Origin: Cellulosimicrobium cellulans
Lineage (GTDB): Bacteria; Actinomycetota; Actinomycetes; Actinomycetales; Cellulomonadaceae
Direction of reading: 5' to 3'
NCBI RefSeq assembly: GCF_016907755.1
Contig: NZ_JAFBCN010000001.1
Coordinates: 2,976,001-3,040,000, forward strand
DNA length: 64,000 nucleotides
The translations under genes and the position numbers were made by a program. Position 1 is the first letter of the stretch. Each line of letters starts with the position of its first letter. Shown one piece after another: positions 1 to 64,000 of this stretch. The notes beneath the pieces were generated by a model. The model did no database searches. It was not told the DNA's origin and was given only the letters and a program-made list of their open reading frames with translations.

Positions 1-1
1 C

Positions 2-733
2 GACGACCAGGTCGAGGTCCCGCTGACCGGAGGGAACGTCAACGCCGTGGTGCGCGTCGGCGACACCGTGCGGCGGACGGCCGGTCCGTGGACGCCGACG
101 GTCCACGCGCTCCTCGCCTGGGTCCGCGCCCAGGGGGTCTCCGTGGCCCCCGCGCCGCTCGGCCGCGACGCGGCCGGGCGCGAGGTGCTGACCTGGACCG
201 AGGGCGAGGTCGGCGGCTGGCCGCTCCCGGACTGGCTCTGGGACCGCGCGACGCTCCGCCAGTCGGGCGCGATGCTGCGGGCGTGGCACGACGCGACGGT
301 CGGCTTCGCGCTCACCGGGGCCGTGTGGCGCTCGCCCGTGCGTGAGCCGGCGGAGGTCGTGTGCCTCAACGACGCCGCGCCGTACAACATGGTCCGCGCG
401 GACGGCACCCTCGTCGGGTTCATCGACGTCGACATGGCGTCGCCCGGGCCTCGGGTCTGGGACGTCGCGTACCTCGCCTACCGGCTGTGCGGCTGGTGCG
501 AGGACATGCCGGCCCCGCCCGGGCTCGCGCCAGACGAGCGGCTCGCCGAGCTGCTCACCGGCTACGGCCGCGACCGCGCACCGGCTCCCGACGACGTGCT
601 GTCGGCGATGCACGACCGTCTCCTGGACCTCGCCGACTGGACGGACGCGCACGCCCGGGACACCGATCGTCCGGACCTGCACGACCACGCCGCGCTGTAC
701 CGCCGCGACGCGGCGCGCCTCCCCCGGGGCTAG
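2..733 (+). CDS. Aminoglycoside phosphotransferase (APH)-family protein, 5' truncated by window edge
   Basis: The reading frame is open from base 2, and the residues before the first GTG (PLTGGNV...) match the usual N-terminus of this family, so the true start lies outside the window. The APH/choline-kinase fold shows in LNDAAPYNMV, the catalytic-loop position, followed by GFIDVDMASPGPRVWDVAY, the metal-binding aspartates and downstream helix. In relatives the loop normally reads HND or HGD; here the histidine position is leucine, which may lower or change activity. Its TAG stop shares the palindrome CTAG with the stop of the convergent HAD gene. The substrate cannot be told; resistance should not be assumed. 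Confidence 0.8.
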   Translation, partial: DDQVEVPLTGGNVNAVVRVGDTVRRTAGPWTPTVHALLAWVRAQGVSVAPAPLGRDAAGREVLTWTEGEVGGWPLPDWLWDRATLRQSGAMLRAWHDATVGFALTGAVWRSPVREPAEVVCLNDAAPYNMVRADGTLVGFIDVDMASPGPRVWDVAYLAYRLCGWCEDMPAPPGLAPDERLAELLTGYGRDRAPAPDDVLSAMHDRLLDLADWTDAHARDTDRPDLHDHAALYRRDAARLPRG

Positions 734-1476
734 GCCGCGTCGTCGGCCATGAGGTCGACGACCTCGCCGGAGACCAGCCGGGCGAGCAGGTCGAGGTCGA
801 CGAGCTCCAGCGACGGAGTCCGGCTCAGGCCGGGCGCCGGGAGGACGGGGACCACGGCCTCCACGCCGAGCGTGGCCGCGCCGGCCGCGCGGGCCGAGGC
901 GATGCCGGCGGGCGAGTCCTCGATGGCGACGCAGCGCGTGACGTCGACGCCGAGGCGCTCGGCCGCGAGCAGGTAGGGCTCGGGGTCGGGCTTGCCGCGC
1001 TCGACCTCGTCCCCGCACACGAGCACCTGGAACGCGTCGTCCGGCGCGAGCTCCGCGACGGGCGCGGCGAGCTCGCGGTAGGACATGGTGACGAGCGCGC
1101 ACGGCACGCCGGCCTCGCGCAGCGCCGTGAGGAGCTCGCGCGCGCCGGGCTGCCACGGGACCGCGGCCTGCACCTGCTCGACGACCCGGCCCAGGAGGAA
1201 CGCGACGATCTCGTCGATCGGCAGGTCCACGCCCCCACGCTCTCGGATGATCCGCGCGGACTCGCGCAGCGGGTTCCCCACGAGCGACATGGCGTCCTCG
1301 TGCGTCCACGTGCCCCCGTGCGCCTCGACGAGCTCGTGCTCCGCCGCGATCCAGTAGGGCTCGGTGTCGACGAGCGTGCCGTCCATGTCCCACAAAGTTG
1401 CCTCAGGCAACGGTAAGCCGCCAGAGAACTCAATAGCGCGCTGACCTGCGGAAATACCGTCGGTACGAGAGGACAA
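730..1476 (-). CDS. HAD-family phosphatase (beta-phosphoglucomutase-like), 5' end rebuilt by the integrated element
   Basis: This is a HAD superfamily hydrolase. Motif I is WDMDGTLVDTEPYW; a cap domain follows; motif II is in LVTMSYREL; motifs III and IV are in GKPDPEPYL and VAIEDSPAGIASA. Such enzymes dephosphorylate or isomerise sugar phosphates in the cytoplasm; the substrate is unknown. The start chosen is the TTG at 1476, with GGAG 7 nt upstream. The first 31 codons (1384-1476) come from the integrated element: the natural 5' end of the gene sits at 22338-22421. Both versions end in LP(E/D)A(T/V)LWDM, so the catalytic DMDGT motif is restored. Protein about 248 aa, normal for the family. 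Confidence 0.9.
   Translation of the reverse strand: MSSRTDGISAGQRAIEFSGGLPLPEATLWDMDGTLVDTEPYWIAAEHELVEAHGGTWTHEDAMSLVGNPLRESARIIRERGGVDLPIDEIVAFLLGRVVEQVQAAVPWQPGARELLTALREAGVPCALVTMSYRELAAPVAELAPDDAFQVLVCGDEVERGKPDPEPYLLAAERLGVDVTRCVAIEDSPAGIASARAAGAATLGVEAVVPVLPAPGLSRTPSLELVDLDLLARLVSGEVVDLMADDAA
1384..1412. repeat. attL: left attachment site of the element
   Basis: CATGTCCCACA at 1384-1394 is identical to 22338-22348. The next 18 bases match attR imperfectly, sharing GC, TCAGGCA and C at the same spacing. On the minus strand it encodes ...PEATLWDM of the HAD protein. The conserved continuation suggests the element's attP arm evolved as a copy of the target gene. Confidence 0.8.
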
Positions 1477-1535
1477 GAGTGATCTCCATCAGTGGTCATG
1501 CAACGAACCGTGCAACAACCGACCCTAGCCGCATT
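1477..1535 (-). promoter_or_regulatory. Element-borne promoter and leader for the HAD gene
   Basis: On the minus strand GCGGCTAGGGTCGG (1519-1532) contains TAGGGT, a TAnnnT -10-like box, followed by TGCACGGTTCG, a short leader, and GGAG before the TTG start at 1476. The same 14-mer lies at 22463-22476 in front of the displaced native 5' end, also followed by TGCAC and GTTCGG. The element therefore seems to carry a diverged copy of the target's own promoter. The region also lies between the divergent HAD and integrase genes. Confidence 0.5.
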
Positions 1536-1657
1536 GAGGCGCATAGAGCGACGAGAGGCGCGCCCCCACGGCACCCCGCACATCTACGGGACATGAACCC
1601 CTCACCATCCCGGCCATCCCTCCCGAGTCCCCCCGCCATCACCCAGGGGGGTCTGGC

Positions 1658-2902
1658 ATGACCCGCCGAAGCAAGGGCGACGGCTCCATCAGCTCGTACC
1701 GCCTCGCCAACGGCCAGCTCCGCTGGCGCTGTCAGTGGTACGAGCCGAAGGACCCCATGAACCCCCACCTCGGGAAGCGCCTCGTGGGCAAGGGTGGCTT
1801 CGCGTCTCCGGCTGAGGCCCGCATTGCGCTCCTCAAGCACTTGGTGCTCGTCTCCGACGGCAGGACGACGACCGCGCAGAGCCGTACGACCTTCGATTCC
1901 TACGCCCGTCGGTGGCTTGCGGGCTACCACTTCCCGTCGCCCAACACCCGCGTCTACGTCCAACGGGTCATCAACGCCGTGCAGCCACACATCGGCAACC
2001 TCCAGATGGCGCAGGTCCTCCCCTCCGACCTTGCGGCGTGCTACCGCGCGCTGGAGAACGGCACGGGCCGCAAGGCGACCACCAAGTACACGGCCGGCAA
2101 GCTCGCGCCGTCCACGGTCGCCCGATACAGCGGCTGGCTCGTGACCATCTTCGGCGCCGCAATCGACGACGGGCTGATCTCACGCAACCCGGCATCGAAC
2201 CGGCGCTCGGGGCGACCCCGCGGCCCGCAGGCACGTCGCGTCAAGCCCTTCGCCGTCTGGAACGTGGACCAGATGATGTCGTTCTGCGACTGGGCGTTCC
2301 GAACCGATCAGCCGTGGGCACGCGCCTGGTGGATCCTCGCGCTCACCGGACTGCGATCGGGCGAGCTCCTCGGCCTCGAGTGGCAAGACGTCAATCTCAC
2401 AACAGCCAGCCTCACGGTCAAGCAGGCGCTGCGGTACAACGAGTCCCTACCCCACGGGCAGCGCACCGAGATCGGCCCCACCAAGCACGGCCGCATCCGC
2501 ACGATCTACCTTGAGCCCAGAGCGCAGAAGCATTTTGCCCTCCTCAAGCAGCAGCGGGACACCACCTCGACCCTGATCGGCGGTCGGCGCCACAACCTCG
2601 TGTTCCCGCCTGGCAACAACCGCTCACCCAGCCAGTCCGCCCTGCTCTCGGCATTCAAACGCGCCCAGGCAGGCTACCGAAGTGCGCACCCGAACGTCCC
2701 ACTACCGAACCTCACCGTCCACGACCTCCGACACACCCACGCTTCACTGCTCCTCGCGGCAGGAGTCGACATCAAGGTCATCCAGGAGCGCCTCGGACAC
2801 TCCAACGCCGCGATCACCCTGGGCACCTACGCGCACCTCATGCCCGATGCGCACCAGGGAGCCGCGAACCGACTCGAGGCCCTCCTCGCCGGAGACAACT
2901 AA
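1658..2902 (+). CDS. int: Tyrosine site-specific recombinase (phage-type integrase)
   Basis: This integrase catalyses integration and probably excision between attP and attB. It has 414 aa. An N-terminal arm-binding, AP2-like segment (SISSYRLANGQLRWRCQWYE) comes first, then a SAM-like core-binding domain at about residues 65-180. The catalytic domain shows Arg-I in LTGLRSGELLGLEW, the box II HDLRHTHASLLLAAG (H-x-x-R), LGHSNAAITLGTYAHLM with the conserved histidine, and the tyrosine in TYAHLM. It starts at an ATG preceded by a G-rich stretch, about 180 nt from the divergent HAD gene. It sits beside attL, the usual position. No excisionase was recognised. Confidence 0.95.
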   Translation: MTRRSKGDGSISSYRLANGQLRWRCQWYEPKDPMNPHLGKRLVGKGGFASPAEARIALLKHLVLVSDGRTTTAQSRTTFDSYARRWLAGYHFPSPNTRVYVQRVINAVQPHIGNLQMAQVLPSDLAACYRALENGTGRKATTKYTAGKLAPSTVARYSGWLVTIFGAAIDDGLISRNPASNRRSGRPRGPQARRVKPFAVWNVDQMMSFCDWAFRTDQPWARAWWILALTGLRSGELLGLEWQDVNLTTASLTVKQALRYNESLPHGQRTEIGPTKHGRIRTIYLEPRAQKHFALLKQQRDTTSTLIGGRRHNLVFPPGNNRSPSQSALLSAFKRAQAGYRSAHPNVPLPNLTVHDLRHTHASLLLAAGVDIKVIQERLGHSNAAITLGTYAHLMPDAHQGAANRLEALLAGDN

Positions 2903-2990
2903 CCTCACACCTCGACCCGTCGCTTCCGATTCGCCATTGAGTCGGAACCGCACCACTGGGGTTCAGACCCTCTCCGAACACCCTAGAAAT

Positions 2991-3022
2991 GCCTCTGAGC
3001 TGCGGAAGCGCAGCGCAGAGGC
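2991..3022. terminator. Stem-loop downstream of the integrase
   Basis: Arms 2991-3004 and 3009-3022 pair at 13 of 14 positions around a GAAG tetraloop, about 90 nt after the integrase stop. No T-tract follows, as is usual for actinobacterial terminators. The rest of 2903-3171 shows no gene. Confidence 0.55.
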
Positions 3023-3171
3023 CGTCCTCGTAAGTCCGCCCGGTGCATCTCTCGTGCGCCCCCACCGGCACCGACCCCCCTTGACCAGCCTTCAACCTGG
3101 GCACATGCCGGCGCCGGAGGCGCCATCCGGGCCTCCGACCCCGCCGGGCCAGACCCGAGGCCGCGCGTCCC

Positions 3172-3435
3172 TCACATGTCTGCGAGCAGGTCCTCGAGCA
3201 TCTGCTCTGTTCTGTGCGTGTCGCGGTCGACGAAGACGATGTCGGCATCAAGCGCGCGGATGACCGACAGGACGCGAATGCGCTCCGCCCGCGGGCGTCG
3301 ACCGCGCTCGATCTCGGCAACGAAGGCGCGTGGGACGTTGGCGCGCGCGGCGAGCTCGGCCTGGGTCAGCCCGGCGCGCTCTCGCCGCTCGCGCAGCGCG
3401 GCCCCAAGCTGGAGAGGTCCGGAGACAGGACGCAT
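3172..3435 (-). CDS. Small XRE-family regulator, HipB-like
   Basis: An 87-aa cytoplasmic DNA-binding protein. A helix-turn-helix runs from LGAALRERRERAGLTQAELAA through VPRAFVAEIERG, followed by a C-terminal strand-rich tail (LDADIVFVDRD) typical of HipB-like antitoxins and small XRE repressors. ATG at 3435 was chosen because it begins the conserved helix region; upstream in-frame codons look non-coding. No hipA-like kinase gene is adjacent, so it is more likely a regulator of the island than an intact toxin-antitoxin antitoxin. Confidence 0.8.
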   Translation of the reverse strand: MRPVSGPLQLGAALRERRERAGLTQAELAARANVPRAFVAEIERGRRPRAERIRVLSVIRALDADIVFVDRDTHRTEQMLEDLLADM

Positions 3436-3598
3436 GGGTGTCACAGCACCGTGACAAACAGCATTGTCACGGATCCACGACGCTTGGCGGTGCGTCTGCC
3501 TCCGCCGCCCGAACACGACAGTGGGCCTAGGCGGCAGCCCGGGCCCCTCACCAACCACTGCATTACACAGTCGAAGCCGCGGGTATAGATTTTATGCG

Positions 3599-3844
3599 TC
3601 AGTCGTCGGGGTCGTCCGCGGCGTGCAGCATCAACTGGACCTCGAAGTCGAACGCCTCGCGTCGACGTCGCGCGCGGGTCACGGACCCGATGATCGTGAA
3701 GACGGCACCAACCAAGATGAGCAGCGGGCCCGCGCCGCCGTCGAACGCCGCCGCGAGCAGTCCTAGCGCAAGGAGGACGATGCCGACGTACACCGAGGCC
3801 GGGGTGATGACTTTGGTCTGATACGGGCGATTTTTCACGGGCAT
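3599..3844 (-). CDS. Small membrane protein, unknown function
   Basis: 81 aa with two hydrophobic segments, TPASVYVGIVLLALGLLAAA and GPLLILVGAVFTIIGSV, separated by a short DGGAG turn. A basic RARRRR stretch and an acidic C-terminus follow. It is a predicted two-helix membrane hairpin with both ends probably in the cytoplasm (positive-inside rule). ATG at 3844 was chosen; the upstream extension is out of character. The family was not recognised. Confidence 0.6.
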   Translation of the reverse strand: MPVKNRPYQTKVITPASVYVGIVLLALGLLAAAFDGGAGPLLILVGAVFTIIGSVTRARRRREAFDFEVQLMLHAADDPDD

Positions 3845-3901
3845 GCGAGCGTACCGACTTCTTACGCCGCGGCCGACCGCCGCGCCGGGCGGACCTCGTC
3901 C

Positions 3902-4264
3902 GTGATCGAGCCCACCACGGCGGGTCATAGCGACGCCGCAACAGCGCCCCCACGACCGGTACTGACCGAGCGCCTCGCGGCCTTGGGGACGCGTGCGTCG
4001 ATCGGGACCGTCGCCGACGCCTATGACCACGCCTTTGCGGAGTCCGCAATCGGGCTCTACAAGACCGAACTGATCCGCCGCCACGGGCCCTGGCGAACCC
4101 TGGACGGCGTCGAGATCGCGACCCTGGAATGGGTCGACTGGTTCAACAACCGTCGCCTACGCACCGAGCTCGGCGATATGCCGCCAGCCGAGCACGAGAC
4201 GATCCACCGCCCTCAGAACCCGGTCGTCACGACGGCCGAGACCAGAGAACCGAGACTCCACTGA
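3902..4264 (+). pseudogene. IS3-family transposase (OrfB integrase core), C-terminal remnant
   Basis: The segment TERLAALGTRASIGTVADAYDH through ESAIGLYKTEL, GPWRTLDGVEIATLEWVDWFNNRRLRTELG and PPAEHE is the classical C-terminal part of an IS3-family DDE transposase. The glutamate of the triad lies in AESAI. Upstream, HSDA is followed by a garbled stretch where HSD-GSQY is expected, and the first catalytic aspartate region is absent. OrfA and the left end were not found, so the copy is inactive. Confidence 0.85.
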
Positions 4265-4279
4265 ACCCGGGGCGGTTCA
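4262..4279 (+). repeat. Right terminal inverted repeat of the IS3 remnant
   Basis: TGAACCCGGGGCGGTTCA has the IS3-family end sequence, reading outward as TGAACCGCCCC on the other strand. It lies just after the transposase remnant and a few bases before the NACHT gene. No left copy was found nearby. Confidence 0.65.
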
Positions 4280-4310
4280 GTCTGTGAGGGAATCGTGCTC
4301 GCACGGCAGG

Positions 4311-7118
4311 ATGGAGCCCATGTCGTACCGACTTGACGATCTCGGGGCACACGAGTTCGAGCACCTGATCCAGGCACTTCTGGTCAAGCTCTATGGTCCG
4401 ACCGTTGGTGTGTTCGGCAGCGGTCCAGACAGCGGTCGGGACGGCACGCTGCGCGGTCGCTCGGATGAGATCCGAACCGTCGAGGGGAAGGCCGTTCCTC
4501 AGGACGCGGGACCGCAGCAGAGCACGATATGGGACGGGTACCACGTGTTCCAGGTCAAGTTCCGCGAGCAACCGCTCGGCACCGGGCCGGATCTCGCCTG
4601 GTTCCTCAACCAGGTCCAGGCCGAGCTTACAAAGTGGACTGACGCAAGAAAGGGACGCAAGGGCCCTCGGCCCGAGTACATCGTCTTCGTGACGAACGTT
4701 GCGCTTTCTGGACAGATCGGCGGCGGGCTCGACAGAGCCACCGACGTCATCCGCATGCACGCCGACAAGCACGGTTGGCCGTTGAAGGACTGCCAGGTCT
4801 GGGATCGCACCAAGGTCACCACCCTGCTCGACACAGCGGCGGACGTTCGACAACGGTTCAACGGCCTACTCACGGTCGGGGACGTCCTGGCAAGCCTCAG
4901 ACAGATGACGCGCGGGGAACTTGACCCGGACACGGTCCGCACAACGCTCGAAGAGCACATGCGCTCGGAACTACGGAACAGGGCGTACGTCAACCTCAGT
5001 GAGGCAGGTCAGATCGCAAGCGAGCGCATCGACCTCACCAGCGTGGCAGTAGACCTACCGAGCTACCCCGACCTGGCGGCTGACGCACACCGCCCGCAGC
5101 TCACGATGAAGAAGATCGTTGCCGCCGGAGATGCCGTCCTCCGACCCGAGGTCTACGACGGCGAACCAGAGCACTTCCTCATCGTCGGAGGCCCTGGGCA
5201 GGGAAAGACCACACTCGGACGCTTCCTTCTACAGCTCTACCAGGCAAACATCCTCGCCGACCAAGAGGGCCTCTCAGCCCCCGTCGCCCGAGCCGTCGCA
5301 GACGTCCTCGCCCGGGCCGAGGGAATCGGAATCCAGCGGCCTCGCAATCGCCGGTGGCCGGTTCGCGTCGACCTCGCCGAGTACGCCGACAAAGTCGGCG
5401 GTGGTGAAGACACTTCGCTGTTGCGGTACATCGCCGGCCGAATCGCGGCACAGACCGACCTCGACCTCCACGCGCGTGACCTTCGCAAATGGCTCAGCGC
5501 ATGGCCGTGGCTGCTCATTCTCGACGGCTACGACGAGGTAGCCGCTCGCCCCGCGAGAGAGACCGTCGCGAAGGCCGTGAGCCAGTTGCTCGAGACCGCA
5601 CATACCGAGGACGCCGACCTCCTCGTGCTCGCCACCACACGTCCCCAGGGCTACAGCGACGAACTCCCCTCATCGTTCCGCCAGGTACGCCTGGCGCCTC
5701 TTCTTCCAGGGGAAGCCGTTGCCTATGCCACGGCGCTCGTGCATGCACGGCTGGGTGAGAGCCAAGACGTGCCGGGGATACTCCAGCGGATCGCCGACGC
5801 GGTCGAAAACCCGCTGACGAGTCGCCTGATGCAGACCCCTCTCCAGGTCATGTTCATGACGCTCCTCCTCGAACACCGCAGGAAGCCGCCCCAGGATCGT
5901 GCGGAACTCTTCCAGAGGTACTACGACGTCATCTACGACCGCGAGACAGCCAAGACAAACCACCTCGCGAAGCTGCTCCACACCTACCGAGCAGACGTGG
6001 ACGCCATCCACCAAGCAGTGGGCCTTACGCTTCAGCGGTCGAGCGAAGCAGCCGGCGACGCCGAAGCGATCCTCACCCGCGGCGAGTTCACTACACTCGT
6101 GCGCGACCAACTCGAGACCGCCGGGCACGAGGGGCCAGACCTGGACAACCTCGTCGAGGAACTGATGAAGGCGGCTCAACATCGACTCGTCCTGCTCATG
6201 GCGAAGGGCAAGGACGGGGTGGGTTTCGACCTACGCAGCCTCCAAGAGTTCATGGCTGCGCGGGCGCTTATCGACGCGCCTGACCACGACGTCCTGGAAC
6301 GCCTGCGTACCATCGCGCCCTCCGCGCATTGGCGCAACACCTGGCAACTTGCCGTGGGCCTGATCCACCGCACCCGCTCCTACCTGTTCAACCAGGTCCT
6401 GCAGCTGTTGCGCGAACTCGATAGCGCCACGATCGGGATCGTGATCAAGCCGGGCCCCCACCTCGCCATCGACATCCTCGACGACGGTGTGGCAAACGCA
6501 AGCCCTATGCAACTGCGCCTCCTGCTTACCCACGCGCTCGACGTACTCCAAGGCGTTAGCCTCGGCGCCGGACGACTCGCAGAAGCCCTGGTGGAGCTGG
6601 GAGACGAGAGCGCAGTGCGCACGCAGGTCACCGACGCTCTAGCACGAGCAGTGGATGGTGATCCCGGAGAACGCCACAGCGCACTCGTCGTCCTCGACCA
6701 TCTCGCCGAAAGCGAGGCCACGGGCCCTCTCTTCGTGCGCGCACGACAGCTCAGAGACATGGCACGACGAGCCCCAGAGATCATCGAACCAGTCCGTGGC
6801 AACACAGTCCGGCTCGCCGACGCCCTCCCCAAGACTGCCGCCGCATGGCCCAAGTCCAGCCCACGGGGCCGGTTCTACGCCGACCTACGAACCATCGTCA
6901 CCGCAGCCGGGACCGACGGAACCTTCCGCATACCAAGCGGGTCGATCCAGGCAAGAGAAGCAACGATCGAGGTTCTCGATAGCGATGACGACCTGCTCGA
7001 GGTCGCACAAGCAATAACCGAGATCGAACCTGCAAACTGGCCTGCAAGGTCCGCCATCACCGCACTCGTCTGGCGCGCTTACGAGAGACGGCCCGTAGGC
7101 CCTCTTCCCGGCCGATGA
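4311..7118 (+). CDS. NACHT-domain NTPase with N-terminal PD-(D/E)XK-type nuclease, probable antiphage protein
   Basis: About 935 aa from the ATG at 4311; GTG 4284 and ATG 4320 are also in frame and none has an ideal RBS. The N-terminus resembles a restriction-endonuclease fold: AHEFEHLIQALL helix, then SGRDG (D44) and HVFQVKF (Q81-K83), the D...QxK arrangement. The NACHT core has Walker A GGPGQGKTT (about 293-301) and Walker B LLILDGYDE (about 401-409), with the acidic pair typical of NACHT. LQEFMAARAL near residue 645 is the usual winged-helix end signature. The last 280 aa are helical, probably the sensor. Inference: phage sensing, oligomerisation and DNA cleavage, as in bacterial NLR-related defence proteins. 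It starts right after an IS3 end. Confidence 0.8.
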   Translation: MEPMSYRLDDLGAHEFEHLIQALLVKLYGPTVGVFGSGPDSGRDGTLRGRSDEIRTVEGKAVPQDAGPQQSTIWDGYHVFQVKFREQPLGTGPDLAWFLNQVQAELTKWTDARKGRKGPRPEYIVFVTNVALSGQIGGGLDRATDVIRMHADKHGWPLKDCQVWDRTKVTTLLDTAADVRQRFNGLLTVGDVLASLRQMTRGELDPDTVRTTLEEHMRSELRNRAYVNLSEAGQIASERIDLTSVAVDLPSYPDLAADAHRPQLTMKKIVAAGDAVLRPEVYDGEPEHFLIVGGPGQGKTTLGRFLLQLYQANILADQEGLSAPVARAVADVLARAEGIGIQRPRNRRWPVRVDLAEYADKVGGGEDTSLLRYIAGRIAAQTDLDLHARDLRKWLSAWPWLLILDGYDEVAARPARETVAKAVSQLLETAHTEDADLLVLATTRPQGYSDELPSSFRQVRLAPLLPGEAVAYATALVHARLGESQDVPGILQRIADAVENPLTSRLMQTPLQVMFMTLLLEHRRKPPQDRAELFQRYYDVIYDRETAKTNHLAKLLHTYRADVDAIHQAVGLTLQRSSEAAGDAEAILTRGEFTTLVRDQLETAGHEGPDLDNLVEELMKAAQHRLVLLMAKGKDGVGFDLRSLQEFMAARALIDAPDHDVLERLRTIAPSAHWRNTWQLAVGLIHRTRSYLFNQVLQLLRELDSATIGIVIKPGPHLAIDILDDGVANASPMQLRLLLTHALDVLQGVSLGAGRLAEALVELGDESAVRTQVTDALARAVDGDPGERHSALVVLDHLAESEATGPLFVRARQLRDMARRAPEIIEPVRGNTVRLADALPKTAAAWPKSSPRGRFYADLRTIVTAAGTDGTFRIPSGSIQAREATIEVLDSDDDLLEVAQAITEIEPANWPARSAITALVWRAYERRPVGPLPGR

Positions 7119-7242
7119 CGGAGGAAACCGCGCACAGGGCGCGCTCTCGGCAACGCCGCTGAGGCCTGCGCGGCGGCCTCGCGGCTCGCCGACACCCGCC
7201 TTAGCGGTTGCCCGTCGTCCGCCGCAAGGTCGACCACCACAG

Positions 7243-8073
7243 TCAGTAGACCGCGATGGCGTCGATCACCACCGCAGGGCCCGGGATGTAGGCCTGGATG
7301 TCGTCGGCTGGCAGGTCGACGTCCAGAGCCTTCGACAGGCCCGCGACCATGTCATCCATCGTGGTCATGAGAGTGCGCTTGACCATCCACTCCCACCCGT
7401 GCAGAAGCCACTTCTCGGCGTTGAGGTAGTCATCGTCAGCTACGAGTGCTTCGACCGTGCCAACGAGCCCGATCTCACCCTCCAGATGGTCAGGTGCGGC
7501 AGCATCGACGAAGTGACCAGGACGGACGCTTAGCAAGACGCGGGGCTGCAGCCCGGTTCCCTGGACCTCGAAGAGTGTCGGTACGGGTACGAGCTGGTTG
7601 CCTAGGTAGACGCCCTTGAGCGCTTCTTCCACACCTGCGGGCATCTGTCCCGACTTCAGATCGTCCAACGAGGTCTCCGCAGAACGGATTGCCTGGAGCA
7701 CCACGTGCAGCAGCTTGCCAGCGACCGAGGCCGTCGTCAGATGCGCTGTTCCTTCGAGCACCAGGGGGACATCCTTGTGCAGCGTCGTGTCGTTGCTCGC
7801 AGACACCACGTGCTCCTCGGCGATGAGCCTGTCGAGCACCTTGCTCACCGCAGCCTTCTGGTTCGGGGCCAACGTGTAGCTCGTCTGAACCTCTACCTCC
7901 GTACCGCGCTCACCACCGACCTCACTCTTGCCGACCCCGAACTTGCCACCACCCTTGCGGTTCTTCACCGTGCGCTCGGTGATCTCCTGCTGCAACGGCA
8001 CGTCCACATCGGCGTACTCAGCAAGGGCGAACAGGGTCTCGGCGTCGAGGAACTTTGGCGTACGAAGCGGCAT
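7243..8073 (-). CDS. Hypothetical protein, tentatively DUF6414-like
   Basis: 276 aa, with the start taken at MPLRTPKFLDAETL. The opening pattern (a short strand, then LDAETLFALAEYADVDVPL with a glutamine-rich helix) and the later VSKVLDRLIAEEHVV segment recall the DUF6414 family; this is from memory of the family shape, not a search. No transmembrane segment, Walker motif or nuclease motif is visible. It is convergent with the NACHT gene across 124 nt and shares its lower-GC character, so the two may have arrived together. A regulatory or accessory role in defence is only a guess. Confidence 0.55.
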   Translation of the reverse strand: MPLRTPKFLDAETLFALAEYADVDVPLQQEITERTVKNRKGGGKFGVGKSEVGGERGTEVEVQTSYTLAPNQKAAVSKVLDRLIAEEHVVSASNDTTLHKDVPLVLEGTAHLTTASVAGKLLHVVLQAIRSAETSLDDLKSGQMPAGVEEALKGVYLGNQLVPVPTLFEVQGTGLQPRVLLSVRPGHFVDAAAPDHLEGEIGLVGTVEALVADDDYLNAEKWLLHGWEWMVKRTLMTTMDDMVAGLSKALDVDLPADDIQAYIPGPAVVIDAIAVY

Positions 8074-8205
8074 GCACCAATGCTGCCCGATGCCACCCAC
8101 ACGTCGGCAGGTCCGCACGCCTGACCGTGCTCCATGGCCGCCGGACTACGGGCCGCCGTGAACGAGTCCGCCCTACTCAGCGATTGCACCAGGATCGAAT
8201 ACTGC

Positions 8206-8440
8206 TCAGTTGATGAGCGCGTTGACCCGGTTGGGCCGGAAGCCCGACCAGTGGTCGTCGCCGGCGACGACTACCAGCACCTGCGGGTAGCCGAGCTCGC
8301 GCTCGAGGGCCGCGGCGCCCTGGGTGACGTCGACAACGCGGTACTCAATGCCATTCTTGTCCAGGCCCAGTAGGTCGCGTCGCACTGGACGCAGGTTCCT
8401 TGCCCATGACAACCACAGCAGCGGTGGTTCCGGTGGCCAT
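8206..8440 (-). pseudogene. nrdH: NrdH-like glutaredoxin, broken by two single-base losses
   Basis: Three frames read in succession give TTAAVVVMGKE, then CVQCDATY, then LDKNGIEYRVVDVT through VVVAGDDHWSGFRPNRVNALIN. Joined, these are a complete NrdH redoxin with its CxxC active site (CVQC), missing one base after GKEP and one before LDK. The start ATG (8440) overlaps the stop of the upstream gene as TGATG, so translational coupling survives although the frame is broken. NrdH normally reduces class Ib ribonucleotide reductase; none is present here. Sequencing error should be excluded. Confidence 0.7.
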
Positions 8441-8741
8441 CAGACGCTCACCTCGGCGGGCCTGAAGCACTGCTCGGCACGCATACCGGGCAACCCGACG
8501 CGGTGCGCGCAGACGTCGCAGAGCACGGCGCTGTGCTGGTGGACACAACTTGTGCACTCCCACACCGCGAGCAGGGTGGCAGGATCTCCGCACTGCCACT
8601 GGCCGTCGCCGATCTGCTGGGCGTTGGCGCCGGGCCGGTCGCCGTCCTTGGCGCTATCAGACCCATGCGGCCAGTGGCGCGGTGACGTGCGTCCTCGGTC
8701 CGCGGGGACGACTGCTCGGCCGTGGTCGCTCTGAGGTTCAT
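8440..8741 (-). pseudogene. Small Cys-rich (zinc-ribbon-like) protein, frameshifted
   Basis: A good start (GAAGAAGG 7 nt before ATG 8741) begins MNLRATTAEQSSPRTEDARH. The convincing C-terminal half (GDGQWQCGD, WECTSCVHQHSAVLCDVCAHRVG, ending at 8440) is in another frame with no start of its own. Cys pairs CTSC and CDVC suggest a zinc ribbon. The stop overlaps the nrdH start (TGATG). Probably one original gene with a single frameshift near 8670. Function unknown. Confidence 0.5.
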
Positions 8742-8861
8742 CGGTGCACCTTCTTCAGGTGTCGCTCCCATCCCTGGAAGGTGTGGGGTGATGCCCGCGT
8801 GTGACGCCGCGGCGCTAGAGTTCTCCTCTGTCGCGGGACAACGCCGGTGATGACGGGCGAA

Positions 8862-8890
8862 GGTGCCGGGGCCTAGTTGAGGCCGGCACC
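8862..8890 (-). terminator. Terminator of the 677-aa/GIY-YIG operon
   Basis: GGTGCCG (8862-8868) pairs with CGGCACC (8884-8890). GCCT/AGGC extends the stem past a two-base bulge, with an AGTTG loop. It lies 9 nt beyond the minus-strand GIY-YIG stop. The flanking bases 8742-8898 hold no other feature. Confidence 0.6.
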
Positions 8891-8898
8891 CTCGCTCG

Positions 8899-9294
8899 TC
8901 ACCGTGCTGCGGGTGTCTTGCGTCCCTGCCGGCGGCTCGGTGGGATCATCCACAGGTGCGCGGACCGCTCGAGCGCGTCTACCTGTACGGCGGACAGCCC
9001 GACGACGCTGACGCTGACGATCCAAGACCACAGCGCGGCGTTGCCGTTCCGCACGTGGCCGGCGATGCGCTCGCGCAGCGGGCGTCGGGTCTGCCCGACG
9101 TAGTCGGCGACCCCGTCGTGACCGATGCCGCAGTACACGCGATGGCCAGCGAGATCAGCCCCGAGCCCCGCGAGGAGCTCGTCGGTTGGGTAGGCCGTCA
9201 TGGCCCCGGGGTCCGTGAGCCCGTTGGAGGCAAGCCAGGAAGCCCAGTCGGCGGCGGTTGCCTCCAGCTGAGTGCGTGTCGCGCCCGCGCTCAT
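8899..9294 (-). CDS. GIY-YIG superfamily nuclease
   Basis: 131 aa. VYCGIG (53-58) and DYVGQT (64-69) are the GIY and YIG strands, followed by RPLRERIAGH with the catalytic arginine and by ALERSAHLW supplying the metal-binding glutamate. The usual distal asparagine is not obvious. A helical region of about 45 aa precedes the nuclease core. The start ATG (9294) overlaps the stop of the preceding 677-aa gene as ATGA, so the two products are translationally coupled and probably act together. Compact single-domain GIY-YIG enzymes cut DNA in homing, repair and restriction; the role here is unknown. Confidence 0.82.
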   Translation of the reverse strand: MSAGATRTQLEATAADWASWLASNGLTDPGAMTAYPTDELLAGLGADLAGHRVYCGIGHDGVADYVGQTRRPLRERIAGHVRNGNAALWSWIVSVSVVGLSAVQVDALERSAHLWMIPPSRRQGRKTPAAR

Positions 9295-11324
9295 GCGGCA
9301 GGAGCCTTCGGCTTGAACGTGAAGATGCTCTCCTGGATTACGCGGAAGTGGTCAGAGAGTTCAGTCCACGCCGCCTGGCTCAGGATGTCGCGGCCCTCCA
9401 TCTCGGCGCGGCTCCGGGCGTCGAGGATTGCCCTCACAAGCTCGCTGGAGGTGCGCATGCTCTGCTGTAGGTCCTCGACGTCGGTAAGGAGCTCGGCGAC
9501 CGCCTTCGTAACAGGGTCACGGTCGTCATCGGCACCGTCGTCGCCTTCACCGCCGCCCTGCTGGAGACCGGCGGCCGCCAGGTCGACGAGCTCTGGCGAG
9601 GTGACGCCACCGCCGGGCACGTGCCCGTTGGGGTCGAGCGCGGCGCTGCCGGGGGCGGCGAGGTCCACACCCGGTGTCGGGTCGTCCTCGGGCCTCGTCT
9701 CGTCGTGGAACCAGTCTGCGGCTAGCGCCAGCTGGGTCAGTCCCTCGTGCGTGGCAGCGAGCCCACCGAACACGTCGCGAAGAGGCAGGCGCCTCGTGGG
9801 CTTCTTGGCTCCGCCGGAGCCGCCCACCACCGTGGTGGTGATTACGCCGTTGGCGACGAGCGCGATGGTGCCGACCAGACGCAGCTCGCGAATCGCGTCC
9901 TCGTCACCGGCGATGGCGGCAGGAACGAGCTCGAGGTACGAGCGTGGGGAGGCAAGGGTGAGGGTGGCGTACTGGAAGTCCGGCTCGAGAAGTCCTCGGT
10001 ACCCCCATGCCGATCCGATGGGCTTGGCGTGCGCCCACGGACGGGAGATCACCGCGGCCAAGAGCTCGACGGCGTGGTGCAGGTGCACCGCGCTGTAGGT
10101 GCCCTGGCGACGGATCTCTGCCTTGAACTCCTCGTACTTCTCGTTGAGCAGGAGTCGGGCGATGCGGGCCGCACGGTCCAGGGAGTTCTGGTGGGGGTCG
10201 ACGTCGAGGAGGAGGCTCAGCTCAGACTCCGTCAACTCGGTCTGGCGGTGCATCGAGTGGATGATGTCGAGCGCCTGCTTGAAGGACTGGTCCGTCCCGG
10301 CCCAGCCCTGCTGACCGGTGTGGCTGTCCTGGACCATGCGGTCGATGGCACCGATCATCTCGCCGTCGTCGCTCGTGGGCAGGTAGAGCCGTGTGGGCAC
10401 GACGATCGACTGACGGAGGTGGATCGCGCGCTGTCCCAGGCTCGGCGCAACCTTGCCGCGGGCGGGAAGCTGGTCGGCCGTGTACTCGCGCAGCCACTGG
10501 GTACGCAGCGCGTGCTGCGCAACCGCGAACGCGTCATCGCGAACGGGGCGGGCGGTGCGGGACAGAGGCAGGACCGCGTCGATGATCTGCGTGGCGACGT
10601 CGAGAGGCTTCAGGTCTCGGCGCCCGGCGAGCTCGAGGGCGAGCATCATGGATGCAGTCCAGCGGGTGATGCCGTCGCGGATCAGGATGACCCACTGGTC
10701 CGGGGCGCCGTCGTCGAAGGTGAAGACGGCAAGGTGCGTGGAGAGCTCCTGGCGGACGCCCGTCGCCAGGATCTCAGCGGGCCGGTTGCGGGTCTGCAGG
10801 TCTCGCATCGTCCGCTCGACGGAGTTCACCAGGACCTTGCGGCTCTCCGTCGGTGACGCGAAGGGGTACCGCGGGATGCCGTCCTGGACTGTCGGCGCGG
10901 GCCACAGCGGGTCCGTCGCGCGCGTGCCGGACATCCCTCGCGGCTGGGGGCCGGGCAGGAGCATCGGTGTCGACGCCTCGTAGTGCGCGGAAAGCAACTC
11001 CCCCTCAGGTGTAACGACGCGGAAGGCGCCCTGGATCTGCGCGGCGGCCAGCGCCGGGTTGTCGGTGGTGCGAGCGACGGCCTGGGCCGCCTCGCGGGGC
11101 GGAGTGAACTCGACGGTCCTCGTCGCTGCCTCGAGCGCCTTGGCGATCGCCTGACCTGGCCGGGAGACCTTCTCTGTCGACGGCTCGGGTCGCAGGCGGG
11201 TCGAAATCTCTTGATCCCCGAGTACGGCGATCAGCTCACCGTCCGCGAGCGCGGGGCGCGTGGTGTCGGTCGTGGGCTCGTCCTCAGCAGGGGCGCCGGC
11301 GAAGGTGAACGCAGGAGTGGTCAT
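9291..11324 (-). CDS. 677-aa protein of unknown family, possible ParB-like domain
   Basis: Begins MTTPAFTFAGAPAEDEP at ATG 11324; no strong RBS is visible. Residues about 160-230 run RKVLVNSVERTMRDLQ, a strand pair, then WVILIRDGITRWTA (211-224). That resembles the ParB/sulfiredoxin-type pattern in which a DG(x)HR turn binds nucleotide, here with T replacing H. A long helical middle follows (TDQSFKQALDIIHSMHRQTELTESE), then an acidic Gly/Asp linker near 585-600 and a helical C-terminus. No signal peptide or membrane helix. It is the first gene of a two-gene unit with the GIY-YIG nuclease, with an inverted repeat upstream and a terminator downstream. The family was not recognised. Confidence 0.7.
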   Translation of the reverse strand: MTTPAFTFAGAPAEDEPTTDTTRPALADGELIAVLGDQEISTRLRPEPSTEKVSRPGQAIAKALEAATRTVEFTPPREAAQAVARTTDNPALAAAQIQGAFRVVTPEGELLSAHYEASTPMLLPGPQPRGMSGTRATDPLWPAPTVQDGIPRYPFASPTESRKVLVNSVERTMRDLQTRNRPAEILATGVRQELSTHLAVFTFDDGAPDQWVILIRDGITRWTASMMLALELAGRRDLKPLDVATQIIDAVLPLSRTARPVRDDAFAVAQHALRTQWLREYTADQLPARGKVAPSLGQRAIHLRQSIVVPTRLYLPTSDDGEMIGAIDRMVQDSHTGQQGWAGTDQSFKQALDIIHSMHRQTELTESELSLLLDVDPHQNSLDRAARIARLLLNEKYEEFKAEIRRQGTYSAVHLHHAVELLAAVISRPWAHAKPIGSAWGYRGLLEPDFQYATLTLASPRSYLELVPAAIAGDEDAIRELRLVGTIALVANGVITTTVVGGSGGAKKPTRRLPLRDVFGGLAATHEGLTQLALAADWFHDETRPEDDPTPGVDLAAPGSAALDPNGHVPGGGVTSPELVDLAAAGLQQGGGEGDDGADDDRDPVTKAVAELLTDVEDLQQSMRTSSELVRAILDARSRAEMEGRDILSQAAWTELSDHFRVIQESIFTFKPKAPAA

Positions 11325-11350
11325 GGGGTGCGTGAAGCCCTTCGTGCTGG

Positions 11351-11380
11351 GGGAGGGCTCTGCACAGCAGAGGCCCTCCC
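11351..11380. promoter_or_regulatory. Inverted repeat upstream of the 677-aa gene
   Basis: GGGAGGGC (11351-11358) pairs with GCCCTCCC (11373-11380). TCTG/CAGA continues the stem around a single bulged base, with a CACAG loop. It ends 26 nt before the start codon, so it could be an operator or a 5'-leader attenuator for the pair. No run of T follows on the minus strand. Confidence 0.45.
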
Positions 11381-11472
11381 AAATATGGAAGGGCCGTAGT
11401 GGACCGTCGAGTGACGGGGAGCTCCTGTGCCTCATCATCGGGATGCGGCGCGTCTACGGCTCGAAGCGCGCT

Positions 11473-11667
11473 TCACAGCCTTCCCACTCCTCGCTCAGGC
11501 CCATCCGCGGGGATGGCGAGAACGGCGGAGCCCTTGAGGCTGTCGCGGCGCCAGGCCGCGATCCAGGGATGAGCGATCAGCCCTTGAACGGTACAGCCGT
11601 CGATGTCAGAGGCGCAACGGTTGCTGTTGCGCTGTTCGCTGGTGGCGTCAGTTTCGAGTCGTGGCAC
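11473..11667 (-). CDS. Small hypothetical protein
   Basis: 64 aa from GTG 11667, beginning 4 nt after the stop of the zinc-finger gene upstream. It contains CTVQGLIAHPWIAAWRRD and a proline/glycine-rich end. Its position directly after another small gene is the main support. No family recognised; it may be non-coding. Confidence 0.3.
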   Translation of the reverse strand: MPRLETDATSEQRNSNRCASDIDGCTVQGLIAHPWIAAWRRDSLKGSAVLAIPADGPERGVGRL

Positions 11668-11671
11668 GGGG

Positions 11672-11956
11672 CTATTCGGTCCTGGGGCGCAGCACGGCGT
11701 GTGCGCAGGCGATGCAGACCCGGGTGGAACCCGGTTGTCGCTCGAGTCGGTCGGTCTCGTGGTGCGGGTCGGCGATGGAGAGGTCCCAGCCCCCGGCGAG
11801 GTCGCGACCGCACAGGGCTTGGGTGAACAGCCCGCCGCCGGTGCGCAAGGGCTCGCCGGGGGTGAGCGCGCGCGGGTGGTTGAGAGTCAGGGCACCGACC
11901 GTGCAGGTCATGCACCAGGCGAGTCGCCGGCGTGCGTCGGGGCGGCGGCGCTTCAC
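11672..11956 (-). CDS. Small zinc-finger-like protein
   Basis: 94 aa from GTG 11956, with AGG 8 nt upstream. Two cysteine pairs, WCMTC near the N-terminus and VCIAC near the C-terminus, bracket a central domain (TGGGLFTQALCGRDLAGGWDLSIADPHHE), which suggests a treble-clef or zinc-ribbon fold. No partner domain is visible. It lies in a stretch (11440-13044) that otherwise holds relics; codon use on this strand looks coding. Confidence 0.5.
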   Translation of the reverse strand: MKRRRPDARRRLAWCMTCTVGALTLNHPRALTPGEPLRTGGGLFTQALCGRDLAGGWDLSIADPHHETDRLERQPGSTRVCIACAHAVLRPRTE

Positions 11957-12254
11957 GAAGCGACCTGTTTCGCCAGGTGCACCTCGTCGGCTTCTGCAGC
12001 CTCCTTGGTGAGGCGCTCGAGCGATACGTTGGCGGCCCCCACGCGACCGCGCGCTGCGCATCCGCGGCGAGCCAGGAGTAGCGGCGCGGGCTAGGGCGTG
12101 TCTCCCTAGTGCCTTGATCATGGTGGTGCAGAGTGCGGGCGTGTGTCCTAACTCGGAGTTACCAGAGGGACAAGGGCGCGTCTCCCAAGTCGAGCACGGG
12201 CCCGTCGATGTTGCCGCGCGTGCGTGCGCGTGCCGCGTGGATGACGCCATTCGA

Positions 12255-12640
12255 CCGGGCGGGTTAGCGCCCGATGCGCAGATCTCCCTCGATTGCAGGC
12301 CCGCGACGATCTCCTGGGGCTGGGTCCGGGTAACCGCGGCGCACACGGCGTCGATGGTGGAGCGGTGCTTGCCCTTCAACCAGATCCGCTTCGCCCGACA
12401 GGGCTGTGCGCCGCCTTGACGACCAACCCGTCGACCCCGACCGGGGCGTACGACTCGAAAACCCGGCGGCCTCGTCGACGTCGGCCGTCACCGGGCTCAG
12501 GTTGAGCGGTGGCCGCCATGACGCCGCGATCTCGACCAGGAGCGCCCGCCGCTCGTCGAACGACCGCGACCGGACATCGCGGCCCGCGAGCGCCTTGACG
12601 TCGAACGCGGCGAGGGGCGCGAGCACGCGACCACCAGCGC
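12255..12640 (-). pseudogene. ATP-dependent DNA ligase fragment, frameshifted
   Basis: Pieces in adjacent frames match the adenylation domain of actinobacterial ATP-dependent ligases: LAAFDVKALAGRDVRSRSFD, ERRALLVEIAASWRPPLNLS, then ESYAPVGVDGLVVK, then KGKHRSTIDAVCAAVT and PQEIVAGL. Order and spacing fit family members, but the catalytic KxDG region and the OB-fold are missing, so this is a decayed internal fragment. The surrounding 11957-12254 and 12641-13044 show no convincing gene. Confidence 0.7.
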
Positions 12641-13044
12641 GACGAGGACCTCGAGGCGATCAGTCCTATCCGTGCCGGCGTGGCGGTCTGAACCGCACCG
12701 CCCCGTGTCACAGGGGCGCACCGGCGCGCATCTTCTCTGGGTGAAGAGGTGGGACGCTGCTCCTCATCGCTGATTCACCCTCCTTCTAAAGCTCCCCTAC
12801 GCCGCACGCCAGGTCGATCACCCAGGCCTGGATGAACGACACGGCGCCTCTGGGAAGCAGCAAAGGCCCGACGGTCGAGGCGGCACCCGGCGGTAAGCGC
12901 AGACTGTCGGGACTTTCCAGGAGAGGTCGCCAATGTTGCGCACCGCCGGGACAGCCCCAAGATCGACGGACACCTCGCCGGTTGCTTACGGGCTGCAGGC
13001 AGCGCCTGAGCCACTTCTGCGGGTACCCGTGTGAAGGTTGACAT

Positions 13045-13893
13045 ATGAGCAAACTGGCCGCCCCTGATGAGCTACTTGCTGCGGCGACTCGGGTCGTGGT
13101 GCTCGGTGACGTGCACGGGGACGCGATGGCAGTCATCACCGCGCTCCAGGCTGCGGCCCGAACTGGCGTCACCGTGATCCTCAGTGTCGGGGACTTCGGC
13201 ATCGGCCCATGGCCGGGGGAACGCAAGTCGTTCACCAAGGCCATCGACCGCTGGCTGACCCGGCTCGGGGTGTGGTTGTTCGTGACGCCCGGCAACCACG
13301 AGAACTACGACCGGATCGACGCTGCACCGCGCGACACGTCGGGCGCGATCTACCTCGGTTCGCAGCTGCGCGCACTCCCCCGGGGCCACCGCCTAACCAT
13401 CGGTGGGCGCGCGGTCGGCTCCCTCGGTGGCGCGGTGAGCGTCGACGTCGGACCGCACCGCCAGCCCGGGCGCACCTGGTGGCCCCAGGAGCGCATCCTC
13501 GACAGCGACATCGAGGCGCTCGGTAGCGATCCCTTGGACATCCTGATCACGCACGAGGTCCCCGCATCGGTTCCGGTCGAATCTCAGCTCACAGTCCCGT
13601 CCGAGGTTGCCACCTCGGCGCACCAGGGCCGCGAGCTGCTTGACTGCGCCGTGGAGACCGTCCGCCCGCAACTCGTGCTGTCCGGGCACTGGCACCAGCG
13701 CGTCGCCCACACCCGCACCTGGGACGACGGCGTCACGACCCGGTACGAGGTCCTGCCGGAGGAGAACCGCCGCTTCAACTCCGTCGTCCTCGACCTGACC
13801 GACCTCGAAGGAGAACTCGTGGACCTGCCCGAATGGAGCCGAAGCGCGCACCGGGCCGACCGTGGGCCGGCCGACGCGAGCGAAGCCCGCTGA
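13045..13893 (+). CDS. Calcineurin-like metallophosphoesterase
   Basis: 282 aa. All family motifs are present: VVVLGDVHGD (I), ILSVGDFG (II), VTPGNHEN (III), LITHEVP (IV) and LVLSGHWHQR (V). It is therefore a likely active two-metal phosphoesterase; members cut phosphomonoesters, diesters or nucleotides, and the substrate is not evident. The RBS GAAGG lies 8 nt before ATG 13045. The stop overlaps the start of the next gene (TGATG), so the pair is coupled. Position in the element, next to nuclease-type genes, makes a defence or nucleotide-signalling role possible but unproven. Confidence 0.88.
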   Translation: MSKLAAPDELLAAATRVVVLGDVHGDAMAVITALQAAARTGVTVILSVGDFGIGPWPGERKSFTKAIDRWLTRLGVWLFVTPGNHENYDRIDAAPRDTSGAIYLGSQLRALPRGHRLTIGGRAVGSLGGAVSVDVGPHRQPGRTWWPQERILDSDIEALGSDPLDILITHEVPASVPVESQLTVPSEVATSAHQGRELLDCAVETVRPQLVLSGHWHQRVAHTRTWDDGVTTRYEVLPEENRRFNSVVLDLTDLEGELVDLPEWSRSAHRADRGPADASEAR

Positions 13894-14345
13894 TGACCGG
13901 CCTGGCTAGATGGGACCTCGAGCGGGACCGGTTCCGGTTCCCGCGTGTGCTGGTGTCGACCGCGAGCGGCGCGCAGCACCTGATCGATACGACGGCCACT
14001 CCACCCACCGTCACCCGCGTGATGCCCGTGGATCGAGAGGTCGACTACCTGGAGGTCCCTGACGCAGACGGCAACCACTTCGGACGCACGGTGTTCCTCG
14101 GCGTACAGCTACCACCCGACGACGAGCCATGGGCATTGGCCGCGCTCCGCGCCGACGGAGCACCAGCCAACCTCGCTGGGACGATCGGGCTGGTGGCAGT
14201 CGGTGACCCCATGATCATGATTCTCAACGGCCTCACGCCCAGGTCCACCACAACTCGCATGACAACAGTGGTGACCGACATCGAGCCATGGTTGGGACCC
14301 GCCCCAGGCAGGATCCCGCCAGATGCGCAGGAGGACCCTCGCTAG
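13893..14345 (+). CDS. Hypothetical protein coupled to the metallophosphoesterase
   Basis: 150 aa, starting at the ATG that shares a base with the preceding TGA (13891-13895). Predicted soluble and strand-rich: RFRFPRVLVSTASGAQHLID, DREVDYLEVPDADGNHF, TVFLGVQLPPDDEP and GTIGLVAVGDPMIMILNG. No catalytic motif was recognised. Tight coupling implies the product partners with, inhibits or regulates the phosphoesterase. The following 186 nt to 14531 hold no gene. Confidence 0.65.
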   Translation: MTGLARWDLERDRFRFPRVLVSTASGAQHLIDTTATPPTVTRVMPVDREVDYLEVPDADGNHFGRTVFLGVQLPPDDEPWALAALRADGAPANLAGTIGLVAVGDPMIMILNGLTPRSTTTRMTTVVTDIEPWLGPAPGRIPPDAQEDPR

Positions 14346-14531
14346 TGGCTCGGGACTAGACCACGGCAAAAGTAGGACTGCCCACGATCTCGAGTTCGCC
14401 CGCCACCGGTCACCTCGTGCGCGGAGGGCGCTTCGTAACAAGGAACGAGTCTCAGGCCGATTCACGACTTCCCCGGCAGGAGCGTTGTGGAAGTTTCTGA
14501 CAAGTAAAGGAGAGCCCGTACGATTCGAGGA

Positions 14532-16511
14532 CTAGTCCGCTGTAGGGGTCTCGATGCTCGCGTCCTGCGGGGGTAGAGCGGCGACCACACGCCCGAAGAC
14601 GCGGTCCTGCGCCTGTTTTACCCTTTCAGGGCGTGTCGGGCTCAAGCCCAGGGCGTTCCGGATGTGACTCGTCATGTCCATGTTGCGTAGCGGGCCGTTC
14701 TGCTTGGACCGAATTACGTCGATCAGCGTGGGACCACCGCTCGTGGCGAGCGACTCGACCGCCTCAAGGTCTGCAAGGTCGATCACTTCGGGAGCGGCCG
14801 TGTCCCGCCCGCATAGAATGTTCTTCGCTGCGAGCACCTCGCGTAACCGGTCAAGAACGAACGGGTTGACGGGGTAACCCTCCGTGAGAATCAGAACCGG
14901 ATAGAACCGCGCCGGCTCGCTTTCGCCACGGCTTGGCCGCACTTGGAACCGCGCTTCGCGGATCCGCCTGATGGTCGAGTGGATCTGCTCGAACTTCTTG
15001 CAGAGCGCGTCAATCTCGTGGTCGAGAGTCACGCCCGCCCCACCGTGGGCAGCTTCGCGCATCAGGCGCCTGGTCGAGACATCTGCTACGACCCAGGCAT
15101 GTCCGTAGTCGATGGCGATGTCCGCGACTTTGTGGTTTCTACCGAGTTCGGCCCTGAGCTCGACCTCGGTGTAGACGCGGCCTGGCAGGAGCTCGTATGT
15201 CCTCGCGACGATATCCTGCACGTAGCGCTCGGTCGTCGTGCGGAAACGCGTGTCGAACCGTGCCGCATCGGATGCCGAGCCCTGGGCCTCGATCGCTGCC
15301 TTGACGTCGAAGACCGGCAGCCATGTCACGAGACGGTCGAGCAAGAACTTTGGCGAGACGACGAACCAACTATCGTCATGCTGAATCAACGGGAAGCGTT
15401 CGAAAGCCGAGAACGTCCATGGGACCGAGTTCCAGGGGGTCGACGGGGCGATCTCTGCCTCGTCGATCTGCTGCCGCAACTGCTCGGGAGTCGCAGACAA
15501 AAGACTCAGCACCTGCTCGGTGGCCTGTGGATCGATGGCTCCTGAGAACATGTCGGTCCGGAAGAACGGACTGCCTCCCAAGTTTACACGAGCCCAGATC
15601 GCAAGCACGACCAGCGCCAGGTCGTTCAGGTTATGACCCATCACCTCTGCGTAGGTCTGGGCCAGCGGCAACTGCCCGTCCGAGAATCTTCCGTCGTGCC
15701 ATCGTGCGTCGTAGAGCGCCATGCTCGTGGCGGGGTCGGTGCTGTTGTTGAAGTGCTGATTGGCGATGAACTCACCAATGAGGTCCTCTCTGCGCCTGGG
15801 CTGTTTTCCGCCGTTCAGTCCCGACCCAACGGTGAACAGTGCCGCTGGCAAGAGTCTGACATGCTCCGGGGTCCGCACTTGTCGTCCGCAACTGAACAGC
15901 GCGATCTTGATCAGCACCATAAGCGCCTGGGGAACTACAAGGCGTCGGCGAGGCTTGGCCAGGAACACCAGCGCGCGGTCAAGATACTCGCCGCTCAGAT
16001 ACGTCTGGGCGAACTCACGATCCACGTCGCTCCACCGCACATCTGTCGCGCCGGACTTCGCTGTCCACGTGGTGGCGAACTCGAGCACGTCCGACAGGGA
16101 CGTGTGCTCGATCGTGTTCAGGAGCCACGCCACGCCTGGTTCCTCACCAAGTATGTCCGAGGCCGTCGCATACACCTGGACGATGTCGAGTGGCTCCGGG
16201 CCCTGGAGGAGCTCCTCGGGCACGTACAGTCCGTCGGGCCCTGGTCGCATGGTGACGCCAAGCTCCGGAGCTCTCTGAGCGGCTGCCGCAATCCGAACCA
16301 ACTCGAGCAACTGTGCCTCTTGTTGCGTCCTAGGGGCGGGTAGACCCGCAGTCCCGAGAAGAGCGTCATCAGCCAAGTCGCCTGCTCCCGCTTCTGAAAG
16401 TCGTGACAGCCCTTCGACCCCGAAGCGCTCCCCGAATGCCCGCCGCGTCCCGTCGACGAGACAACGCTGTCCGTGGCCGTCGTACTCGCTCGGAATCGTA
16501 GTGCCTGGCAC
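14532..16511 (-). CDS. Large unknown protein with a possible degenerate PD-(D/E)XK-like C-terminal domain
   Basis: About 659 aa from GTG 16511; the frame stays open to 16733, but that upstream part is arginine-rich and looks non-coding. The start is uncertain. The N-terminal two thirds are helical (YLSGEYLDRALVFLAKPRRRLVVPQALMVLIKIAL). Near the C-terminus, VYTEVELRAELGRNHKVADIAIDYGHAWVVADVSTRR has the helix-D-hairpin-D/E-x-x layout of PD-(D/E)XK enzymes, but DVS replaces the ExK motif, so activity is doubtful. A helix with IDALCKKFEQIHSTIRRIREAR follows. No family recognised. The element position suggests a defence or mobile-element role. Confidence 0.7.
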   Translation of the reverse strand: MPGTTIPSEYDGHGQRCLVDGTRRAFGERFGVEGLSRLSEAGAGDLADDALLGTAGLPAPRTQQEAQLLELVRIAAAAQRAPELGVTMRPGPDGLYVPEELLQGPEPLDIVQVYATASDILGEEPGVAWLLNTIEHTSLSDVLEFATTWTAKSGATDVRWSDVDREFAQTYLSGEYLDRALVFLAKPRRRLVVPQALMVLIKIALFSCGRQVRTPEHVRLLPAALFTVGSGLNGGKQPRRREDLIGEFIANQHFNNSTDPATSMALYDARWHDGRFSDGQLPLAQTYAEVMGHNLNDLALVVLAIWARVNLGGSPFFRTDMFSGAIDPQATEQVLSLLSATPEQLRQQIDEAEIAPSTPWNSVPWTFSAFERFPLIQHDDSWFVVSPKFLLDRLVTWLPVFDVKAAIEAQGSASDAARFDTRFRTTTERYVQDIVARTYELLPGRVYTEVELRAELGRNHKVADIAIDYGHAWVVADVSTRRLMREAAHGGAGVTLDHEIDALCKKFEQIHSTIRRIREARFQVRPSRGESEPARFYPVLILTEGYPVNPFVLDRLREVLAAKNILCGRDTAAPEVIDLADLEAVESLATSGGPTLIDVIRSKQNGPLRNMDMTSHIRNALGLSPTRPERVKQAQDRVFGRVVAALPPQDASIETPTAD

Positions 16512-16800
16512 CGACGGACGCCGCAATCCGCGATCCCAACCCTGCCGCCCGCAGACCAACGGCCAGATCGGATGCTTCCACCGCACGCTCGTCGGCGGGC
16601 GGGCCCTACGCACGCTTCTGCGCCTCAGAGACTGAACGCCGCGCTGCGCTACGCGGATGGCTCCACTTCTACAATCACCACGGACCCCACAACTCGATCT
16701 GCAATCAGCCACACCGGTAGGCCAGCAGACCAACCTCCCTGGACATCGCAGCTAGGCCACAGCAGACGATCGGCACGCTGACGCCGCGGCTAACAAGGGC

Positions 16801-17136
16801 TCAGCCCACCTCGCGGGCGAGATCCTGCAGCAGCTCCCGTGCGGCCAGCGCCGCAGCGATCTGGTCCTCCGCGCTGGTCAGACCGAGCAGCTCGCGGACG
16901 TGCCGGCGCTGCTCGGTCTCGTACGCGGACTCCTGGGGCGGCAGCGGCAGGCTGCCGACCGCGACGGCCGCGGCGGCGAAAGCCCCGGCAGGCGCGCCCA
17001 GCCGGTGCCACTGCTCCAGCAGCTTCGCACGGACAGCCTCGGGTGACTCGCCCAACTCGAGGGAGGCGATGGCTAGACTGCTCAGACCGTCGGCTATCAC
17101 CTGCTGCTTTTCGTGTCCGTCCACGCAGCGAACCAT
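16801..17136 (-). CDS. Hypothetical small helical protein
   Basis: 111 aa, all-helical by appearance (SSLAIASLELGESPEAVRAKLLEQW; AEDQIAAALAARELLQDLAREVG), acidic and soluble. Divergent from the membrane-protein relic at 17166. No recognised domain. Confidence 0.5.
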   Translation of the reverse strand: MVRCVDGHEKQQVIADGLSSLAIASLELGESPEAVRAKLLEQWHRLGAPAGAFAAAAVAVGSLPLPPQESAYETEQRRHVRELLGLTSAEDQIAAALAARELLQDLAREVG

Positions 17137-17165
17137 CCCACACCCAGGGCGTGCCGCACAGCAGC

Positions 17166-17503
17166 ATGGATCCGATCGCCGTCGCCCTGACTGTCCCGGT
17201 CGTGCTCGGCTACGCCACCGTGGTGTGGTGCCGTCGCGTCGACGACCACGTCACCCGGAGCTCGGCGATGAGGGTCCTGGCCGTCTGCGCCATCGGCATC
17301 TTGCTCACCTCGTCGGCATGGTGCTGTTCCTGGTCGCGTGGTACCCCCCCAGCGCTGCGCAGCCGCATCGGGGCGTACTGGCTGGCCGCCAAGCCCATGA
17401 CGCCTGGCCAGTCGGGTGCCGAGAAAGCTGCGCGGCGCGATCGCCACCCGCCGCGATGGAACCCATCGGCAGCGCGCCCGCACCGACGCCTCGCGCGAAC
17501 TAA
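17166..17503 (+). pseudogene. Small membrane protein, frameshifted
   Basis: ATG 17166 opens a segment IAVALTVPVVLGYATVVW followed by RRVDDHVTRSSAMRVLAVCAIGILL. The second hydrophobic stretch continues only in another frame as MVLFLVAWYPPSAAQPH. One indel near 17310 therefore splits a two-helix membrane protein. Family unknown. Confidence 0.45.
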
Positions 17504-17602
17504 GCCGTGCGCACACCAACCCCGGCATCTCCTAGAGCACGCGATGAGCACCGACACGAACAACCTCGACGGTTCAGACCCGTTCGCCTCTCCGCCCCGC
17601 CC

Positions 17603-18064
17603 GTGACCGTTTGCCCGATCGACCAGGACGGGCTGCAGGAGCTCGGGCTGCGCGGCTTACGCCGCGGCACCCGGCACGAGCGTGGACGGCCTGGACGCGC
17701 ACGACGTCGACCGCCCGGAGGCGAAGGCGCTGACCGACCAGTTTGAGAAGGTCGTGCTGCTAGCCAAGGCGGCCGCATTCGAGGAGGGCACCCAGGCGTG
17801 CGCCGACGACGACCGCGGTCAGCACCGGGACTCGATGGGTGCGTACAACGCATACCCCCGCCTCCTGCTTCGCACCAGGCGCTGCGGCTGGAAGAGCAGG
17901 CGAGCCACGTCGAGCTGGTCACCGCGGCCGACGGCCCGTTCGGGCGCGGTGCGAGGGGCCCACTCGTACGGGGGCCCGGGCACGATCCGAAGGTAGTCGC
18001 CGACCTGTCCGCGTCCTCGAGCACAGTGCCACGTAGGGTCAGGACGAACACCTCGCCGAGCTAA
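17603..18064 (+). pseudogene. Degenerate gene with coding-like pieces in several frames
   Basis: GTG 17603 opens VTVCPIDQDGLQELGLRG. The sense continues in a second frame as GTSVDGLDAHDVDRPEAKAL, TDQFEKVVLLAKAAAFEEG, and in a third as LRLEEQASHVELVTAADG. A short 20-codon frame (17544-17606) overlaps its start. Read together they suggest one soluble protein of about 150 aa broken by at least two indels. No family recognised. Confidence 0.4.
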
Positions 18065-18186
18065 CGCTGGTGCTCGAACCCCCGGTCGCGCCGGCCGGTT
18101 CGTGGGTGAGTAGCGACGGAACGTGGCGCGAGCCGGACCCGGCTTCGGCGGCTGACCTCGGCGGCAGGGCAACACATCTACCGGCC

Positions 18187-18960
18187 ATGAGCAACCACAC
18201 CCCCGCGCGCCTGCCCGCCGGTGTGACCGCCGGCGGCCAGTTCGTCGCGTCGGCACGTGCCGAGTCCGCCGTCACCCTCGGCGTCGAGCCGCCCGCGGAT
18301 CGCCAGGCCCGCATCGCGGCCGCCATTTGGGAGGCCTCCATCGTCGCCGAGTCCTACGGCTCCGCGGACCTACGCGGCGTCCTGGCCCGCGCGGAGTTCG
18401 GAGTGAACCTGAGCGAGTACGTCCAGGAGGTCCGGACGCTGCAGGGCAACGACGCCTGGTACGGCGGGGACGTCGACACCGCCTCCCTGCTCGACCAGGG
18501 CCTGGCGCTTCTGGCGGAGACCGGCGCCCACGACCAGCTCGTCACCCGGATCCGGCGGGAGCGGTTCAGCGAGCGCTTCCTCGAAGGTGACCCCGACCCT
18601 GCCGGGCTCGTCGACGACGTGACGGGGCTGCTCGAGACGCACCTCGCGCTGCAGGACGCCGTGCTGCACTCCCCGCTCGCAGGCTCCGAGCAGCTCGTCC
18701 GGCCCCGGTACCAGCGCGAACCGACCGGGGCGCCGACCGTCATGCTGGCCCACACCGAGTTCGTCGCGGCCGCCGGCGGTCGCCAGCACGTCACCGCGGC
18801 CCGCACTCCCGCCGGCACCGTCGACCTGTGGGCCGGAGGTCAGCGGGTCGTCGGCCTGGGCGAGCGCCCCATCTGGTCGGCGATCGCCACCAGGGCCGCC
18901 TCGCAGCGACCGGCCGCGGCCGCCGCGGCGTTGGCCGCGGTCCTCGACTCGATACCCTGA
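18187..18960 (+). CDS. GGQF-motif protein of mobile-element type (copy A, intact)
   Basis: 257 aa. It begins MSNHTPARLPAGVTAGGQFV; the (T)PAGV-x-x-GGQF opening is common at the start of unrelated-looking proteins on actinobacterial mobile elements, and its function is unknown. The remainder is helical (IAAAIWEASIVAESYGSADLRG; LLDQGLALLAETGAHDQL), with a strand-rich end (ADLWAGGQ-like, GERPIWSAIATRA). ATG 18187 is chosen over upstream GTG 18070 because it starts the motif. It is convergent with the membrane-anchored protein at 19018-19800; the same arrangement recurs at 20131-21663. Confidence 0.7.
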   Translation: MSNHTPARLPAGVTAGGQFVASARAESAVTLGVEPPADRQARIAAAIWEASIVAESYGSADLRGVLARAEFGVNLSEYVQEVRTLQGNDAWYGGDVDTASLLDQGLALLAETGAHDQLVTRIRRERFSERFLEGDPDPAGLVDDVTGLLETHLALQDAVLHSPLAGSEQLVRPRYQREPTGAPTVMLAHTEFVAAAGGRQHVTAARTPAGTVDLWAGGQRVVGLGERPIWSAIATRAASQRPAAAAAALAAVLDSIP

Positions 18961-19017
18961 GGCCCGCCAACCGCGAATGCTCCGGCCCGGGTCGGGGCGT
19001 TCGCGCTTCCCAGGCCG

Positions 19018-19800
19018 TCAGCCGCGTTGGAGCCTGCGGGACATGCGCGGCAACGACTGCTGCACCCGAGGTCGCTCCACCGGGGTGACGCCTGCGATGG
19101 CGCCGGGCGGGAACACCGGCGTGGACGACGCCTTGCGGCGCATCGTGGTGTTGATGCCCGCTAGCTCGGCAGCGACGTGGTGGAGCGACTTCTTCTTCGC
19201 CCACAGCCTCCCCTGGATGTCCGCCCAGTCCAGATCGAACTGCGAGCGGATCGGCTTGCCGTCCACGCCGACGTAGTCGAACGTGAACGTCACCTGGTTC
19301 TCCTCGGCGAGCTGGTCGTGCTTGGCACGCTGAGGTCCCCAGTCCCAGATGGTGCGCCACTGCTGACCGGGAGCCAGGGTGGCGAACCGTGTTGGGATGG
19401 CCAGGGCCTCCGGAGCGTCCCCACGCCGGTACCCGGGGGTGGAGCGCAACGGGGTGCTCGTCGTCACCTTCACGTCCCGCACCGCGGTCGTGCCGAAGTT
19501 CGCGATGACGATCTCGATGGCCTCCGGGATGTCGGGGTCCTGCTCGAGGTAGGCGACCACCTGAGGCTGCGCCTGCTCGATTCGGATGCGTCGTGCCTCG
19601 CGCGCCTGCTCCAGCGCGAACAGCGCCGCCAGCACCGCGACGGCGATCGTCACCCACGCCGCCAACGCTGCCCACTCCTCCGCGGTGTGGGCCAGCAGGT
19701 GAGCGGGCGAAGCCGGGCTCGCGGCGTACCCCGCCGCGAACGAGGCGACGGCTACGATCATGACGAGCGCGACCGTCATGATCAGGTGCTTCGGCTTCAT
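19018..19800 (-). CDS. Membrane-anchored protein with C-terminal cytoplasmic domain (copy A)
   Basis: 260 aa. Two N-terminal hydrophobic segments (IMTVALVMIVAVASFAAGYA and AALAAWVTIAVAVLAALFAL) lie around SPAHLLAHTAEEWAALA. A helix QAREARRIRIEQAQPQVVAY and a strand-rich domain follow (DIPEAIEIVIANFGTTAVRDVKV; TLAPGQQWRTIWDW; VTFTFDYVGVDGKPI). The layout resembles small actinobacterial membrane proteins in which an immunoglobulin-like soluble domain follows a membrane hairpin. Paralogous along its length to 20878-21663. Function unknown. Confidence 0.72.
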   Translation of the reverse strand: MKPKHLIMTVALVMIVAVASFAAGYAASPASPAHLLAHTAEEWAALAAWVTIAVAVLAALFALEQAREARRIRIEQAQPQVVAYLEQDPDIPEAIEIVIANFGTTAVRDVKVTTSTPLRSTPGYRRGDAPEALAIPTRFATLAPGQQWRTIWDWGPQRAKHDQLAEENQVTFTFDYVGVDGKPIRSQFDLDWADIQGRLWAKKKSLHHVAAELAGINTTMRRKASSTPVFPPGAIAGVTPVERPRVQQSLPRMSRRLQRG

Positions 19801-20130
19801 GGTGCGGACCCTAGCGGAGGTCGCGGCCAGCCCCGGGGTCGCAGGACGAGACGGTAACCGTCCCGGTCGTCCACGCTCCCATCATGACCGACCACATCCT
19901 CTCCATCGTCCTGACCCTCGTCACCGGAACCCTCGCCGGCGCTGGCGGCATCCTGCTCACCGAAGCGGTACCGGCCAGCCGCCAGGCGACGTCGCCGCGC
20001 CACCGCCGACTGCTCGACGCCTTGCCACGGCTGACACCGGCAGCAGCACCGTACGGGCGACACGGGGGCCCACCCGTGCGGTGCTTCGCCCGTCCGGGTG
20101 ACGGCATGTTCCCCCGCATATCCATGAGGC

Positions 20131-20815
20131 ATGAGCACCCGACAGCCCCGCACCCCGGCCGGCGTCAGCACCGGCGGGCAATTCGCCACTACCGCGCACG
20201 CCGAGGCCGACGTCGACCTCAGCGACACCTCGACGATCAGCGCCGAGATCGACGAGCTCGTGGCCGCCCGCATCCAGGAGTACGTCACCGGTTCGCTCGA
20301 GCTGCAGGACTCCGAGGAGTGGGCCGAGGGCGAGGCCGACACCGCCGAGCTGCTCGACCGCGGCCCGGACCTGCTCGCGCACACCGGTGCGCACACCCCG
20401 CAGGTCAACCGGCTGCGTAGCGTCCAGGCCTCGCCCCCAACGCCGAGGGCGAGGAGGACGTCGCCGGGATGGTGTCCTGTCCGAGGTGGCCGACCTGCTC
20501 ACGGTGTATCAGCGCCTCCAGGAGCAGGTCGCCGCCTCCCCGCTGACCGGTTCCCGGTGTTGGCCCAGACCCGGTTCCAGCGGCAGGGCTGCGGAGTGCC
20601 GGCGCTGATCCTGCCGGTGAAGTCTAGCGACACCCCCAGCACAAGCTCGTCTCCGTCGCGGTCATGCTCCGCCCCCACAAGGGAGTGGCCGTGTGGTGCG
20701 GCGGACGGATGCTGAACGGGTCCGAGGAGTTCGGCGTCATGTCCCAGTCGACACGCCGGTCTCCGTCACACAGCGGCCAGCCGCGCTGGAGGCGTTGCTG
20801 CGCTCCATGCCCTGA
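20131..20815 (+). pseudogene. GGQF-motif protein copy B, frameshifted
   Basis: It opens MSTRQPRTPAGVSTGGQFAT and aligns with copy A through LLAHTGAHTPQVNRLR. The alignment then continues in another frame (VLSEVADLLTVYQRLQEQV, ASPLTGS) and later in yet another (VAVMLRPHKGVAVWCGGRM; QRPAALEALLRSMP, stop at 20815). At least two indels. All parts of the copy A sequence are represented, so this is a recently broken full-length gene rather than a fragment. Confidence 0.75.
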
Positions 20816-20877
20816 TCGCCACCGACGCCCCGGCACCTTTCACGGTGGCCGGGACTCGTGCTCTGCGGCGCCGACGC

Positions 20878-21663
20878 TCAGCGACCGATCAGTCCCCGCC
20901 ACGTCGCGCGCAGGCATCTACGCCCCGCGCGAGCGGCAGAGTCCGGCACGGTGACACCGGGCACCGCGGGCTGGTGCTCGCCCATCTCGCTTTGCGCGCT
21001 GGAAGGCCCAGCGGCGATCGCCTCGAGTGCGATCGCGGCGTGATGCATGGTCTTCTTGCTCCCGTAGGTCCGCGCGTCAATCACCGACCAGTCGAGCGTC
21101 GATTCCTCCCTCGGCTTCGAGCCCGCAACTCCGCCGTAGGTAAACGTCAGGGTGACGCGCTTCTCGTTCTCGAGCTCGGGATGCGTGGATCGATCGGGGG
21201 CCCAGTCCCAGAACGTGCGCCACTTCTGACCGGGCGCCAGGGTGCTGAACTCCTTCGGGAGCGGCACCGCCTTCACGCCAGGCCCACCTCCCAGGCCGAG
21301 CGTCCCACGGATCGGTCCGTCCGCGGTCACGGCGACGTCGCGCGCCGCGGTCGCACCGAAGTTCGCGATCACGATGTTGACGGCCGAGGGGATGTCGGGG
21401 TCCTGCTCGAGGTAGGCCACGACGTGAGGCTGCGCCTGGTCGATCCGGATGCGCCGCGCCTCGAGGGCCTGCACCCCTGCGAACACCGCTGCGGCGACAG
21501 CCACGAACACCGCGACCCACGCAGCCGCCGCTGTCCACTCCTCGTGGCTGCGCGGCACCACGTGAGCCGGCGAGTCCGGGCCCGACACCCACCCCATGAT
21601 GTACGCCGCGACCGCGACGATCACCACGACGAGCGAGCCGATCACCCAGTGCTTACGCTCCAT
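20878..21663 (-). CDS. Membrane-anchored protein with C-terminal cytoplasmic domain (copy B)
   Basis: 261 aa from ATG 21663. Hydrophobic segments GSLVVVIVAVAAYIMGWV and AAAAWVAVFVAVAAAVFAGV are followed by ARRIRIDQAQPHVVAYLEQ, DPDIPSAVNIVIANFGATA, TLAPGQKWRTFWDWAPD and a variable tail. These blocks are near-identical in pattern to copy A (ARRIRIEQAQPQVVAYLEQ, DPDIPEAIEIVIANFGTTA), so the genes arose by tandem duplication. The intact state of both membrane genes contrasts with the broken GGQF copy. Role unknown. Confidence 0.72.
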   Translation of the reverse strand: MERKHWVIGSLVVVIVAVAAYIMGWVSGPDSPAHVVPRSHEEWTAAAAWVAVFVAVAAAVFAGVQALEARRIRIDQAQPHVVAYLEQDPDIPSAVNIVIANFGATAARDVAVTADGPIRGTLGLGGGPGVKAVPLPKEFSTLAPGQKWRTFWDWAPDRSTHPELENEKRVTLTFTYGGVAGSKPREESTLDWSVIDARTYGSKKTMHHAAIALEAIAAGPSSAQSEMGEHQPAVPGVTVPDSAARAGRRCLRATWRGLIGR

Positions 21664-22337
21664 GACCGGCGACCCTACCGGTGCGGCCCGAGCCGCAGGA
21701 CGCGACCGTCCGACGCCTACACGCCAGCAGGGTCGGTAGGCCGAACGGCCCAACCCGCGAGCCCCAGGCGAGCCGGCAGCAGCGGTAGCCGAACCGGCTG
21801 GGCGCCGGCGGCGCCCTAAGAGCGCCCCCTCCCTCGCGGTGCTCGGTCGGGTCGGTGGTGGGCGCGCGTCTATCGCGCGTCCATCGCCAGCGCGGACATC
21901 GGTGGGGCGGGCACGACGCGGATCGGCGGCAAAGAGGCCCGCTGCGTGGGTCAAGCGCAGGCGCGTGATGGGCAATGGGCCGCACGGCCACGCCGCACCG
22001 GTCGCATCCCGTGGCGTCTCGACACTGGAGGACCTGCGTCTCGCGGCGCTCGCGCACGGGCCGCTTTACAAGCCGTGCCGTCAGGCACCGCTACGTGGTC
22101 GCGGTGTCCGCGCGGCGTGGACTGCACCTTGGTGTTCGCTTGTGGCGCGGCTCGCGTGGGCCATCCAGGTCCATCTGGAGGCGTCTGGGTGCATCCAGAC
22201 CACGAACGCGATGCACCACGCGATGCATCAAAATCGCCGTCTTCGACCCGCAAATGGACTCTGATCGCCGAGTTCAATGCGCCGAAAGGCGCGTAACTTC
22301 GCCAGTTGCGCCCCTCAGTGACTGTCCGCTGATTTCA
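21664..22337. other. Right-end non-coding region of the element
   Basis: No convincing gene. It holds a tandem direct repeat ACGCGATGCA at 22206-22215 and 22218-22227 (12-bp period) and an inverted repeat GTCTGG/CCAGAC at 22183-22200 with a 6-nt loop. Within 150 bp of attR these are candidates for integrase or excisionase arm-type binding sites. Confidence 0.4.
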
Positions 22338-22366
22338 TGTCCCACAGGACAGCGTCAGGCAGCACC
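22338..22366. repeat. attR: right attachment site of the element
   Basis: CATGTCCCACA (22338-22348) is identical to attL. The following 18 bases match attL at GC, TCAGGCA and C. On the minus strand this is codons ...PDAVLWDM of the native HAD gene, showing that the insertion point is the motif I region. Confidence 0.8.
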
Positions 22367-22421
22367 ACGCTCGAAGACGTCCCGTGAACTGCGTTCATCT
22401 CGCCATGAGGGGCGGCCATCA
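22338..22421 (-). pseudogene. Stranded native 5' end of the HAD phosphatase gene
   Basis: Minus-strand ATG 22421 has GGAG 7 nt upstream and encodes MAAPHGEMNAVHGTSSS then VVLPDAVLWDM, where it meets the element. The next codon in the intact gene would be the D of DMDGT, found at position 1383. Past 22338 the frame runs on into element DNA and closes near 21951, giving a meaningless chimeric ORF. Upstream, GCGGCTAGGGTCGG (22463-22476) is the native promoter-like box shared with the element copy. Confidence 0.8.
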
Positions 22422-22620
22422 CATACTCCCAACCGAACGGTGCAACACGTCGTGCAGCATCCGACCCTAGCCGCTCCCCCGCCACGATCGCCGGGCACCA
22501 CGCTCCCGGCCAGGATGCCGCGCACAGGACCGTCCCTGTTGATCGACCCAGCCCCAGCCCCGGGCGCGCGGTGCGCGCCGGACCCTCGCGTCACGCCGGG
22601 ACGCCCGGCGCGGGCTCTCG

Positions 22621-23421
22621 TCACGGCTGCGTGCCGATGATCGTGGCCGAGCGCCGCCGACCGGCCCAGCACCACCACGCGACGGCGTACACGAGCACCG
22701 CTGCGGCGAACGTGGACCCCGCAGCCTTCGCGACCGCGGTGAGGACTCCCTCGACCCCGGCGAGCTCGTCCTGCCCCGCGCGCACGGCGGCCGCGACCGT
22801 GACCCCGACGACGAGCGCGACGATCCCGGCGACGACCGCCGCCCGGCCCGAGGTGAGCCGCAGGCGACCCCCGTCACCTCGCCACGCGGCGAACCGGCGC
22901 CACGACCACACCCCGAGCACCCCGAGTCCCAGCGCCGTGCTCGCGTGCTGCAGCACACGGCTGCCGTCCCACCCCGTCGCCTCGGGCTCGCGCGACGGCA
23001 CGAGGAGCTCGACGAGGAACCCGGCGTCGTCGGTCAGCGCGTCCCACACCACGTGCGTCGCGACACCGAGCACCAGCGAGACGACGACCCAGCACGCGCG
23101 GACGCCCCAGGGTCCGCTCCTGGGCAGCCTGCGGACGTCCCCACGCTCGTGCCCGACGGCGAGAGCGCGGAGCGGGGCGCGCACGACGGACCAGAGCGCG
23201 AGGAGCACCGCGGCGGTCGGCACCGCCACGGCGAGCGCGCCGAGCGGCTCGTGCGTCGTCGTCGCGTTGACGAACGGCTCGTACCAGGCGTTCGCGGACC
23301 GAGGGACGCGGACGAAGTACGGGACGTCCGGAGCGACGGCCCCCGCCACGAGGGCGGCAGGGACGAAGGGGGCCCGCACGAGGGGCAGCACCGCGGCAGG
23401 GTGGGAGAGGGTGAAGGGCAC
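22621..23421 (-). CDS. DUF4184 family integral membrane protein
   Basis: 266 aa from GTG 23421, giving VPFTLSHPAAVLPLVRAPF, the family's signature opening, then ALVAGAVAPDVPYFVRVP. Conserved H, D and P positions (SHPA, APDVPYF, THVVWDALTDD) and about six hydrophobic helices are visible. The family is of unknown function, with a layout like membrane metal-dependent hydrolases. Divergent from the PAC2 gene. Confidence 0.85.
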   Translation of the reverse strand: MPFTLSHPAAVLPLVRAPFVPAALVAGAVAPDVPYFVRVPRSANAWYEPFVNATTTHEPLGALAVAVPTAAVLLALWSVVRAPLRALAVGHERGDVRRLPRSGPWGVRACWVVVSLVLGVATHVVWDALTDDAGFLVELLVPSREPEATGWDGSRVLQHASTALGLGVLGVWSWRRFAAWRGDGGRLRLTSGRAAVVAGIVALVVGVTVAAAVRAGQDELAGVEGVLTAVAKAAGSTFAAAVLVYAVAWWCWAGRRRSATIIGTQP

Positions 23422-23619
23422 CCGTCGATCCTCGACCGTCCCTCGCGGGGCGACGTCCCACCGGGGTCGGACCCCGCCGCAGCGAGGCTCGTCCCGAGGA
23501 AGGACCGGGCGGCGCACCGCACAGGGCGCGCGCCGCGGCTCCGAGGCACCGCAGCCGTCGACTACGCCACGCGCGAACCTGCTCCGCCGTCGTCGGGCCC
23601 CGCCGCATAGGCTGGGGCG

Positions 23620-24486
23620 ATGACCGAGAACGCGACCGAGGGCACCCGGCAGACCGTGATGATCGCGGCGTTCGAGGGCTGGAACGACGCGGGGAGCGCC
23701 GCCACGGCCGCCCTCCAGCACCTGCACGAGGTGTGGGGGGCCGAGGACGTCGACGAGCTCGACCCGGAGGAGTACCACGACTTCCAGGTGAACCGCCCCG
23801 TCGTCACGACCGACGACGACGGGCGCCGGGAGATCACGTGGCCGACGACGACGATCGCGTCCGCCGTCCTGTCACCGACCGGGCGCCGGGTCGTGCTCGT
23901 GCACGGCATCGAGCCGTCGATGCGGTGGCGCCGGTACTGCCGCGAGCTGCTCGACATCGCGGAGGAGCACGACGTGCGCACGGTCGTCACGCTCGGCGCG
24001 CTGCTCGCCGACGTCCCGCACACACGCCCCATCCCCATGACCGCGACGTCGGAGAGCGTCGGTCTCCAGGCGGTGCTCGACGTCGAACCGAGCACGTACG
24101 AGGGGCCGACGGGGATCGTCGGGGTGCTCCAGCACGCCGCCGCCGAGCGGGGCCTGCAGTCGGTGTCGCTCTGGGCGGCGGTGCCCCACTACGTGGCGCA
24201 CCCGCCGTCGCCCAAGGCGACGCTCGCGATCCTCGCCCGCGTCGAGGAGCTCCTCTCGGAGCCCATCCCGCTCGGGGACCTGCCCGAGGACGCCGAGGCG
24301 TGGCAGCACGGCGTCGACGAGCTCGCCGCGGAGGACGCCGAGATCGCGGAGTACGTCCAGCAGCTCGAGGAGGCGAAGGACACCGTGGAGCTGCCCGAGG
24401 CGAGCGGCGAGGCGATCGCGCGCGAGTTCGAGCGGTACCTGCGCCGCCGCGACCGCGGCAACCCGGGCAAGGGGCCGACGGTCTAG
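23620..24486 (+). CDS. PAC2 family protein
   Basis: 288 aa. It has the PAC2 (proteasome assembly chaperone-like) fold: MIAAFEGWNDAGSAATAAL near the N-terminus, VVLVHGIEPSMRWRRYCREL, TLGALLADVPHTRPIP and the GIVGVLQHAAAERGL region. Actinobacteria with or without proteasomes carry it; its role is unclear. Its stop overlaps that of the convergent gene at 24483. Confidence 0.88.
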   Translation: MTENATEGTRQTVMIAAFEGWNDAGSAATAALQHLHEVWGAEDVDELDPEEYHDFQVNRPVVTTDDDGRREITWPTTTIASAVLSPTGRRVVLVHGIEPSMRWRRYCRELLDIAEEHDVRTVVTLGALLADVPHTRPIPMTATSESVGLQAVLDVEPSTYEGPTGIVGVLQHAAAERGLQSVSLWAAVPHYVAHPPSPKATLAILARVEELLSEPIPLGDLPEDAEAWQHGVDELAAEDAEIAEYVQQLEEAKDTVELPEASGEAIAREFERYLRRRDRGNPGKGPTV

Positions 24487-25094
24487 GTCTCGTCGGGGTT
24501 GCGTGGCGACGAACCACCCGCGGCCCAGACGGTGGCCGAGCGCTCCGCCACGGGAGTCCCGATCGCGGCGCGGGCGTGCGGGTCGCCCAGGAAGCCGCGC
24601 AGCACGGCGGCGTCGGACGCGGACCGGGCGCTCCGGACCGCCACCTCGGCCGGAGGGTCCTCCAGGACCTGGAGGACGAGCCGTCGGCGTCCGAGCGGGG
24701 CGACCCCGGCCAGGGCCTCCCACGGCACCGTCCGCGCGTGGTCGCTGCGGGACTGCCGCCCGCGGACGCCGGCCTCCGTCAGGACGAGGACCGGCTGCCG
24801 GAGCACGAGGCCTACGGAGCCGAGCAGCAGCGCGAGCGCCCCGAGCGCCAGCACGACCCCGACGACCGCCTCGAGGACGACGGGCGCGCAGCCGCGCGAG
24901 GACAGGCACGGGTCCTGCCGCGCCGTCCAGCCGTCGGCCGCCGCGACGGCGGTCGCCCCGCGCAGCACCACGACGGAGGTCACCGCGAGCCCGAGGCCCA
25001 GCACGAGGACGACGACCCGGCCCCCGCTCGGGCGCAGGCGCGCGGACCCGACGAGCTCGCGCCCGCGCGTCCGCCACCGGCACCCGGGCGTCAC
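24483..25094 (-). CDS. PH-like membrane protein
   Basis: 203 aa. Two hydrophobic segments (VVVLVLGLGLAVTSVVVL and LEAVVGVVLALGALALLLGS) are followed by LVLTEAGVRGRQSRSDHARTVPWEALAGV and VLQVLEDP, the pattern of bacterial PH-like domains. The cysteine pair DPCLSSRGC lies between the helices, probably outside. It follows mshC by 9 nt on the same strand. Confidence 0.6.
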   Translation of the reverse strand: MTPGCRWRTRGRELVGSARLRPSGGRVVVLVLGLGLAVTSVVVLRGATAVAAADGWTARQDPCLSSRGCAPVVLEAVVGVVLALGALALLLGSVGLVLRQPVLVLTEAGVRGRQSRSDHARTVPWEALAGVAPLGRRRLVLQVLEDPPAEVAVRSARSASDAAVLRGFLGDPHARAAIGTPVAERSATVWAAGGSSPRNPDET

Positions 25095-25103
25095 GACCCG
25101 TTC

Positions 25104-26378
25104 CTACAGCCGCACGCCCAGGAGCGCGTTGACCGCGCGGGCGACCACGCCGGGCGCGCCCTCGTCGTCGCCGGACGTGTCGCGACCCGGACGCAGCGAC
25201 TCCGCGGCCCACGCGTCGACCGCAGCGAGCGCCGCGGGCGCGTCCAGGTCGTCGGCGAGCGCGGCGCGCACGGCGGCGAGGGTCGCGGTGGCGTCGGGAC
25301 CGCCGTTGCCGGAGACGGCGTCGCGCCAGGTCTCCAGGCGGCGCGCGCCGGCGGGCAGGTCGTCGTCGGTCCACTCCCACTCGCCGCGGTAGTGGTGCGC
25401 GAGCAGCGCGAGGCGGATCGCCATGGGGTCGACGCCGGTGGCCCGCAGCTTCGAGACGAGCACGAGGTTGCCGCGCGACTTGCTCATCTTCTCGCCCTCG
25501 TACGCGACGAGGCCGGCGTGGACGTGGGCGCGGGGCGCGCCGCCACCCGAGAGCATGCGGTCGTGCGAGGACGACATCTCGTGGTGCGGGAAGAGCAGGT
25601 CCGCTCCCCCGCCCTGCACGTCGAACGGCAGGCCGAGCCCGTCGCGCGAGATGACGGCGCACTCCACGTGCCACCCCGGTCGCCCGGTGCCGAGCGCGCC
25701 GCCGTCCCACGCGGGCTCGCCCGGGCGCTCGCGGCGCCACAGGAGCGGGTCGAGCGCGTCCTTCTTGCCCTCGCGGTCCGGGTCGCCCCCGCGCTCGGCG
25801 AAGAGGTGCTGCATGACGTCGCGCGCGAGGCGCGAGACCGACCCGAACGCGGGGTCGGCCGAGAGGTCTGCGTAGACGTCGCCGAGCCCCGGGTCGGTGC
25901 CGCCCGCCCCGGGCTCGACCGGCACGCGGTAGGCGAGCCCGGCGTCGAGGAGCTGGGTGACCGCCTCGACGACGGCGGGGATCGTCTCGACCGCGCCCTC
26001 GTACACGTCGGGCGGGACGACGCCGAGCGCCGTCATGTCCTCGGCGAAGAGCGCCGTCTGGTCGACGGCGAGCGCGCGCCAGTCGACGCCCGTCGCGGCG
26101 GCGCGCTCGAGCAGCGGGTCGTCGACGTCGGTGACGTTCGACGCGTACCGCACGCGCTGGCCGGCGTCCGTCCACGCGCGCACGAGCAGGTCGAACGCGA
26201 CGTAGGTGGCCGCGTGGCCGATGTGGGTCGCGTCGTACGGCGTGATGCCGCACACGTAGAGGGTGGCGTCCTCGCCCGAGGCCGCGACGACGAGCTCACG
26301 GGTCGTCGAGTCGTGCACCCGGACCGGGAGGCCTCGTCCGGGGAGCTCGGGGATCTGCGGGGCGGGCCAGCTGTGCAC
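25104..26378 (-). CDS. mshC: L-cysteine:1D-myo-inositol 2-amino-2-deoxy-alpha-D-glucopyranoside ligase
   Basis: Joins cysteine to GlcN-Ins using ATP, the third enzymatic step of mycothiol synthesis in the cytoplasm. 424 aa, the usual size. It is a class I tRNA-synthetase-like fold: [19 protein letters not shown] (HIGH motif), [27 protein letters not shown] and the KMSKS motif in [12 protein letters not shown]. It opens [14 protein letters not shown], diagnostic for MshC against cysteinyl-tRNA synthetase. Transcribed away from the CorA gene. Confidence 0.95.
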
Positions 26379-26507
26379 GCGTCAACCTTATCGGTCGGGA
26401 CGTCGGCGCCGGACCGTCGTCCGGGACCCGGGCACCGCGCGCACGGCGCCCGGACGGCGAACCCGCGCGCCCGGGCAGGTCCGCGCCGGGCGCGGGACAA
26501 TGCGGAC

Positions 26508-27617
26508 GTGACGAAGCCCACCGACCCCCACGTCGACGCCCCGCGGGACGGGTGGAGCGACGACGGTCCGCTGCTCCCCGGCGTCCACGTGCTGGCGGCC
26601 TGGACCGTGGACCCCGGAGCGGCCGGGGTCCGCGAGGTCGACCCCGGCACGCTCGGGGACGCGCACGCCGTGGACCACGCGTCACGGGACCACGACGACG
26701 GCGACCGCGAGGACCACCGGGCCGCGCGGGGCCCGGCGACGTGGGTGCGGGTCGCCGACCTCGACGCCGTGCTCGACGCCGCGGCGAGGGTCTCGACGGG
26801 CCCGGGACCGACGCGCCACGAGCTGTCCCGGCACGCCCACCACCCGCTGGCGCACGTGCGCCGCCTCGCGGCCGACTGGCTCCTGCTCGTCACGCCGACG
26901 GCCTGGTTCACGGAGGCGGACCGCCAGGTGCACACCGGCCAGTTCGCCGCGCTCCTCGGGCCGGGGACCGTCGTCACCGCCGAGGAGGGGGACGCCGACG
27001 TGCACGCGACCATGCTCGCGAAGCTCGCCGCCCCGGGCGACCCGCGGGGCACGCCCGTCCAGCGGATCGTGTCCGCCGCCGTCCTGGCGATCGTGGGCGG
27101 GGCGTCGCAGGTCGAGCTCGGCCTGGGGGACGCGGTCGCGGACACGGAGCGGGTCGTGTTCGACCAGCAGCGCGAGGACCCGGTCGAGCGCATCTACGAC
27201 CTCAAGCGCGAGATCACCGAGGCGCGGCGCGCCCTCATGCCCGTCTCGGCCGAGCTGCCCGAGCTGCTCGACCCCGACGTCCCGGACCACCTCGCGGTGA
27301 ACCGGCGCATGCTCGAGCGCGTGGTGACGACGGTCGAGCGGATCGACCGCCACCTCGACGCGCACGACGACCTGCTCTCGGACATGCTGCAGGTCCACAT
27401 GTCCCAGGTGTCGGTGCGCCAGAACGAGGACATGCGCAAGATCTCGGCCTGGGCGGCGATCCTCGTCTACCCGACCATCGTCGCGGGGGTCTACGGCATG
27501 AACTTCCGGAACATGCCCGAGCTGCACTGGGCGTTCGGCTACCCGTTCGCGCTCGGTCTCATGGCCGTCGGCTGCCTGGTGCTCTACCGCGTGTTCAAGC
27601 GGGTCGGCTGGCTCTGA
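26508..27617 (+). CDS. corA: CorA-family divalent cation transporter
   Basis: 369 aa from GTG 26508. A long cytoplasmic N-terminal domain includes WLLLVTPTAWFTEADRQVHTG. A helical stalk follows (VERIYDLKREITEARRALM; MLERVVTTVERIDRHLDAHD). The two C-terminal membrane helices carry the signature YGMNF in the periplasmic loop. It transports Mg2+ or related ions through a pentamer. The acidic loop after GMN is NMPELHW, as in many actinobacterial members. Convergent with uppP, stops 8 nt apart. Confidence 0.88.
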   Translation: MTKPTDPHVDAPRDGWSDDGPLLPGVHVLAAWTVDPGAAGVREVDPGTLGDAHAVDHASRDHDDGDREDHRAARGPATWVRVADLDAVLDAAARVSTGPGPTRHELSRHAHHPLAHVRRLAADWLLLVTPTAWFTEADRQVHTGQFAALLGPGTVVTAEEGDADVHATMLAKLAAPGDPRGTPVQRIVSAAVLAIVGGASQVELGLGDAVADTERVVFDQQREDPVERIYDLKREITEARRALMPVSAELPELLDPDVPDHLAVNRRMLERVVTTVERIDRHLDAHDDLLSDMLQVHMSQVSVRQNEDMRKISAWAAILVYPTIVAGVYGMNFRNMPELHWAFGYPFALGLMAVGCLVLYRVFKRVGWL

Positions 27618-27624
27618 CCGCAGG

Positions 27625-28500
27625 TCACGGGGTGGACGCGGCGGTCCCGCCGGGCTCGAGCACGCCGGTGAGCAGGAGCAGCACGACGATCGCCGCGAGC
27701 GCCAGGCGGTAGATCACGAACGGCTTGTAGCTGAAGGTCGAGACGATCTTGAGGAACGCGATGATGACGAAGTAGCCGACGACGAACGCGACGAGCGTGG
27801 CGATGAGGGTCGCGCCCGCGCCGGGCGCACCGGGCGCCGGCTCGTCCGCGGACTTGAAGAGCTGGTAGAAGCCCGAGCCCATGACCGCGGGGATCGCGAG
27901 GAGGAACGAGTAGCGCGCCGCGGCCTCACGGGTGAACCCCATGAGGAGTCCGGCGGTGATCGTGCCGCCGGACCGGGAGACGCCCGGGACGAGCGCGAGT
28001 GCCTGCGCCAGCCCGAACGCGACCGCCTGGCCGGGCGAGAGCTCGCGCAGCGCGCGCCGCTTGGCGCCGACCCGGTCCGCCCAGCCGAGCAGGAGCGCGA
28101 AGACCGCGAGCATGAGCGCCGTGAGGTAGAGGTTGCGGAACGTGTTCTCGATCGCGTCCTGGAAGAGCAGGCCGAGGACGACGATCGGGACGGAGCCCAG
28201 GGCGATGTACCAGGCCATCGCGGCGTCGTGGTCGTGCCGGCCGAGGCGCGACCTCCAGTCCGTGCCGTGGTCGCCGCGCACCGAGCGCCACCACGCCACG
28301 CAGATCCGGGCGATGTCGCGCCGGAAGTACAGCAGGACCGCCGTCTCGGTCCCGATCTGGGTGATCGCCGTGAAGGCGGCACCCGGGTCCTGCGAGCCGA
28401 TGAGCTCGCCCACGATGCGCAGGTGCGCGCTCGAGGAGATCGGGAGGAACTCGGTCAGGCCCTGGACGAGGCCGAGGAGGACGGCTTCCCACGCGTTCAC
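27625..28500 (-). CDS. uppP: Undecaprenyl-diphosphatase
   Basis: Removes a phosphate from undecaprenyl diphosphate to recycle the lipid carrier of cell-wall synthesis; also linked to bacitracin resistance. 291 aa with about seven or eight membrane helices. Family motifs are [16 protein letters not shown] near the N-terminus and [17 protein letters not shown] in the second half, which supply the catalytic Glu, Ser and Arg residues. Start ATG 28500. Confidence 0.95.
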
Positions 28501-28709
28501 GAGCGGCCACGATACCCGCTCGAGCGGGCCCGCCCGGCACCTCGTCGGCGGGTCGGCGCCCCCGGACGAACGCCGGGCGACGGGCGCGTGAACACCGTCC
28601 TGCGGACCCGGCCGGCAGGCCCGGGGCGGCGGGTGAACCTCGCCGCTCCCGGCGCCCGCCGCGCGCCCCGACGGTCGCGCGGCAGGGTCCGCCGGTACCC
28701 TCGGCTCCC

Positions 28710-29678
28710 ATGGAACACCGCCACCTCGGCAGCACCGGCCTGCGCGTGTCCGAGCTCGGTCTCGGCACCATGACGTGGGCCCGGGACACGGACGAGCTCG
28801 ACGCCGCCGAGCAGCTGCGCGACTTCGTCGACGCGGGCGGGACCCTCGTCGACACCGCCGCCTCGTACGCCGACGGGGACGCCGAGGCGCTGCTCGGGTC
28901 GCTGCTGGGGACGAAGGTGGACCGGCGCGACGTGCTCCTGTGCACCAAGGCCGGCGTGCGCCGCACGGCGCAGGGGCCGGTCGTCGACGCGTCGCGCGGA
29001 GCGCTGCTCGACTCGCTGGACGACTCGCTGTCCCGCCTGGGCACCGACCACGTCGACCTGTTCCTCGTGCACGCGCCCGACCCGCGCACGCCGTTCACCG
29101 AGACGCTCTCCGCGCTGCGCCACGCCGTGACCTCCGGGCGCGCGCGCTACGTCGGCCTGTCCAACCACCCCGCGTGGGCGACGGCGCGCGCGGCGACGCT
29201 GCTCGGCGGCGCCGACGACGTGGGCCTCGCCGCGGTCGAGCTCGAGTACTCGCTGCTGCAGCGCGGCGCCGAGCGGGAGGTCGTACCGGCGGCCGAGGCG
29301 CTCGGGCTCGGCCTCCTCGCCTGGTCGCCGCTGGGCCGGGGCGTGCTCACGGGCAAGTACCGCCGCTCGCTCCCCGCGGACTCGCGTGGCGCGTCCCCGC
29401 ACCTGTCCGCGTTCGTCGAGCCCTACCTGGACCAGTCCTCGTCGGGGATCGTCGAGGCCGTCGTCACCGCGGCCGACGGGCTGGGCCGCGCCCCGCTCGA
29501 CGTCGCCCTGTCGTGGCTCCTGGGCCGTCCCACCCTGGCGAGCGCGATCGTCGGCGCACGGACCCCCGCCCAGCTCCGCACGTCGCTCGCCGCGACGGAC
29601 CTCGAGCTCCCCGACGCGGTCCGTGCGGCGCTCGACGACGTGAGCGACCTGGAGGTCGGCTACCCCGAGCGGTGGTGA
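28710..29678 (+). CDS. Aldo/keto reductase
   Basis: 322 aa TIM-barrel NADPH-dependent oxidoreductase. [20 protein letters not shown], then [14 protein letters not shown] (Asp and Tyr of the tetrad), LLCTKAG (Lys), [12 protein letters not shown] (His) and the cofactor signature [14 protein letters not shown] are all present. The substrate is unknown. Divergent from uppP. Confidence 0.92.
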
Positions 29679-29690
29679 GGGCGCGGCACG

Positions 29691-30008
29691 TCAGCGCGCG
29701 CCGTCGGTCTCCAGCTCGCCGGACAGGACGTCGTCGTCGAGCGTGTCGTCGAGGTCGTCGACCTCGTCCTCCTCGTCGTCGTCCTCGTCGTCCTCGTCGT
29801 CGTCGTCCTCCTCCGCGAGGTAGAACGGCGTCGCCTCCCCGTGGACCTGGCCGAGGGCCTCGTCGTAGACCTCGAAGGCGTCCGCGAGCACGTAGTAGGC
29901 GTCGTCGACGGAGGGGTCGTCCTCCCCGCGGCGTGCGGCGACGGCGTTGTAGTGGGCCTCGAGCGCGGCGATGAACCGGTCGAGCGCGGCACGCGGGTCA
30001 GCGGTCAT
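29691..30008 (-). CDS. Conserved small protein with highly acidic tail
   Basis: 105 aa from ATG 30008. The folded part is DPRAALDRFIAALEAHYNAV through DDAYYVLADAFEVYDEALG. A run of Asp and Glu residues follows (EEDDDDEDDEDDDEE), then a short end. Database records of similar actinobacterial proteins are sometimes labelled primosomal protein without evidence. Function unknown; the tail could be a protein-interaction or metal-buffering segment. Convergent with the aldo/keto reductase. Confidence 0.7.
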   Translation of the reverse strand: MTADPRAALDRFIAALEAHYNAVAARRGEDDPSVDDAYYVLADAFEVYDEALGQVHGEATPFYLAEEDDDDEDDEDDDEEDEVDDLDDTLDDDVLSGELETDGAR

Positions 30009-30110
30009 ACCCTGACGGTAGCGCCGAGAGGGGCACAATGGCACTCGTTAGTCGGGCAGGTCCGCCCCGCCCGGCCGACGACCGAGACAGGCGAGAGAGG
30101 ACGGTGGCAC

Positions 30111-30344
30111 GTGGAGGAGAGGCCGACGTCACGTCGGCGGTCCGGATGGGCCGCGCACGGCGGGCAGTACGAGTACCGCGTCCTGACGATCGACCGCTCC
30201 ACGAGCAGGTCGGACGCGAGCAGGCTCCTCACCGACGAGGCCGAGTACGGGCGCTGGGAGCTCGCCCGGACGCGGCTCTACGTCGGGGGCGAGCGACGCG
30301 TCTGGCTGCGGCGCAAGATCATCCGGGTCAGCTCGACCCTGTGA
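30111..30344 (+). CDS. DUF5703 family protein
   Basis: 77 aa from GTG 30111. YEYRVLTIDRSTSRSDA, LLTDEAEYGRWELARTRLY and RRVWLRRKIIRV are the conserved core of this short actinobacterial family. Function unknown. Confidence 0.8.
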   Translation: MEERPTSRRRSGWAAHGGQYEYRVLTIDRSTSRSDASRLLTDEAEYGRWELARTRLYVGGERRVWLRRKIIRVSSTL

Positions 30345-30380
30345 GCTCCGCCGTGGGCCCGACCACGTGAGCACGGTCCC

Positions 30381-31241
30381 GTGAGCGGGCCCGCGCGCCA
30401 CCGCGAGGTGGGTTCCGGGGACACGCCGTCGGCGCGCGTCTTCACGAAGTCGCGCACCGACGCGCCCCCGGGGTTCTTCGCGTGCGAGGCCGCGGGTCTC
30501 ACCTGGCTCAGCGTCGCGGGCGGGCCCCGCGTCGCCCGGGTCCTCGACGTGAGCCCGACGCGCCTCGACCTCGAACGCGTCGTGCCTGCCGCGCCGACGC
30601 CCGAGGCGGCGCAGGAGTTCGGCCGGGCGCTCGCCGTCGTGCACGACGCCGGGGCGCCGGCGTGGGGCGCGTCGCCGCCGGGATGGGACGGTGACGCGTT
30701 CTTCGGGCCGCTCGACGACCCGCTGCCCATGGCGACGGGCTCCTGGCCCGACTGGCCGACCTTCTACGCCGAGGCGCGGCTGCTCCCGGTCGCGCGGCAG
30801 GGCCGGGACCGCGGCGCCCTCGACGCCGACGACGCGCGTCTGCTCGAGCGGCTGGGCGACCGCCTGACGGACCTCGCCCGACCCGCGCTCGACGACTCCC
30901 CCGCGCGCGTGCACGGCGACCTGTGGTCGGGCAACGTGCTGTGGTCCCCGCTCGATCCCGGCCCGGGCGGGCGTCCGGGCGGCGTCGAGGCGGTGCTCAT
31001 CGACCCCGCTGCGCACGGCGGGCACCGCGAGGCGGACCTGGCGATGCTCGCGCTGTTCGGCGCGCCCTACCTCGACGAGATCGTCGCCGGGTACGACGCC
31101 GCGCACCCGCTCGCGCGCGGGTGGCGCCACCGGGTCGCGCTGCACCAGGTGTACCCGGTCGCCGTGCACGCGGTGCTGTTCGGCGGCGGCTACCGCGCGC
31201 AGCTCCGCTCGTCGGTCCGGGCGCTGCTCGGCGACGCCTGA
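30381..31241 (+). CDS. Fructosamine kinase family protein
   Basis: 286 aa. Protein-kinase-like fold of the FN3K/YniA type: FTKSRTDAPPGFFACEAAGL (ATP-binding lysine and helix C), PAWGASPPGWDGDAFFGPL, WPTFYAEARLLP, ARVHGDLWSGNVLWS (catalytic loop, H-D-N) and VLIDPAAHGGHREADLAML (metal-binding Asp). It probably phosphorylates ketoamines for protein or metabolite deglycation. Confidence 0.9.
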   Translation: MSGPARHREVGSGDTPSARVFTKSRTDAPPGFFACEAAGLTWLSVAGGPRVARVLDVSPTRLDLERVVPAAPTPEAAQEFGRALAVVHDAGAPAWGASPPGWDGDAFFGPLDDPLPMATGSWPDWPTFYAEARLLPVARQGRDRGALDADDARLLERLGDRLTDLARPALDDSPARVHGDLWSGNVLWSPLDPGPGGRPGGVEAVLIDPAAHGGHREADLAMLALFGAPYLDEIVAGYDAAHPLARGWRHRVALHQVYPVAVHAVLFGGGYRAQLRSSVRALLGDA

Positions 31242-31260
31242 GGCGTCGACCCGGACGGCG

Positions 31261-32640
31261 TCAGCAGGTGCGCAGCAGGCGGTCCAGCACGCGCACGCCG
31301 AAGCGCAGCGAGTCGACCGGGACGCGCTCGTCGACCCCGTGGAACATGCCGGAGAAGTCGAGGTCGCCGGGCAGGCGCAGCGGCGCGAAGCCGTAGCCCG
31401 TGATGCCGAGCCGCGCGAGCGACTTGTTGTCCGTGCCGCCCGAGAGCGTGTACGGCAGCACCGTCGCCTCCGGGTCCTCGGCGAGGAGCGAGTCGACCAT
31501 CGCGTCGACGAGGTCGCCCTCGAACGGCACCTCGAGCGCGATGTCGCGGTGGATCTCCTCGACCCGCACGTGCTCGCCCGCGAGCGCGCGCAGCGTCGCG
31601 AACCCCTCGTCCTCGTGCCCGGGGAGCAGGCGCGCGTCGATCGTCGCCTCCGCCCGGCCGGGGATGACGTTCGCCTTGTAGCCGGCCGTGAGCTGCGTCG
31701 GGTTGGACGTGTGGCGCACCGTCGCGCCGACGAACCGTGACGCCGGGCCGAGCGCCGCCACGAGCGCGGCGACGGACGACGGGTCCTCCGGGTCGTACCG
31801 GAGCCCGGTGAGGTCCGCGACGCCCCGCAGCAGCCTGTCGACCGTCGGGGTGAGCGTGTTCGGCCAGTGGTGGGCCCCGATGCGCGCGACCGCCTCCGCG
31901 AGGCGTGTCACCGCGTTGTCGTCGTTCACCTGGGACCCGTGGCCCGCACGGCCCTCCGCGACGAGGCGCAGCCACGCGATGCCCTTCTCCGCGGTCTGGA
32001 GCAGGTAGGCCCGCCGCCCCCCGACCTCGACCGAGAACCCGCCGACCTCGCTGATCGCCTCGGTCGCGCCCTCGAACAGCTCGGGTCGGTGGTCGACGGC
32101 GTAGCGCGCCCCGTACACGCCCCCCGCCTCCTCGTCGGCGAAGAACGCGACGACGACGTCGCGCGCGGGCTTGCGCCCCTCACGCACCATCTGGCGCACG
32201 ACCGCGAGGATCATCGCGTCCATGTCCTTCATGTCGACGGCGCCGCGGCCCCACAGCAGGCCGTCGATCTCCTCGCCCGCGAACGGGTCGACCGACCAGT
32301 CCGCCGCCTGCGCCGGCACGACGTCGAGGTGCCCGTGGAGCACGAGCGCCGGCCGCGTCGGGTCCGCGCCCTCCAGACGCACGACGACGCTCGCCCGCCC
32401 GGGCTCCGACTCGAACAGCTCCGGCTCGAGCCCGACCTCGTGCAGCAGCCCCATGACGTACTCCGCCGCCCGGCGCTCGCCCGGGCCCGTCCCGTCGCCG
32501 AAGTTCGACGTGTCGATGCGCAGCAGCTCCCGGCAGATCCGCACGACCTCGTCCTCGGCTCGCGGCACCGTGCCGGAGGGGACGTCGACGGTCGCCGGGG
32601 TGCGGGCGCTGGCCGGGGATTCCGGGTGCGGAGCGGTCAT
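31261..32640 (-). CDS. M20 family metallopeptidase
   Basis: 459 aa from ATG 32640. Di-zinc M20 aminoacylase/dipeptidase fold: LVLHGHLDVVPA (first zinc His and catalytic Asp), WGRGAVDMKD (bridging Asp), FFADEEAGGVYGA (catalytic Glu and zinc Glu) and SGGTDNKSL plus MFHGVDERVP near the C-terminus (last zinc His). The dimerisation lid lies around residues 215-330. No signal peptide, so cytoplasmic. Substrate likely N-acyl amino acids or dipeptides. Confidence 0.92.
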   Translation of the reverse strand: MTAPHPESPASARTPATVDVPSGTVPRAEDEVVRICRELLRIDTSNFGDGTGPGERRAAEYVMGLLHEVGLEPELFESEPGRASVVVRLEGADPTRPALVLHGHLDVVPAQAADWSVDPFAGEEIDGLLWGRGAVDMKDMDAMILAVVRQMVREGRKPARDVVVAFFADEEAGGVYGARYAVDHRPELFEGATEAISEVGGFSVEVGGRRAYLLQTAEKGIAWLRLVAEGRAGHGSQVNDDNAVTRLAEAVARIGAHHWPNTLTPTVDRLLRGVADLTGLRYDPEDPSSVAALVAALGPASRFVGATVRHTSNPTQLTAGYKANVIPGRAEATIDARLLPGHEDEGFATLRALAGEHVRVEEIHRDIALEVPFEGDLVDAMVDSLLAEDPEATVLPYTLSGGTDNKSLARLGITGYGFAPLRLPGDLDFSGMFHGVDERVPVDSLRFGVRVLDRLLRTC

Positions 32641-32756
32641 GGGCGACACGCTACCCGCCGCCGTCGACCCGACCGACCGACCGCGCCACCCGCCCACATC
32701 GCGGACATCGCCGAGGGGGCGGCGCGGGCCGAGCGGGTGGTCGCCGGTCGAGCAGG

Positions 32757-34463
32757 TCAGTGGTCCTCGTGCCGGTCGGGGTCGAGGCGACGGGGGCCGG
32801 TGCCGTCGGCCGGCAGGGGTGCGGCGTCGTGGTCGGGGTGGGTGCCGTCGTCGGGCACGTCGATGCGGGACGGCGCCCGCTCGCCCGGGGCGACCACGAC
32901 GAGCTGGCCCATCATGCCCTGGTCCTCGTGCGTGAGGAGGTGGCAGTGGAACATGTACGGGGTGGTGGGGTCGGTCGTCCCCTCGGACGCCTCGAACCGG
33001 ACGAGCAGGCGGGTGACGCGGCCCGGCTGGACGTAGACGGTGTCCTGCCAGCCGCCGAGGTCGGGCGCGGGTGGTTCGCCGCCGACGTCGAGGACGCGGA
33101 ACTGCACGTCGTGGACGTGGAAGTTGTGCGGGGTGTCGTCGAGCCCGGTGACCTCCCACACCTCGGTCTCCCCCACGGTGACGACCTCGTCGACGCGGGA
33201 CATGTCCATCGACCGTCCGTTGATGGACCGGCCGGAGAGCTGGAACGTCCGGGTCCGGACGGCGTCGCCCTCGTCGAGCGTGTCCGCCGGGTCGGAGCCG
33301 AGGACGTCCGGCACGACCGGGCTCGGCGCGAGCGTGGGAGCGGCGCGCAGCTCGAGAAGGTCGAAGGTGTCGTCGCCGCCCGAGAACCGCTCGAACAGCG
33401 GGTTGACGCCGAGCTCGGGCGGGAAGCTGCGCAGGACGGCGCTCTGCCCGGGGGTCAGGGTCACGACGACCTCCGCCCGGTCCCCCGGGGAGAGGCGCAC
33501 GCGCTCGACCGTCTGCGGGGCGGGGAGCAGCCCGCCGTCGGTGCCGACGAGCTGGACCGCGCCGCCGTCGGCGAGGCCGACGTCGTAGACGCGCGAGTCG
33601 GAGCCGTTGAGCAGGCGCAGGCGGACGCGCTCGGTCGTGACGTCGAGGTACGGGCCGGGGGTGCCGTTGACGAGCACGGAGTCGCCGAGCGTGCCGACCG
33701 GTGAGAGGAACGAGGCGCTGTCGTCGAGCCGTCCGTCGGCGTGGAAGCTCTTGTCCTGGAGGATGACGGGGACGTCGTCGACGCCGTACTCGTGCGGCAG
33801 GTCGGCCGCGGGGCCGTCGGCGCCGGCCGGGTCGTCGAGGAGAAACATCCCTGCGAGCCCGCGGTACACCTGGCTCGCGGTCTGCCCGTGCAGGTGCGGG
33901 TGGTACCAGAGGGTCGCGGCGGGCTGGTCGATCGTCCACGTGGGCGACCACGTCTCTCCGGGCTCGACCATCTGGTGGGGGCCGCCGTCCATCGCGGGCG
34001 GCAGGTGCATGCCGTGCCAGTGGAGCGTCGTGGTCTCGTCGAGCGCGTTCGTCACGTCCACACGGACGCGCTCGCCCCGCGCGGCGCGCAGGGTGGGGCC
34101 GAGGTAGTCGCCGTTCAGCCCGATCGTCGGCGTGGGCGCGGCGGCGCCGAGGTCGGCGACCCCGTCGCGCGCCTCGAGCTCGAAGACGCGCACCCCGTCC
34201 TCGACGCGGGACTCCGCGAGCGGCGGGACGGCGAGCGGGCGCGTGAACTCCACGGTTCCCGCCGTGCTGGTCGCGGCGCGCGCCCACGCGACGCCCACGA
34301 CGGCGACGACCGCCGCGACGAACAGGAGCACGACGAGCCCGAGCGCGACGAGGACGCGCGCGAGCGGGCTGCGCCGCCGTCGCGCGCGACGCCCGGGCGG
34401 CCCGGCGGGCGCCCCGGGGGTCGGCGGGACGGCGGGCGGCGGAGTGGTGTACGTGGTCGTCAT
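32757..34463 (-). CDS. Multicopper oxidase, membrane-anchored
   Basis: 568 aa. The N-terminus RRARRRRSPLARVL with VALGLVVLLFVAAVVAVVGV is a membrane anchor or uncleaved signal, so it acts outside. Four copper-ligand blocks are complete: TTLHWHGMH, LWYHPHLHGQTA, HNFHVHDVQF and MFHCHLLTHEDQGMMG; the last includes the type 1 Cys and Met. It resembles CueO/SpoVK-type (FtsP-like) three-domain oxidases and may oxidise Cu(I) or phenols. RBS GGAGAAG precedes ATG 34463. Positions 34464-34691 hold no gene. Confidence 0.93.
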   Translation of the reverse strand: MTTTYTTPPPAVPPTPGAPAGPPGRRARRRRSPLARVLVALGLVVLLFVAAVVAVVGVAWARAATSTAGTVEFTRPLAVPPLAESRVEDGVRVFELEARDGVADLGAAAPTPTIGLNGDYLGPTLRAARGERVRVDVTNALDETTTLHWHGMHLPPAMDGGPHQMVEPGETWSPTWTIDQPAATLWYHPHLHGQTASQVYRGLAGMFLLDDPAGADGPAADLPHEYGVDDVPVILQDKSFHADGRLDDSASFLSPVGTLGDSVLVNGTPGPYLDVTTERVRLRLLNGSDSRVYDVGLADGGAVQLVGTDGGLLPAPQTVERVRLSPGDRAEVVVTLTPGQSAVLRSFPPELGVNPLFERFSGGDDTFDLLELRAAPTLAPSPVVPDVLGSDPADTLDEGDAVRTRTFQLSGRSINGRSMDMSRVDEVVTVGETEVWEVTGLDDTPHNFHVHDVQFRVLDVGGEPPAPDLGGWQDTVYVQPGRVTRLLVRFEASEGTTDPTTPYMFHCHLLTHEDQGMMGQLVVVAPGERAPSRIDVPDDGTHPDHDAAPLPADGTGPRRLDPDRHEDH

Positions 34464-34691
34464 CGGGTCTTCTCCAGGGTGGACGACGGCGGTCGGCGGG
34501 TGCGGGTCGACGGTGGCCCGGCGGTGCGGGCGACGCCGTCGACGCTAGGGACCGGGCGGTGCCGGGCGCGTCCGCTCGGAAGCGTACGCGCGCCCGGAAC
34601 CGACCCTGAGGGCGCGGAGGTGCGGCTCAGGGTGGTGCCGGTCGGGGACTGCGGGGGGGACGGGGGCGCGAGGGCGGTGGGAGGACGGGCC

Positions 34692-35207
34692 TCAGCGGCG
34701 TCGGGCCGCGAGGAGACCCCGCGCCACGGCTCCCGCGAGCGCGCCCCAGGCCGCGTTGGTGAGCAGCATCGGGACGACCGCGACGGGCCGCGCGACGGGC
34801 CCCTGCAGCTCGCCGGTGAGGATCGGCGACAGCACCGCGCTGAGCATCAGCGCGAGGACGCCGTAGGCGAGCCCGACGGCCACGCCGGTCGCGAGCGGGT
34901 GCGCGGGACGGGCGACGACGATCGCGACGACCCATGCGACCGTGAGCGCGAGGGTCGTGAGCAGGGGTGCGGCGGGCCGCCCGATCGCGTCGTCGAGGCC
35001 CGTGACGCTCAGGAGCGGGCGGACGAGGGCGAGCGCGCCGAGCCCGAGGACGAGCGGCCAGCTCAGCGTGCGGACCGTCTCGCCGAGGGTCGGGCGGGAC
35101 GGCGCGTCCGGCCGTGCGGGCGCGCCTGGCGGGACGCCGGGTCCGGGCGGGACCGACGACGCGGGCGGGGTCGGACGGTCGGGTGCGGGGCCGGGAGTCG
35201 GGTTCAT
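34692..35207 (-). CDS. Integral membrane protein, unknown
   Basis: 171 aa. A proline-rich cytoplasmic start (APDRPTPPASSVPPGPG) precedes four hydrophobic helices: LVLGLGALALVRPLLSV, LLTTLALTVAWVVAIVVA, GVAVGLAYGVLALMLSAV and VAVVPMLLTNAAWGALAG. Family not firmly recognised. Divergent from the kinase gene, so a link to that system is possible. Confidence 0.65.
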   Translation of the reverse strand: MNPTPGPAPDRPTPPASSVPPGPGVPPGAPARPDAPSRPTLGETVRTLSWPLVLGLGALALVRPLLSVTGLDDAIGRPAAPLLTTLALTVAWVVAIVVARPAHPLATGVAVGLAYGVLALMLSAVLSPILTGELQGPVARPVAVVPMLLTNAAWGALAGAVARGLLAARRR

Positions 35208-35372
35208 GCCGTCGACGCTAGGGAGCGGGGTGCGGCGTCGCGTCCGCCCTGGTGCGCGACGCGATGCGTCGTCCCGCGCCCCTCGCGTACGCGTCTCGAC
35301 GTAGCCGACCCCGACCGGGACCCGCCCCGCGACGGACGCGGCGTCGGGGCGGTCTTCCTAGACTCGGTCGTC

Positions 35373-36701
35373 GTGACGTCCCCCGACATCCCGCACGACC
35401 GGCCCGCCGGATCGCCGCCCGCGACCCGGCCGTCGCGCCCGTCGCCACCGCCGTGGCTCATCGATGCCCTGCTGGGGTTCGCGGTGTTCGACGTCGTCGC
35501 CTTCGCCATCGCGGCCGACGTCGGGGGCACGCGGGCCGACCCGTGGGTCGCGTACCCGACCGCCCTCGTGCTCGGGCTGCTCGTGCTCGGCCGGCGCCGC
35601 TTCCCGGTCGGGGTGCTCGTCGCGACGGCGCTCGTCATCTGCGCCTACTACACGCTCGACCTGCCCGCGATCGGCCTGGCCCTGCCCGTCTCGGTCGCGC
35701 TCTACTCGGCGGCCGTCGCGGGCCGGCTCGGGTGGGCCGTCGGGGTCGCGGCGGCGCTCGTCGTCGCTTCGACGTACTTCCGGCTCGCCGAGGGCGACGA
35801 CGTCCGGTACGTCGTCGGGTACGAGCTCGCGACCACCGTCGCGCTCATGGCCGCCGCGATCGCCCTCGGCCACGGCTCCTTCGCCCGCCGGCAGCGCGAC
35901 GAGCAGCGGCGGCACGCCGACGCGCTGCGCGAGCAGACGCACGAGCTCGAGGCCGCCGACCGGCTCGCGCGCGACCGCGAGGCCGTCGCCCGCGACCTGC
36001 ACGACGTCGTCGGGCACCACCTCGCCGTCGTGTCCCTGCACGCGAACGTCGCCCGTGAGGCCCTCGACGACGTGGGCCCCGACGGTGCGGCGGGGTCGGA
36101 CGCGCTCGCGACCGTGCGGGCCGAGCTCGAGCTCGTCCGGACGACCACGACGACGGCCCTGGCGGACCTGCGCGCCACGGTGCGCGCGCTGCGCGGGACG
36201 ACCGCGCCCGCGGGGCTCGCGGACCAGGCGCGCATCGACCGGCTCGAGGACCTCGCGCGCACGGCTCGGGCGGCCGGGCTCGACGTCACCCTGGACGTCG
36301 ACCTGCCGTCGGGGACGGCGGACGGCACCGCCGCGGGCGCGGCGGCGTACCGGGTCGTCCAGGAGGGGCTGACCAACGTGCTGCGGCACGCCGGGGCGCG
36401 CGCCGCCGTCGTCCGCGTGGCCCTGGAGCGCTCGCCCGGTGCAGGCGGCGACGTGCTCGCGGTCGAGGTGCACGACGACGGCCACGGGGCACGGGCCGCG
36501 GGGGACGCGACGGACCGTGGCGGGTTCGGGCTGCGCGGCCTGCGCGAGCGCGTCGCGGTCCTGGGCGGCACGGTCGAGACCGTGACGCCCGACGGCGGCG
36601 GGTTCCGGCTCCGGGCGCGCGTGCCGGTCGCGCCCGGCGCCGCGGCGCGCAGGACCGCTCCCGTGCGGGGCCCGCAGTCCTCCGGCGGGGGTGTCGCGTG
36701 A
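35373..36701 (+). CDS. NarL-type sensor histidine kinase
   Basis: 442 aa from GTG 35373; TAGACT lies about 8 nt upstream and there is no RBS, so a leaderless transcript is likely. Five or six membrane helices occupy residues about 30-165, then a coiled linker (ADALREQTHELEAADRLARD), HisKA_3 box VARDLHDVVGHHLAVVSLH (phospho-His) and an HATPase domain with VVQEGLTNVLRHAG (N box), VEVHDDGHG and GGFGLRGLRERVAVLGG (G boxes). The signal is unknown. GTGA overlap with the regulator gene. Confidence 0.9.
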   Translation: MTSPDIPHDRPAGSPPATRPSRPSPPPWLIDALLGFAVFDVVAFAIAADVGGTRADPWVAYPTALVLGLLVLGRRRFPVGVLVATALVICAYYTLDLPAIGLALPVSVALYSAAVAGRLGWAVGVAAALVVASTYFRLAEGDDVRYVVGYELATTVALMAAAIALGHGSFARRQRDEQRRHADALREQTHELEAADRLARDREAVARDLHDVVGHHLAVVSLHANVAREALDDVGPDGAAGSDALATVRAELELVRTTTTTALADLRATVRALRGTTAPAGLADQARIDRLEDLARTARAAGLDVTLDVDLPSGTADGTAAGAAAYRVVQEGLTNVLRHAGARAAVVRVALERSPGAGGDVLAVEVHDDGHGARAAGDATDRGGFGLRGLRERVAVLGGTVETVTPDGGGFRLRARVPVAPGAAARRTAPVRGPQSSGGGVA

Positions 36702-37396
36702 TCCGCGTCGTGCTGGTCGACGACCAGCCCCTCGTGCGGACCGGCATCCGCGCGCTGCTCGAGCGCGCGGACGACGTCGAGGTCGTCGGCGAGGCCGCCG
36801 ACGGCCGGGAGGGCGTCGCGCTCGTGCGCCACGTGCGCCCCGACGTCGTGCTCATGGACCTCCAGATGCCCGTGCTCGACGGGATCGCCGCCACGCGCGA
36901 GATCGTCGAGGGCGCCACCCGGGCGACCCCCCAGGGCGCCGACCCGGCCGGGCCGCGTGTCGTCGTCCTCACGACGTTCGACGACGACGCGAACCTCTTC
37001 GCGGCGCTGCGGGCGGGGGCGTCGGGCTTCCTGCTCAAGGACGCGAGCCCCGACGAGCTGCGCGCCGCGGTGCGCACCGCCGCCGCGGGCGACGCGCTGC
37101 TCTCCCCCGCGGTCACGGCGCGCGTGGTCGCGCAGGCGGTGGACGGCGGGCGACGCAACGAGGCGCTCGTCGCCGCGGTCGCAGGCCGGCTCACGGACCG
37201 CGAGCGCGAGGTGCTCGCGCACGTCGGACGCGGGCTGACCAACGACGAGATCGGCGCGACGCTGTTCATGAGCCCGGCGACGGCCCGCACGCACGTGGGC
37301 CGCATCCTCGCCAAGCTGGGCGTGCGAGACCGGGCCGGCCTCGTCGTCGTCGCCTACGAGACCGGCCTGGTCCGCCCGGGCACCCCGCCGAGGTAG
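36698..37396 (+). CDS. NarL/LuxR-family response regulator
   Basis: 232 aa. Receiver domain VVLVDDQPLVRTG with phospho-acceptor in VLMDLQMPVLDG, the conserved Thr in VVLTTF and Lys in FLLKDASP. C-terminal LuxR-type HTH: LTDREREVLAHVGRGLTNDE, IGATLFMSPATARTHVGRIL. Coupled to the kinase by a 4-nt overlap. The stop lies inside a large palindrome that probably terminates transcription. Confidence 0.93.
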   Translation: MIRVVLVDDQPLVRTGIRALLERADDVEVVGEAADGREGVALVRHVRPDVVLMDLQMPVLDGIAATREIVEGATRATPQGADPAGPRVVVLTTFDDDANLFAALRAGASGFLLKDASPDELRAAVRTAAAGDALLSPAVTARVVAQAVDGGRRNEALVAAVAGRLTDREREVLAHVGRGLTNDEIGATLFMSPATARTHVGRILAKLGVRDRAGLVVVAYETGLVRPGTPPR

Positions 37397-37426
37397 TGGC
37401 GTGGTCATGACCACGCCTCTACCTCG
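37389..37426. terminator. 38-nt palindrome, bidirectional terminator
   Basis: CGAGGTAG (37389-37396) pairs with CTACCTCG (37419-37426). The centre GGCGTGGTCA/TGACCACGCC is a perfect 20-nt palindrome, with one T/T mismatch between the blocks. It overlaps the response-regulator stop and lies 40 nt before the convergent M3 peptidase stop. A further partial copy of the CTCTACCTCG arm follows at 37438-37447. Confidence 0.65.
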
Positions 37427-37465
37427 CGGAACCGGAGCTCTACCTCGGCGGGACGGGGCCTCGGA

Positions 37466-39628
37466 TCAGGCGTCGAGGCCGCGGCGGGCGAGGAGCGGCC
37501 CGATGTCGGCGTCGCGGCCGCGCAGCTCGCGGAACGACTGCAGCGGGTCCTGCGAGCCGCCGCGGGCGAGCAGGACGCGGCGGAAGCGCTCGCCGTTCTC
37601 GCGCGACAGGCCGCCGTTCTCGCGGTACCACTCGACGGTGTCGGCGTCGAGCACCTCGGACCAGATGTACGAGTAGTAGCCGGCCGCGTACCCGCCCCCG
37701 AACACGTGGTTGTAGTACGTGGTGCGGTAGCGCGGCGGGACGGGCGCGAACGCGACGCCCGCCGCCTCGAGCGCGGCGGCCTCGAACGGCACGACGTCGG
37801 CCTCGGACGCCGGGACGGCCTCGGGCCCGACCTGGTGCCAGGCCTGGTCGAGCAGCGCCGCGGCGAGGTACTCGGTCGTGCCGAAGCCCTCGTTGAACTG
37901 GCGCGAGGCGAGCATGGTGTCGACCCACTCGGCGGGCATCGGCTCGCCCGTGACGTGGTGCACCGCGTAGGAGCGCAGGACCGACGGCTCCCATGCCCAC
38001 ATCTCGTTGACCTGCGAGGGGTACTCGACGAAGTCGCGCGGCACCTCGGTGCCGGACTGCGACGGGTAGCGCACGTCGGAGAACAGGCCGTGCAGCGCGT
38101 GCCCGAACTCGTGGAACAGCGTGATGACCTCGTCCCAGACGAGCAGCGTGGGCTGGCCGGCCGGCGGCTTGACGATGTTGAGGTTGTTCACGACGACCGG
38201 CTTCTGCCCGAGGAGGTGGTTCTGGTCGACGAGGTTGTTCATCCACGCCCCGCCGCGCTTGGACTCGCGCGTGTACCAGTCGGCGAGGAACAGGCCGAGG
38301 CCCTGGCCGGGCTCGCCCGGCGTCTCCGCGTCGAAGACCTCGAAGACCCGGACGTCGGGGTGGTAGCCGACGAGGTCGTGGCGCTCGGCGAACGAGACGC
38401 CGAAGAGCCGGTTCGCCGCCGCGAAGACGCCGTCGTGCACGACGCGCTCGAGCTCCAGGTAGGGGCGCAGGAGCGCGTCGTCGAGCGCGTAGCGGTCCTT
38501 GCGCACGCGCTCGGCGTAGAACGACCAGTCGGACGCGCGCAGCGTCGCGCCGGGCTCGTCGGCCCGCAGCGCGACCTCGAGGTCGGCAGCCTCGCGCCGC
38601 GCGTTCGCGACGGCGGCGGGAGCGAGCCGCGCCAGCATCGCGTCGACGGCCTCGGTCGTCTTCGCGGTCGCGTCCTCCGCGACGTACGCGGCGTGGTGCT
38701 CGTAGCCGAGCAGGCGCGCGCGCTCGGCACGCAGGCGCACGGTCTCCAGCACGATCTCGCGCGTGTCGTGGTCGTCGCCGGTCGCGCCGCGCGACTCCGA
38801 CGCCTGCTGCACGCGCTCGCGCACGTCGCGGCGCGCGAGCGACGCGAGGACGCCCTGCTGGGTGGGGAGCTGCATCTCGAGCAGCCACGCCCCCTCGTGC
38901 CCGCGCGAGGCGGCGGCAGCCGCCGCCCCCGCGACGGCGTCCTCGGCGAGGCCGTCGAGCTCGGCGCGGTCGGTGACGAGCACGCTCGCCGCGTTCGCGC
39001 CCGCGAGCAGCTTGCGGCCGAACGCGGCCTCGAGCGTGGTGAGGCGGCCGTTGAGCTCGCGCAGGCGCTCCTGCTGCGCGGCGTCGAGCTCGACGCCCGA
39101 GCGGCGGAACCGCACCAGGAGCGTGTGCAGCAGCCACGCGGCGTCGGGCTCGAGCGTCTGCTCGCCGGCGTCGACGGCGTCCTGCAGCGCGCGGGCGCGC
39201 GCGTACAGGCGCGCGTCCATGTAGATCGCGTCGTGGTGCGCCGCGAGCTCGGGCGCGAACTCCTCCTCGATCTCCTCCAGCCCCGGCGTCGCGTCGGCCG
39301 AGAGCTGGTTGTAGAACGCGTTGAGCACGCGCGCGACCTCGCGGCCCGACCGCTCGAGCGCCTCGAGCACGGTGACGGCGGTCGGGGCCGCGTCGTCGGT
39401 CGCGACGGCCTCGATCGCCGCGCGCTGGGCCGCGGTCGCCGCGCGCAGCGCGGGCAGGTAGTGCTCCTCGCGGATCGCGTCGTAGTCGGGCAGCTCGTAC
39501 GGCAGCGCCGAGGGCGCGGCGAACGGGTTGGCGGGATCGAGGTCGATCATGCCGGAGGTGACAGCGGGCGCGGAGGTGGGCGCGGGCGCGTCGGTGCGCG
39601 TCGTGGGCTCGGAGGTCATGGTGCCCAT
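37466..39628 (-). CDS. M3 family metallopeptidase (peptidyl-dipeptidase Dcp-like)
   Basis: 720 aa (start at 39628 or ATG 39619). The zinc-binding HEFGHALHGLFSDV with the downstream FVEYPSQVNEMW glutamate identifies family M3 (thimet oligopeptidase/Dcp). Helical N-terminal half; no signal peptide, so it is cytoplasmic and degrades short peptides. VWDEVITLFHEFGHALH and GTEVPRDFVEYPSQ match Dcp rather than oligopeptidase A, though the distinction is not firm. Confidence 0.93.
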   Translation of the reverse strand: MGTMTSEPTTRTDAPAPTSAPAVTSGMIDLDPANPFAAPSALPYELPDYDAIREEHYLPALRAATAAQRAAIEAVATDDAAPTAVTVLEALERSGREVARVLNAFYNQLSADATPGLEEIEEEFAPELAAHHDAIYMDARLYARARALQDAVDAGEQTLEPDAAWLLHTLLVRFRRSGVELDAAQQERLRELNGRLTTLEAAFGRKLLAGANAASVLVTDRAELDGLAEDAVAGAAAAAASRGHEGAWLLEMQLPTQQGVLASLARRDVRERVQQASESRGATGDDHDTREIVLETVRLRAERARLLGYEHHAAYVAEDATAKTTEAVDAMLARLAPAAVANARREAADLEVALRADEPGATLRASDWSFYAERVRKDRYALDDALLRPYLELERVVHDGVFAAANRLFGVSFAERHDLVGYHPDVRVFEVFDAETPGEPGQGLGLFLADWYTRESKRGGAWMNNLVDQNHLLGQKPVVVNNLNIVKPPAGQPTLLVWDEVITLFHEFGHALHGLFSDVRYPSQSGTEVPRDFVEYPSQVNEMWAWEPSVLRSYAVHHVTGEPMPAEWVDTMLASRQFNEGFGTTEYLAAALLDQAWHQVGPEAVPASEADVVPFEAAALEAAGVAFAPVPPRYRTTYYNHVFGGGYAAGYYSYIWSEVLDADTVEWYRENGGLSRENGERFRRVLLARGGSQDPLQSFRELRGRDADIGPLLARRGLDA

Positions 39629-39701
39629 CTTGACCCCGCGGGCGGGCGCGACGGAAACGCATTGGCGGACGCCCCAGGGACCGGGCGGGCAGGTGCGAGC
39701 G

Positions 39702-40337
39702 TCAGGCGGCGCGGCCCGACGACGGCGCGTCCGCCGGCCAGGGCTCGTTCGGCTCGCGCGGGTCGTCGGGCAGGAGCGTGCCGAGCCACGCGTCGCGCCG
39801 CTCGCCGCGCTGGAGCGCGAACCCGCGCACCGCGCCCTCGACCCGGAAGCCGAGCCGCCAGGCGGTGCGCCGCGACGGCCAGTTGCCGACGTACGCCTGC
39901 CAGAAGAGCCGCGCGAGCCCCAGGCCCTCCGGGTCGAATGCCCAGTCGACGACGAGCCTGCACGCCGCGGTCGTCAGACCGCGGCCCCGTGCCTCGGGGG
40001 CCGCCCAGTAGCCGATCTCGGCCGACCGACGCCCCTCGGGCGCGTCGTCGAGGCTCAGTCCGACCATCCCGAGGAGGGGACCGGCGCCGTCGGGGCCGGG
40101 GATGCCCGAGGGGCCGGCGCTCGCGCGCACGCCCCACGTGAGGACGTCCCCGCGCTCCCAGCCCGGTCCCACGTACTCCGACACGAACTGCACCGCGTCC
40201 TCGCGCGCGTACGGGGACGGGACGACGGTCCACGCCGCGACCGCCGGGTCCTGGCACGCCGCCGTGATCGCGTCCGCGTCGTCGAGGGTCGGGCTGGACA
40301 GGTGGACGTGGCCGTCGTCGAGGGTGAAGGGGTGCAC
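39702..40337 (-). CDS. GNAT family N-acetyltransferase (RimJ/RimL type)
   Basis: 211 aa from GTG 40337. HVHLSSPTLDDADAITAACQDP is the N-terminal beta-alpha unit, GYWAAPEARGRGLTTAACRL the acetyl-CoA-binding motif A, and LARLFWQAYVGNWPSRRTAWRLGFRVEG motif B. Probably acetylates a small molecule or a protein N-terminus. Confidence 0.88.
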   Translation of the reverse strand: MHPFTLDDGHVHLSSPTLDDADAITAACQDPAVAAWTVVPSPYAREDAVQFVSEYVGPGWERGDVLTWGVRASAGPSGIPGPDGAGPLLGMVGLSLDDAPEGRRSAEIGYWAAPEARGRGLTTAACRLVVDWAFDPEGLGLARLFWQAYVGNWPSRRTAWRLGFRVEGAVRGFALQRGERRDAWLGTLLPDDPREPNEPWPADAPSSGRAA

Positions 40338-40438
40338 CGCCCGAGCCTGGCACGTCCCGCCGTGCGGCGTCACCCGGATTGCCGGGTGCCGTCGCCCCGC
40401 GACGCCGCGGCCGCCCCGCACCGCGGGCACGGGCGGCC

Positions 40439-41554
40439 TCAGGTGCGCAGGGCGTCCTCCGCGGGCGTCCACGGCAGGCCGTGCGCGGCGGCGACCGCCT
40501 CGTTGAGGAGCGCGCCGCGGTGGGTGGACGCCCCCGACCGGAGGATCGGGACGGCCCGCACCGCCTCGACCCCGCCGTCCGCGAGCGCCGCGAGGTAGGG
40601 CAGCGTCGCGCTCGTGAGGGCGAGCGTGCTGGTCACGGGGACCGCGCCGGGCATGTTCGCCACGCAGTAGAACGTCGTGCCGTGGACCGCGAACGTCGGG
40701 TCGTCGTGCGTGGTGGGTCGCGACCCCTCGAAGCAGCCGCCCTGGTCGACGGCGACGTCGACGAGCACGGCGCCGGGGCGCATGCGCGCGACGAGGTCGT
40801 CGGTGACGAGGCGCGGGGCGCGCGCCCCCGCGACGAGCACGGCCCCGACGACGAGGTCGGCCTCCAGCACCTCGCGCTCGATCGCGTACGCGCTCGACAC
40901 GACGGTGCGCACGTGCCCGGAGAACTCCTGGTCGGCGGCGCGCAGCACGGGCAGCGACAGGTCGACCACGGTCACCTCGGCGCGCATGCCCACCGCGACC
41001 TCGGCCGCGTTGCGCCCCGCGGTCCCGCCCCCGAGCACCACGACCCGCCCGGGCCGCGTGCCCGGCACGCCGCCGAGCAGGACGCCGCGACCTCCCGCGG
41101 GCCGCTGCAGGAGCCAGGCGCCGACCTGGGTGGCCATGCGCCCGGCGACCTCGCTCATGGGCGCGAGCAGCGGGAGCGTGCCGTCGGGCGCCTGCGCCGT
41201 CTCGTACGCGACGGAGGTCGTGCCGGCGTCGAGGAGCGCCCGCGTGCAGGCCGGGTCCGCGGCGAGGTGCAGGTAGGCGAAGAGCAGCAGGTCGTCGCGC
41301 AGGAGCGCGTGCTCGCTCGCGACCGGCTCCTTGACCTTGCACACGAGCTCCGCCTCGCCCCAGACCTCCTCGGCGGAGGCGACGATCCGGGCACCGGCGC
41401 CCTCGAACTCCGCGTCGGACAGGTGGGAGCCGGCACCGGCCCCGGACTGGACGAGCACGTCGTGCCCGGCCCGCACGAGGTGGTGGGCGCCGGCGGGGGT
41501 GAGCGCGACGCGGTCCTCGTGGTTCTTGACCTCGGTGGGTATGCCGATCCTCAT
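40439..41554 (-). CDS. ald: Alanine dehydrogenase
   Basis: NAD-dependent reversible deamination of L-alanine to pyruvate. 371 aa. MRIGIPTEVKNHEDRVALTP is the diagnostic N-terminus; the catalytic Lys and His lie in VCKVKEP and YLHLAADP; the NAD-binding Rossmann motif is VVVLGGGTAGRNAAEVAVGM; VDQGGCFEGSRPTTHDDPT and MPGAVPVTSTLALT are family signatures. Divergent from the permease gene; the 108-nt gap has GGCAGGA/TCCTGCC arms as a possible operator. Confidence 0.95.
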   Translation of the reverse strand: MRIGIPTEVKNHEDRVALTPAGAHHLVRAGHDVLVQSGAGAGSHLSDAEFEGAGARIVASAEEVWGEAELVCKVKEPVASEHALLRDDLLLFAYLHLAADPACTRALLDAGTTSVAYETAQAPDGTLPLLAPMSEVAGRMATQVGAWLLQRPAGGRGVLLGGVPGTRPGRVVVLGGGTAGRNAAEVAVGMRAEVTVVDLSLPVLRAADQEFSGHVRTVVSSAYAIEREVLEADLVVGAVLVAGARAPRLVTDDLVARMRPGAVLVDVAVDQGGCFEGSRPTTHDDPTFAVHGTTFYCVANMPGAVPVTSTLALTSATLPYLAALADGGVEAVRAVPILRSGASTHRGALLNEAVAAAHGLPWTPAEDALRT

Positions 41555-41662
41555 GGTCCAGTGTGGTCGCACCACCCCGTCGCGCGCAGGGTGGCAGGAT
41601 CTTGTCGGAGAGTGTCCTTCCTGCCGCTCGTCCCGGCCACGACCCGCTGCCAGGGTGGGCGC

Positions 41663-42997
41663 GTGGACCCGACGACACCTCTCGCGACGCCGCGCGCCGC
41701 CCTCGACCACGCCGTGACGGCGACCACCGCTCCCCCGCGCGAGCACGCGTCGTCGGGCACCCTGGGGCTCGCGCGCGGCAGCGCCCTGTACGTGGCGAGC
41801 GTGCTCGGGACGGGCGTGCTCGCGCTGCCCGGGCTCGCCACGCGCGTCGCGGGCCCCGCGTCCGTCCTCGCCGTCGCCCTGGTGCTCGTCGCGAGCGTCC
41901 CGCTCGCCGGCACGTTCGCGGCGCTCGCCGCGCGGCACCCGGACCGGGGCGGCGTCGCGAGCGCGGTGCGCGCGGCCCTCGGCCCGACGGCGGCCCGCGC
42001 CACGGGCTACTGGTTCTACCTCGGGGTGTGCGTGGGCGTGCCCGTCGTGGCGGTGCTCGGCGCGGAGTACGTCGTCGCGGTCGTGGGGGCGGACCGCGGG
42101 ACCGTCCCGGTCGTGGCCGTCGCGCTCGTCGTCGTGCCGTCGGTCGCCGTGTGGCTCGGGATCCGCGTCGCCGGCGCCGTCCAGCTCGGGCTCACGTCCC
42201 TGCTGCTCGCCGCCGTCGTCGTGGTGGTCGCGGTGGCGGCGCCCGCCGTGAGCGCGGAGCGGTTCACGCCGTTCCTCAGCGAGGGCTGGTCCGGCGTCGG
42301 CTCCGCGGTGAGCCTGTTCGTGTGGGCGTTCGCGGGCTGGGAGGTCGGCACGCACGTCTCGGCCGAATTCCGCGACCCGCGCCGCACCATCCCCGCCGCG
42401 ACCGGGATCGCGCTGGTCGTCGTCGGCGTCGCCTACCTCGCCCTGCAGGTCACCACGGTCGGCGTGCTCGGCGCCGGAGCCGGCTCCGGCACCGTCGCGC
42501 TGCTCGACCTCGCGCGCACCGGCGCGCCCGCCGCGGGGCCCGTGGTCGTCGGCGTCGTGGCGGCGATCGTCACGTCCGGCGTCCTCACCGCCTACCTCGC
42601 GGCCTTCGCGAACCTGGGCCAGGCGCTCGCGCGCGACGGTGACCTGCCGCGCCCGCTCGCCGCGCTCTCCGGCCGCGCGGACGTCCCGCGGCGCGCGCTC
42701 GCCGTCACCCTCGTGCTCAGCGCGGCGTACCTCGCGGTGCTCGTCGCCACCGGCCTCGACCTCGAGCCGTTCGTCCGCGTGCACACGAGCTGCATGGTGG
42801 CGGTGTACGCGCTCGGGATGCTCGCCGCCCTGCGCCTGCTCCCCCGCCGCACCGTCGGCTGGTGGCTCGCCGCCGTCGCGACCGCCCTCACCGGCGTCCT
42901 GCTCGTCCTCGCAGGTGCCTCGCTCGTCGCCCCGGCGCTCCTCGCCGTCGGCGCCACCACGGTCACGCTCGTGCGGCACCGGCGAGCCACGCCCTGA
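41663..42997 (+). CDS. APC-superfamily amino acid permease
   Basis: 444 aa from GTG 41663, about 12 membrane helices. ALYVASVLGTGVLALPGLAT is the first-helix unwound GxG motif of APC transporters; FVWAFAGWEVGTHVSAEFRDPRRTIP is the conserved helix 6 to loop region. It lies divergent from ald, so alanine or a related amino acid is a reasonable but unproven substrate. Confidence 0.85.
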   Translation: MDPTTPLATPRAALDHAVTATTAPPREHASSGTLGLARGSALYVASVLGTGVLALPGLATRVAGPASVLAVALVLVASVPLAGTFAALAARHPDRGGVASAVRAALGPTAARATGYWFYLGVCVGVPVVAVLGAEYVVAVVGADRGTVPVVAVALVVVPSVAVWLGIRVAGAVQLGLTSLLLAAVVVVVAVAAPAVSAERFTPFLSEGWSGVGSAVSLFVWAFAGWEVGTHVSAEFRDPRRTIPAATGIALVVVGVAYLALQVTTVGVLGAGAGSGTVALLDLARTGAPAAGPVVVGVVAAIVTSGVLTAYLAAFANLGQALARDGDLPRPLAALSGRADVPRRALAVTLVLSAAYLAVLVATGLDLEPFVRVHTSCMVAVYALGMLAALRLLPRRTVGWWLAAVATALTGVLLVLAGASLVAPALLAVGATTVTLVRHRRATP

Positions 42998-43069
42998 GCG
43001 TCGCCGCCGCCCGAGAATCGCCCGCCCGACCCGTTCCCCGTCGTGGCGCGGTCCGCTACGGTCGACGGC

Positions 43070-43372
43070 ATGCCCACGTGGACGGACCCGGGCACGGTGG
43101 AGTTCGACGCCGTCGTGATCGCCGCCGGGACGCGCTCGGGAGCGTTCGTCGCGCTGCCGTACGACGCCGTCGACCTGTTCGGCACGCGCGGCCGGGTCCC
43201 GGTGACCGCGGAGGTCGACGACGTGCGGTACCACGCCTCGCTCGTCGCCTACGGCGGTCCGCACCTGCTCGCCGTCCTCCGGTCGGTGCGCACCACGACC
43301 GGCAAGGACGTCGGGGACACCGTGCACGTCGCGGTCCGGCTCGCGGCGGAGGTCTCGGCCGTCCCCCGGTGA
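43070..43372 (+). CDS. DUF1905 domain protein
   Basis: 100 aa from ATG 43070. VEFDAVVIAAGTRSGAFVALPYD, VPVTAEVDDVRYHASLVAYGG and VGDTVHVAVRLA form the small beta-barrel of DUF1905. It lacks the YdeI/OmpD-associated helical part often fused to this domain. Function unknown. Confidence 0.8.
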   Translation: MPTWTDPGTVEFDAVVIAAGTRSGAFVALPYDAVDLFGTRGRVPVTAEVDDVRYHASLVAYGGPHLLAVLRSVRTTTGKDVGDTVHVAVRLAAEVSAVPR

Positions 43373-43412
43373 GGCGCTCGCGGCCCGATCCTGGCGGGTC
43401 GCCTCCCCCTGG

Positions 43413-44705
43413 TCAGCCGGCGGCGTCCTCCGCCGTGCGGTCCGGCGACCCGGGCAGGGCGTCGCCGAGCGCGATCTCCTTCGCCGTCGGCAGGTCCTCC
43501 TCCATGGGTGGGTCCTTGTGCCGCAGGTGCGAGAACACCGACCAGGCGACGGCGACGAGCGGCACGGACACGACAGCACCGAGGATCCCTGCGAGCAGCG
43601 TCCCCGCGGTCACCGCGATCGCGACGACGACCGGGTGCAGCGACACCTGCTTGCCCATGACGAGCGGCTGCAGGATGTGGCCCTCGAACTGCCCGATGAG
43701 CGCGATGCCGATCGTCACGACGAGCGCGATGACGATGCCCTTGGCCGCGAGCGCGACGATGGCCGCGATGATCATGGCGAGGGGCGCGCCGATGATGGGG
43801 ATGAACGCCCCGATGAAGACGAGCACCGCGAGCGGCGCGGCGAGCGGCACGCCCAGGATCCCGAGGAAGATGCCCGCGAGGATGCCGTCGACCAGCGCGA
43901 TGATCACGGTGCCCCGGGCATAGCCCGAGAACGTGTACCAGCCCGCGCCGCCGGCGATCTTCCAGCTGTCGCGCGAGCGCGACGGGAGCTGGTTGAGGAA
44001 CCAGGTCCACATGTCCTTGCCCCGGGCGAGGAAGAACACCGTGCAGAAGATCGCCAGGGCGATCGCCGCGAACGCCTCGAACACCGACCCGGCGCTCGCG
44101 GCCGCCTGGCTCGCGATGTCGCCGCCGTGCTCGGTGAGCCACTGCCGGCCGTTCTCGATCCAGCCGTTGACGTCGTCCGCGGTGATGGTCACCGGCAACG
44201 GGCCGTTCTCGAGGAACTCGAGAATCTGGTCGATGCCGCTGCTGAACTGGTCCGCGAGGCTCTGCCACTGGCCCGCGACCGACGTGATGACGTACGCGAG
44301 CAGGCCCGCGATGAACAGGAGCGCGGAGAGGATCGCGAGCCCGGTCGCGAGCCCCCGCGGCATGACCTTCGCGTAGAAGTCCGTGACGGGCCGCAGGACC
44401 GACGTGATGACGAGGGCCAGGAAGACGGCCACGAAGACGAGCTGCACCTGCGCCGTCGCGAAGAAGATGAGCGCGACCGCCGCGACGATCATGAGGAGGC
44501 GCCACGACCAGCCCGCCGTCGTGCGCAGCCACGCGGGCACCGACTCGTCGTACCCGACGACGGACGGGTTGCGCCGCGCCCCCGCCACCTTGCGCGCCGC
44601 GCTCGACGCGCCCGCGAGGTGCTTCACCGACGCCGCCGAGCGGTCCGAGCCGGAGCCCGGCCGCGGGGTCGGGACCGCTGCCGCCGGTCTCTGCTCGTCC
44701 GTCAC
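43413..44705 (-). CDS. AI-2E family transporter
   Basis: 430 aa from GTG 44705. About eight membrane helices with the family pattern: LLMIVAAVALIFFATAQVQL, VLRPVTDFYAKVMPRGLATG, a long extracytoplasmic stretch, then GYARGTVIIALVDGILAGI, IGAFIPIIGAPLAMIIA and GQFEGHILQPLVMGKQVSLHPVV. Members export autoinducer-2 or act as Na+/H+ antiporters; which is unclear. Confidence 0.9.
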   Translation of the reverse strand: MTDEQRPAAAVPTPRPGSGSDRSAASVKHLAGASSAARKVAGARRNPSVVGYDESVPAWLRTTAGWSWRLLMIVAAVALIFFATAQVQLVFVAVFLALVITSVLRPVTDFYAKVMPRGLATGLAILSALLFIAGLLAYVITSVAGQWQSLADQFSSGIDQILEFLENGPLPVTITADDVNGWIENGRQWLTEHGGDIASQAAASAGSVFEAFAAIALAIFCTVFFLARGKDMWTWFLNQLPSRSRDSWKIAGGAGWYTFSGYARGTVIIALVDGILAGIFLGILGVPLAAPLAVLVFIGAFIPIIGAPLAMIIAAIVALAAKGIVIALVVTIGIALIGQFEGHILQPLVMGKQVSLHPVVVAIAVTAGTLLAGILGAVVSVPLVAVAWSVFSHLRHKDPPMEEDLPTAKEIALGDALPGSPDRTAEDAAG

Positions 44706-44899
44706 ACGTGCCTCCGCCCGGTCGTGGCCCTCATCCGCCCAGTCTGCCCCAGGTCGTCCCCCCACGCCGGGTGCCGCACCCGGGCCGTCGCCCCACGTCG
44801 GCCCGGTCCCGGCGGGCGGCCGCGATGTGAGGACCACGCCCGAACCGTGCTATGTTTTTCCCCGCACCGGAACGGCGGAAACGCCGGGAAGGTCCACTC

Positions 44900-44984
44900 G
44901 TCCGGGTGGCGGAATGGCAGACGCGCTAGCTTGAGGTGCTAGTGCCCTTTATCGGGCGTGGGGGTTCAAGTCCCCCTCCGGACA
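44900..44984 (+). tRNA. tRNA-Leu (anticodon GAG)
   Basis: 85 nt. Acceptor GTCCGGG pairs with TCCGGAC (one G-T). Anticodon stem CTAGC/GCTAG encloses TTGAGGT, so the anticodon is GAG. A variable arm TGCCCTTTATCGGGCG of class II type and a T-arm GGGGGTTCAAGTCCCCC follow. Discriminator A; the CCA end is not fully encoded. Confidence 0.95.
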
Positions 44985-45008
44985 CCGCACGGCGCTCGTG
45001 CGCCACGG

Positions 45009-45050
45009 AGGCCGGGTCAGGAGATTCTTCCTGACCCGGCCTTCTGCGTT
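45009..45050 (+). terminator. Terminator downstream of tRNA-Leu
   Basis: GCCGGGTCAGGA (45011-45022) pairs perfectly with TCCTGACCCGGC (45029-45040) around GATTCT, extended by further pairs at the base, then CTTCTGCGTT. It stands 25 nt after the tRNA. Positions 45051-45330 show no gene. Confidence 0.85.
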
Positions 45051-45332
45051 CCACCGAACGCGCCCGCCACGCCCCAGGCACACCGACGCACGGCGCCCTC
45101 GGCCGGGCCGGGTCGAGCCGCAGGTGTGAGGCCTACCACGCGCCCCCGGCGCGAGACCACGATCCGTCGCAGACGCTCCCCGAGCCCTGTCTCGCACCGC
45201 ACCGGGGACAGCGCTCTTCGGCCGGCCTCCGGTCTCGTCGCGCGCGGCGGCGCGCGTTCCCGCGGGGCAGGCTCGCCAGCGACTTCCCTCATGCCAGATA
45301 CGAAGGCTGCTCCCGACCTCATTCGTGGATGA

Positions 45333-45390
45333 TCAACCGGTTGACCAACGTCGCTGGAGGCCGCTACGGTGTGCGCAACCGCTTAACCAC
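45333..45390 (+). promoter_or_regulatory. LacI-controlled promoter of the fructan operon
   Basis: The palindrome TCAACCGGTTGA (45333-45344) and a second site CAACCGCTTAACC (45376-45388) share 11 of 13 bases with each other and have the central CG of LacI-family operators. Between them TTGACC (45341-45346) and TACGGT (45365-45370), 18 nt apart, form a -35/-10 promoter. Repressor binding would block both polymerase entry and escape. The likely repressor is encoded at 50155-51174. Confidence 0.72.
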
Positions 45391-45404
45391 GACGATGGGT
45401 AGCA

Positions 45405-46895
45405 ATGGACCAGCGAGGGTTCTACCAGCCGACCGACGCCTGGGTGGGGGACGTCATCCCCTGGCAGGAGGACGGTGTCTTCCACCTCTTCTACCTGCAC
45501 GAGACGCGCCGCGCGCCGAAGGACGGCATGCCGTGGCACCGGGTCCTCACCGAGAACCTCGTCGACTTCCACGACGCCGGGGCGGCGCTCGCCTCGGGTG
45601 GCCCGTCCGCGGCGGACTTCAACGTCTACACGGGCAGCATCGTGCTGGACTCCGCGGGGACGCACCACGCGTTCTACACCGGGCAGAACCCGGCCCGCGT
45701 CGGCGCGGACGGGCGGCCGCTCCAGGTGGTGATGCACGCGACGAGCCGCGACGGCATGCGGTCCTGGCACGGCCGCCCGGAGGACACCTTCGGCGCGACG
45801 GCCGGCTACGAGACCGGGGACTGGCGGGACCCGTTCGTGCTCTGGGACGCCGAGGCCGGGCTCTGGCGCATGCTGATCACCGCCCGGCACGACCACGGGC
45901 CCGAGCGTCGTCGAGGTGTGATCGCCCAGTGCGTGTCGCGCGACCTCTCCACCTGGGAGGCGGCCGCGCCGTTCTGGGACCCACGCCGGTACATCGCTCA
46001 CGAGTGCCCCGAGGTGTTCCAGTGGGGTGAGTGGTGGTACCTCGTCTACTCGGAGTTCAGCGACGCCTTCACCACGCGCTACCGGATGGCTCGCAGCCTG
46101 GAGGGCCCGTGGCTCGTGCCGGAGCACGACACGCTCGACGGGCGCGCGTACTACGCCGCCAAGTCCGCGGAGCGCGACGGGCGCCGGTTCTTCTTCGGGT
46201 GGATCGCCTCGCGCGAGGGCGGCACCGACGACGGAGCGTGGCAGTGGGCCGGCACGATGTCCGTGCTCGAGGCCGAGCAGCGCGAGGACGGCACCCTCAC
46301 CTTCCACCCCACCCAGGAGCAGCGCGGCACGTTCGTCGACCCGGTGGACGTCGTCCCCGCCGGGACGACGCTCACCGCCCCCGACGGGCACGTGAGCGTC
46401 CTCTCCCCCGAGGACGCGCCGGACGCGTTCCGGCTCACCGCCCGGTTCGACGTCGCCGCGGGCACCCGGGAGCTCGGACTGCTCCTGCGCGCGAGCGCGG
46501 ACGGCGACGAGGGGTACGTGCTGCGCCTCGAGCCGCCCCGCCAGCGCCTGGTCCTGGACCGGTGGCCACGCCGGCAGACCGGCACCGAGCAGTGGCAGAT
46601 CTCCGGCGACGTGCCGTTCGCCGTCGAGCTCGAGCGCCCGTGCGCGATCGGACCCGGCGTGCACGAGCTCGAGGTCATCGTCGACGGCGACCTGTGCGTC
46701 GCCACGGTGGACGACGCGACGGTGCTGAGCACCCGTCTGTACGACCGGCCCGGAGGCCGCGTGGGGGCCTTCGTCGGCGAGGGCACCGCAGCGCTGATCC
46801 GCGTCTCGCTCGCCACCCCGGGCGAACGTGCCCCGGCGCGAGAGCTCGACGACGCCACCGCCCTCGGCGACGACGTGCTCGCCACGGCGACGTAG
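45405..46895 (+). CDS. GH32-like glycoside hydrolase, divergent catalytic N-motif
   Basis: 496 aa. A five-bladed propeller is suggested by YQPTDAWVGDVIPWQEDGVFHLFY, FNVYTGSIVLDSAGTHHAFY, GDWRDPFVLW (RDP, D142 as transition-state stabiliser) and AHECPEVFQW (EC motif, acid-base E200), then a C-terminal jelly-roll (GLLLRASADGDEGYVLRLE). The classical WMNDPNG is replaced by DAWVGDVIP, so the nucleophile is probably D11 or D16. No signal peptide; likely cytoplasmic hydrolysis of imported fructosides. First gene of the operon. Confidence 0.82.
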   Translation: MDQRGFYQPTDAWVGDVIPWQEDGVFHLFYLHETRRAPKDGMPWHRVLTENLVDFHDAGAALASGGPSAADFNVYTGSIVLDSAGTHHAFYTGQNPARVGADGRPLQVVMHATSRDGMRSWHGRPEDTFGATAGYETGDWRDPFVLWDAEAGLWRMLITARHDHGPERRRGVIAQCVSRDLSTWEAAAPFWDPRRYIAHECPEVFQWGEWWYLVYSEFSDAFTTRYRMARSLEGPWLVPEHDTLDGRAYYAAKSAERDGRRFFFGWIASREGGTDDGAWQWAGTMSVLEAEQREDGTLTFHPTQEQRGTFVDPVDVVPAGTTLTAPDGHVSVLSPEDAPDAFRLTARFDVAAGTRELGLLLRASADGDEGYVLRLEPPRQRLVLDRWPRRQTGTEQWQISGDVPFAVELERPCAIGPGVHELEVIVDGDLCVATVDDATVLSTRLYDRPGGRVGAFVGEGTAALIRVSLATPGERAPARELDDATALGDDVLATAT

Positions 46896-46948
46896 CCCCG
46901 ACCCCGACCCGCTTCACCACACCCCATCGATCAACGGAGATGTCGACC

Positions 46949-48286
46949 ATGGCCATCAGGAAGCGCACCGCAGCACTCCTCGCCGCCGCCGTGACCACCG
47001 CCCTCGCGCTCACCGGGTGCGCCGGCGGTACCGGTGGTGCCGACCCGACCGACGTGAACCCCGAGGGGGAGATCGAACCTCGCGAGATCTCCTGGCTCCT
47101 CTCGCGACCCGCCGACGGTGGCGTGATCACCGCGATGGAGCAGATCGCCGACGAGTACGCGGCCGAGCACCCGGGATTCTCGCTGAACCTCATCACCACG
47201 CCGGACCGGCCGTCGTACATCCAGAAGTACGAGACCCTCGCGGCCGCGAACAAGCTCCCGGAGCTCTTCGACACCGACGCCACGCCCTTCGCGCAGAAGC
47301 TCGCGAGCCAGGACCGGATGATCGACGTCGACGCGCTGCTCGACGACCTCGGGCTGGCCGAGGACTACCGCGAAGCGGCGCTGGGCTATCAGCGGTTCGA
47401 CGACGGTTCGCTGTACATGGTGCCGTTCGAGTTCCAGCTCGAGTTCTTCTGGTACAACACCGCGCTGTTCGAGAAGGCTGGCGTCACGGTCCCCGCGACG
47501 CTCGACGACTTCCCGCAGCTGTGCCGGGACCTGCGTGCCCAGGGCATCACACCGATCGCGCTCGACGGCCAGGACCAGTGGCCGCTCGAGCGGTACATGG
47601 CGTACTACCCGTTCCGCATGGCCGGGCCGGAGTACGTGCAGGACCTCAAGAACGGCGACGCGTCGTTCGCCGACCCCGCCGGCGTCGCCGCCGCCGAGTG
47701 GCTGTCCGAGCTCGGGGAGGCCGGGTGCTTCCAGGAGGGCTTCTCCTCCACGGGCTACGCCGACGCCCAGGCGCTGTTCACCTCGGGGAAGGCCGCCGTC
47801 TACAACATCGGGACCTGGGAGCTCGGCAACCTCGCGACCGAGGCGCTCGACCCGGGGGTGCGCGACGACGTGGACTACTTCACCCTCCCGACGGTCGACG
47901 GCGCCGTCACCACGGACGACGAGTACGTCACGCCGTCCGGTATCGGCATGGCGGTCAACGCCCAGACGTACGACCCCCTGGTCCGCGACTTCCTGAAGTT
48001 CGCGCTCGAGCGGTACCCCGAGATCTACGCGACCACGGGTGCGATCTCTCCGACGACGACCGTGCAGACCACGGTCCCCGCCGACGCGACCCCCCTGTAC
48101 TCGCGCGCGGTCGAGCAGGCGGACACGGTCGGGCCGAAGATCGCGATGCCCTGGGACACCCAGCTCGACCCGGCCACCAACACCCGGCTCCAGCAGGAGC
48201 TGACGCTGCTGGTCCAGGGCGACATCACTCCCGAGGAGTTCGTGACGACCATGGACGCGACGCTGCGGGAGAACATCGATGGCTGA
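46949..48286 (+). CDS. ABC transporter sugar-binding lipoprotein
   Basis: 445 aa from ATG 46949, with GGAG 9 nt upstream (ATG 46940 also in frame). A signal peptide with lipobox LTGC is followed by an acidic linker and a family 1 solute-binding fold: SWLLSRPADGGVITAMEQIADEY, NKLPELFDTDATPF, WYNTALFEKAGVTVPATLDD and LFTSGKAAVYNIGTWEL. Anchored outside; delivers oligosaccharide to the two permeases. Overlaps the next gene by 8 nt. Confidence 0.9.
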   Translation: MAIRKRTAALLAAAVTTALALTGCAGGTGGADPTDVNPEGEIEPREISWLLSRPADGGVITAMEQIADEYAAEHPGFSLNLITTPDRPSYIQKYETLAAANKLPELFDTDATPFAQKLASQDRMIDVDALLDDLGLAEDYREAALGYQRFDDGSLYMVPFEFQLEFFWYNTALFEKAGVTVPATLDDFPQLCRDLRAQGITPIALDGQDQWPLERYMAYYPFRMAGPEYVQDLKNGDASFADPAGVAAAEWLSELGEAGCFQEGFSSTGYADAQALFTSGKAAVYNIGTWELGNLATEALDPGVRDDVDYFTLPTVDGAVTTDDEYVTPSGIGMAVNAQTYDPLVRDFLKFALERYPEIYATTGAISPTTTVQTTVPADATPLYSRAVEQADTVGPKIAMPWDTQLDPATNTRLQQELTLLVQGDITPEEFVTTMDATLRENIDG

Positions 48287-49247
48287 CACCGCCGCGGTCG
48301 ACGTCGCGGCCCGACCTCGACCCCTCCCTCGACCGCAGTCACGGCGCACGCCGCTGAGGTCGTCGATGCTGCCCCGCCGGTCGCGGACCGCGGTCCTGGT
48401 CTTCCTGGTGCCACCGCTGGTCCTGTACGGCGTGGCGGTGCTGCTGCCGATCGTGCAGTCCCTGTTCCTGAGCCTGTTCCGGTGGGACGGGATCAGCGCC
48501 ATGGACTTCGTCGGCCTCGACAACTACACCAAGATGTTCACCCGCGACGACGTCTTCTGGACCGCGTTCGGCAACGCCCTCGGCTACCTCGCGATCTGCC
48601 TCGTGCTCCAGCTCGGCGGCGCGCTGGCCGTCGCGGGACTGCTGACGGCGCTCCCCCGCGCGCGCGAGCTCGTCAAGACCCTCTACCTGCTGCCGGCCGT
48701 CATCTCGACCGTCGCGATCGCGTTCCTGTTCCAGCGCATCTACTCGCTCGAGCCCGTCGGCCTGCTCAACCAGATCCTGGGATGGGTCGGGCTGGAGAGC
48801 CTGCAGACCGCGTGGCTGTCGAACGTGGACACGGTGCTCGCCGCGGTGTCCGTGCCCGAGGGCTGGCGGTTCACGGGCCTGTACATGCTCATCGTCTACG
48901 CGGCGCTCATCGCCGTGCCCCGCGAGCTCGAGGAGGCGGCACGCCTCGACGGCGCATCGTGGTGGCAGGTGTTCTGGCGCATCCGCTTCCCCTACATCCG
49001 GCCGGTGTGGATCACGACGACGATCATGGCGACGACCTTCGCCCTGCGGGGGTTCGACATCCCGTACCTGCTCACCAACGGCGGTCCCGGCCAGGCCTCC
49101 GAGCTGCTGACCACCTACATGTACAAGACCGCGTTCGTGCACACGGACTACGGCTACGCCAGCGCGATCTCCGTGTTCATCGTGGTCGAGTGCCTCGTCG
49201 CCGTCGGCCTCATCTTCCTCCTGCTCCGTCGAAGGGACGACTCGTGA
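48279..49247 (+). CDS. Sugar ABC transporter permease (MalF-type)
   Basis: 322 aa, six membrane helices after a basic start (LPRRSRTAVLVFLVPP). The EAA loop ELEEAARLDGASWWQVFWRIRFPYI contacts the ATPase. Overlaps the upstream and downstream genes, so the operon is tightly coupled. No ATPase is encoded here, as is typical of actinobacterial carbohydrate importers that share an MsmK-like ATPase. Confidence 0.92.
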   Translation: MADTAAVDVAARPRPLPRPQSRRTPLRSSMLPRRSRTAVLVFLVPPLVLYGVAVLLPIVQSLFLSLFRWDGISAMDFVGLDNYTKMFTRDDVFWTAFGNALGYLAICLVLQLGGALAVAGLLTALPRARELVKTLYLLPAVISTVAIAFLFQRIYSLEPVGLLNQILGWVGLESLQTAWLSNVDTVLAAVSVPEGWRFTGLYMLIVYAALIAVPRELEEAARLDGASWWQVFWRIRFPYIRPVWITTTIMATTFALRGFDIPYLLTNGGPGQASELLTTYMYKTAFVHTDYGYASAISVFIVVECLVAVGLIFLLLRRRDDS

Positions 49248-50158
49248 CCACGCCCCTCCTGGCCCGGTCCACACCGGACGCCTCGCACCCCGCGCGACCA
49301 CCGGCCCGCGCACGCTCGTCGCGCTCGTCCCGGCTCCGCGTCCAGCGCACGCTGCTGACCGTCACGATCGTCGCGATCGTCGTCGTCCAGGTCTATCCCC
49401 TCGCCTGGCTGTTTCTCACAAGCTTTCGCACGGCTGCCGACTTCGCCGGCGGCAACCCGTTCGCCATCCCCGGCGAGCTGACGCTCGACAACTACTCGCG
49501 GGCGTTCGCGACCGGCAACCTGTGGTTGAACATCGTCAACAGCTTCGTCGTGACGCTCGGTGCGAGCGCGCTCATCGTCGTCGCCGGGATGATGGGGGCC
49601 TTCGCGCTGCAGGTGCTCGGCTTCCGGTTCAGCGGGCTCGTGCGCGCCCTGTTCCTGCTGGGCATCATCGTGCCCGTGCAGATCGCGCTCGTCCCGCTCT
49701 TCGTGGACTACGCGCAGGTCGGGCTGCTCGACACGTACGCCTCGATGATCATCCCGCTCGCGGCGTTCTCGCTGCCGATGGCGATCTACCTGTTCTCGTC
49801 CTTCTACGAGTACATCCCGCGTGAGATGTACGAGGCGGCGTCGCTCGACGGCGCGGGCCCGTACCGGATCTTTGCCCGTATCACGACCCCGCTGTCGGTG
49901 AACACGATCATCACGGTGGTCCTCGTGAACAGCATCTTCATCTGGAACGACTTCATCTTCGCCAACACGTTCGTCCTGTCCGACGGGCTCAAGACCATCC
50001 CGCTCGGCCTGCAGAACTACATCGGCGCGATGGGGAACACCGACTGGACGGCGACCTTTGCGGCGGTGTGTGTCACCGTGACCCCGTTGCTGCTGGTATT
50101 CCTCGTCCTGAACAAGGCGATGATCAACGGACTCGAGAGCGGGGCGACCAAGGGATGA
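49244..50158 (+). CDS. Sugar ABC transporter permease (MalG-type)
   Basis: 304 aa from GTG 49244, overlapping the previous stop (GTGA). Six helices; LTSFRTAADF and the EAA loop EMYEAASLDGAGPYRIFARIT are characteristic of the MalG subgroup. Its stop overlaps the start of the LacI gene (ATGA). Confidence 0.92.
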   Translation: MTTPLLARSTPDASHPARPPARARSSRSSRLRVQRTLLTVTIVAIVVVQVYPLAWLFLTSFRTAADFAGGNPFAIPGELTLDNYSRAFATGNLWLNIVNSFVVTLGASALIVVAGMMGAFALQVLGFRFSGLVRALFLLGIIVPVQIALVPLFVDYAQVGLLDTYASMIIPLAAFSLPMAIYLFSSFYEYIPREMYEAASLDGAGPYRIFARITTPLSVNTIITVVLVNSIFIWNDFIFANTFVLSDGLKTIPLGLQNYIGAMGNTDWTATFAAVCVTVTPLLLVFLVLNKAMINGLESGATKG

Positions 50159-51174
50159 GCACGGCAGGCAACAGCAAGCACGGGGCGACAGTCACCATGC
50201 GTGACGTCGCCAAGCTCGCGGGCGTCTCGGTCGCCACGGTCTCGCACGTCGTGAACGACAAGCCCGGTGCGCGCATCGGCAAGGACGCCCGGCGACGGGT
50301 GCACGAGGCCGTCGAGCAGCTCGGCTACCGCCCCAACGCCCTGGCGAAGACCCTCTCCCGTGGCACCTCCCCCTTCATCGGCCTCGTCGCCGACGAGATC
50401 GCCACCACCCCGTTCGCCGGTCAGATCATCCACGGTGCGCAGGACGAGGCGTGGAAGCACGGCTACGTGCTGCTCGTCGCCAACACCGACGGGAACGTGG
50501 CGGCCGAGAACGACGCCATCGCGATGATGCTCGAGCACCAGGTGCGGGGAATCCTCTACTCCACCTGGTACCACCGCGAGATCGTCGTCCCCGAGTCGCT
50601 GCACCAGACCGACACGATCCTCGTCGACTGCTTCGCCGACGGCAGCGGGCTGCCCGCCGTGGTCCCCGACGAGGAGCAGGGCGGGCGGACCGCCACCGAG
50701 GAGCTCCTCACCGCCGGGCACCACCGCATCGCCTTCCTCAACACCACCACGCCGTCCCCCGCCCAGTCGGGTCGTCTGGCCGGGTACCGCGCCGCGCTCG
50801 AGGCGGCCGGCGTCGACTTCGACCCCGCGCTCGTCCTGTCCGTGGCGCCCGAGCAGGAGGGCGGCTATGCCGCGACGGCGCACGTCGTCGAGTCCGGAGC
50901 GACCGCCGTGTTCTGCCACAACGACCGCGTGGCGATGGGTGTCTACGACGGCCTGCGCGAGCGCGGGCTGCGCATCCCCGACGACGTCGCCGTCATGGGA
51001 TTCGACAACCAGGACGTCATCGCCGCTCACCTGCGCCCGACCCTGTCCACGGTCGCGCTGCCGCACTACGAGCTCGGCGCAGCGGGCGTGCGGACGCTCC
51101 TCGGCGTCGACCCGGCACCGGACGACCAGCCCCGTCTCGTCGCCTGCCCGCCGGTCCGCCGGCACTCGGTCTGA
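50155..51174 (+). CDS. LacI-family transcriptional repressor
   Basis: 339 aa. HTH TMRDVAKLAGVSVATVSHVV with hinge helix RPNALAKTLSRG, then a periplasmic-binding-like sensor domain (IGLVADEIATTPFAGQI; VRGILYSTWYHREIV; VFCHNDRVAMGVYDGL; VAVMGFDNQDVIAAHL). It probably binds a fructose-containing inducer and represses the promoter at 45333-45390, including its own gene. Encoded inside the operon, so autoregulated. Confidence 0.92.
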   Translation: MSTAGNSKHGATVTMRDVAKLAGVSVATVSHVVNDKPGARIGKDARRRVHEAVEQLGYRPNALAKTLSRGTSPFIGLVADEIATTPFAGQIIHGAQDEAWKHGYVLLVANTDGNVAAENDAIAMMLEHQVRGILYSTWYHREIVVPESLHQTDTILVDCFADGSGLPAVVPDEEQGGRTATEELLTAGHHRIAFLNTTTPSPAQSGRLAGYRAALEAAGVDFDPALVLSVAPEQEGGYAATAHVVESGATAVFCHNDRVAMGVYDGLRERGLRIPDDVAVMGFDNQDVIAAHLRPTLSTVALPHYELGAAGVRTLLGVDPAPDDQPRLVACPPVRRHSV

Positions 51175-51186
51175 GGACGCGCGCCC

Positions 51187-52641
51187 GTGCGAACGACGAG
51201 CGCCGACGTGCCGCGGCCCCGCTTCCACTTCACCCCCCGGCGACACTGGATGAACGATCCGAACGGCCTGGTGCACCACCGGGGCCTGTGGCACCTGTAC
51301 TTCCAGCACAACCCGGAAGGTTCCGACTGGGGCAACATGAGCTGGGGCCACGCCACCAGCCCGGACCTGGAGCACTGGACCGAGCACCCGGTCGCGCTCC
51401 CGCACCGGACCGGCGAGCAGATCTTCTCCGGCTCCGTCGTCGCCCCACGTGCTGACGACGACGTGCTCACCGCCTACTACACGAGCGCGTACGACGACGG
51501 GCGTCAGGCGCAGTCACGCGCGACCAGCCACGACGGCGGCTTCACCTGGGAGACCGACACCGCCAACCCGGTCCTCGACCGGGGCACCACAGCCTTCCGC
51601 GACCCCAAGGTGATCCGCTACGACGACGGTCGCACCGCTCGGTGGGTCATGCTCACCGTCGAGGCGGACGACCGCCAGGTCCTGCTCTACACGTCCGACG
51701 ACCTGGTGTCCTGGGAGCACCTGAGCACCTTCGGTCCCCTGGGTGCGGCGGGTGTCGTGTGGGAGTGCCCCGACCTGGTCCGGCTGCCCCTGGACGGCGA
51801 CGCCGACGATCCCCGGTGGGTCCTCCTGCTCAGCACCAACCCGGTCGGCGACGACCCCGACCCCGCGGGCTCGTCGATGCACTACGTCGTCGGGCAGTTC
51901 GACGGGACGGTGTTTCTCCCTGACTCGCCCGAGCTCCACCGGCTCGACCACGGCCGCGACTACTACGCGGCCGTCACGTTCGACGACGCCCCGGGCGGCG
52001 AGGCCGTGACGATCGGCTGGATGAGCAACTGGCGCTACGCGCACGTGTTCCCCTCGACGCCATGGCGTGGGGCGATGTCGCTTCCGCGCGTCCTGGCGCT
52101 GCGCACCGTGCACGGGCAGCCTGCTCTCGTCCAGGCGCCGCCGCACTTCGTCCGCCGGCAGCTGGAGCAGGCGGCGCCGACACCGGTCGCCGTGGGCGTC
52201 CGCCCCACCGAGCTCTCGCTCACCGGTCACTCCCTGCTCGAGCTGCGCTGGGATCCGGCCTCCACCGGCTCGCTCTCGCTCCGGCTGCGCGGGGACGCGG
52301 ACGCCTTCGTGGACCTCGTGCACGAACCCGGCAGCGGGAGGCTTCGCCTGGTTCGCGGGGGCCCCGCAGCCGAGGCGGTGCACCCCGACCTCCCGTCGAC
52401 CAGCACCGTCGCGCTGCCGGGGAACCGCCCTGCACAGGTGCTCCTCAGCCTTGACGGCCCCCTCCTGGAGGTATTCGTCAACGACGGCGAGGCGACTGCG
52501 TCGAACCTGGTCCTCCTCGGCGCCGCGGGTGTCACCGCGAGCCTCGGGACGGCACGACCAGGAACCGTGCACGTCACCGCGGTCGACGTCGAGTCGGCGA
52601 CCGCCCCCGACGCTCTGCTGCCGGCCACCGCGACCGGCTGA
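51187..52641 (+). CDS. GH32 beta-fructosidase (levanase/inulinase-type)
   Basis: 484 aa. HWMNDPNGLVHHRGLWHLYFQ carries the nucleophile D24; FRDPKV is the RDP motif (D139) and WECPDLV the acid-base E193. A C-terminal beta-sandwich follows (LLELRWDPASTGSLSLRLRG; PLLEVFVNDGEATASN). No signal peptide, so it splits short imported fructans or sucrose in the cytoplasm. Begins 12 nt after the repressor gene, same operon. Confidence 0.95.
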   Translation: MRTTSADVPRPRFHFTPRRHWMNDPNGLVHHRGLWHLYFQHNPEGSDWGNMSWGHATSPDLEHWTEHPVALPHRTGEQIFSGSVVAPRADDDVLTAYYTSAYDDGRQAQSRATSHDGGFTWETDTANPVLDRGTTAFRDPKVIRYDDGRTARWVMLTVEADDRQVLLYTSDDLVSWEHLSTFGPLGAAGVVWECPDLVRLPLDGDADDPRWVLLLSTNPVGDDPDPAGSSMHYVVGQFDGTVFLPDSPELHRLDHGRDYYAAVTFDDAPGGEAVTIGWMSNWRYAHVFPSTPWRGAMSLPRVLALRTVHGQPALVQAPPHFVRRQLEQAAPTPVAVGVRPTELSLTGHSLLELRWDPASTGSLSLRLRGDADAFVDLVHEPGSGRLRLVRGGPAAEAVHPDLPSTSTVALPGNRPAQVLLSLDGPLLEVFVNDGEATASNLVLLGAAGVTASLGTARPGTVHVTAVDVESATAPDALLPATATG

Positions 52642-52675
52642 CCCGCCGAGCTCGCGCGCCTGAGCCCGCCCGCGG

Positions 52676-53347
52676 TCAGCCGTCCGTGTCGGTCCAGGAC
52701 GCGACGTCGACGCCGTGGTTGTCGGGCGACGCGAGCGACCACCACGCCGGGGCGTGCGAGTCGTCGGCCAGCCGCCCGCCGGCGGCGAGCGCGGCGTCCA
52801 CGCGCGCCCATGCCTGGTCGGCCGGCACGAAGACGTCGAGATGGGTCCGTCCGCGTCCCGGGGAGTCGCCGGAGATCGGGTTGAAGGCGAGCTGCGGGCC
52901 GCACCGCAGCGGGTCGACGGCGTCCGTGTCGCCGAGCTCCTCGTAGCCCAGCACGGCCGTGAAGAACGGCCGCACGTCCGCCTGGGAGTGCTGCGCGACG
53001 TAGAGACCGACCGACTGCGCACGCGTCGGGTCGGGCGTCAGCGACAGCTCGGCCGCCGTGCGCGACACGCTCGCCGCGAAGTCCGGAGCCGTCGCGGGGA
53101 TGCCGTCCGGGTCGCGGTACGGGACCCGGACGACGACTCCCTCGGGACGCACGTCGACGTCGGGCAGGATCCCGGCGCGCTCCGCGGCCTCGACGACCGC
53201 CGGGACCAAGGCCGCGGCACGCGCGAGGGACGTCGCCGTGAAGACCGCCTGCGGTCCCGTCCCGGTGACGCGCCAGTCGGACACGCCCGGTGCTCGGTGG
53301 AACTCGGCCGCGGAGATCCGTCCGCGCTCGCTCGTCGACTCGCCCAT
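52676..53347 (-). CDS. Pterin-carbinolamine dehydratase-like/VOC fusion protein
   Basis: 223 aa. N-terminal about 100 aa resemble PCD/DCoH (SAAEFHRAPGVSDWRVTGTG, ALVPAVVEAAERAGILPDVD, VRPEGVVVRVPYRD). C-terminal about 110 aa are a glyoxalase/VOC domain (VGLYVAQHSQADVRPFFTAV; RTHLDVFVPADQAWARVDAA). This fusion recurs in actinobacteria; its substrate is unknown. Confidence 0.8.
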   Translation of the reverse strand: MGESTSERGRISAAEFHRAPGVSDWRVTGTGPQAVFTATSLARAAALVPAVVEAAERAGILPDVDVRPEGVVVRVPYRDPDGIPATAPDFAASVSRTAAELSLTPDPTRAQSVGLYVAQHSQADVRPFFTAVLGYEELGDTDAVDPLRCGPQLAFNPISGDSPGRGRTHLDVFVPADQAWARVDAALAAGGRLADDSHAPAWWSLASPDNHGVDVASWTDTDG

Positions 53348-53503
53348 GCGCTCCCCTTCGACGTCGCCGGGGCCGACCCCGGCACAGCCCGGGCCCGCGG
53401 GATCTCATCGTAGCGAGGTGTCCTCGGCCCGCCTCGGGATGCGCGGTCGGACGTCCCGCTTTACGGTGGCATGTCCTTTCTGATGCTTTTGAGGCGGTAT
53501 GCA

Positions 53504-54292
53504 ATGCTCGACGTCCATCACTTCACCTACGGAGCCGTGACTCCGCTCATCTCTTACGCTGCCGCGGTCTCCGGGTCTGCCTGCGGCCTGTCCGCGGTGT
53601 CCCGGTCCCGTGTCGACGCGCCGTGGCACGTGCGCTCGGCGTGGCTGTGGCTGGGGGCCGCGGCCATCGGAGGTACGGGCATCTGGGTGATGCACTTCGT
53701 GGCGATGCTCGGGTTCACGGTCACCGGCATGCCGATCCACTACGACGTGCCGCTGACGATCGTCTCCGCACTGGTCGCCGTGGTGGTCGTGTCGGTCGGC
53801 CTGCACCTGGTGATGATGTTCGGCTACCGTCCCCTGCTGCTGGTCGTGGGAGGCTCCGTGGCCGGGCTCGGCGTCGCCGGGATGCACTACATGGGCATGG
53901 CGGCGATGCGCATGCACGGCACCGTGCACTACAGCGCGGTCTCCGTCGTCCTCGCGGTGCTCATCGCGGTCGCCGCCGCGACGGCGGCGCTCTGGCTCTG
54001 CGTGCACGCACGGGGCGGGCTGTCCATGACGGTGTCGGCCCTCGTCATGGGGGTCGCGGTCGCCGGGATGCACTACACCGGCATGTGGGGCGTCTCGGTG
54101 ACCGGTCAGCCGGGCGCACCGGACGGCGGCGTACCGATGCTGGACCTGCTCGGTGCCCTCCTCGTCGGGGGCGGCGGCTCCGTCGTGCTCCTGATGTTCG
54201 TCGTGGTCGGCTCCCGGACGGAGAGCGAGCGGCAGCGGCACGAAGCCTTCCGGGACCGCATGGCGCGGGAGACCGTCCCGGTCCGCCGGTAG
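53504..54292 (+). CDS. MHYT-domain membrane sensor protein
   Basis: 262 aa from ATG 53504, with GAGG 9 nt upstream. Seven or so helices with three MHYT-type motifs, VMHFVAM, GMHYMGM and GMHYTGM, thought to bind copper and sense oxygen, CO or NO. No attached GGDEF, EAL or kinase domain, so it must signal through a partner or act differently. Confidence 0.9.
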   Translation: MLDVHHFTYGAVTPLISYAAAVSGSACGLSAVSRSRVDAPWHVRSAWLWLGAAAIGGTGIWVMHFVAMLGFTVTGMPIHYDVPLTIVSALVAVVVVSVGLHLVMMFGYRPLLLVVGGSVAGLGVAGMHYMGMAAMRMHGTVHYSAVSVVLAVLIAVAAATAALWLCVHARGGLSMTVSALVMGVAVAGMHYTGMWGVSVTGQPGAPDGGVPMLDLLGALLVGGGGSVVLLMFVVVGSRTESERQRHEAFRDRMARETVPVRR

Positions 54293-54311
54293 CGGTACGC
54301 GGGGTGCCGCC

Positions 54312-54791
54312 TCACGGCCGACGCGCGCGCGCCCGGTCCTCCGTCTCGAGGACCCGGCGTAGGCCCGTGAAGTCGCGCAGGAGGATCCGCGCGAGGACGG
54401 CCGTCGGGAGAAGGGCCACCAGCCGGAGCCCGGCGGCGACGTCACCGTGGTAGTCGGCGCGGACACGCGTGCCGCCACCGTCCGGCGTGGTGACGTACTC
54501 GACGCGAGAGTTCCAGGGCGCCGTGGAGTGCCACACGACCCGCCGGTCGGGCTCGACGACCTCGAGCACGTCGGTGAACCGCACCCGGAAGGGACCCACG
54601 CGGTCGACGGCGGCCCAACGACTCCCGACCCGCAGCGGCCCGTCGTCGACCGGGCTGCGGGAGACGACCGCGGGCGCGAACTCCGGCCACCGACCCGGGT
54701 CGGCGAAGTAGGGGAAGACGCGCGACGGCGGGTGGTCGAGGTGGACGTCGAGCGTCACGCGTCGCCACACGGTCCGTCCCCCTCCCGGCAC
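54312..54791 (-). CDS. SRPBCC family protein
   Basis: 159 aa. START/Bet v1-type fold: VTLDVHLDHPPSRVFPYFAD, GSRWAAVDRVGPFRVRFTDV, DRRVVWHSTAPWNSRVEYVT and GTRVRADYHGDV, with a C-terminal helix. Hydrophobic-ligand binding protein; ligand unknown. Six nt after the hemerythrin gene. Confidence 0.82.
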   Translation of the reverse strand: MPGGGRTVWRRVTLDVHLDHPPSRVFPYFADPGRWPEFAPAVVSRSPVDDGPLRVGSRWAAVDRVGPFRVRFTDVLEVVEPDRRVVWHSTAPWNSRVEYVTTPDGGGTRVRADYHGDVAAGLRLVALLPTAVLARILLRDFTGLRRVLETEDRARARRP

Positions 54792-54797
54792 CCGGTG

Positions 54798-55532
54798 TCA
54801 GACCATCGCGGGCACGGGACGGTCCGGGTAGAGCTCCCGCATCGCGTTGTCGTACCGGCGCCTCAGGAGGAGGAGGTACAGCACCCGGACCGGGGCCGGC
54901 ACGTTCGCCCGGAACCAGTCCTCCCGTTCGGCCTCGGGGACGCTCGCGACCAGCAGCCCGAGCTGCAGCGCCATGACGTCCTTGCCGAGCTCCTTGCGGT
55001 GCGCCATCAGCGTCGCGCGCGTGTGCTCCTCCATGAAGTCCCACTCCTGCTGCGACATCACCTCGCCTGCGACGGGAAGGATGTCGCCCTCCTCCTGCCC
55101 GAGGTGCGCGGACAGCAGGTCCCGCAGCGCCTCGAGGTCGGCGGCGAAGGCGTCGCGGAGCCCGTGGTCGGCGGTGGCCACCCACGGTGCGAGCTGTGGC
55201 TCGATCCGCGCGAGGTGCACCGCGACCTCGGCGTGCTGCGCCCGCATCTGCCCGACGTGCAGCGCGCAGGCGGGTGCGCGGGCCTCCAGCCTGTCCCAGA
55301 GCACCATGTCCTCGGTCTCGTGGTGCATGTGCAGCGCGAAGAAGTCGAGGTGGGCGTAGCGCCCGACGACGGCGGAGCGCGCGGTGTCCCCCGGCGCGAC
55401 CTCGCGCACCAGCACGGGAAGCTCGCGGTAGAGCCAGCGGAAGATCCGGTGGACGAGGAACATGCCCGACGTGTCGCACCCGGCGTGCTGGCCCGCGGGC
55501 AGCGGTCCGGGGGGAGGCAGCCTGCTGGTCAT
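54798..55532 (-). CDS. Hemerythrin domain-containing protein
   Basis: 244 aa from ATG 55532. Four-helix bundle with metal-ligand histidines in FLVHRIFRWLYREL, HLDFFALHMHHETEDMVLW, ADLEALRDLLSAHLGQEEGD and MEEHTRATL. Such proteins bind a di-iron centre and sense or scavenge O2, NO or reactive species. Co-directional with the SRPBCC gene. Confidence 0.85.
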   Translation of the reverse strand: MTSRLPPPGPLPAGQHAGCDTSGMFLVHRIFRWLYRELPVLVREVAPGDTARSAVVGRYAHLDFFALHMHHETEDMVLWDRLEARAPACALHVGQMRAQHAEVAVHLARIEPQLAPWVATADHGLRDAFAADLEALRDLLSAHLGQEEGDILPVAGEVMSQQEWDFMEEHTRATLMAHRKELGKDVMALQLGLLVASVPEAEREDWFRANVPAPVRVLYLLLLRRRYDNAMRELYPDRPVPAMV

Positions 55533-55642
55533 CTCGTCCTCCGCCCGATCGGTCGACCCCGGTGTCGTCGTGGCGCTCTCCGACGCTACGCCCGCCCGCC
55601 GCCGGGCGACAATCCCCGCGCCGCGCATTCACCCGGGTAGCA

Positions 55643-55675
55643 AGAAGCCCCGCCGTGTGGAGCGACGGGGCTTCT
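55643..55675. terminator. Orphan terminator-like stem-loop between divergent genes
   Basis: AGAAGCCCCGCCG (55643-55655) pairs with CGACGGGGCTTCT (55663-55675) with one mismatch, loop TGTGGAG. It stands between two divergently transcribed genes, where no annotated gene ends. Confidence 0.5.
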
Positions 55676-55748
55676 CGATCCGCTGTCTCATCGGATCCCG
55701 CCGGCGCTCTCGCGCCGGAAGCATGCCCCCAGCCTATAGCGTCGTCGC

Positions 55749-56360
55749 GTGACCACGAGCGCCCTCCCCGACGACGACCGGGTCGAGCTGCTCTGGCTGC
55801 CGGTCGGCGCCGACGGTCGTGTCGTGCGTCGGACGAGCGCGTGGTGGGAGCGCGCGTGCGCGCTCGCCGAGAGACGTCGTCCCCGCCCGTTGTTCCACGC
55901 CGCGCTCGACGTGCGCCTCGGCGGCGTCCCGTACACCGTCGAGATGACCCCCGCGTGGGGCGCTGCCCCGACCGACCGTGGCGTCGTCGCCACCGGACCG
56001 GTCGGCGCGCGACCGCTGGGCCGGTCTCGCTGGTTCCGGTACGAGGTGCGCTGCTGGCCCTACGGGGTGATCCCGGACCGTGCCCACGCCGTCGGGCCGC
56101 CCGTCGTCGTCGCCTCCGACACCGCCGCGGTCGCCCGGCTCCTGGACGCGGTCCCGGCCGTCCCCGCGCTCACCTGGGGCCGCCGCCCGCCCGGTGCTCG
56201 CGCCATGTGGAACTCCAACTCGCTGGTCGCGTGGCTGCTGGCGCGCGCCGGTGTCCCGACCGGCCACGAGCCGCCCGGGGGCGGTCGCGCCCCGGGCTGG
56301 GCGGCCGGCGTCGACGTGGCGCAGCGGTCGGCGGAGCGGCACGGCCCGGGCAGAACGTGA
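55749..56360 (+). CDS. Conserved hypothetical protein
   Basis: 203 aa from GTG 55749. TATAGC lies about 10 nt upstream without an RBS, so leaderless initiation is likely. VELLWLPVGADGRVVRRTSAWWE, LFHAALDVRLGGVPYTVEMTPAW, GRSRWFRYEVRCWPYGVIPD and MWNSNSLVAWLLARAGV are conserved-looking blocks seen in actinobacterial homologues. WNSNS with upstream His/Glu recalls a small hydrolase, but no function is assigned. Positions 56361-56536 hold no gene. Confidence 0.7.
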   Translation: MTTSALPDDDRVELLWLPVGADGRVVRRTSAWWERACALAERRRPRPLFHAALDVRLGGVPYTVEMTPAWGAAPTDRGVVATGPVGARPLGRSRWFRYEVRCWPYGVIPDRAHAVGPPVVVASDTAAVARLLDAVPAVPALTWGRRPPGARAMWNSNSLVAWLLARAGVPTGHEPPGGGRAPGWAAGVDVAQRSAERHGPGRT

Positions 56361-56536
56361 CGCCCGGCACCCGGCCACCGCCGGTCCCACCCCAGCACGA
56401 CCACCTCCTCCTCGAGGAGGAGGGCCAGCCCGCGCCGATCTCGGCCGCCGGCGGGAGCCGCGGTCCCGGTGGCCGTCCGTAGCGTCGACGACGGCGGCGT
56501 CCAGGACCGGGCGCGCCGGCGACGACGGGAGGACGC

Positions 56537-57295
56537 ATGATCCAGGTGGAGGGGCTCACCAAGCGCTACGGGCCGACGACGGCGGTGGACGGGCTGTCGT
56601 TCACGGCGCGGCCCGGCACCGTGACGGGGTTCCTCGGCCCGAACGGGGCGGGGAAGTCGACGACGATGCGCGTCGTGGTCGGGCTCGAGCGGCCCACGTC
56701 GGGCACGGCGACCGTCGACGGCCGCCGGTACGCCGACCTCCCGGCGCCGCTCCACGCCGTCGGGTGCATGCTCGACGCGCGGTCGGTCCACCCGGGGCGC
56801 ACGGCGTTCCGGCACCTGCGGGCCCTCGCGCGGACCCACGGGATCGGCCGCGCCCGCGTGGACGAGGTCATCGGGATGACCGGGCTCGAGAGCGTCGCCG
56901 GACGGCGCGCCGGGACCTTCTCGCTCGGGATGGGGCAGCGCCTCGGCATCGCGGGGGCGCTGCTCGGCGACCCCGGGACGCTCATCCTCGACGAGCCCGT
57001 GAACGGCCTCGACCCCGACGGCGTCCTGTGGGTGCGGGGGCTCGTCCGGGGCCTCGCGGCCGAGGGACGGACCGTGCTCCTCTCCTCGCACCTCATGCAC
57101 GAGCTCGCGCTCTGCGCCGACCGGGTCGTCGTCATCGGCCGGGGCCGGCTCCTCGCGGACGCACCGGTCCAGGAGCTCGCCGAGGACGCGGGCTCGCTCG
57201 AGGACGCGTACCTGCGGCTCACCGCCGGAGCGGTCCAGTACCGGGGCCGCGCCACCGGCGAGACCGACCGCGCCGCGACGGGCGGTGCCCGATGA
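56537..57295 (+). CDS. ABC transporter ATPase
   Basis: 252 aa. Walker A GPNGAGKSTTM, signature FSLGMGQRLGIAGALLG (LSGGQ replaced by SLGMG, as in antibiotic-export ATPases), Walker B LILDEPVNGLDPDG, H-loop LLSSHLMHEL. First gene of a five-gene operon with two permeases and a two-component system; probably drug, peptide or lipid export. Confidence 0.93.
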   Translation: MIQVEGLTKRYGPTTAVDGLSFTARPGTVTGFLGPNGAGKSTTMRVVVGLERPTSGTATVDGRRYADLPAPLHAVGCMLDARSVHPGRTAFRHLRALARTHGIGRARVDEVIGMTGLESVAGRRAGTFSLGMGQRLGIAGALLGDPGTLILDEPVNGLDPDGVLWVRGLVRGLAAEGRTVLLSSHLMHELALCADRVVVIGRGRLLADAPVQELAEDAGSLEDAYLRLTAGAVQYRGRATGETDRAATGGAR

Positions 57296-58161
57296 CCGCC
57301 GCGACCCCCGCCCCGGTGCGCACTCCCCCGGCCCCTGCGCGGTCGACGCCCCGGGGCCCGACGTTCGCGCGCGTCGTCGGCTCCGAGTGGACCAAGCTCA
57401 CGAGCCTCCGGTCCTCCTGGTGGGCCGCCACGCTCACGGTCGCGGTCTCGGCCGCGCTGACCTACCTCTCGGCCCAGGCATCGTCCGTGGACCCGGGGTT
57501 CGACCCGCTCGGCTCCCTCACGTCCGGCCTGTTGCTCGCCCAGGTGCCCCCGCTCGTCCTGGGCGTCCTCGTCGGGACGGGCGAGCACAGCACGGGGACG
57601 TTCCGCACGACGTTCGTCGCCGTCCCGAGGCGGTGGCCCGTGCTCGCCGCGCAGACCGTCGTCACCGCCGCGTTCGCGCTGCTCACGGCCGCCTTCGCGG
57701 TGGGCGCCGCCGTCCTCGCCCTGCTCCCCTCGGCCCGGGCCCGCGGCATCGCTCTCGACCTCGGTCACGACGGGACGCCCCAGGTCCTCGGCGGGATGGT
57801 GCTCCTGCTCGTCGCGATGGCCGTCCTCGGCCTGGCGCTCGGCGCGCTGCTCCGGCGGCCGGTGCCCGCCCTGACGGTCGCGGTCCTCGTCGTGCTCGTC
57901 CTGCCCGTCGCACTCGTGCTCGCGGCCGACGTGGCGGGCGACCCGCTCGCCGCGTCCGCGGGCGTCCCGCCCGCCCAGGCCGCCGTCAACACCGCCGTGA
58001 CGTTCCTCCCCGCCGGCGCCGGGTCCCTGCTGACGACCGAGGGCGCCGTCGAGGGAGCTCCCGACCTCGGCGCGTGGGGCGGCGGGCTCGTCCTGGCGGC
58101 GTGGGTCGCCCTGCCGCTCGCGGTGGCCGGCGTCCGTCTCCGCACGCGGGACGTGGTCTGA
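57292..58161 (+). CDS. ABC transporter permease (first)
   Basis: 289 aa, ATGA overlap with the ATPase gene. RVVGSEWTKLTSLRSSWWAA is the typical ABC-2 N-terminus, followed by six hydrophobic segments and the shared motif HSTGTFRTTFVAVPRRWPVL. Paralogous to the next gene. Confidence 0.88.
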   Translation: MTAATPAPVRTPPAPARSTPRGPTFARVVGSEWTKLTSLRSSWWAATLTVAVSAALTYLSAQASSVDPGFDPLGSLTSGLLLAQVPPLVLGVLVGTGEHSTGTFRTTFVAVPRRWPVLAAQTVVTAAFALLTAAFAVGAAVLALLPSARARGIALDLGHDGTPQVLGGMVLLLVAMAVLGLALGALLRRPVPALTVAVLVVLVLPVALVLAADVAGDPLAASAGVPPAQAAVNTAVTFLPAGAGSLLTTEGAVEGAPDLGAWGGGLVLAAWVALPLAVAGVRLRTRDVV

Positions 58162-58162
58162 C

Positions 58163-58978
58163 GTGGCCGCGACGACACAGACTCCCGCCGTCCGCACCGG
58201 GGTCCGCCCGCAGGTGACCCTCCGCCGGGTGCTCGCGGCCGAGTGGGACAAGCTCACGAGCCTGCGCGCGACGGGCTGGCTCGCCCTCGCGACGGTCGCG
58301 GCCGCGGCGGCGAGCGCCTGGGCGCTCGGCCTGTTCGTCCGGCCCGACGACGGCGCGTCCGGTGCCCCCGTGGCCGTCGCCGGGTACGTGCTCGCCCAGC
58401 TCGGGTTCCTCGTGCTCGGCGCGACGACCGGCGCGGGCGAGTTCCGCACCGGCACGGCGCGCGTCACCTTCGTCGCGGTCCCCCGGCGGATCCCCGTGCT
58501 CCTGGCCCAGGTGCTCGTCACGACGGCGGCCGCGGCCCTCACGGCCGCGGTCGCGCTGGGCGCGGCGCTCGCGGCGCCGCGCGCGGCGACCGGGCTCGTG
58601 CTGGACGTCGCGGACCCGGAGACGGCGCGCCTCCTCGGGGGTTTCGTGCTCTACCAGACCGGGGTCGCGCTCGTCGGGCTCGGGCTGGGGGCGCTGCTGC
58701 GCCGGCCCGACGCCGCGCTCGTCACCGGGGTGGTCCTGGTCGTCGTGCTCGACCACCTCCTCGCCACGAACCCCGGCCGGGTCGCCGACACGGCGCGCGC
58801 CCTCCTCCCGGGCGTCGGGACGCGCCTCCTCCAGGGCGACGAGCGGCTCGCCGCCCTCGATGCGACGACGCTGGGCCCGCACCTCGGTCCGTGGGCCGCC
58901 GGCCTCGTGCTCGCCGCGTGGGCTGCCGTGCTCCTCGTCGCGGCGGGGTACCGCCTCCGGCGCCGTGACGTCACCTGA
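58163..58978 (+). CDS. ABC transporter permease (second)
   Basis: 271 aa from GTG 58163, one base after the previous stop. RVLAAEWDKLTSLRATGWLA, EFRTGTARVTFVAVPRRIPV and LGALLRRPDAALVTGV parallel the first permease, so the pair arose by duplication and probably forms a heterodimer. Confidence 0.86.
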   Translation: MAATTQTPAVRTGVRPQVTLRRVLAAEWDKLTSLRATGWLALATVAAAAASAWALGLFVRPDDGASGAPVAVAGYVLAQLGFLVLGATTGAGEFRTGTARVTFVAVPRRIPVLLAQVLVTTAAAALTAAVALGAALAAPRAATGLVLDVADPETARLLGGFVLYQTGVALVGLGLGALLRRPDAALVTGVVLVVVLDHLLATNPGRVADTARALLPGVGTRLLQGDERLAALDATTLGPHLGPWAAGLVLAAWAAVLLVAAGYRLRRRDVT

Positions 58979-59009
58979 CGGGGGCGGGTACGGATGGGAG
59001 AGTGGCCCC

Positions 59010-60446
59010 ATGCCTCTGCCGTCCCCCGCCCCGCCCGCGCACGGGGTGGCCGACGACGTCGCGCTCACCACGCACGACGTCCGGCGGCGCGGGTCGGTCG
59101 GCCGGCTGGTCGAGGAGCACCCGCGCGTCGCGGACGCCGCGCTCGCCGTCGGCGTCGTGACGCTCGGGCTCGTGACGGCGGTCCTCGGGCTCGCGACCGT
59201 CGAGGGGTCCACCAGCCTCGGCTTGTTCCGGCCCGACGAGCCCGTCGCCCAGGTGGTCGTCGCGGCGTGGCTCGCCGGCGCCGCCCTCGGGGCCGCGCTC
59301 CTCCTCGCCCGCCGCGCGCGACCGCTCGTCGTCACGGCCGCGCTCACGGCGCTGGCCGTCGCGTCGCTCGCGAGCGCGGGCGTGCTGGGGGTGCTCGGGG
59401 TGTGCCTCGCGTGCGCGGTGCACGCCGTGGCCGCCACCCGCCCGCCGCGCACGGCGTGGCTGACGTGCGCGGCGGTGCTCGCCGTCGTCACGGTGGCGCT
59501 GTGGTGGTGGCAGGACATCGGCCTCGCCGAGATCCTGCTCTGGAGCGACCCGGTCGTCACGCCGGACGGCGACCCCGTGCGCGACCTCGCCGAGCCGCCC
59601 TTCTCCCCCGGCCGCCGGTCCGCGTCCGTCTCGCTGCTCCTCGCGCTCCTGCTCCTCGGCATGGCCACGGGCTCGGGCGCGCGCGCCCGGCGGCTGCACG
59701 CCGAGGACCTGGCGGAGCGCTACCGGGCCATGGCCCGCGACCGGGACCAGAGCGCGGCGCTCGCCCGCGCGGCCGAGCGCACCCGCATCGCCCGCGAGAT
59801 GCACGACGTCGTCGCCCACAGCGTCTCGGTGATGGTCGCGCTGTCCGACGGCGCGGGCGCCGCGCTCGACCGCGCCCCCGACCGCTCGCGCGAGGCCCTG
59901 CGGGAGCTCTCCCGGACGGGGCGCGAGGCGCTGACCGACATGCAGCGCGTTCTCGGCGCGCTCGACCCCGGCGACGAGGAGCCCGTGGCGCCGGACGGGC
60001 GGCCGGAGCCGACGGCGACGGACCTCGCGGCGGTCGTCGCGCGCTTCCGCGCCGCGGGCGTGCCCGTGACGGCGACCGGCCTCGACGTCCCGCTCCCGGA
60101 CGACACGTCGCTCCGGCTCGCGGTGGTGCGGGTCGTGCAGGAGGCGCTGACGAACGTCCTGAGGCACGCGCCCGGGACGCCGACGGCGGAGGTCGAGGTC
60201 CGGCGCGGCGCGGACGTCGTCGAGGTCGAGGTCCGCGACGCCGGTGGCACCCGACCCGGCGCGGGCGGCGGGACCGGCCGCGGCATCCTCGGCATGCGCG
60301 AGCGCGCCGCCCTGCTCGGCGGCAGCGTCGAGGCCGGCCCCCGCCCCGACGGCGGGTGGGTCGTGCACGTCGCCCTTCCGTGGCCCGGGCCCCGGGACGA
60401 GCCGCGCGACCCGCCGCACGACGAGGACGAGGGAGGGCTCCCGTGA
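59010..60446 (+). CDS. NarL-type sensor histidine kinase
   Basis: 478 aa from ATG 59010. Five or six membrane helices (residues about 45-215), HisKA_3 RIAREMHDVVAHSVSVMVAL, HATPase VVQEALTNVLRHAPG and GRGILGMRERAALLGG. Thirty-one nt after the permease gene; it probably senses the transported compound or envelope stress. Overlaps the regulator by 4 nt. Confidence 0.9.
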   Translation: MPLPSPAPPAHGVADDVALTTHDVRRRGSVGRLVEEHPRVADAALAVGVVTLGLVTAVLGLATVEGSTSLGLFRPDEPVAQVVVAAWLAGAALGAALLLARRARPLVVTAALTALAVASLASAGVLGVLGVCLACAVHAVAATRPPRTAWLTCAAVLAVVTVALWWWQDIGLAEILLWSDPVVTPDGDPVRDLAEPPFSPGRRSASVSLLLALLLLGMATGSGARARRLHAEDLAERYRAMARDRDQSAALARAAERTRIAREMHDVVAHSVSVMVALSDGAGAALDRAPDRSREALRELSRTGREALTDMQRVLGALDPGDEEPVAPDGRPEPTATDLAAVVARFRAAGVPVTATGLDVPLPDDTSLRLAVVRVVQEALTNVLRHAPGTPTAEVEVRRGADVVEVEVRDAGGTRPGAGGGTGRGILGMRERAALLGGSVEAGPRPDGGWVVHVALPWPGPRDEPRDPPHDEDEGGLP

Positions 60447-61114
60447 CGACCGTGCTGCTCGTGGACGACCAGGCGCTCCTACGGATGGGCTTCCGGCTGG
60501 TGATCGAGTCGGAGCCCGACCTCGAGGTGGTCGGCGAGGCGTCCGACGGCCGGGTCGCGCTCGACCAGGTCGCGGCGCTCGCGCCCGACGTCGTCGTCAT
60601 GGACGTCCGGATGCCCGGGATGGACGGCATCGAGGCGACCCGCCGCGTCGTCGCGGAGCACCCCGGGACGCGCGTGCTCGTGCTGACCACGTTCGACGTC
60701 GACGAGTACGCGTTCGCGGCGCTGCGCTCCGGCGCGAGCGGCTTCCTGCTGAAGAGCGCCCGCCCGCACGACCTCGTCGAGGCGATCCGCACCGTCGCCG
60801 CGGGGAGCTCTGTGGTCGCGCCCCGGGTGCTGCGCCGCATGCTCGACCTCTTCGCCCCGCACCTGCCCGCCGGAGAGCAGCCGGCGAACGACGGCCTCGA
60901 CCCGCGCCTGCGGTCGCTCACGCCTCGCGAGCTCGACGTGCTGCGGCGCGTGGCCGAGGGCCTGTCCAACGCCGAGATCGCCGAGCGCCTCGTGCTGTCG
61001 TCGACGACGGTCAAGACGCACGTGGGCAACCTCCTCGCCAAGCTCGGGGTCCGGGACCGCGTCCAGGCCGTGATCGTCGCCTACGAGAGCGGGCTGGTCG
61101 GGTCGAGGTCCTGA
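60443..61114 (+). CDS. NarL/LuxR-family response regulator
   Basis: 223 aa. VLLVDDQALLRMGFR, VVMDVRMPGMDGIEA (phospho-Asp), VLVLTTFDVDEYAF, GFLLKSA; HTH LTPRELDVLRRVAEGLSNAE, IAERLVLSSTTVKTHVGNLL. Partner of the kinase upstream; probably controls the exporter operon. Confidence 0.93.
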   Translation: MTTVLLVDDQALLRMGFRLVIESEPDLEVVGEASDGRVALDQVAALAPDVVVMDVRMPGMDGIEATRRVVAEHPGTRVLVLTTFDVDEYAFAALRSGASGFLLKSARPHDLVEAIRTVAAGSSVVAPRVLRRMLDLFAPHLPAGEQPANDGLDPRLRSLTPRELDVLRRVAEGLSNAEIAERLVLSSTTVKTHVGNLLAKLGVRDRVQAVIVAYESGLVGSRS

Positions 61115-61221
61115 CCCGGCGCTCCCGGCCGTGCCCGGTGCGCCGCGTTCACCCCCGCCGGGTGAGGCTCGGCCCCGGGTCCGCTGCGACGGTGGTGACG
61201 AGCGCCGGAGAGGAGCCCACG

Positions 61222-63981
61222 ATGACGGCTGCGCAGATCCCCCGACAGCAGGTCCCTCCCGCCACGGGCCCGTGGCACACCGCCTCGACGGAGGCCGTGT
61301 GCGCGGCGCTCGACGTCGACCCGGCGGTCGGGCTGACGACGGCGCAGGTCGGCGAGCGGCGCGCCCGGTACGGGCCCAACGCGCTCGCGGAGGAGCGCAA
61401 GGAGAAGCCGTGGCAGGCGTTCCTGCGCCAGTACCGGGACCTCATGCAGCTCGTCCTCGTCGGGGCTGCGGTCGTGAGCATCATCGCGCTGGGCGACGTC
61501 ACGACGGGCGTCGTCGTCCTCGGTCTCACCGTGCTCAACGCCCTCATGGGCCTGCACCAGGAGGGCAAGGCCGCCCAGAGCGTCGCGGCGCTGCAGCAGA
61601 TGCTCGTCATGACGGCCACCGTGCGCCGCGACGGGCGGCAGGAGCAGGTGCCCGCGGAGGAGCTCGTGCCGGGCGACGTCGTCGGCTTCGAGGCGGGGAG
61701 CAAGATCCCCGCGGACGGGCGGCTGCTCGTCGCGGCGTCGCTGGAGATCGAGGAGGCCGGCCTGACCGGCGAGAGCACCCCGGTCGCCAAGGGCGTCGAG
61801 ACGGTCGTCGCGGACGACGCCCCGCTCGGCGACCGCACCGACATGGCGTACATGAACTCGCAGGTGACGCGCGGGCGCGGCGAGATGGTCGTCACGGCTA
61901 CCGGCATGACGACCGAGGTGGGCCGCATCTCCGGGATGCTCAGCGGCGTCGAGCAGGACAAGACGCCGCTCACGCGCCAGCTCGACCGCATCACCGTGAT
62001 CATCACGGTCATGGCGGCGATCGCCCTCGTCGTCGTGGTGGTCCTGGGCCTGGTGCGCGGCGAGGACTTCGACAGCCTCTTCGTGGTCGGGATCAGCCTC
62101 GCGATCGCCGCGATCCCGACGGGGCTCCCCGCCGTGGTGACGATGCTGCTGTCGCTCGGCACGCGCCGGCTCGCCGAGGAGGGCGCGATCGTCAAGCGCC
62201 TCAAGTCGGTCGAGACGCTCGGGTCGACGTCCGCCATCTGCTCGGACAAGACCGGGACCCTCACGCTCAACCAGATGACGGCGCGCCGCCTCGTCCTCGC
62301 GGGCCGCCGGTTCTCGGTCGACGGCGAGGGCTACTCCACGACCGGCCGCATCCTGGCGGCCGCGGGCTCGACGGACGTCCCGCTCGAGCCCGTCGCGCTG
62401 CCCCTGGCGCTCGCGAGCGACGCCGTCGTGCGCGACGGCGAGTGCATCGGCGACCCCACCGAGGGGGCCGTCGTCGTCCTGGCCGCGAAGGCGGGCCTCG
62501 ACGTCGAGGAGACGCGGGCCGAGCACCCCCGCGTCGCGGAGGTCCCGTTCGACGCGGCGTACAAGTTCATGGCGACGTTCCACGACATCGACGGCGTGCT
62601 CACGTGCTTCGTCAAGGGCGCCCCGGACGTGCTGCTCGCCCGGTCGAGCCGCTACCTCACCGCCGACGGCGGGACGGCGCCGCTCGACGACGACGCGCGG
62701 GCGCGCGTCGTGGCCGAGAACGACGCGCTCGCGGGCGAGGGCATGCGCGTGCTCGCGGTCGCGCGGCGGACCGTCGGCGGGGACGAGCTGTCCGGGGAGC
62801 TCCTCGACGCGGTGCGCGACCTCGAGCTGGTCGCGCTCGTCGGCATCGTCGACCCGCCGCGGCGGGAGGCGCGCGACGCCATCGCGGAGTGCCGCGACGC
62901 CGGCATCCGCGTCCGGATGATCACGGGCGACCACGTCACCACCGCGGCGGCGATCGCCGGGCAGCTCGGCATCGAGGGCCGCGCGCTGACCGGGGCCGAG
63001 TTCGCGGCGATGTCGGACGCGCAGCTCGAGGCGGAGGTCGGCGAGATCGGGGTCGTCGCGCGCGTGGCGCCCGAGGACAAGGTCCGCCTCGTCGACGTGC
63101 TCAAGCGCACGGGCGACGTGGTCGCCATGACGGGCGACGGCGTCAACGACGCGCCCGCCCTCACGCGTGCGGACATCGGCGTCGCCATGGGCATCACCGG
63201 CACCGAGGTGACCAAGGACGCCGCGGAGATGATCCTCACCGACGACAACTTCGCCACGATCGTGGCCGCCGTCGAGGGGGGTCGCGGGCTCTACGACAAC
63301 CTCATGAAGTACATCCGCTTCCAGATGGTCGTGCTCGTCGGGTTCATCCTCACGTTCGTGGGCGCCGGGATCTTCACGATCGCGGGCGGCACGCCGCTCA
63401 CGCCGCTGCAGATCCTCTGGGTTAACTTCGCGATCGACGTGCTGCTCGCGATCGGTCTCGGCTTCGACGCCGCGACGCCCGGCCTCATGCGCCGCCGCCC
63501 CCGGCCGCCGACCGAGCCGGTCATCGGGCGCGGGCTCGGGGTCCGGCTCGCCGTCGGCGGCGTGCTCATCGCCGTCGGCTCGCTCGTCGCCGTGGCGTGG
63601 GGCGAGGCCGACGCCGACCTGGCCGTCGCGACGACGATGGGCCTCACCGCGATGTCGCTCCTGCACGTCGTCGCCGCGCTCGAGTGGCGCGACCCGCGGG
63701 CCAGCATCCTGTCGTTCGAGACGCTCGCCAACGGCCGGTTCGTCGTGCTGCTCCTGGCGTCCCTGGGCCTGACGTTCCTCGTCACGACCCTCGACGGCCT
63801 CCAGCGGATCTTCGGCACGGTCGACCTCGACGGCGGTCAGTGGAGCGTGTGCGCGCTCGTCGCGCTCGCGTTCCTCGTCCTGGCCGAGCTCGGCAAGCTG
63901 GTGCTGCGGCAGGTCGACCGGCACCGGAGCACGCCCGCCGACGCGGGCGCGCCCGCCCGGGTCTCGCCCGCGCAGGTCTGA
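61222..63981 (+). CDS. P-type cation-transporting ATPase (P2/PMR1-like)
   Basis: 919 aa, RBS GGAGAGGAG before ATG 61222. Actuator motif LTGEST, phosphorylation motif CSDKTGTLTLNQ, nucleotide-binding FVKGAPDVLL, hinge MTGDGVNDAPALTRADIGVAMG and ten membrane helices including a Cation_ATPase_C domain. The helix M4 motif is IPTGLPAVV, where calcium pumps have PEGLP; the ion-binding Glu is Thr. The substrate may therefore not be Ca2+. Confidence 0.92.
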   Translation: MTAAQIPRQQVPPATGPWHTASTEAVCAALDVDPAVGLTTAQVGERRARYGPNALAEERKEKPWQAFLRQYRDLMQLVLVGAAVVSIIALGDVTTGVVVLGLTVLNALMGLHQEGKAAQSVAALQQMLVMTATVRRDGRQEQVPAEELVPGDVVGFEAGSKIPADGRLLVAASLEIEEAGLTGESTPVAKGVETVVADDAPLGDRTDMAYMNSQVTRGRGEMVVTATGMTTEVGRISGMLSGVEQDKTPLTRQLDRITVIITVMAAIALVVVVVLGLVRGEDFDSLFVVGISLAIAAIPTGLPAVVTMLLSLGTRRLAEEGAIVKRLKSVETLGSTSAICSDKTGTLTLNQMTARRLVLAGRRFSVDGEGYSTTGRILAAAGSTDVPLEPVALPLALASDAVVRDGECIGDPTEGAVVVLAAKAGLDVEETRAEHPRVAEVPFDAAYKFMATFHDIDGVLTCFVKGAPDVLLARSSRYLTADGGTAPLDDDARARVVAENDALAGEGMRVLAVARRTVGGDELSGELLDAVRDLELVALVGIVDPPRREARDAIAECRDAGIRVRMITGDHVTTAAAIAGQLGIEGRALTGAEFAAMSDAQLEAEVGEIGVVARVAPEDKVRLVDVLKRTGDVVAMTGDGVNDAPALTRADIGVAMGITGTEVTKDAAEMILTDDNFATIVAAVEGGRGLYDNLMKYIRFQMVVLVGFILTFVGAGIFTIAGGTPLTPLQILWVNFAIDVLLAIGLGFDAATPGLMRRRPRPPTEPVIGRGLGVRLAVGGVLIAVGSLVAVAWGEADADLAVATTMGLTAMSLLHVVAALEWRDPRASILSFETLANGRFVVLLLASLGLTFLVTTLDGLQRIFGTVDLDGGQWSVCALVALAFLVLAELGKLVLRQVDRHRSTPADAGAPARVSPAQV

Positions 63982-64000
63982 GGGCGGCGGCTCAGGACAC

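Follow-up and report, generated by a model that had tools for sequence, protein, structure and literature searches.

An island in a HAD phosphatase gene of Cellulosimicrobium cellulans with an element-derived 5' end and a probable fossil of an earlier one

Layout of the locus

The window, i.e., the whole stretch of 64,000 nt analysed here (Cellulosimicrobium cellulans, GCF_016907755.1, NZ_JAFBCN010000001.1, positions 2,976,001-3,040,000), contains an island of 21 kb that encodes a tyrosine integrase and is bracketed by two copies of an 11-bp core, CATGTCCCACA (Table 1). Exactly two copies occur in the whole window, compared with 0.02 expected per shuffled window, and two were reached in 0 of 100 shuffles. 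The left copy lies in a HAD-superfamily phosphatase gene, the frame of which now reads element DNA upstream of the codons L-W-D-M; from the TTG start (1474-1476), 31 codons lead to the Met of WDM (read by eye). At the far end of the island lies a second, displaced 5' end with an ATG at 22417-22419, the sequence MAAPHGEMNAVHGTSSSVVLPDAVLWDM, 28 codons and CTCC (GGAG on the coding strand) at 22426-22429, also read by eye. Joining the window flanks at the core restores an open HAD frame starting with MAAPHGE.

The original prediction, made from the letters of the window, placed the insertion in the HAD motif I codons and proposed that the element carries a ribosome-binding site, a start and an in-frame replacement N-terminus. 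Both points are borne out, with a site-specific core over L-W-D-M, as is the description of two 5' ends of similar length, each with GGAG and sharing a box upstream. The sequence facts given for the right-hand end are likewise correct, its coordinate (22421) being off by two bases.

Besides the annotated cargo, the region 3172..21975 holds further ORFs. A Pfam scan of 17 island ORFs, some overlapping, found no conjugation (TraB/FtsK-like, relaxase) or replication genes, very divergent versions of which could escape such a scan. Phage structural and packaging genes were also absent from the Pfam results, which include one sub-threshold holin-like match (E 0.0094).

Table 1. Features of the locus, in window coordinates.
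Feature	Position	Strand	Basis or remark
HAD-superfamily phosphatase gene in its present form, 248 aa, start codon TTG	730..1476	-	PF13419/PF00702
HAD gene, host body	730-1383	-	92-96% identical to seven VTSPRP-type same-genus genomes
att core, left copy	1384..1394	none	exact 11-bp repeat; codons L-W-D-M of motif I
Element-encoded N-terminus MSSRTDGISAGQRAIEFSGGLPLPEAT, element-derived 5' end	1395..1476	-	related module at 6 other integrase-bearing loci and at 6 with no adjacent integrase gene
Conserved GCAGGTCAG within N-terminal codons (A-G-Q)	1441..1449	-	14-row alignment A4
GGAG ribosome-binding site of element-supplied start (CTCC forward)	1484..1487	-	sequence; GAG invariant in A4
TGCA-N8-TGCA pair, probable integrase arm-type site, left arm, also HAD 5' leader	1499..1514	none	0.27 expected per window
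Promoter-like box GCGGCTAGGGTCGG, 14 nt, -10-like TAGGGT (consensus only)	1519..1532	-	identical to 22461-22474
Tyrosine integrase, 414 aa, 264 bp from left core	1658..2902	+	PF00589 E 1.1e-21
Island cargo	3172..21975	mixed	Pfam scans; five genes listed next
HTH regulator (cargo)	3172-3558	-	Pfam
NACHT-like NTPase (cargo)	4284-7118	+	match below curated cut-off
DUF6414-like (cargo)	7243-8118	-	match below curated cut-off
Metallophosphoesterase (cargo)	13045-13893	+	Pfam
Distant GapS1-like protein (cargo)	14532-16733	-	match below curated cut-off
TGCA-N8-TGCA pair, probable integrase arm-type site, right arm	22212..22227	none	pattern search of window
att core, right copy	22336..22346	none	exact repeat
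Displaced 5' end MAAPHGEMNAVHGTSSSVVLPDAV	22347..22419	-	in register in A4; held-out nhmmer match; absent from sister species
TGCA pair (22441-22456) plus promoter-like box (22461-22474), both probably fossil	22441..22474	none	outside present element; 34-nt repeat of 1499-1532 (82%)
ORF with DUF4184 membrane protein, body about 22621-23420, between displaced end and PAC2	22621..23778	-	PF13803
PAC2-family gene, right host flank	23620..24486	+	PF09754 E 3.9e-67; adjoins HAD in empty-site relatives

An integrase clade at the HAD site and its 5' module

In an alignment of the integrase with its relatives, R233, H355, R358 and H381 are invariant and Y391 is at least near-invariant; we take these five to be the catalytic residues. 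All seven integrases found at no less than 45% identity, the window's own included, adjoin this HAD gene with the same module; they come from two families in two orders (loci G000, G012, G114, G680, G1043, G1048 and G1096). Further integrases, of 245 aa, could not be placed relative to a HAD gene. Among integrases of 29-35% identity, 0 of 10 loci adjoin a HAD gene within the roughly 1.5 kb searched on each side, and none of 17 integrase-relative loci in viral contigs (24-36% identity) has one; in phage and plasmid records, all integrase matches fall below 60% identity. dusA was not encountered as a target at any of the seven loci, and judging from gene neighborhood this clade has, so far, a single target. 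The best explanation is that the integrase targets the conserved site TGTGGGACATG in HAD motif I. A direct core repeat at both ends, within the 5' codons of the target, is seen for the window and for the G012 element (2180 and 19104 of L038); a second core copy, and thus an attR, was not found for the other five HAD-site elements. Two of the integrase genes look damaged, that of G012 by a frame change near residue 12 (by eye; listed as 380 aa) and that of G680 by a split.

The module has a recognizable anatomy in the 14-row alignment A4. Within GCAGGTCAG, GC and TCA are invariant and the remaining positions near-invariant or common, while TAG..T of the upstream box is near-invariant; this box is a candidate active promoter. 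It sits in a 34-nt repeat (82% identity, 1499-1532 vs 22441-22474) together with a TGCA-N8-TGCA pair. Of the five matches to this pair in the window, three are found at most 125 nt from a core copy, and the only two pairs of the G012 element sit one in each arm, two being reached in 3 of 200 shuffles. The pairs are probable binding sites of the integrase; only five of the seven elements have the exact form (both halves read CGCA in G1048, and the first half is missing from G680). A pair-and-box pattern gave 5 matches across 221 family genomes, four of which had served to write it, whereas its reversed control gave 0; in viral contigs the box-and-arm pattern gave 0 matches.

We propose that the integrase recombines attP with the codons for the invariant L-W-D-M-D in one HAD phosphatase. 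On the integrase side, the attP arm would carry a -10-like box, probable arm sites, a ribosome-binding site, a start and some 20 codons, the last of which duplicate those of the host. Through these parts, insertion would exchange promoter, start codon and N-terminal tail of the host gene without a shift of frame or loss of the fold, and the 5' end that the host gene had before would come to lie at the opposite end of the island. Alternatively, insertion might damage the enzyme, leaving a replaced end that lacks useful expression and a frame that is open by chance. Weak start codons (TTG, CTG) and the G680 start, which is unclear and off the aligned place, would fit, but at the element loci the new start and N-terminus are otherwise in frame, A-G-Q being in frame with the HAD body at all seven; GAG is invariant at the place of the ribosome-binding site, and integrase-free loci, described below, keep the module in frame. 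We consider damage very unlikely and expect the enzyme with its swapped front to work.

Origin of the displaced 5' end

Eight same-genus, island-free genomes, all of species other than that of the window, have PAC2 directly beside a contiguous HAD gene with another N-terminus and represent the empty site. In the nearest species (G016, G011, G005-G007, G001 and G004) this N-terminus reads VTSPRP..LPQAVLWDM, and the matches of these seven genomes to the window HAD protein start only at residue 23. In the window, PAC2 is 1.2 kb from the displaced end with an extra gene between them, the DUF4184 gene, which would not fit between PAC2 and HAD in the empty-site relatives.

The displaced end resembles the element's own module instead. 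It aligns in register with the element 5' module in A4, and a held-out module profile matches 22473-22385 (nhmmer, E 2.1e-7); identity to other modules over aligned columns is only 44-57%, and the displaced end starts with ATG whereas the elements start with TTG or CTG. No integrase remnant was found beside it. A DNA search of 221 family genomes with the displaced 5' end brought up no element that could have donated a MAAPHGE end; besides the query itself, the matches listed were only about 20-60 nt long and correspond to HAD motif I and to a recurrent stretch near 22464-22496.

The original prediction took 22338-22421 as the native HAD 5' end and the common box as a host promoter copied by the element. 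In favor of this reading, the box is identical at both island ends, and excision, if the element is still mobile as we presume, would rejoin the displaced end to the HAD body in an open frame. We nevertheless judge it unlikely, given the VTSPRP-type ends beside PAC2 in the nearest species, the in-register module match and the position of the window gene in a 39-row HAD-body tree, where it is nested with the native-type G016 and G011 (support 98/99). Because the displaced end matches the element-family module, its sequence is best explained as a fossil that an earlier, related element left at the start of the gene, and the common box most likely belongs to an element in both places rather than to the host in one of them. 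A replacement promoter is plausible in the form of a conserved, shared, TAGGGT-like box, whereas its derivation from a host promoter is not supported. With considerable confidence, we conclude that a HAD-targeting integrative element resides here, that the front of the gene was swapped at least twice in the lineage of the window, and that 22347-22474 is a decayed module whose element body has been lost.

Retention of a module after loss of its element has probable parallels elsewhere. Six genomes (G002, G010, G072, G080, G142 and G192) keep the module with no integrase beside it, and four further cases are eroded. G080 preserves the history most directly: it matches the G114 element at 92% over 109 nt and, after a deletion, still has a remnant of an integrase gene, 101 nt long (84% identical in nucleotides; 33 aa, E 1.7e-7). 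No such remnant was found beside the modules of G010 and G002, and the 19.9 kb examined at the G010 locus contain neither an integrase match nor a second core. The island-free G010 has the N-terminus MSSRSASTSAGQ.., of the SSRTDG type that the original prediction had named as evidence against itself; by that yardstick the prediction would fail. Element decay with retention of the 5' end, as in G080, accounts for this N-terminus.

These loci also permit a converse account, in which the AGQ-type end is an old host HAD 5' end that was taken up by elements, and the integrase-free genomes never had one. The six integrase-free and four eroded cases would agree with it, as would G014, whose N-terminus resembles the one in the G012 element and stands behind a native-looking promoter. 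The integrase remnant of G080 speaks against this account, as does the recurrence of the TGCA pair in the second arm of two elements, since a regulatory site of the host would not account for a copy there. On the HAD-body tree, moreover, element-type ends need seven changes, at least five of them forced by well-supported branches. An old host end is therefore quite improbable in our estimation, and we retain the fossil reading. The element-type label clusters on this tree no more than in many shuffles.

Two other candidates were set aside. G014 was rejected as a clear relic because its native-looking promoter makes it ambiguous; a likeness between the HTH genes of the window island and G010 was discarded on account of differing orientation and a modest score.

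Known islands and consequences for the target gene

At tRNA genes and icd, genomic islands rebuild the 3' end of their target, and the same is reported for trmE. The window island resembles these in that the entered gene is restored; in those cases, however, restoration of the 3' end means that the host promoter stays, whereas at the HAD gene promoter and start would change hands.

Closer counterparts exist, so that calling such supply of a promoter and N-terminus less familiar is justified only in part. According to PMC8409611 and PMC4482086, IMEVchUSA3 and related islands insert in the 5' end of dusA and supply a promoter and in-frame N-terminus, and dusA stays expressed at a lower level. 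SXT/R391 ICEs do likewise at prfC, as cited in PMC8409611 (see also PMC2791158). The window island shares with the dusA islands an integrase, a conserved enzyme gene entered at its 5' end and an in-frame N-terminus; its promoter-like box would correspond to the promoter that they supply. It differs in targeting a HAD gene; the dusA islands target dusA, with Acinetobacter, Pseudomonas, Vibrio and E. coli as named hosts, and SXT/R391 elements are larger (~100 kb), conjugative and directed at prfC, whereas Pfam scans of the window island gave no conjugation genes. Relic 5' ends at dusA are not described in the consulted part of PMC8409611, where the word "relics" is absent. Among open-licence titles and abstracts, we recognised no report of an element in a HAD gene or in Cellulosimicrobium, though a report elsewhere or an unannotated island-database entry is possible; "hydrolase" is absent from PMC12884075, and in PMC10383233 a HAD protein figures as cargo only. 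As far as the literature was searched, the HAD target, the integrase clade and the inherited fossil 5' ends are new.

Mobile DNA has probably provided a host enzyme with its promoter and first residues several times at this site, and these would then have outlasted the decay of the donor. We tentatively suggest that repeated insertion and decay form a standing source of new HAD 5' ends across actinobacterial families, which would provide a conserved host phosphatase with promoter, leader, start codon and N-terminal tail. Since the attP arm doubles as the HAD leader, binding of integrase or excisionase to the TGCA pairs would, under the same suggestion, couple enzyme expression to the state of the element. 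Fossil 5' ends record element traffic at one site and can mislead calls of native starts, as probably happened for the displaced end. The site TGTGGGACATG and its integrase clade, so far with one target, may also serve site-specific integration in actinobacteria.

Such fossil ends further offer a natural series in which to ask to what extent exchange of the promoter and N-terminus is compatible with function. In the predicted structure of the HAD protein, residues 1-16 have pLDDT below 50, partly because 21 of the 28 alignment rows lack the tail, and the first strand spans residues 26-30.

The core repeat and the two HAD 5′ ends

Two exact copies of the core CATGTCCCACA occur in the window, which lies within a single 4.79-Mb contig (G000:C1:2976001-3040000), with 0.02 expected and two copies reached in 0 of 100 shuffles. 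On the minus strand the core reads TGTGGGACATG and encodes L-W-D-M of motif I of a HAD phosphatase, whose host body (PF13419) lies left of the first copy. The current start of this gene is a TTG, the first common start codon past an in-frame stop. When joined at the core, the 5′ end on the far side of the island, here the right-hand end, also gives an open HAD frame. As originally predicted, the two ends are 31 and 28 codons long, close with LP(E/D)A(T/V)LWDM and share the 14-nt box.

Positions of the core copies, HAD 5′-end signals, TGCA pairs and a cargo gene in the window
Feature	Position	Strand	Remark
Core, first copy	1384-1394		
Core, second copy	22336-22346		
Current HAD start, TTG	1474-1476		
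GGAG of element-derived 5′ end	1484-1487		
TGCA pair	1499		left arm
GapS1-like protein, distant	14532-16733	-	733-aa ORF; anti-phage family match E 1.5e-8, below curated cut-off
TGCA pair	22212		right arm
Right-hand 5′ end start, ATG	22417-22419		
GGAG of right-hand 5′ end	22426-22429		
TGCA pair	22441		outside island

The original prediction took the right-hand end for the native HAD end, a reading that is probably wrong, as same-genus relatives instead carry a VTSPRP-type end beside PAC2, the right host-flank gene. The HAD gene was detected in 37 of 39 genomes; in seven of the same genus (G001, G004, G005, G006, G007, G011 and G016) it is contiguous, with the N-terminus VTSPRP..LPQAVLWDMDG. 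PAC2 directly adjoins HAD in these seven and in G009 (tblastn), and the adjacency also occurs in G003, G008, G013 and G015. Likeness of the window to the PAC2-HAD intergenic region of the relatives ends, by eye, at about 23,560, beyond which lies 1.2 kb containing a DUF4184 gene. In a DNA tree of the HAD body (39 rows; the stretch compared was trimmed of its first 10 codons), the window groups with G016 and G011 (support 98/99). Element-type ends require seven changes on this tree, at least five of them forced by well-supported branches (G014 and G069 left out of the count); since 73 and 91 of 500 label shuffles were equally low, the element-type label is not clearly clustered and behaves as if scattered.

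The element 5′ module, its probable fossil and its probable relics

A profile of the element-borne module was built from 12 modules, leaving out both window sequences and the columns on the core side, and searched against 90 records (325,200 bases). It matched the window element at 4.3e-26 and the right-hand end (22473-22385) at 2.1e-7, and the latter match indicates that the right-hand end is also a module; an overall identity of only 44-57% between this fossil and other modules counts against this reading. About 33 nt directly upstream of the fossil box (22464-22496) recur at 85-91% elsewhere in many family genomes. Outside the build set, ends at HAD starts were matched in G094 (8.1e-10), G052 (2.8e-9), G143 (2.9e-7) and G144 (6.9e-5), with borderline matches in G139 (0.007) and G069 (0.011). 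The new module ends thus come from four of 73 genomes (79 in the set minus six used for building), which is not an unbiased rate, as 30 of the 79 were chosen because their matches began low in the model. The underlying search gave a match in 208 genomes, with 5′ ends inspected in a minority.

Upstream of the core, the 14 aligned 5′ ends share a start codon and GC.G.TCA, with GAG in every one and a TAGGGT-like box in most. At all seven integrase-bearing loci the A-G-Q codons keep the reading frame of the HAD body. At the aligned start position, the window, G012 and G114 have TTG, and G1096, G1048 and G1043 have CTG; the TTG at this position in G680 is not in frame, and candidate starts (GTG, TTG or ATG) lie elsewhere. 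In three Nocardioidaceae-type loci, L179 (~18430), L180 (~1300) and L171 (~3210), CTG, an unusual start, is the sole common start at the aligned HAD place.

TGCA pairs near the core are putative arm-type sites of the integrase. An exact TGCA-N8-TGCA is present in the left arm of five of the seven elements (window, G012, G114, G1096 and G1043); in G1048 there are two CGCA copies at a spacing of 12 bp, and in G680 only the second half is present. The window holds five pairs vs 0.27 expected; three lie no more than 125 nt from a core copy, and the two at 7031 and 53913 are ascribed to chance. For the G012 element, 19.4 kb hold just two pairs, one in each arm (0.18 expected; two reached in 3 of 200 shuffles). 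Of the six genomes with a module in frame and no integrase gene alongside, three (G010, G080 and G192) have an exact pair and the other three (G002, G072 and G142) an imperfect one.

The clearest of these six relics is G080, which matches the G114 element at 92% over 109 nt, lacks the next ~207 nt, and then keeps a 101-nt piece of integrase (84%; 33 aa, E 1.7e-7) before other genes. For the other five, the module is the one feature that suggests descent from an element. The N-terminal codons average 0.64 G+C in the seven elements vs 0.70 in the six relics, a small shift toward host composition. Between module and PAC2 lies a HipA gene in G010 and an alpha/beta hydrolase gene in G002, which may be left-behind cargo. 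In the G010 locus (L036), this interval holds a HipA-like gene (PF07804) and an HTH gene at 2464-3882.

The AlphaFold model of the HAD protein (mean pLDDT 90.7) suggests that exchange of the N-terminus may be harmless to the enzyme: the first strand spans residues 26-30, ending at the core codons, and residues 1-16 score below 50, which is only partly evidence of disorder because 21 of 28 alignment rows lack the tail. The principle is already known from dusA islands, in which, according to PMC4482086, the 5′ portion is exchanged for a new 5′ end. As judged from listings of open-licence literature, no element with a HAD target was found.

Integrase clade and target

Integrase clade and HAD target agree: the integrase adjoins HAD in all seven cases at 45% identity or above and in none of 10 at 29-35% (about 1.5 kb searched per side). 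Among 221 family genomes, five integrases were found at E 1e-60, with adjoining HAD in G000, G012 and G114 and none in G186 and G103; three further weak integrases among 396 genomes of the order (G287, G366 and G487) do not adjoin HAD. In 394 genomes of the class (E 1e-75), the integrase of G680, a genome of another order, has 45-47% identity and a split gene; it adjoins HAD, as do those of G1096, G1048 and G1043 among 245 genomes of its family, where those of G1125, G1133 and G978 are not beside HAD. Nor are the weak same-genus integrases G010:C95 and G003:C65. These genome sets overlap, and L031 and G114, equally long contigs with the same match, were counted as one. In the protein collection, Cellulosimicrobium sp. 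KWT-B (91%) and C. funkei (89%) have the closest integrases, and that of Cellulosimicrobium sp. Marseille-Q4280 is at 53%. Two 245-aa integrases without the N-terminal half (P0059 and P0060) lie on contigs of 238,840 and 664,705 bases, equal in size to those of P0003 and P0002, perhaps as decayed elements in tandem.

Island cargo and other features

A Pfam scan of 17 island ORFs gave no family for conjugation, replication or phage structure above threshold. Some of the cargo looks defence-like, with a NACHT-like NTPase (below cut-off) and the GapS1-like protein; other cargo comprises a metallophosphoesterase and an HTH protein. By its motif, 3902-4264 (+) looks like the 3′-terminal part of an IS3-type transposase, and further transposase-like remnants lie at ~12100-12700 and ~16600-16750. 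In the G012 locus, the contig's last 300 bases, past attR (L038 19104-19420), resemble part of clpX, perhaps an assembly join. By eye, a two-gene unit, consisting of a short protein that carries PAGV..GGQF close to its N-terminus and a membrane-like protein in opposite orientation, seemingly occurs twice in the island (18070-19800 and 20131-21975), with 75% identity over 300 nt between 19463-19762 and 21326-21625.
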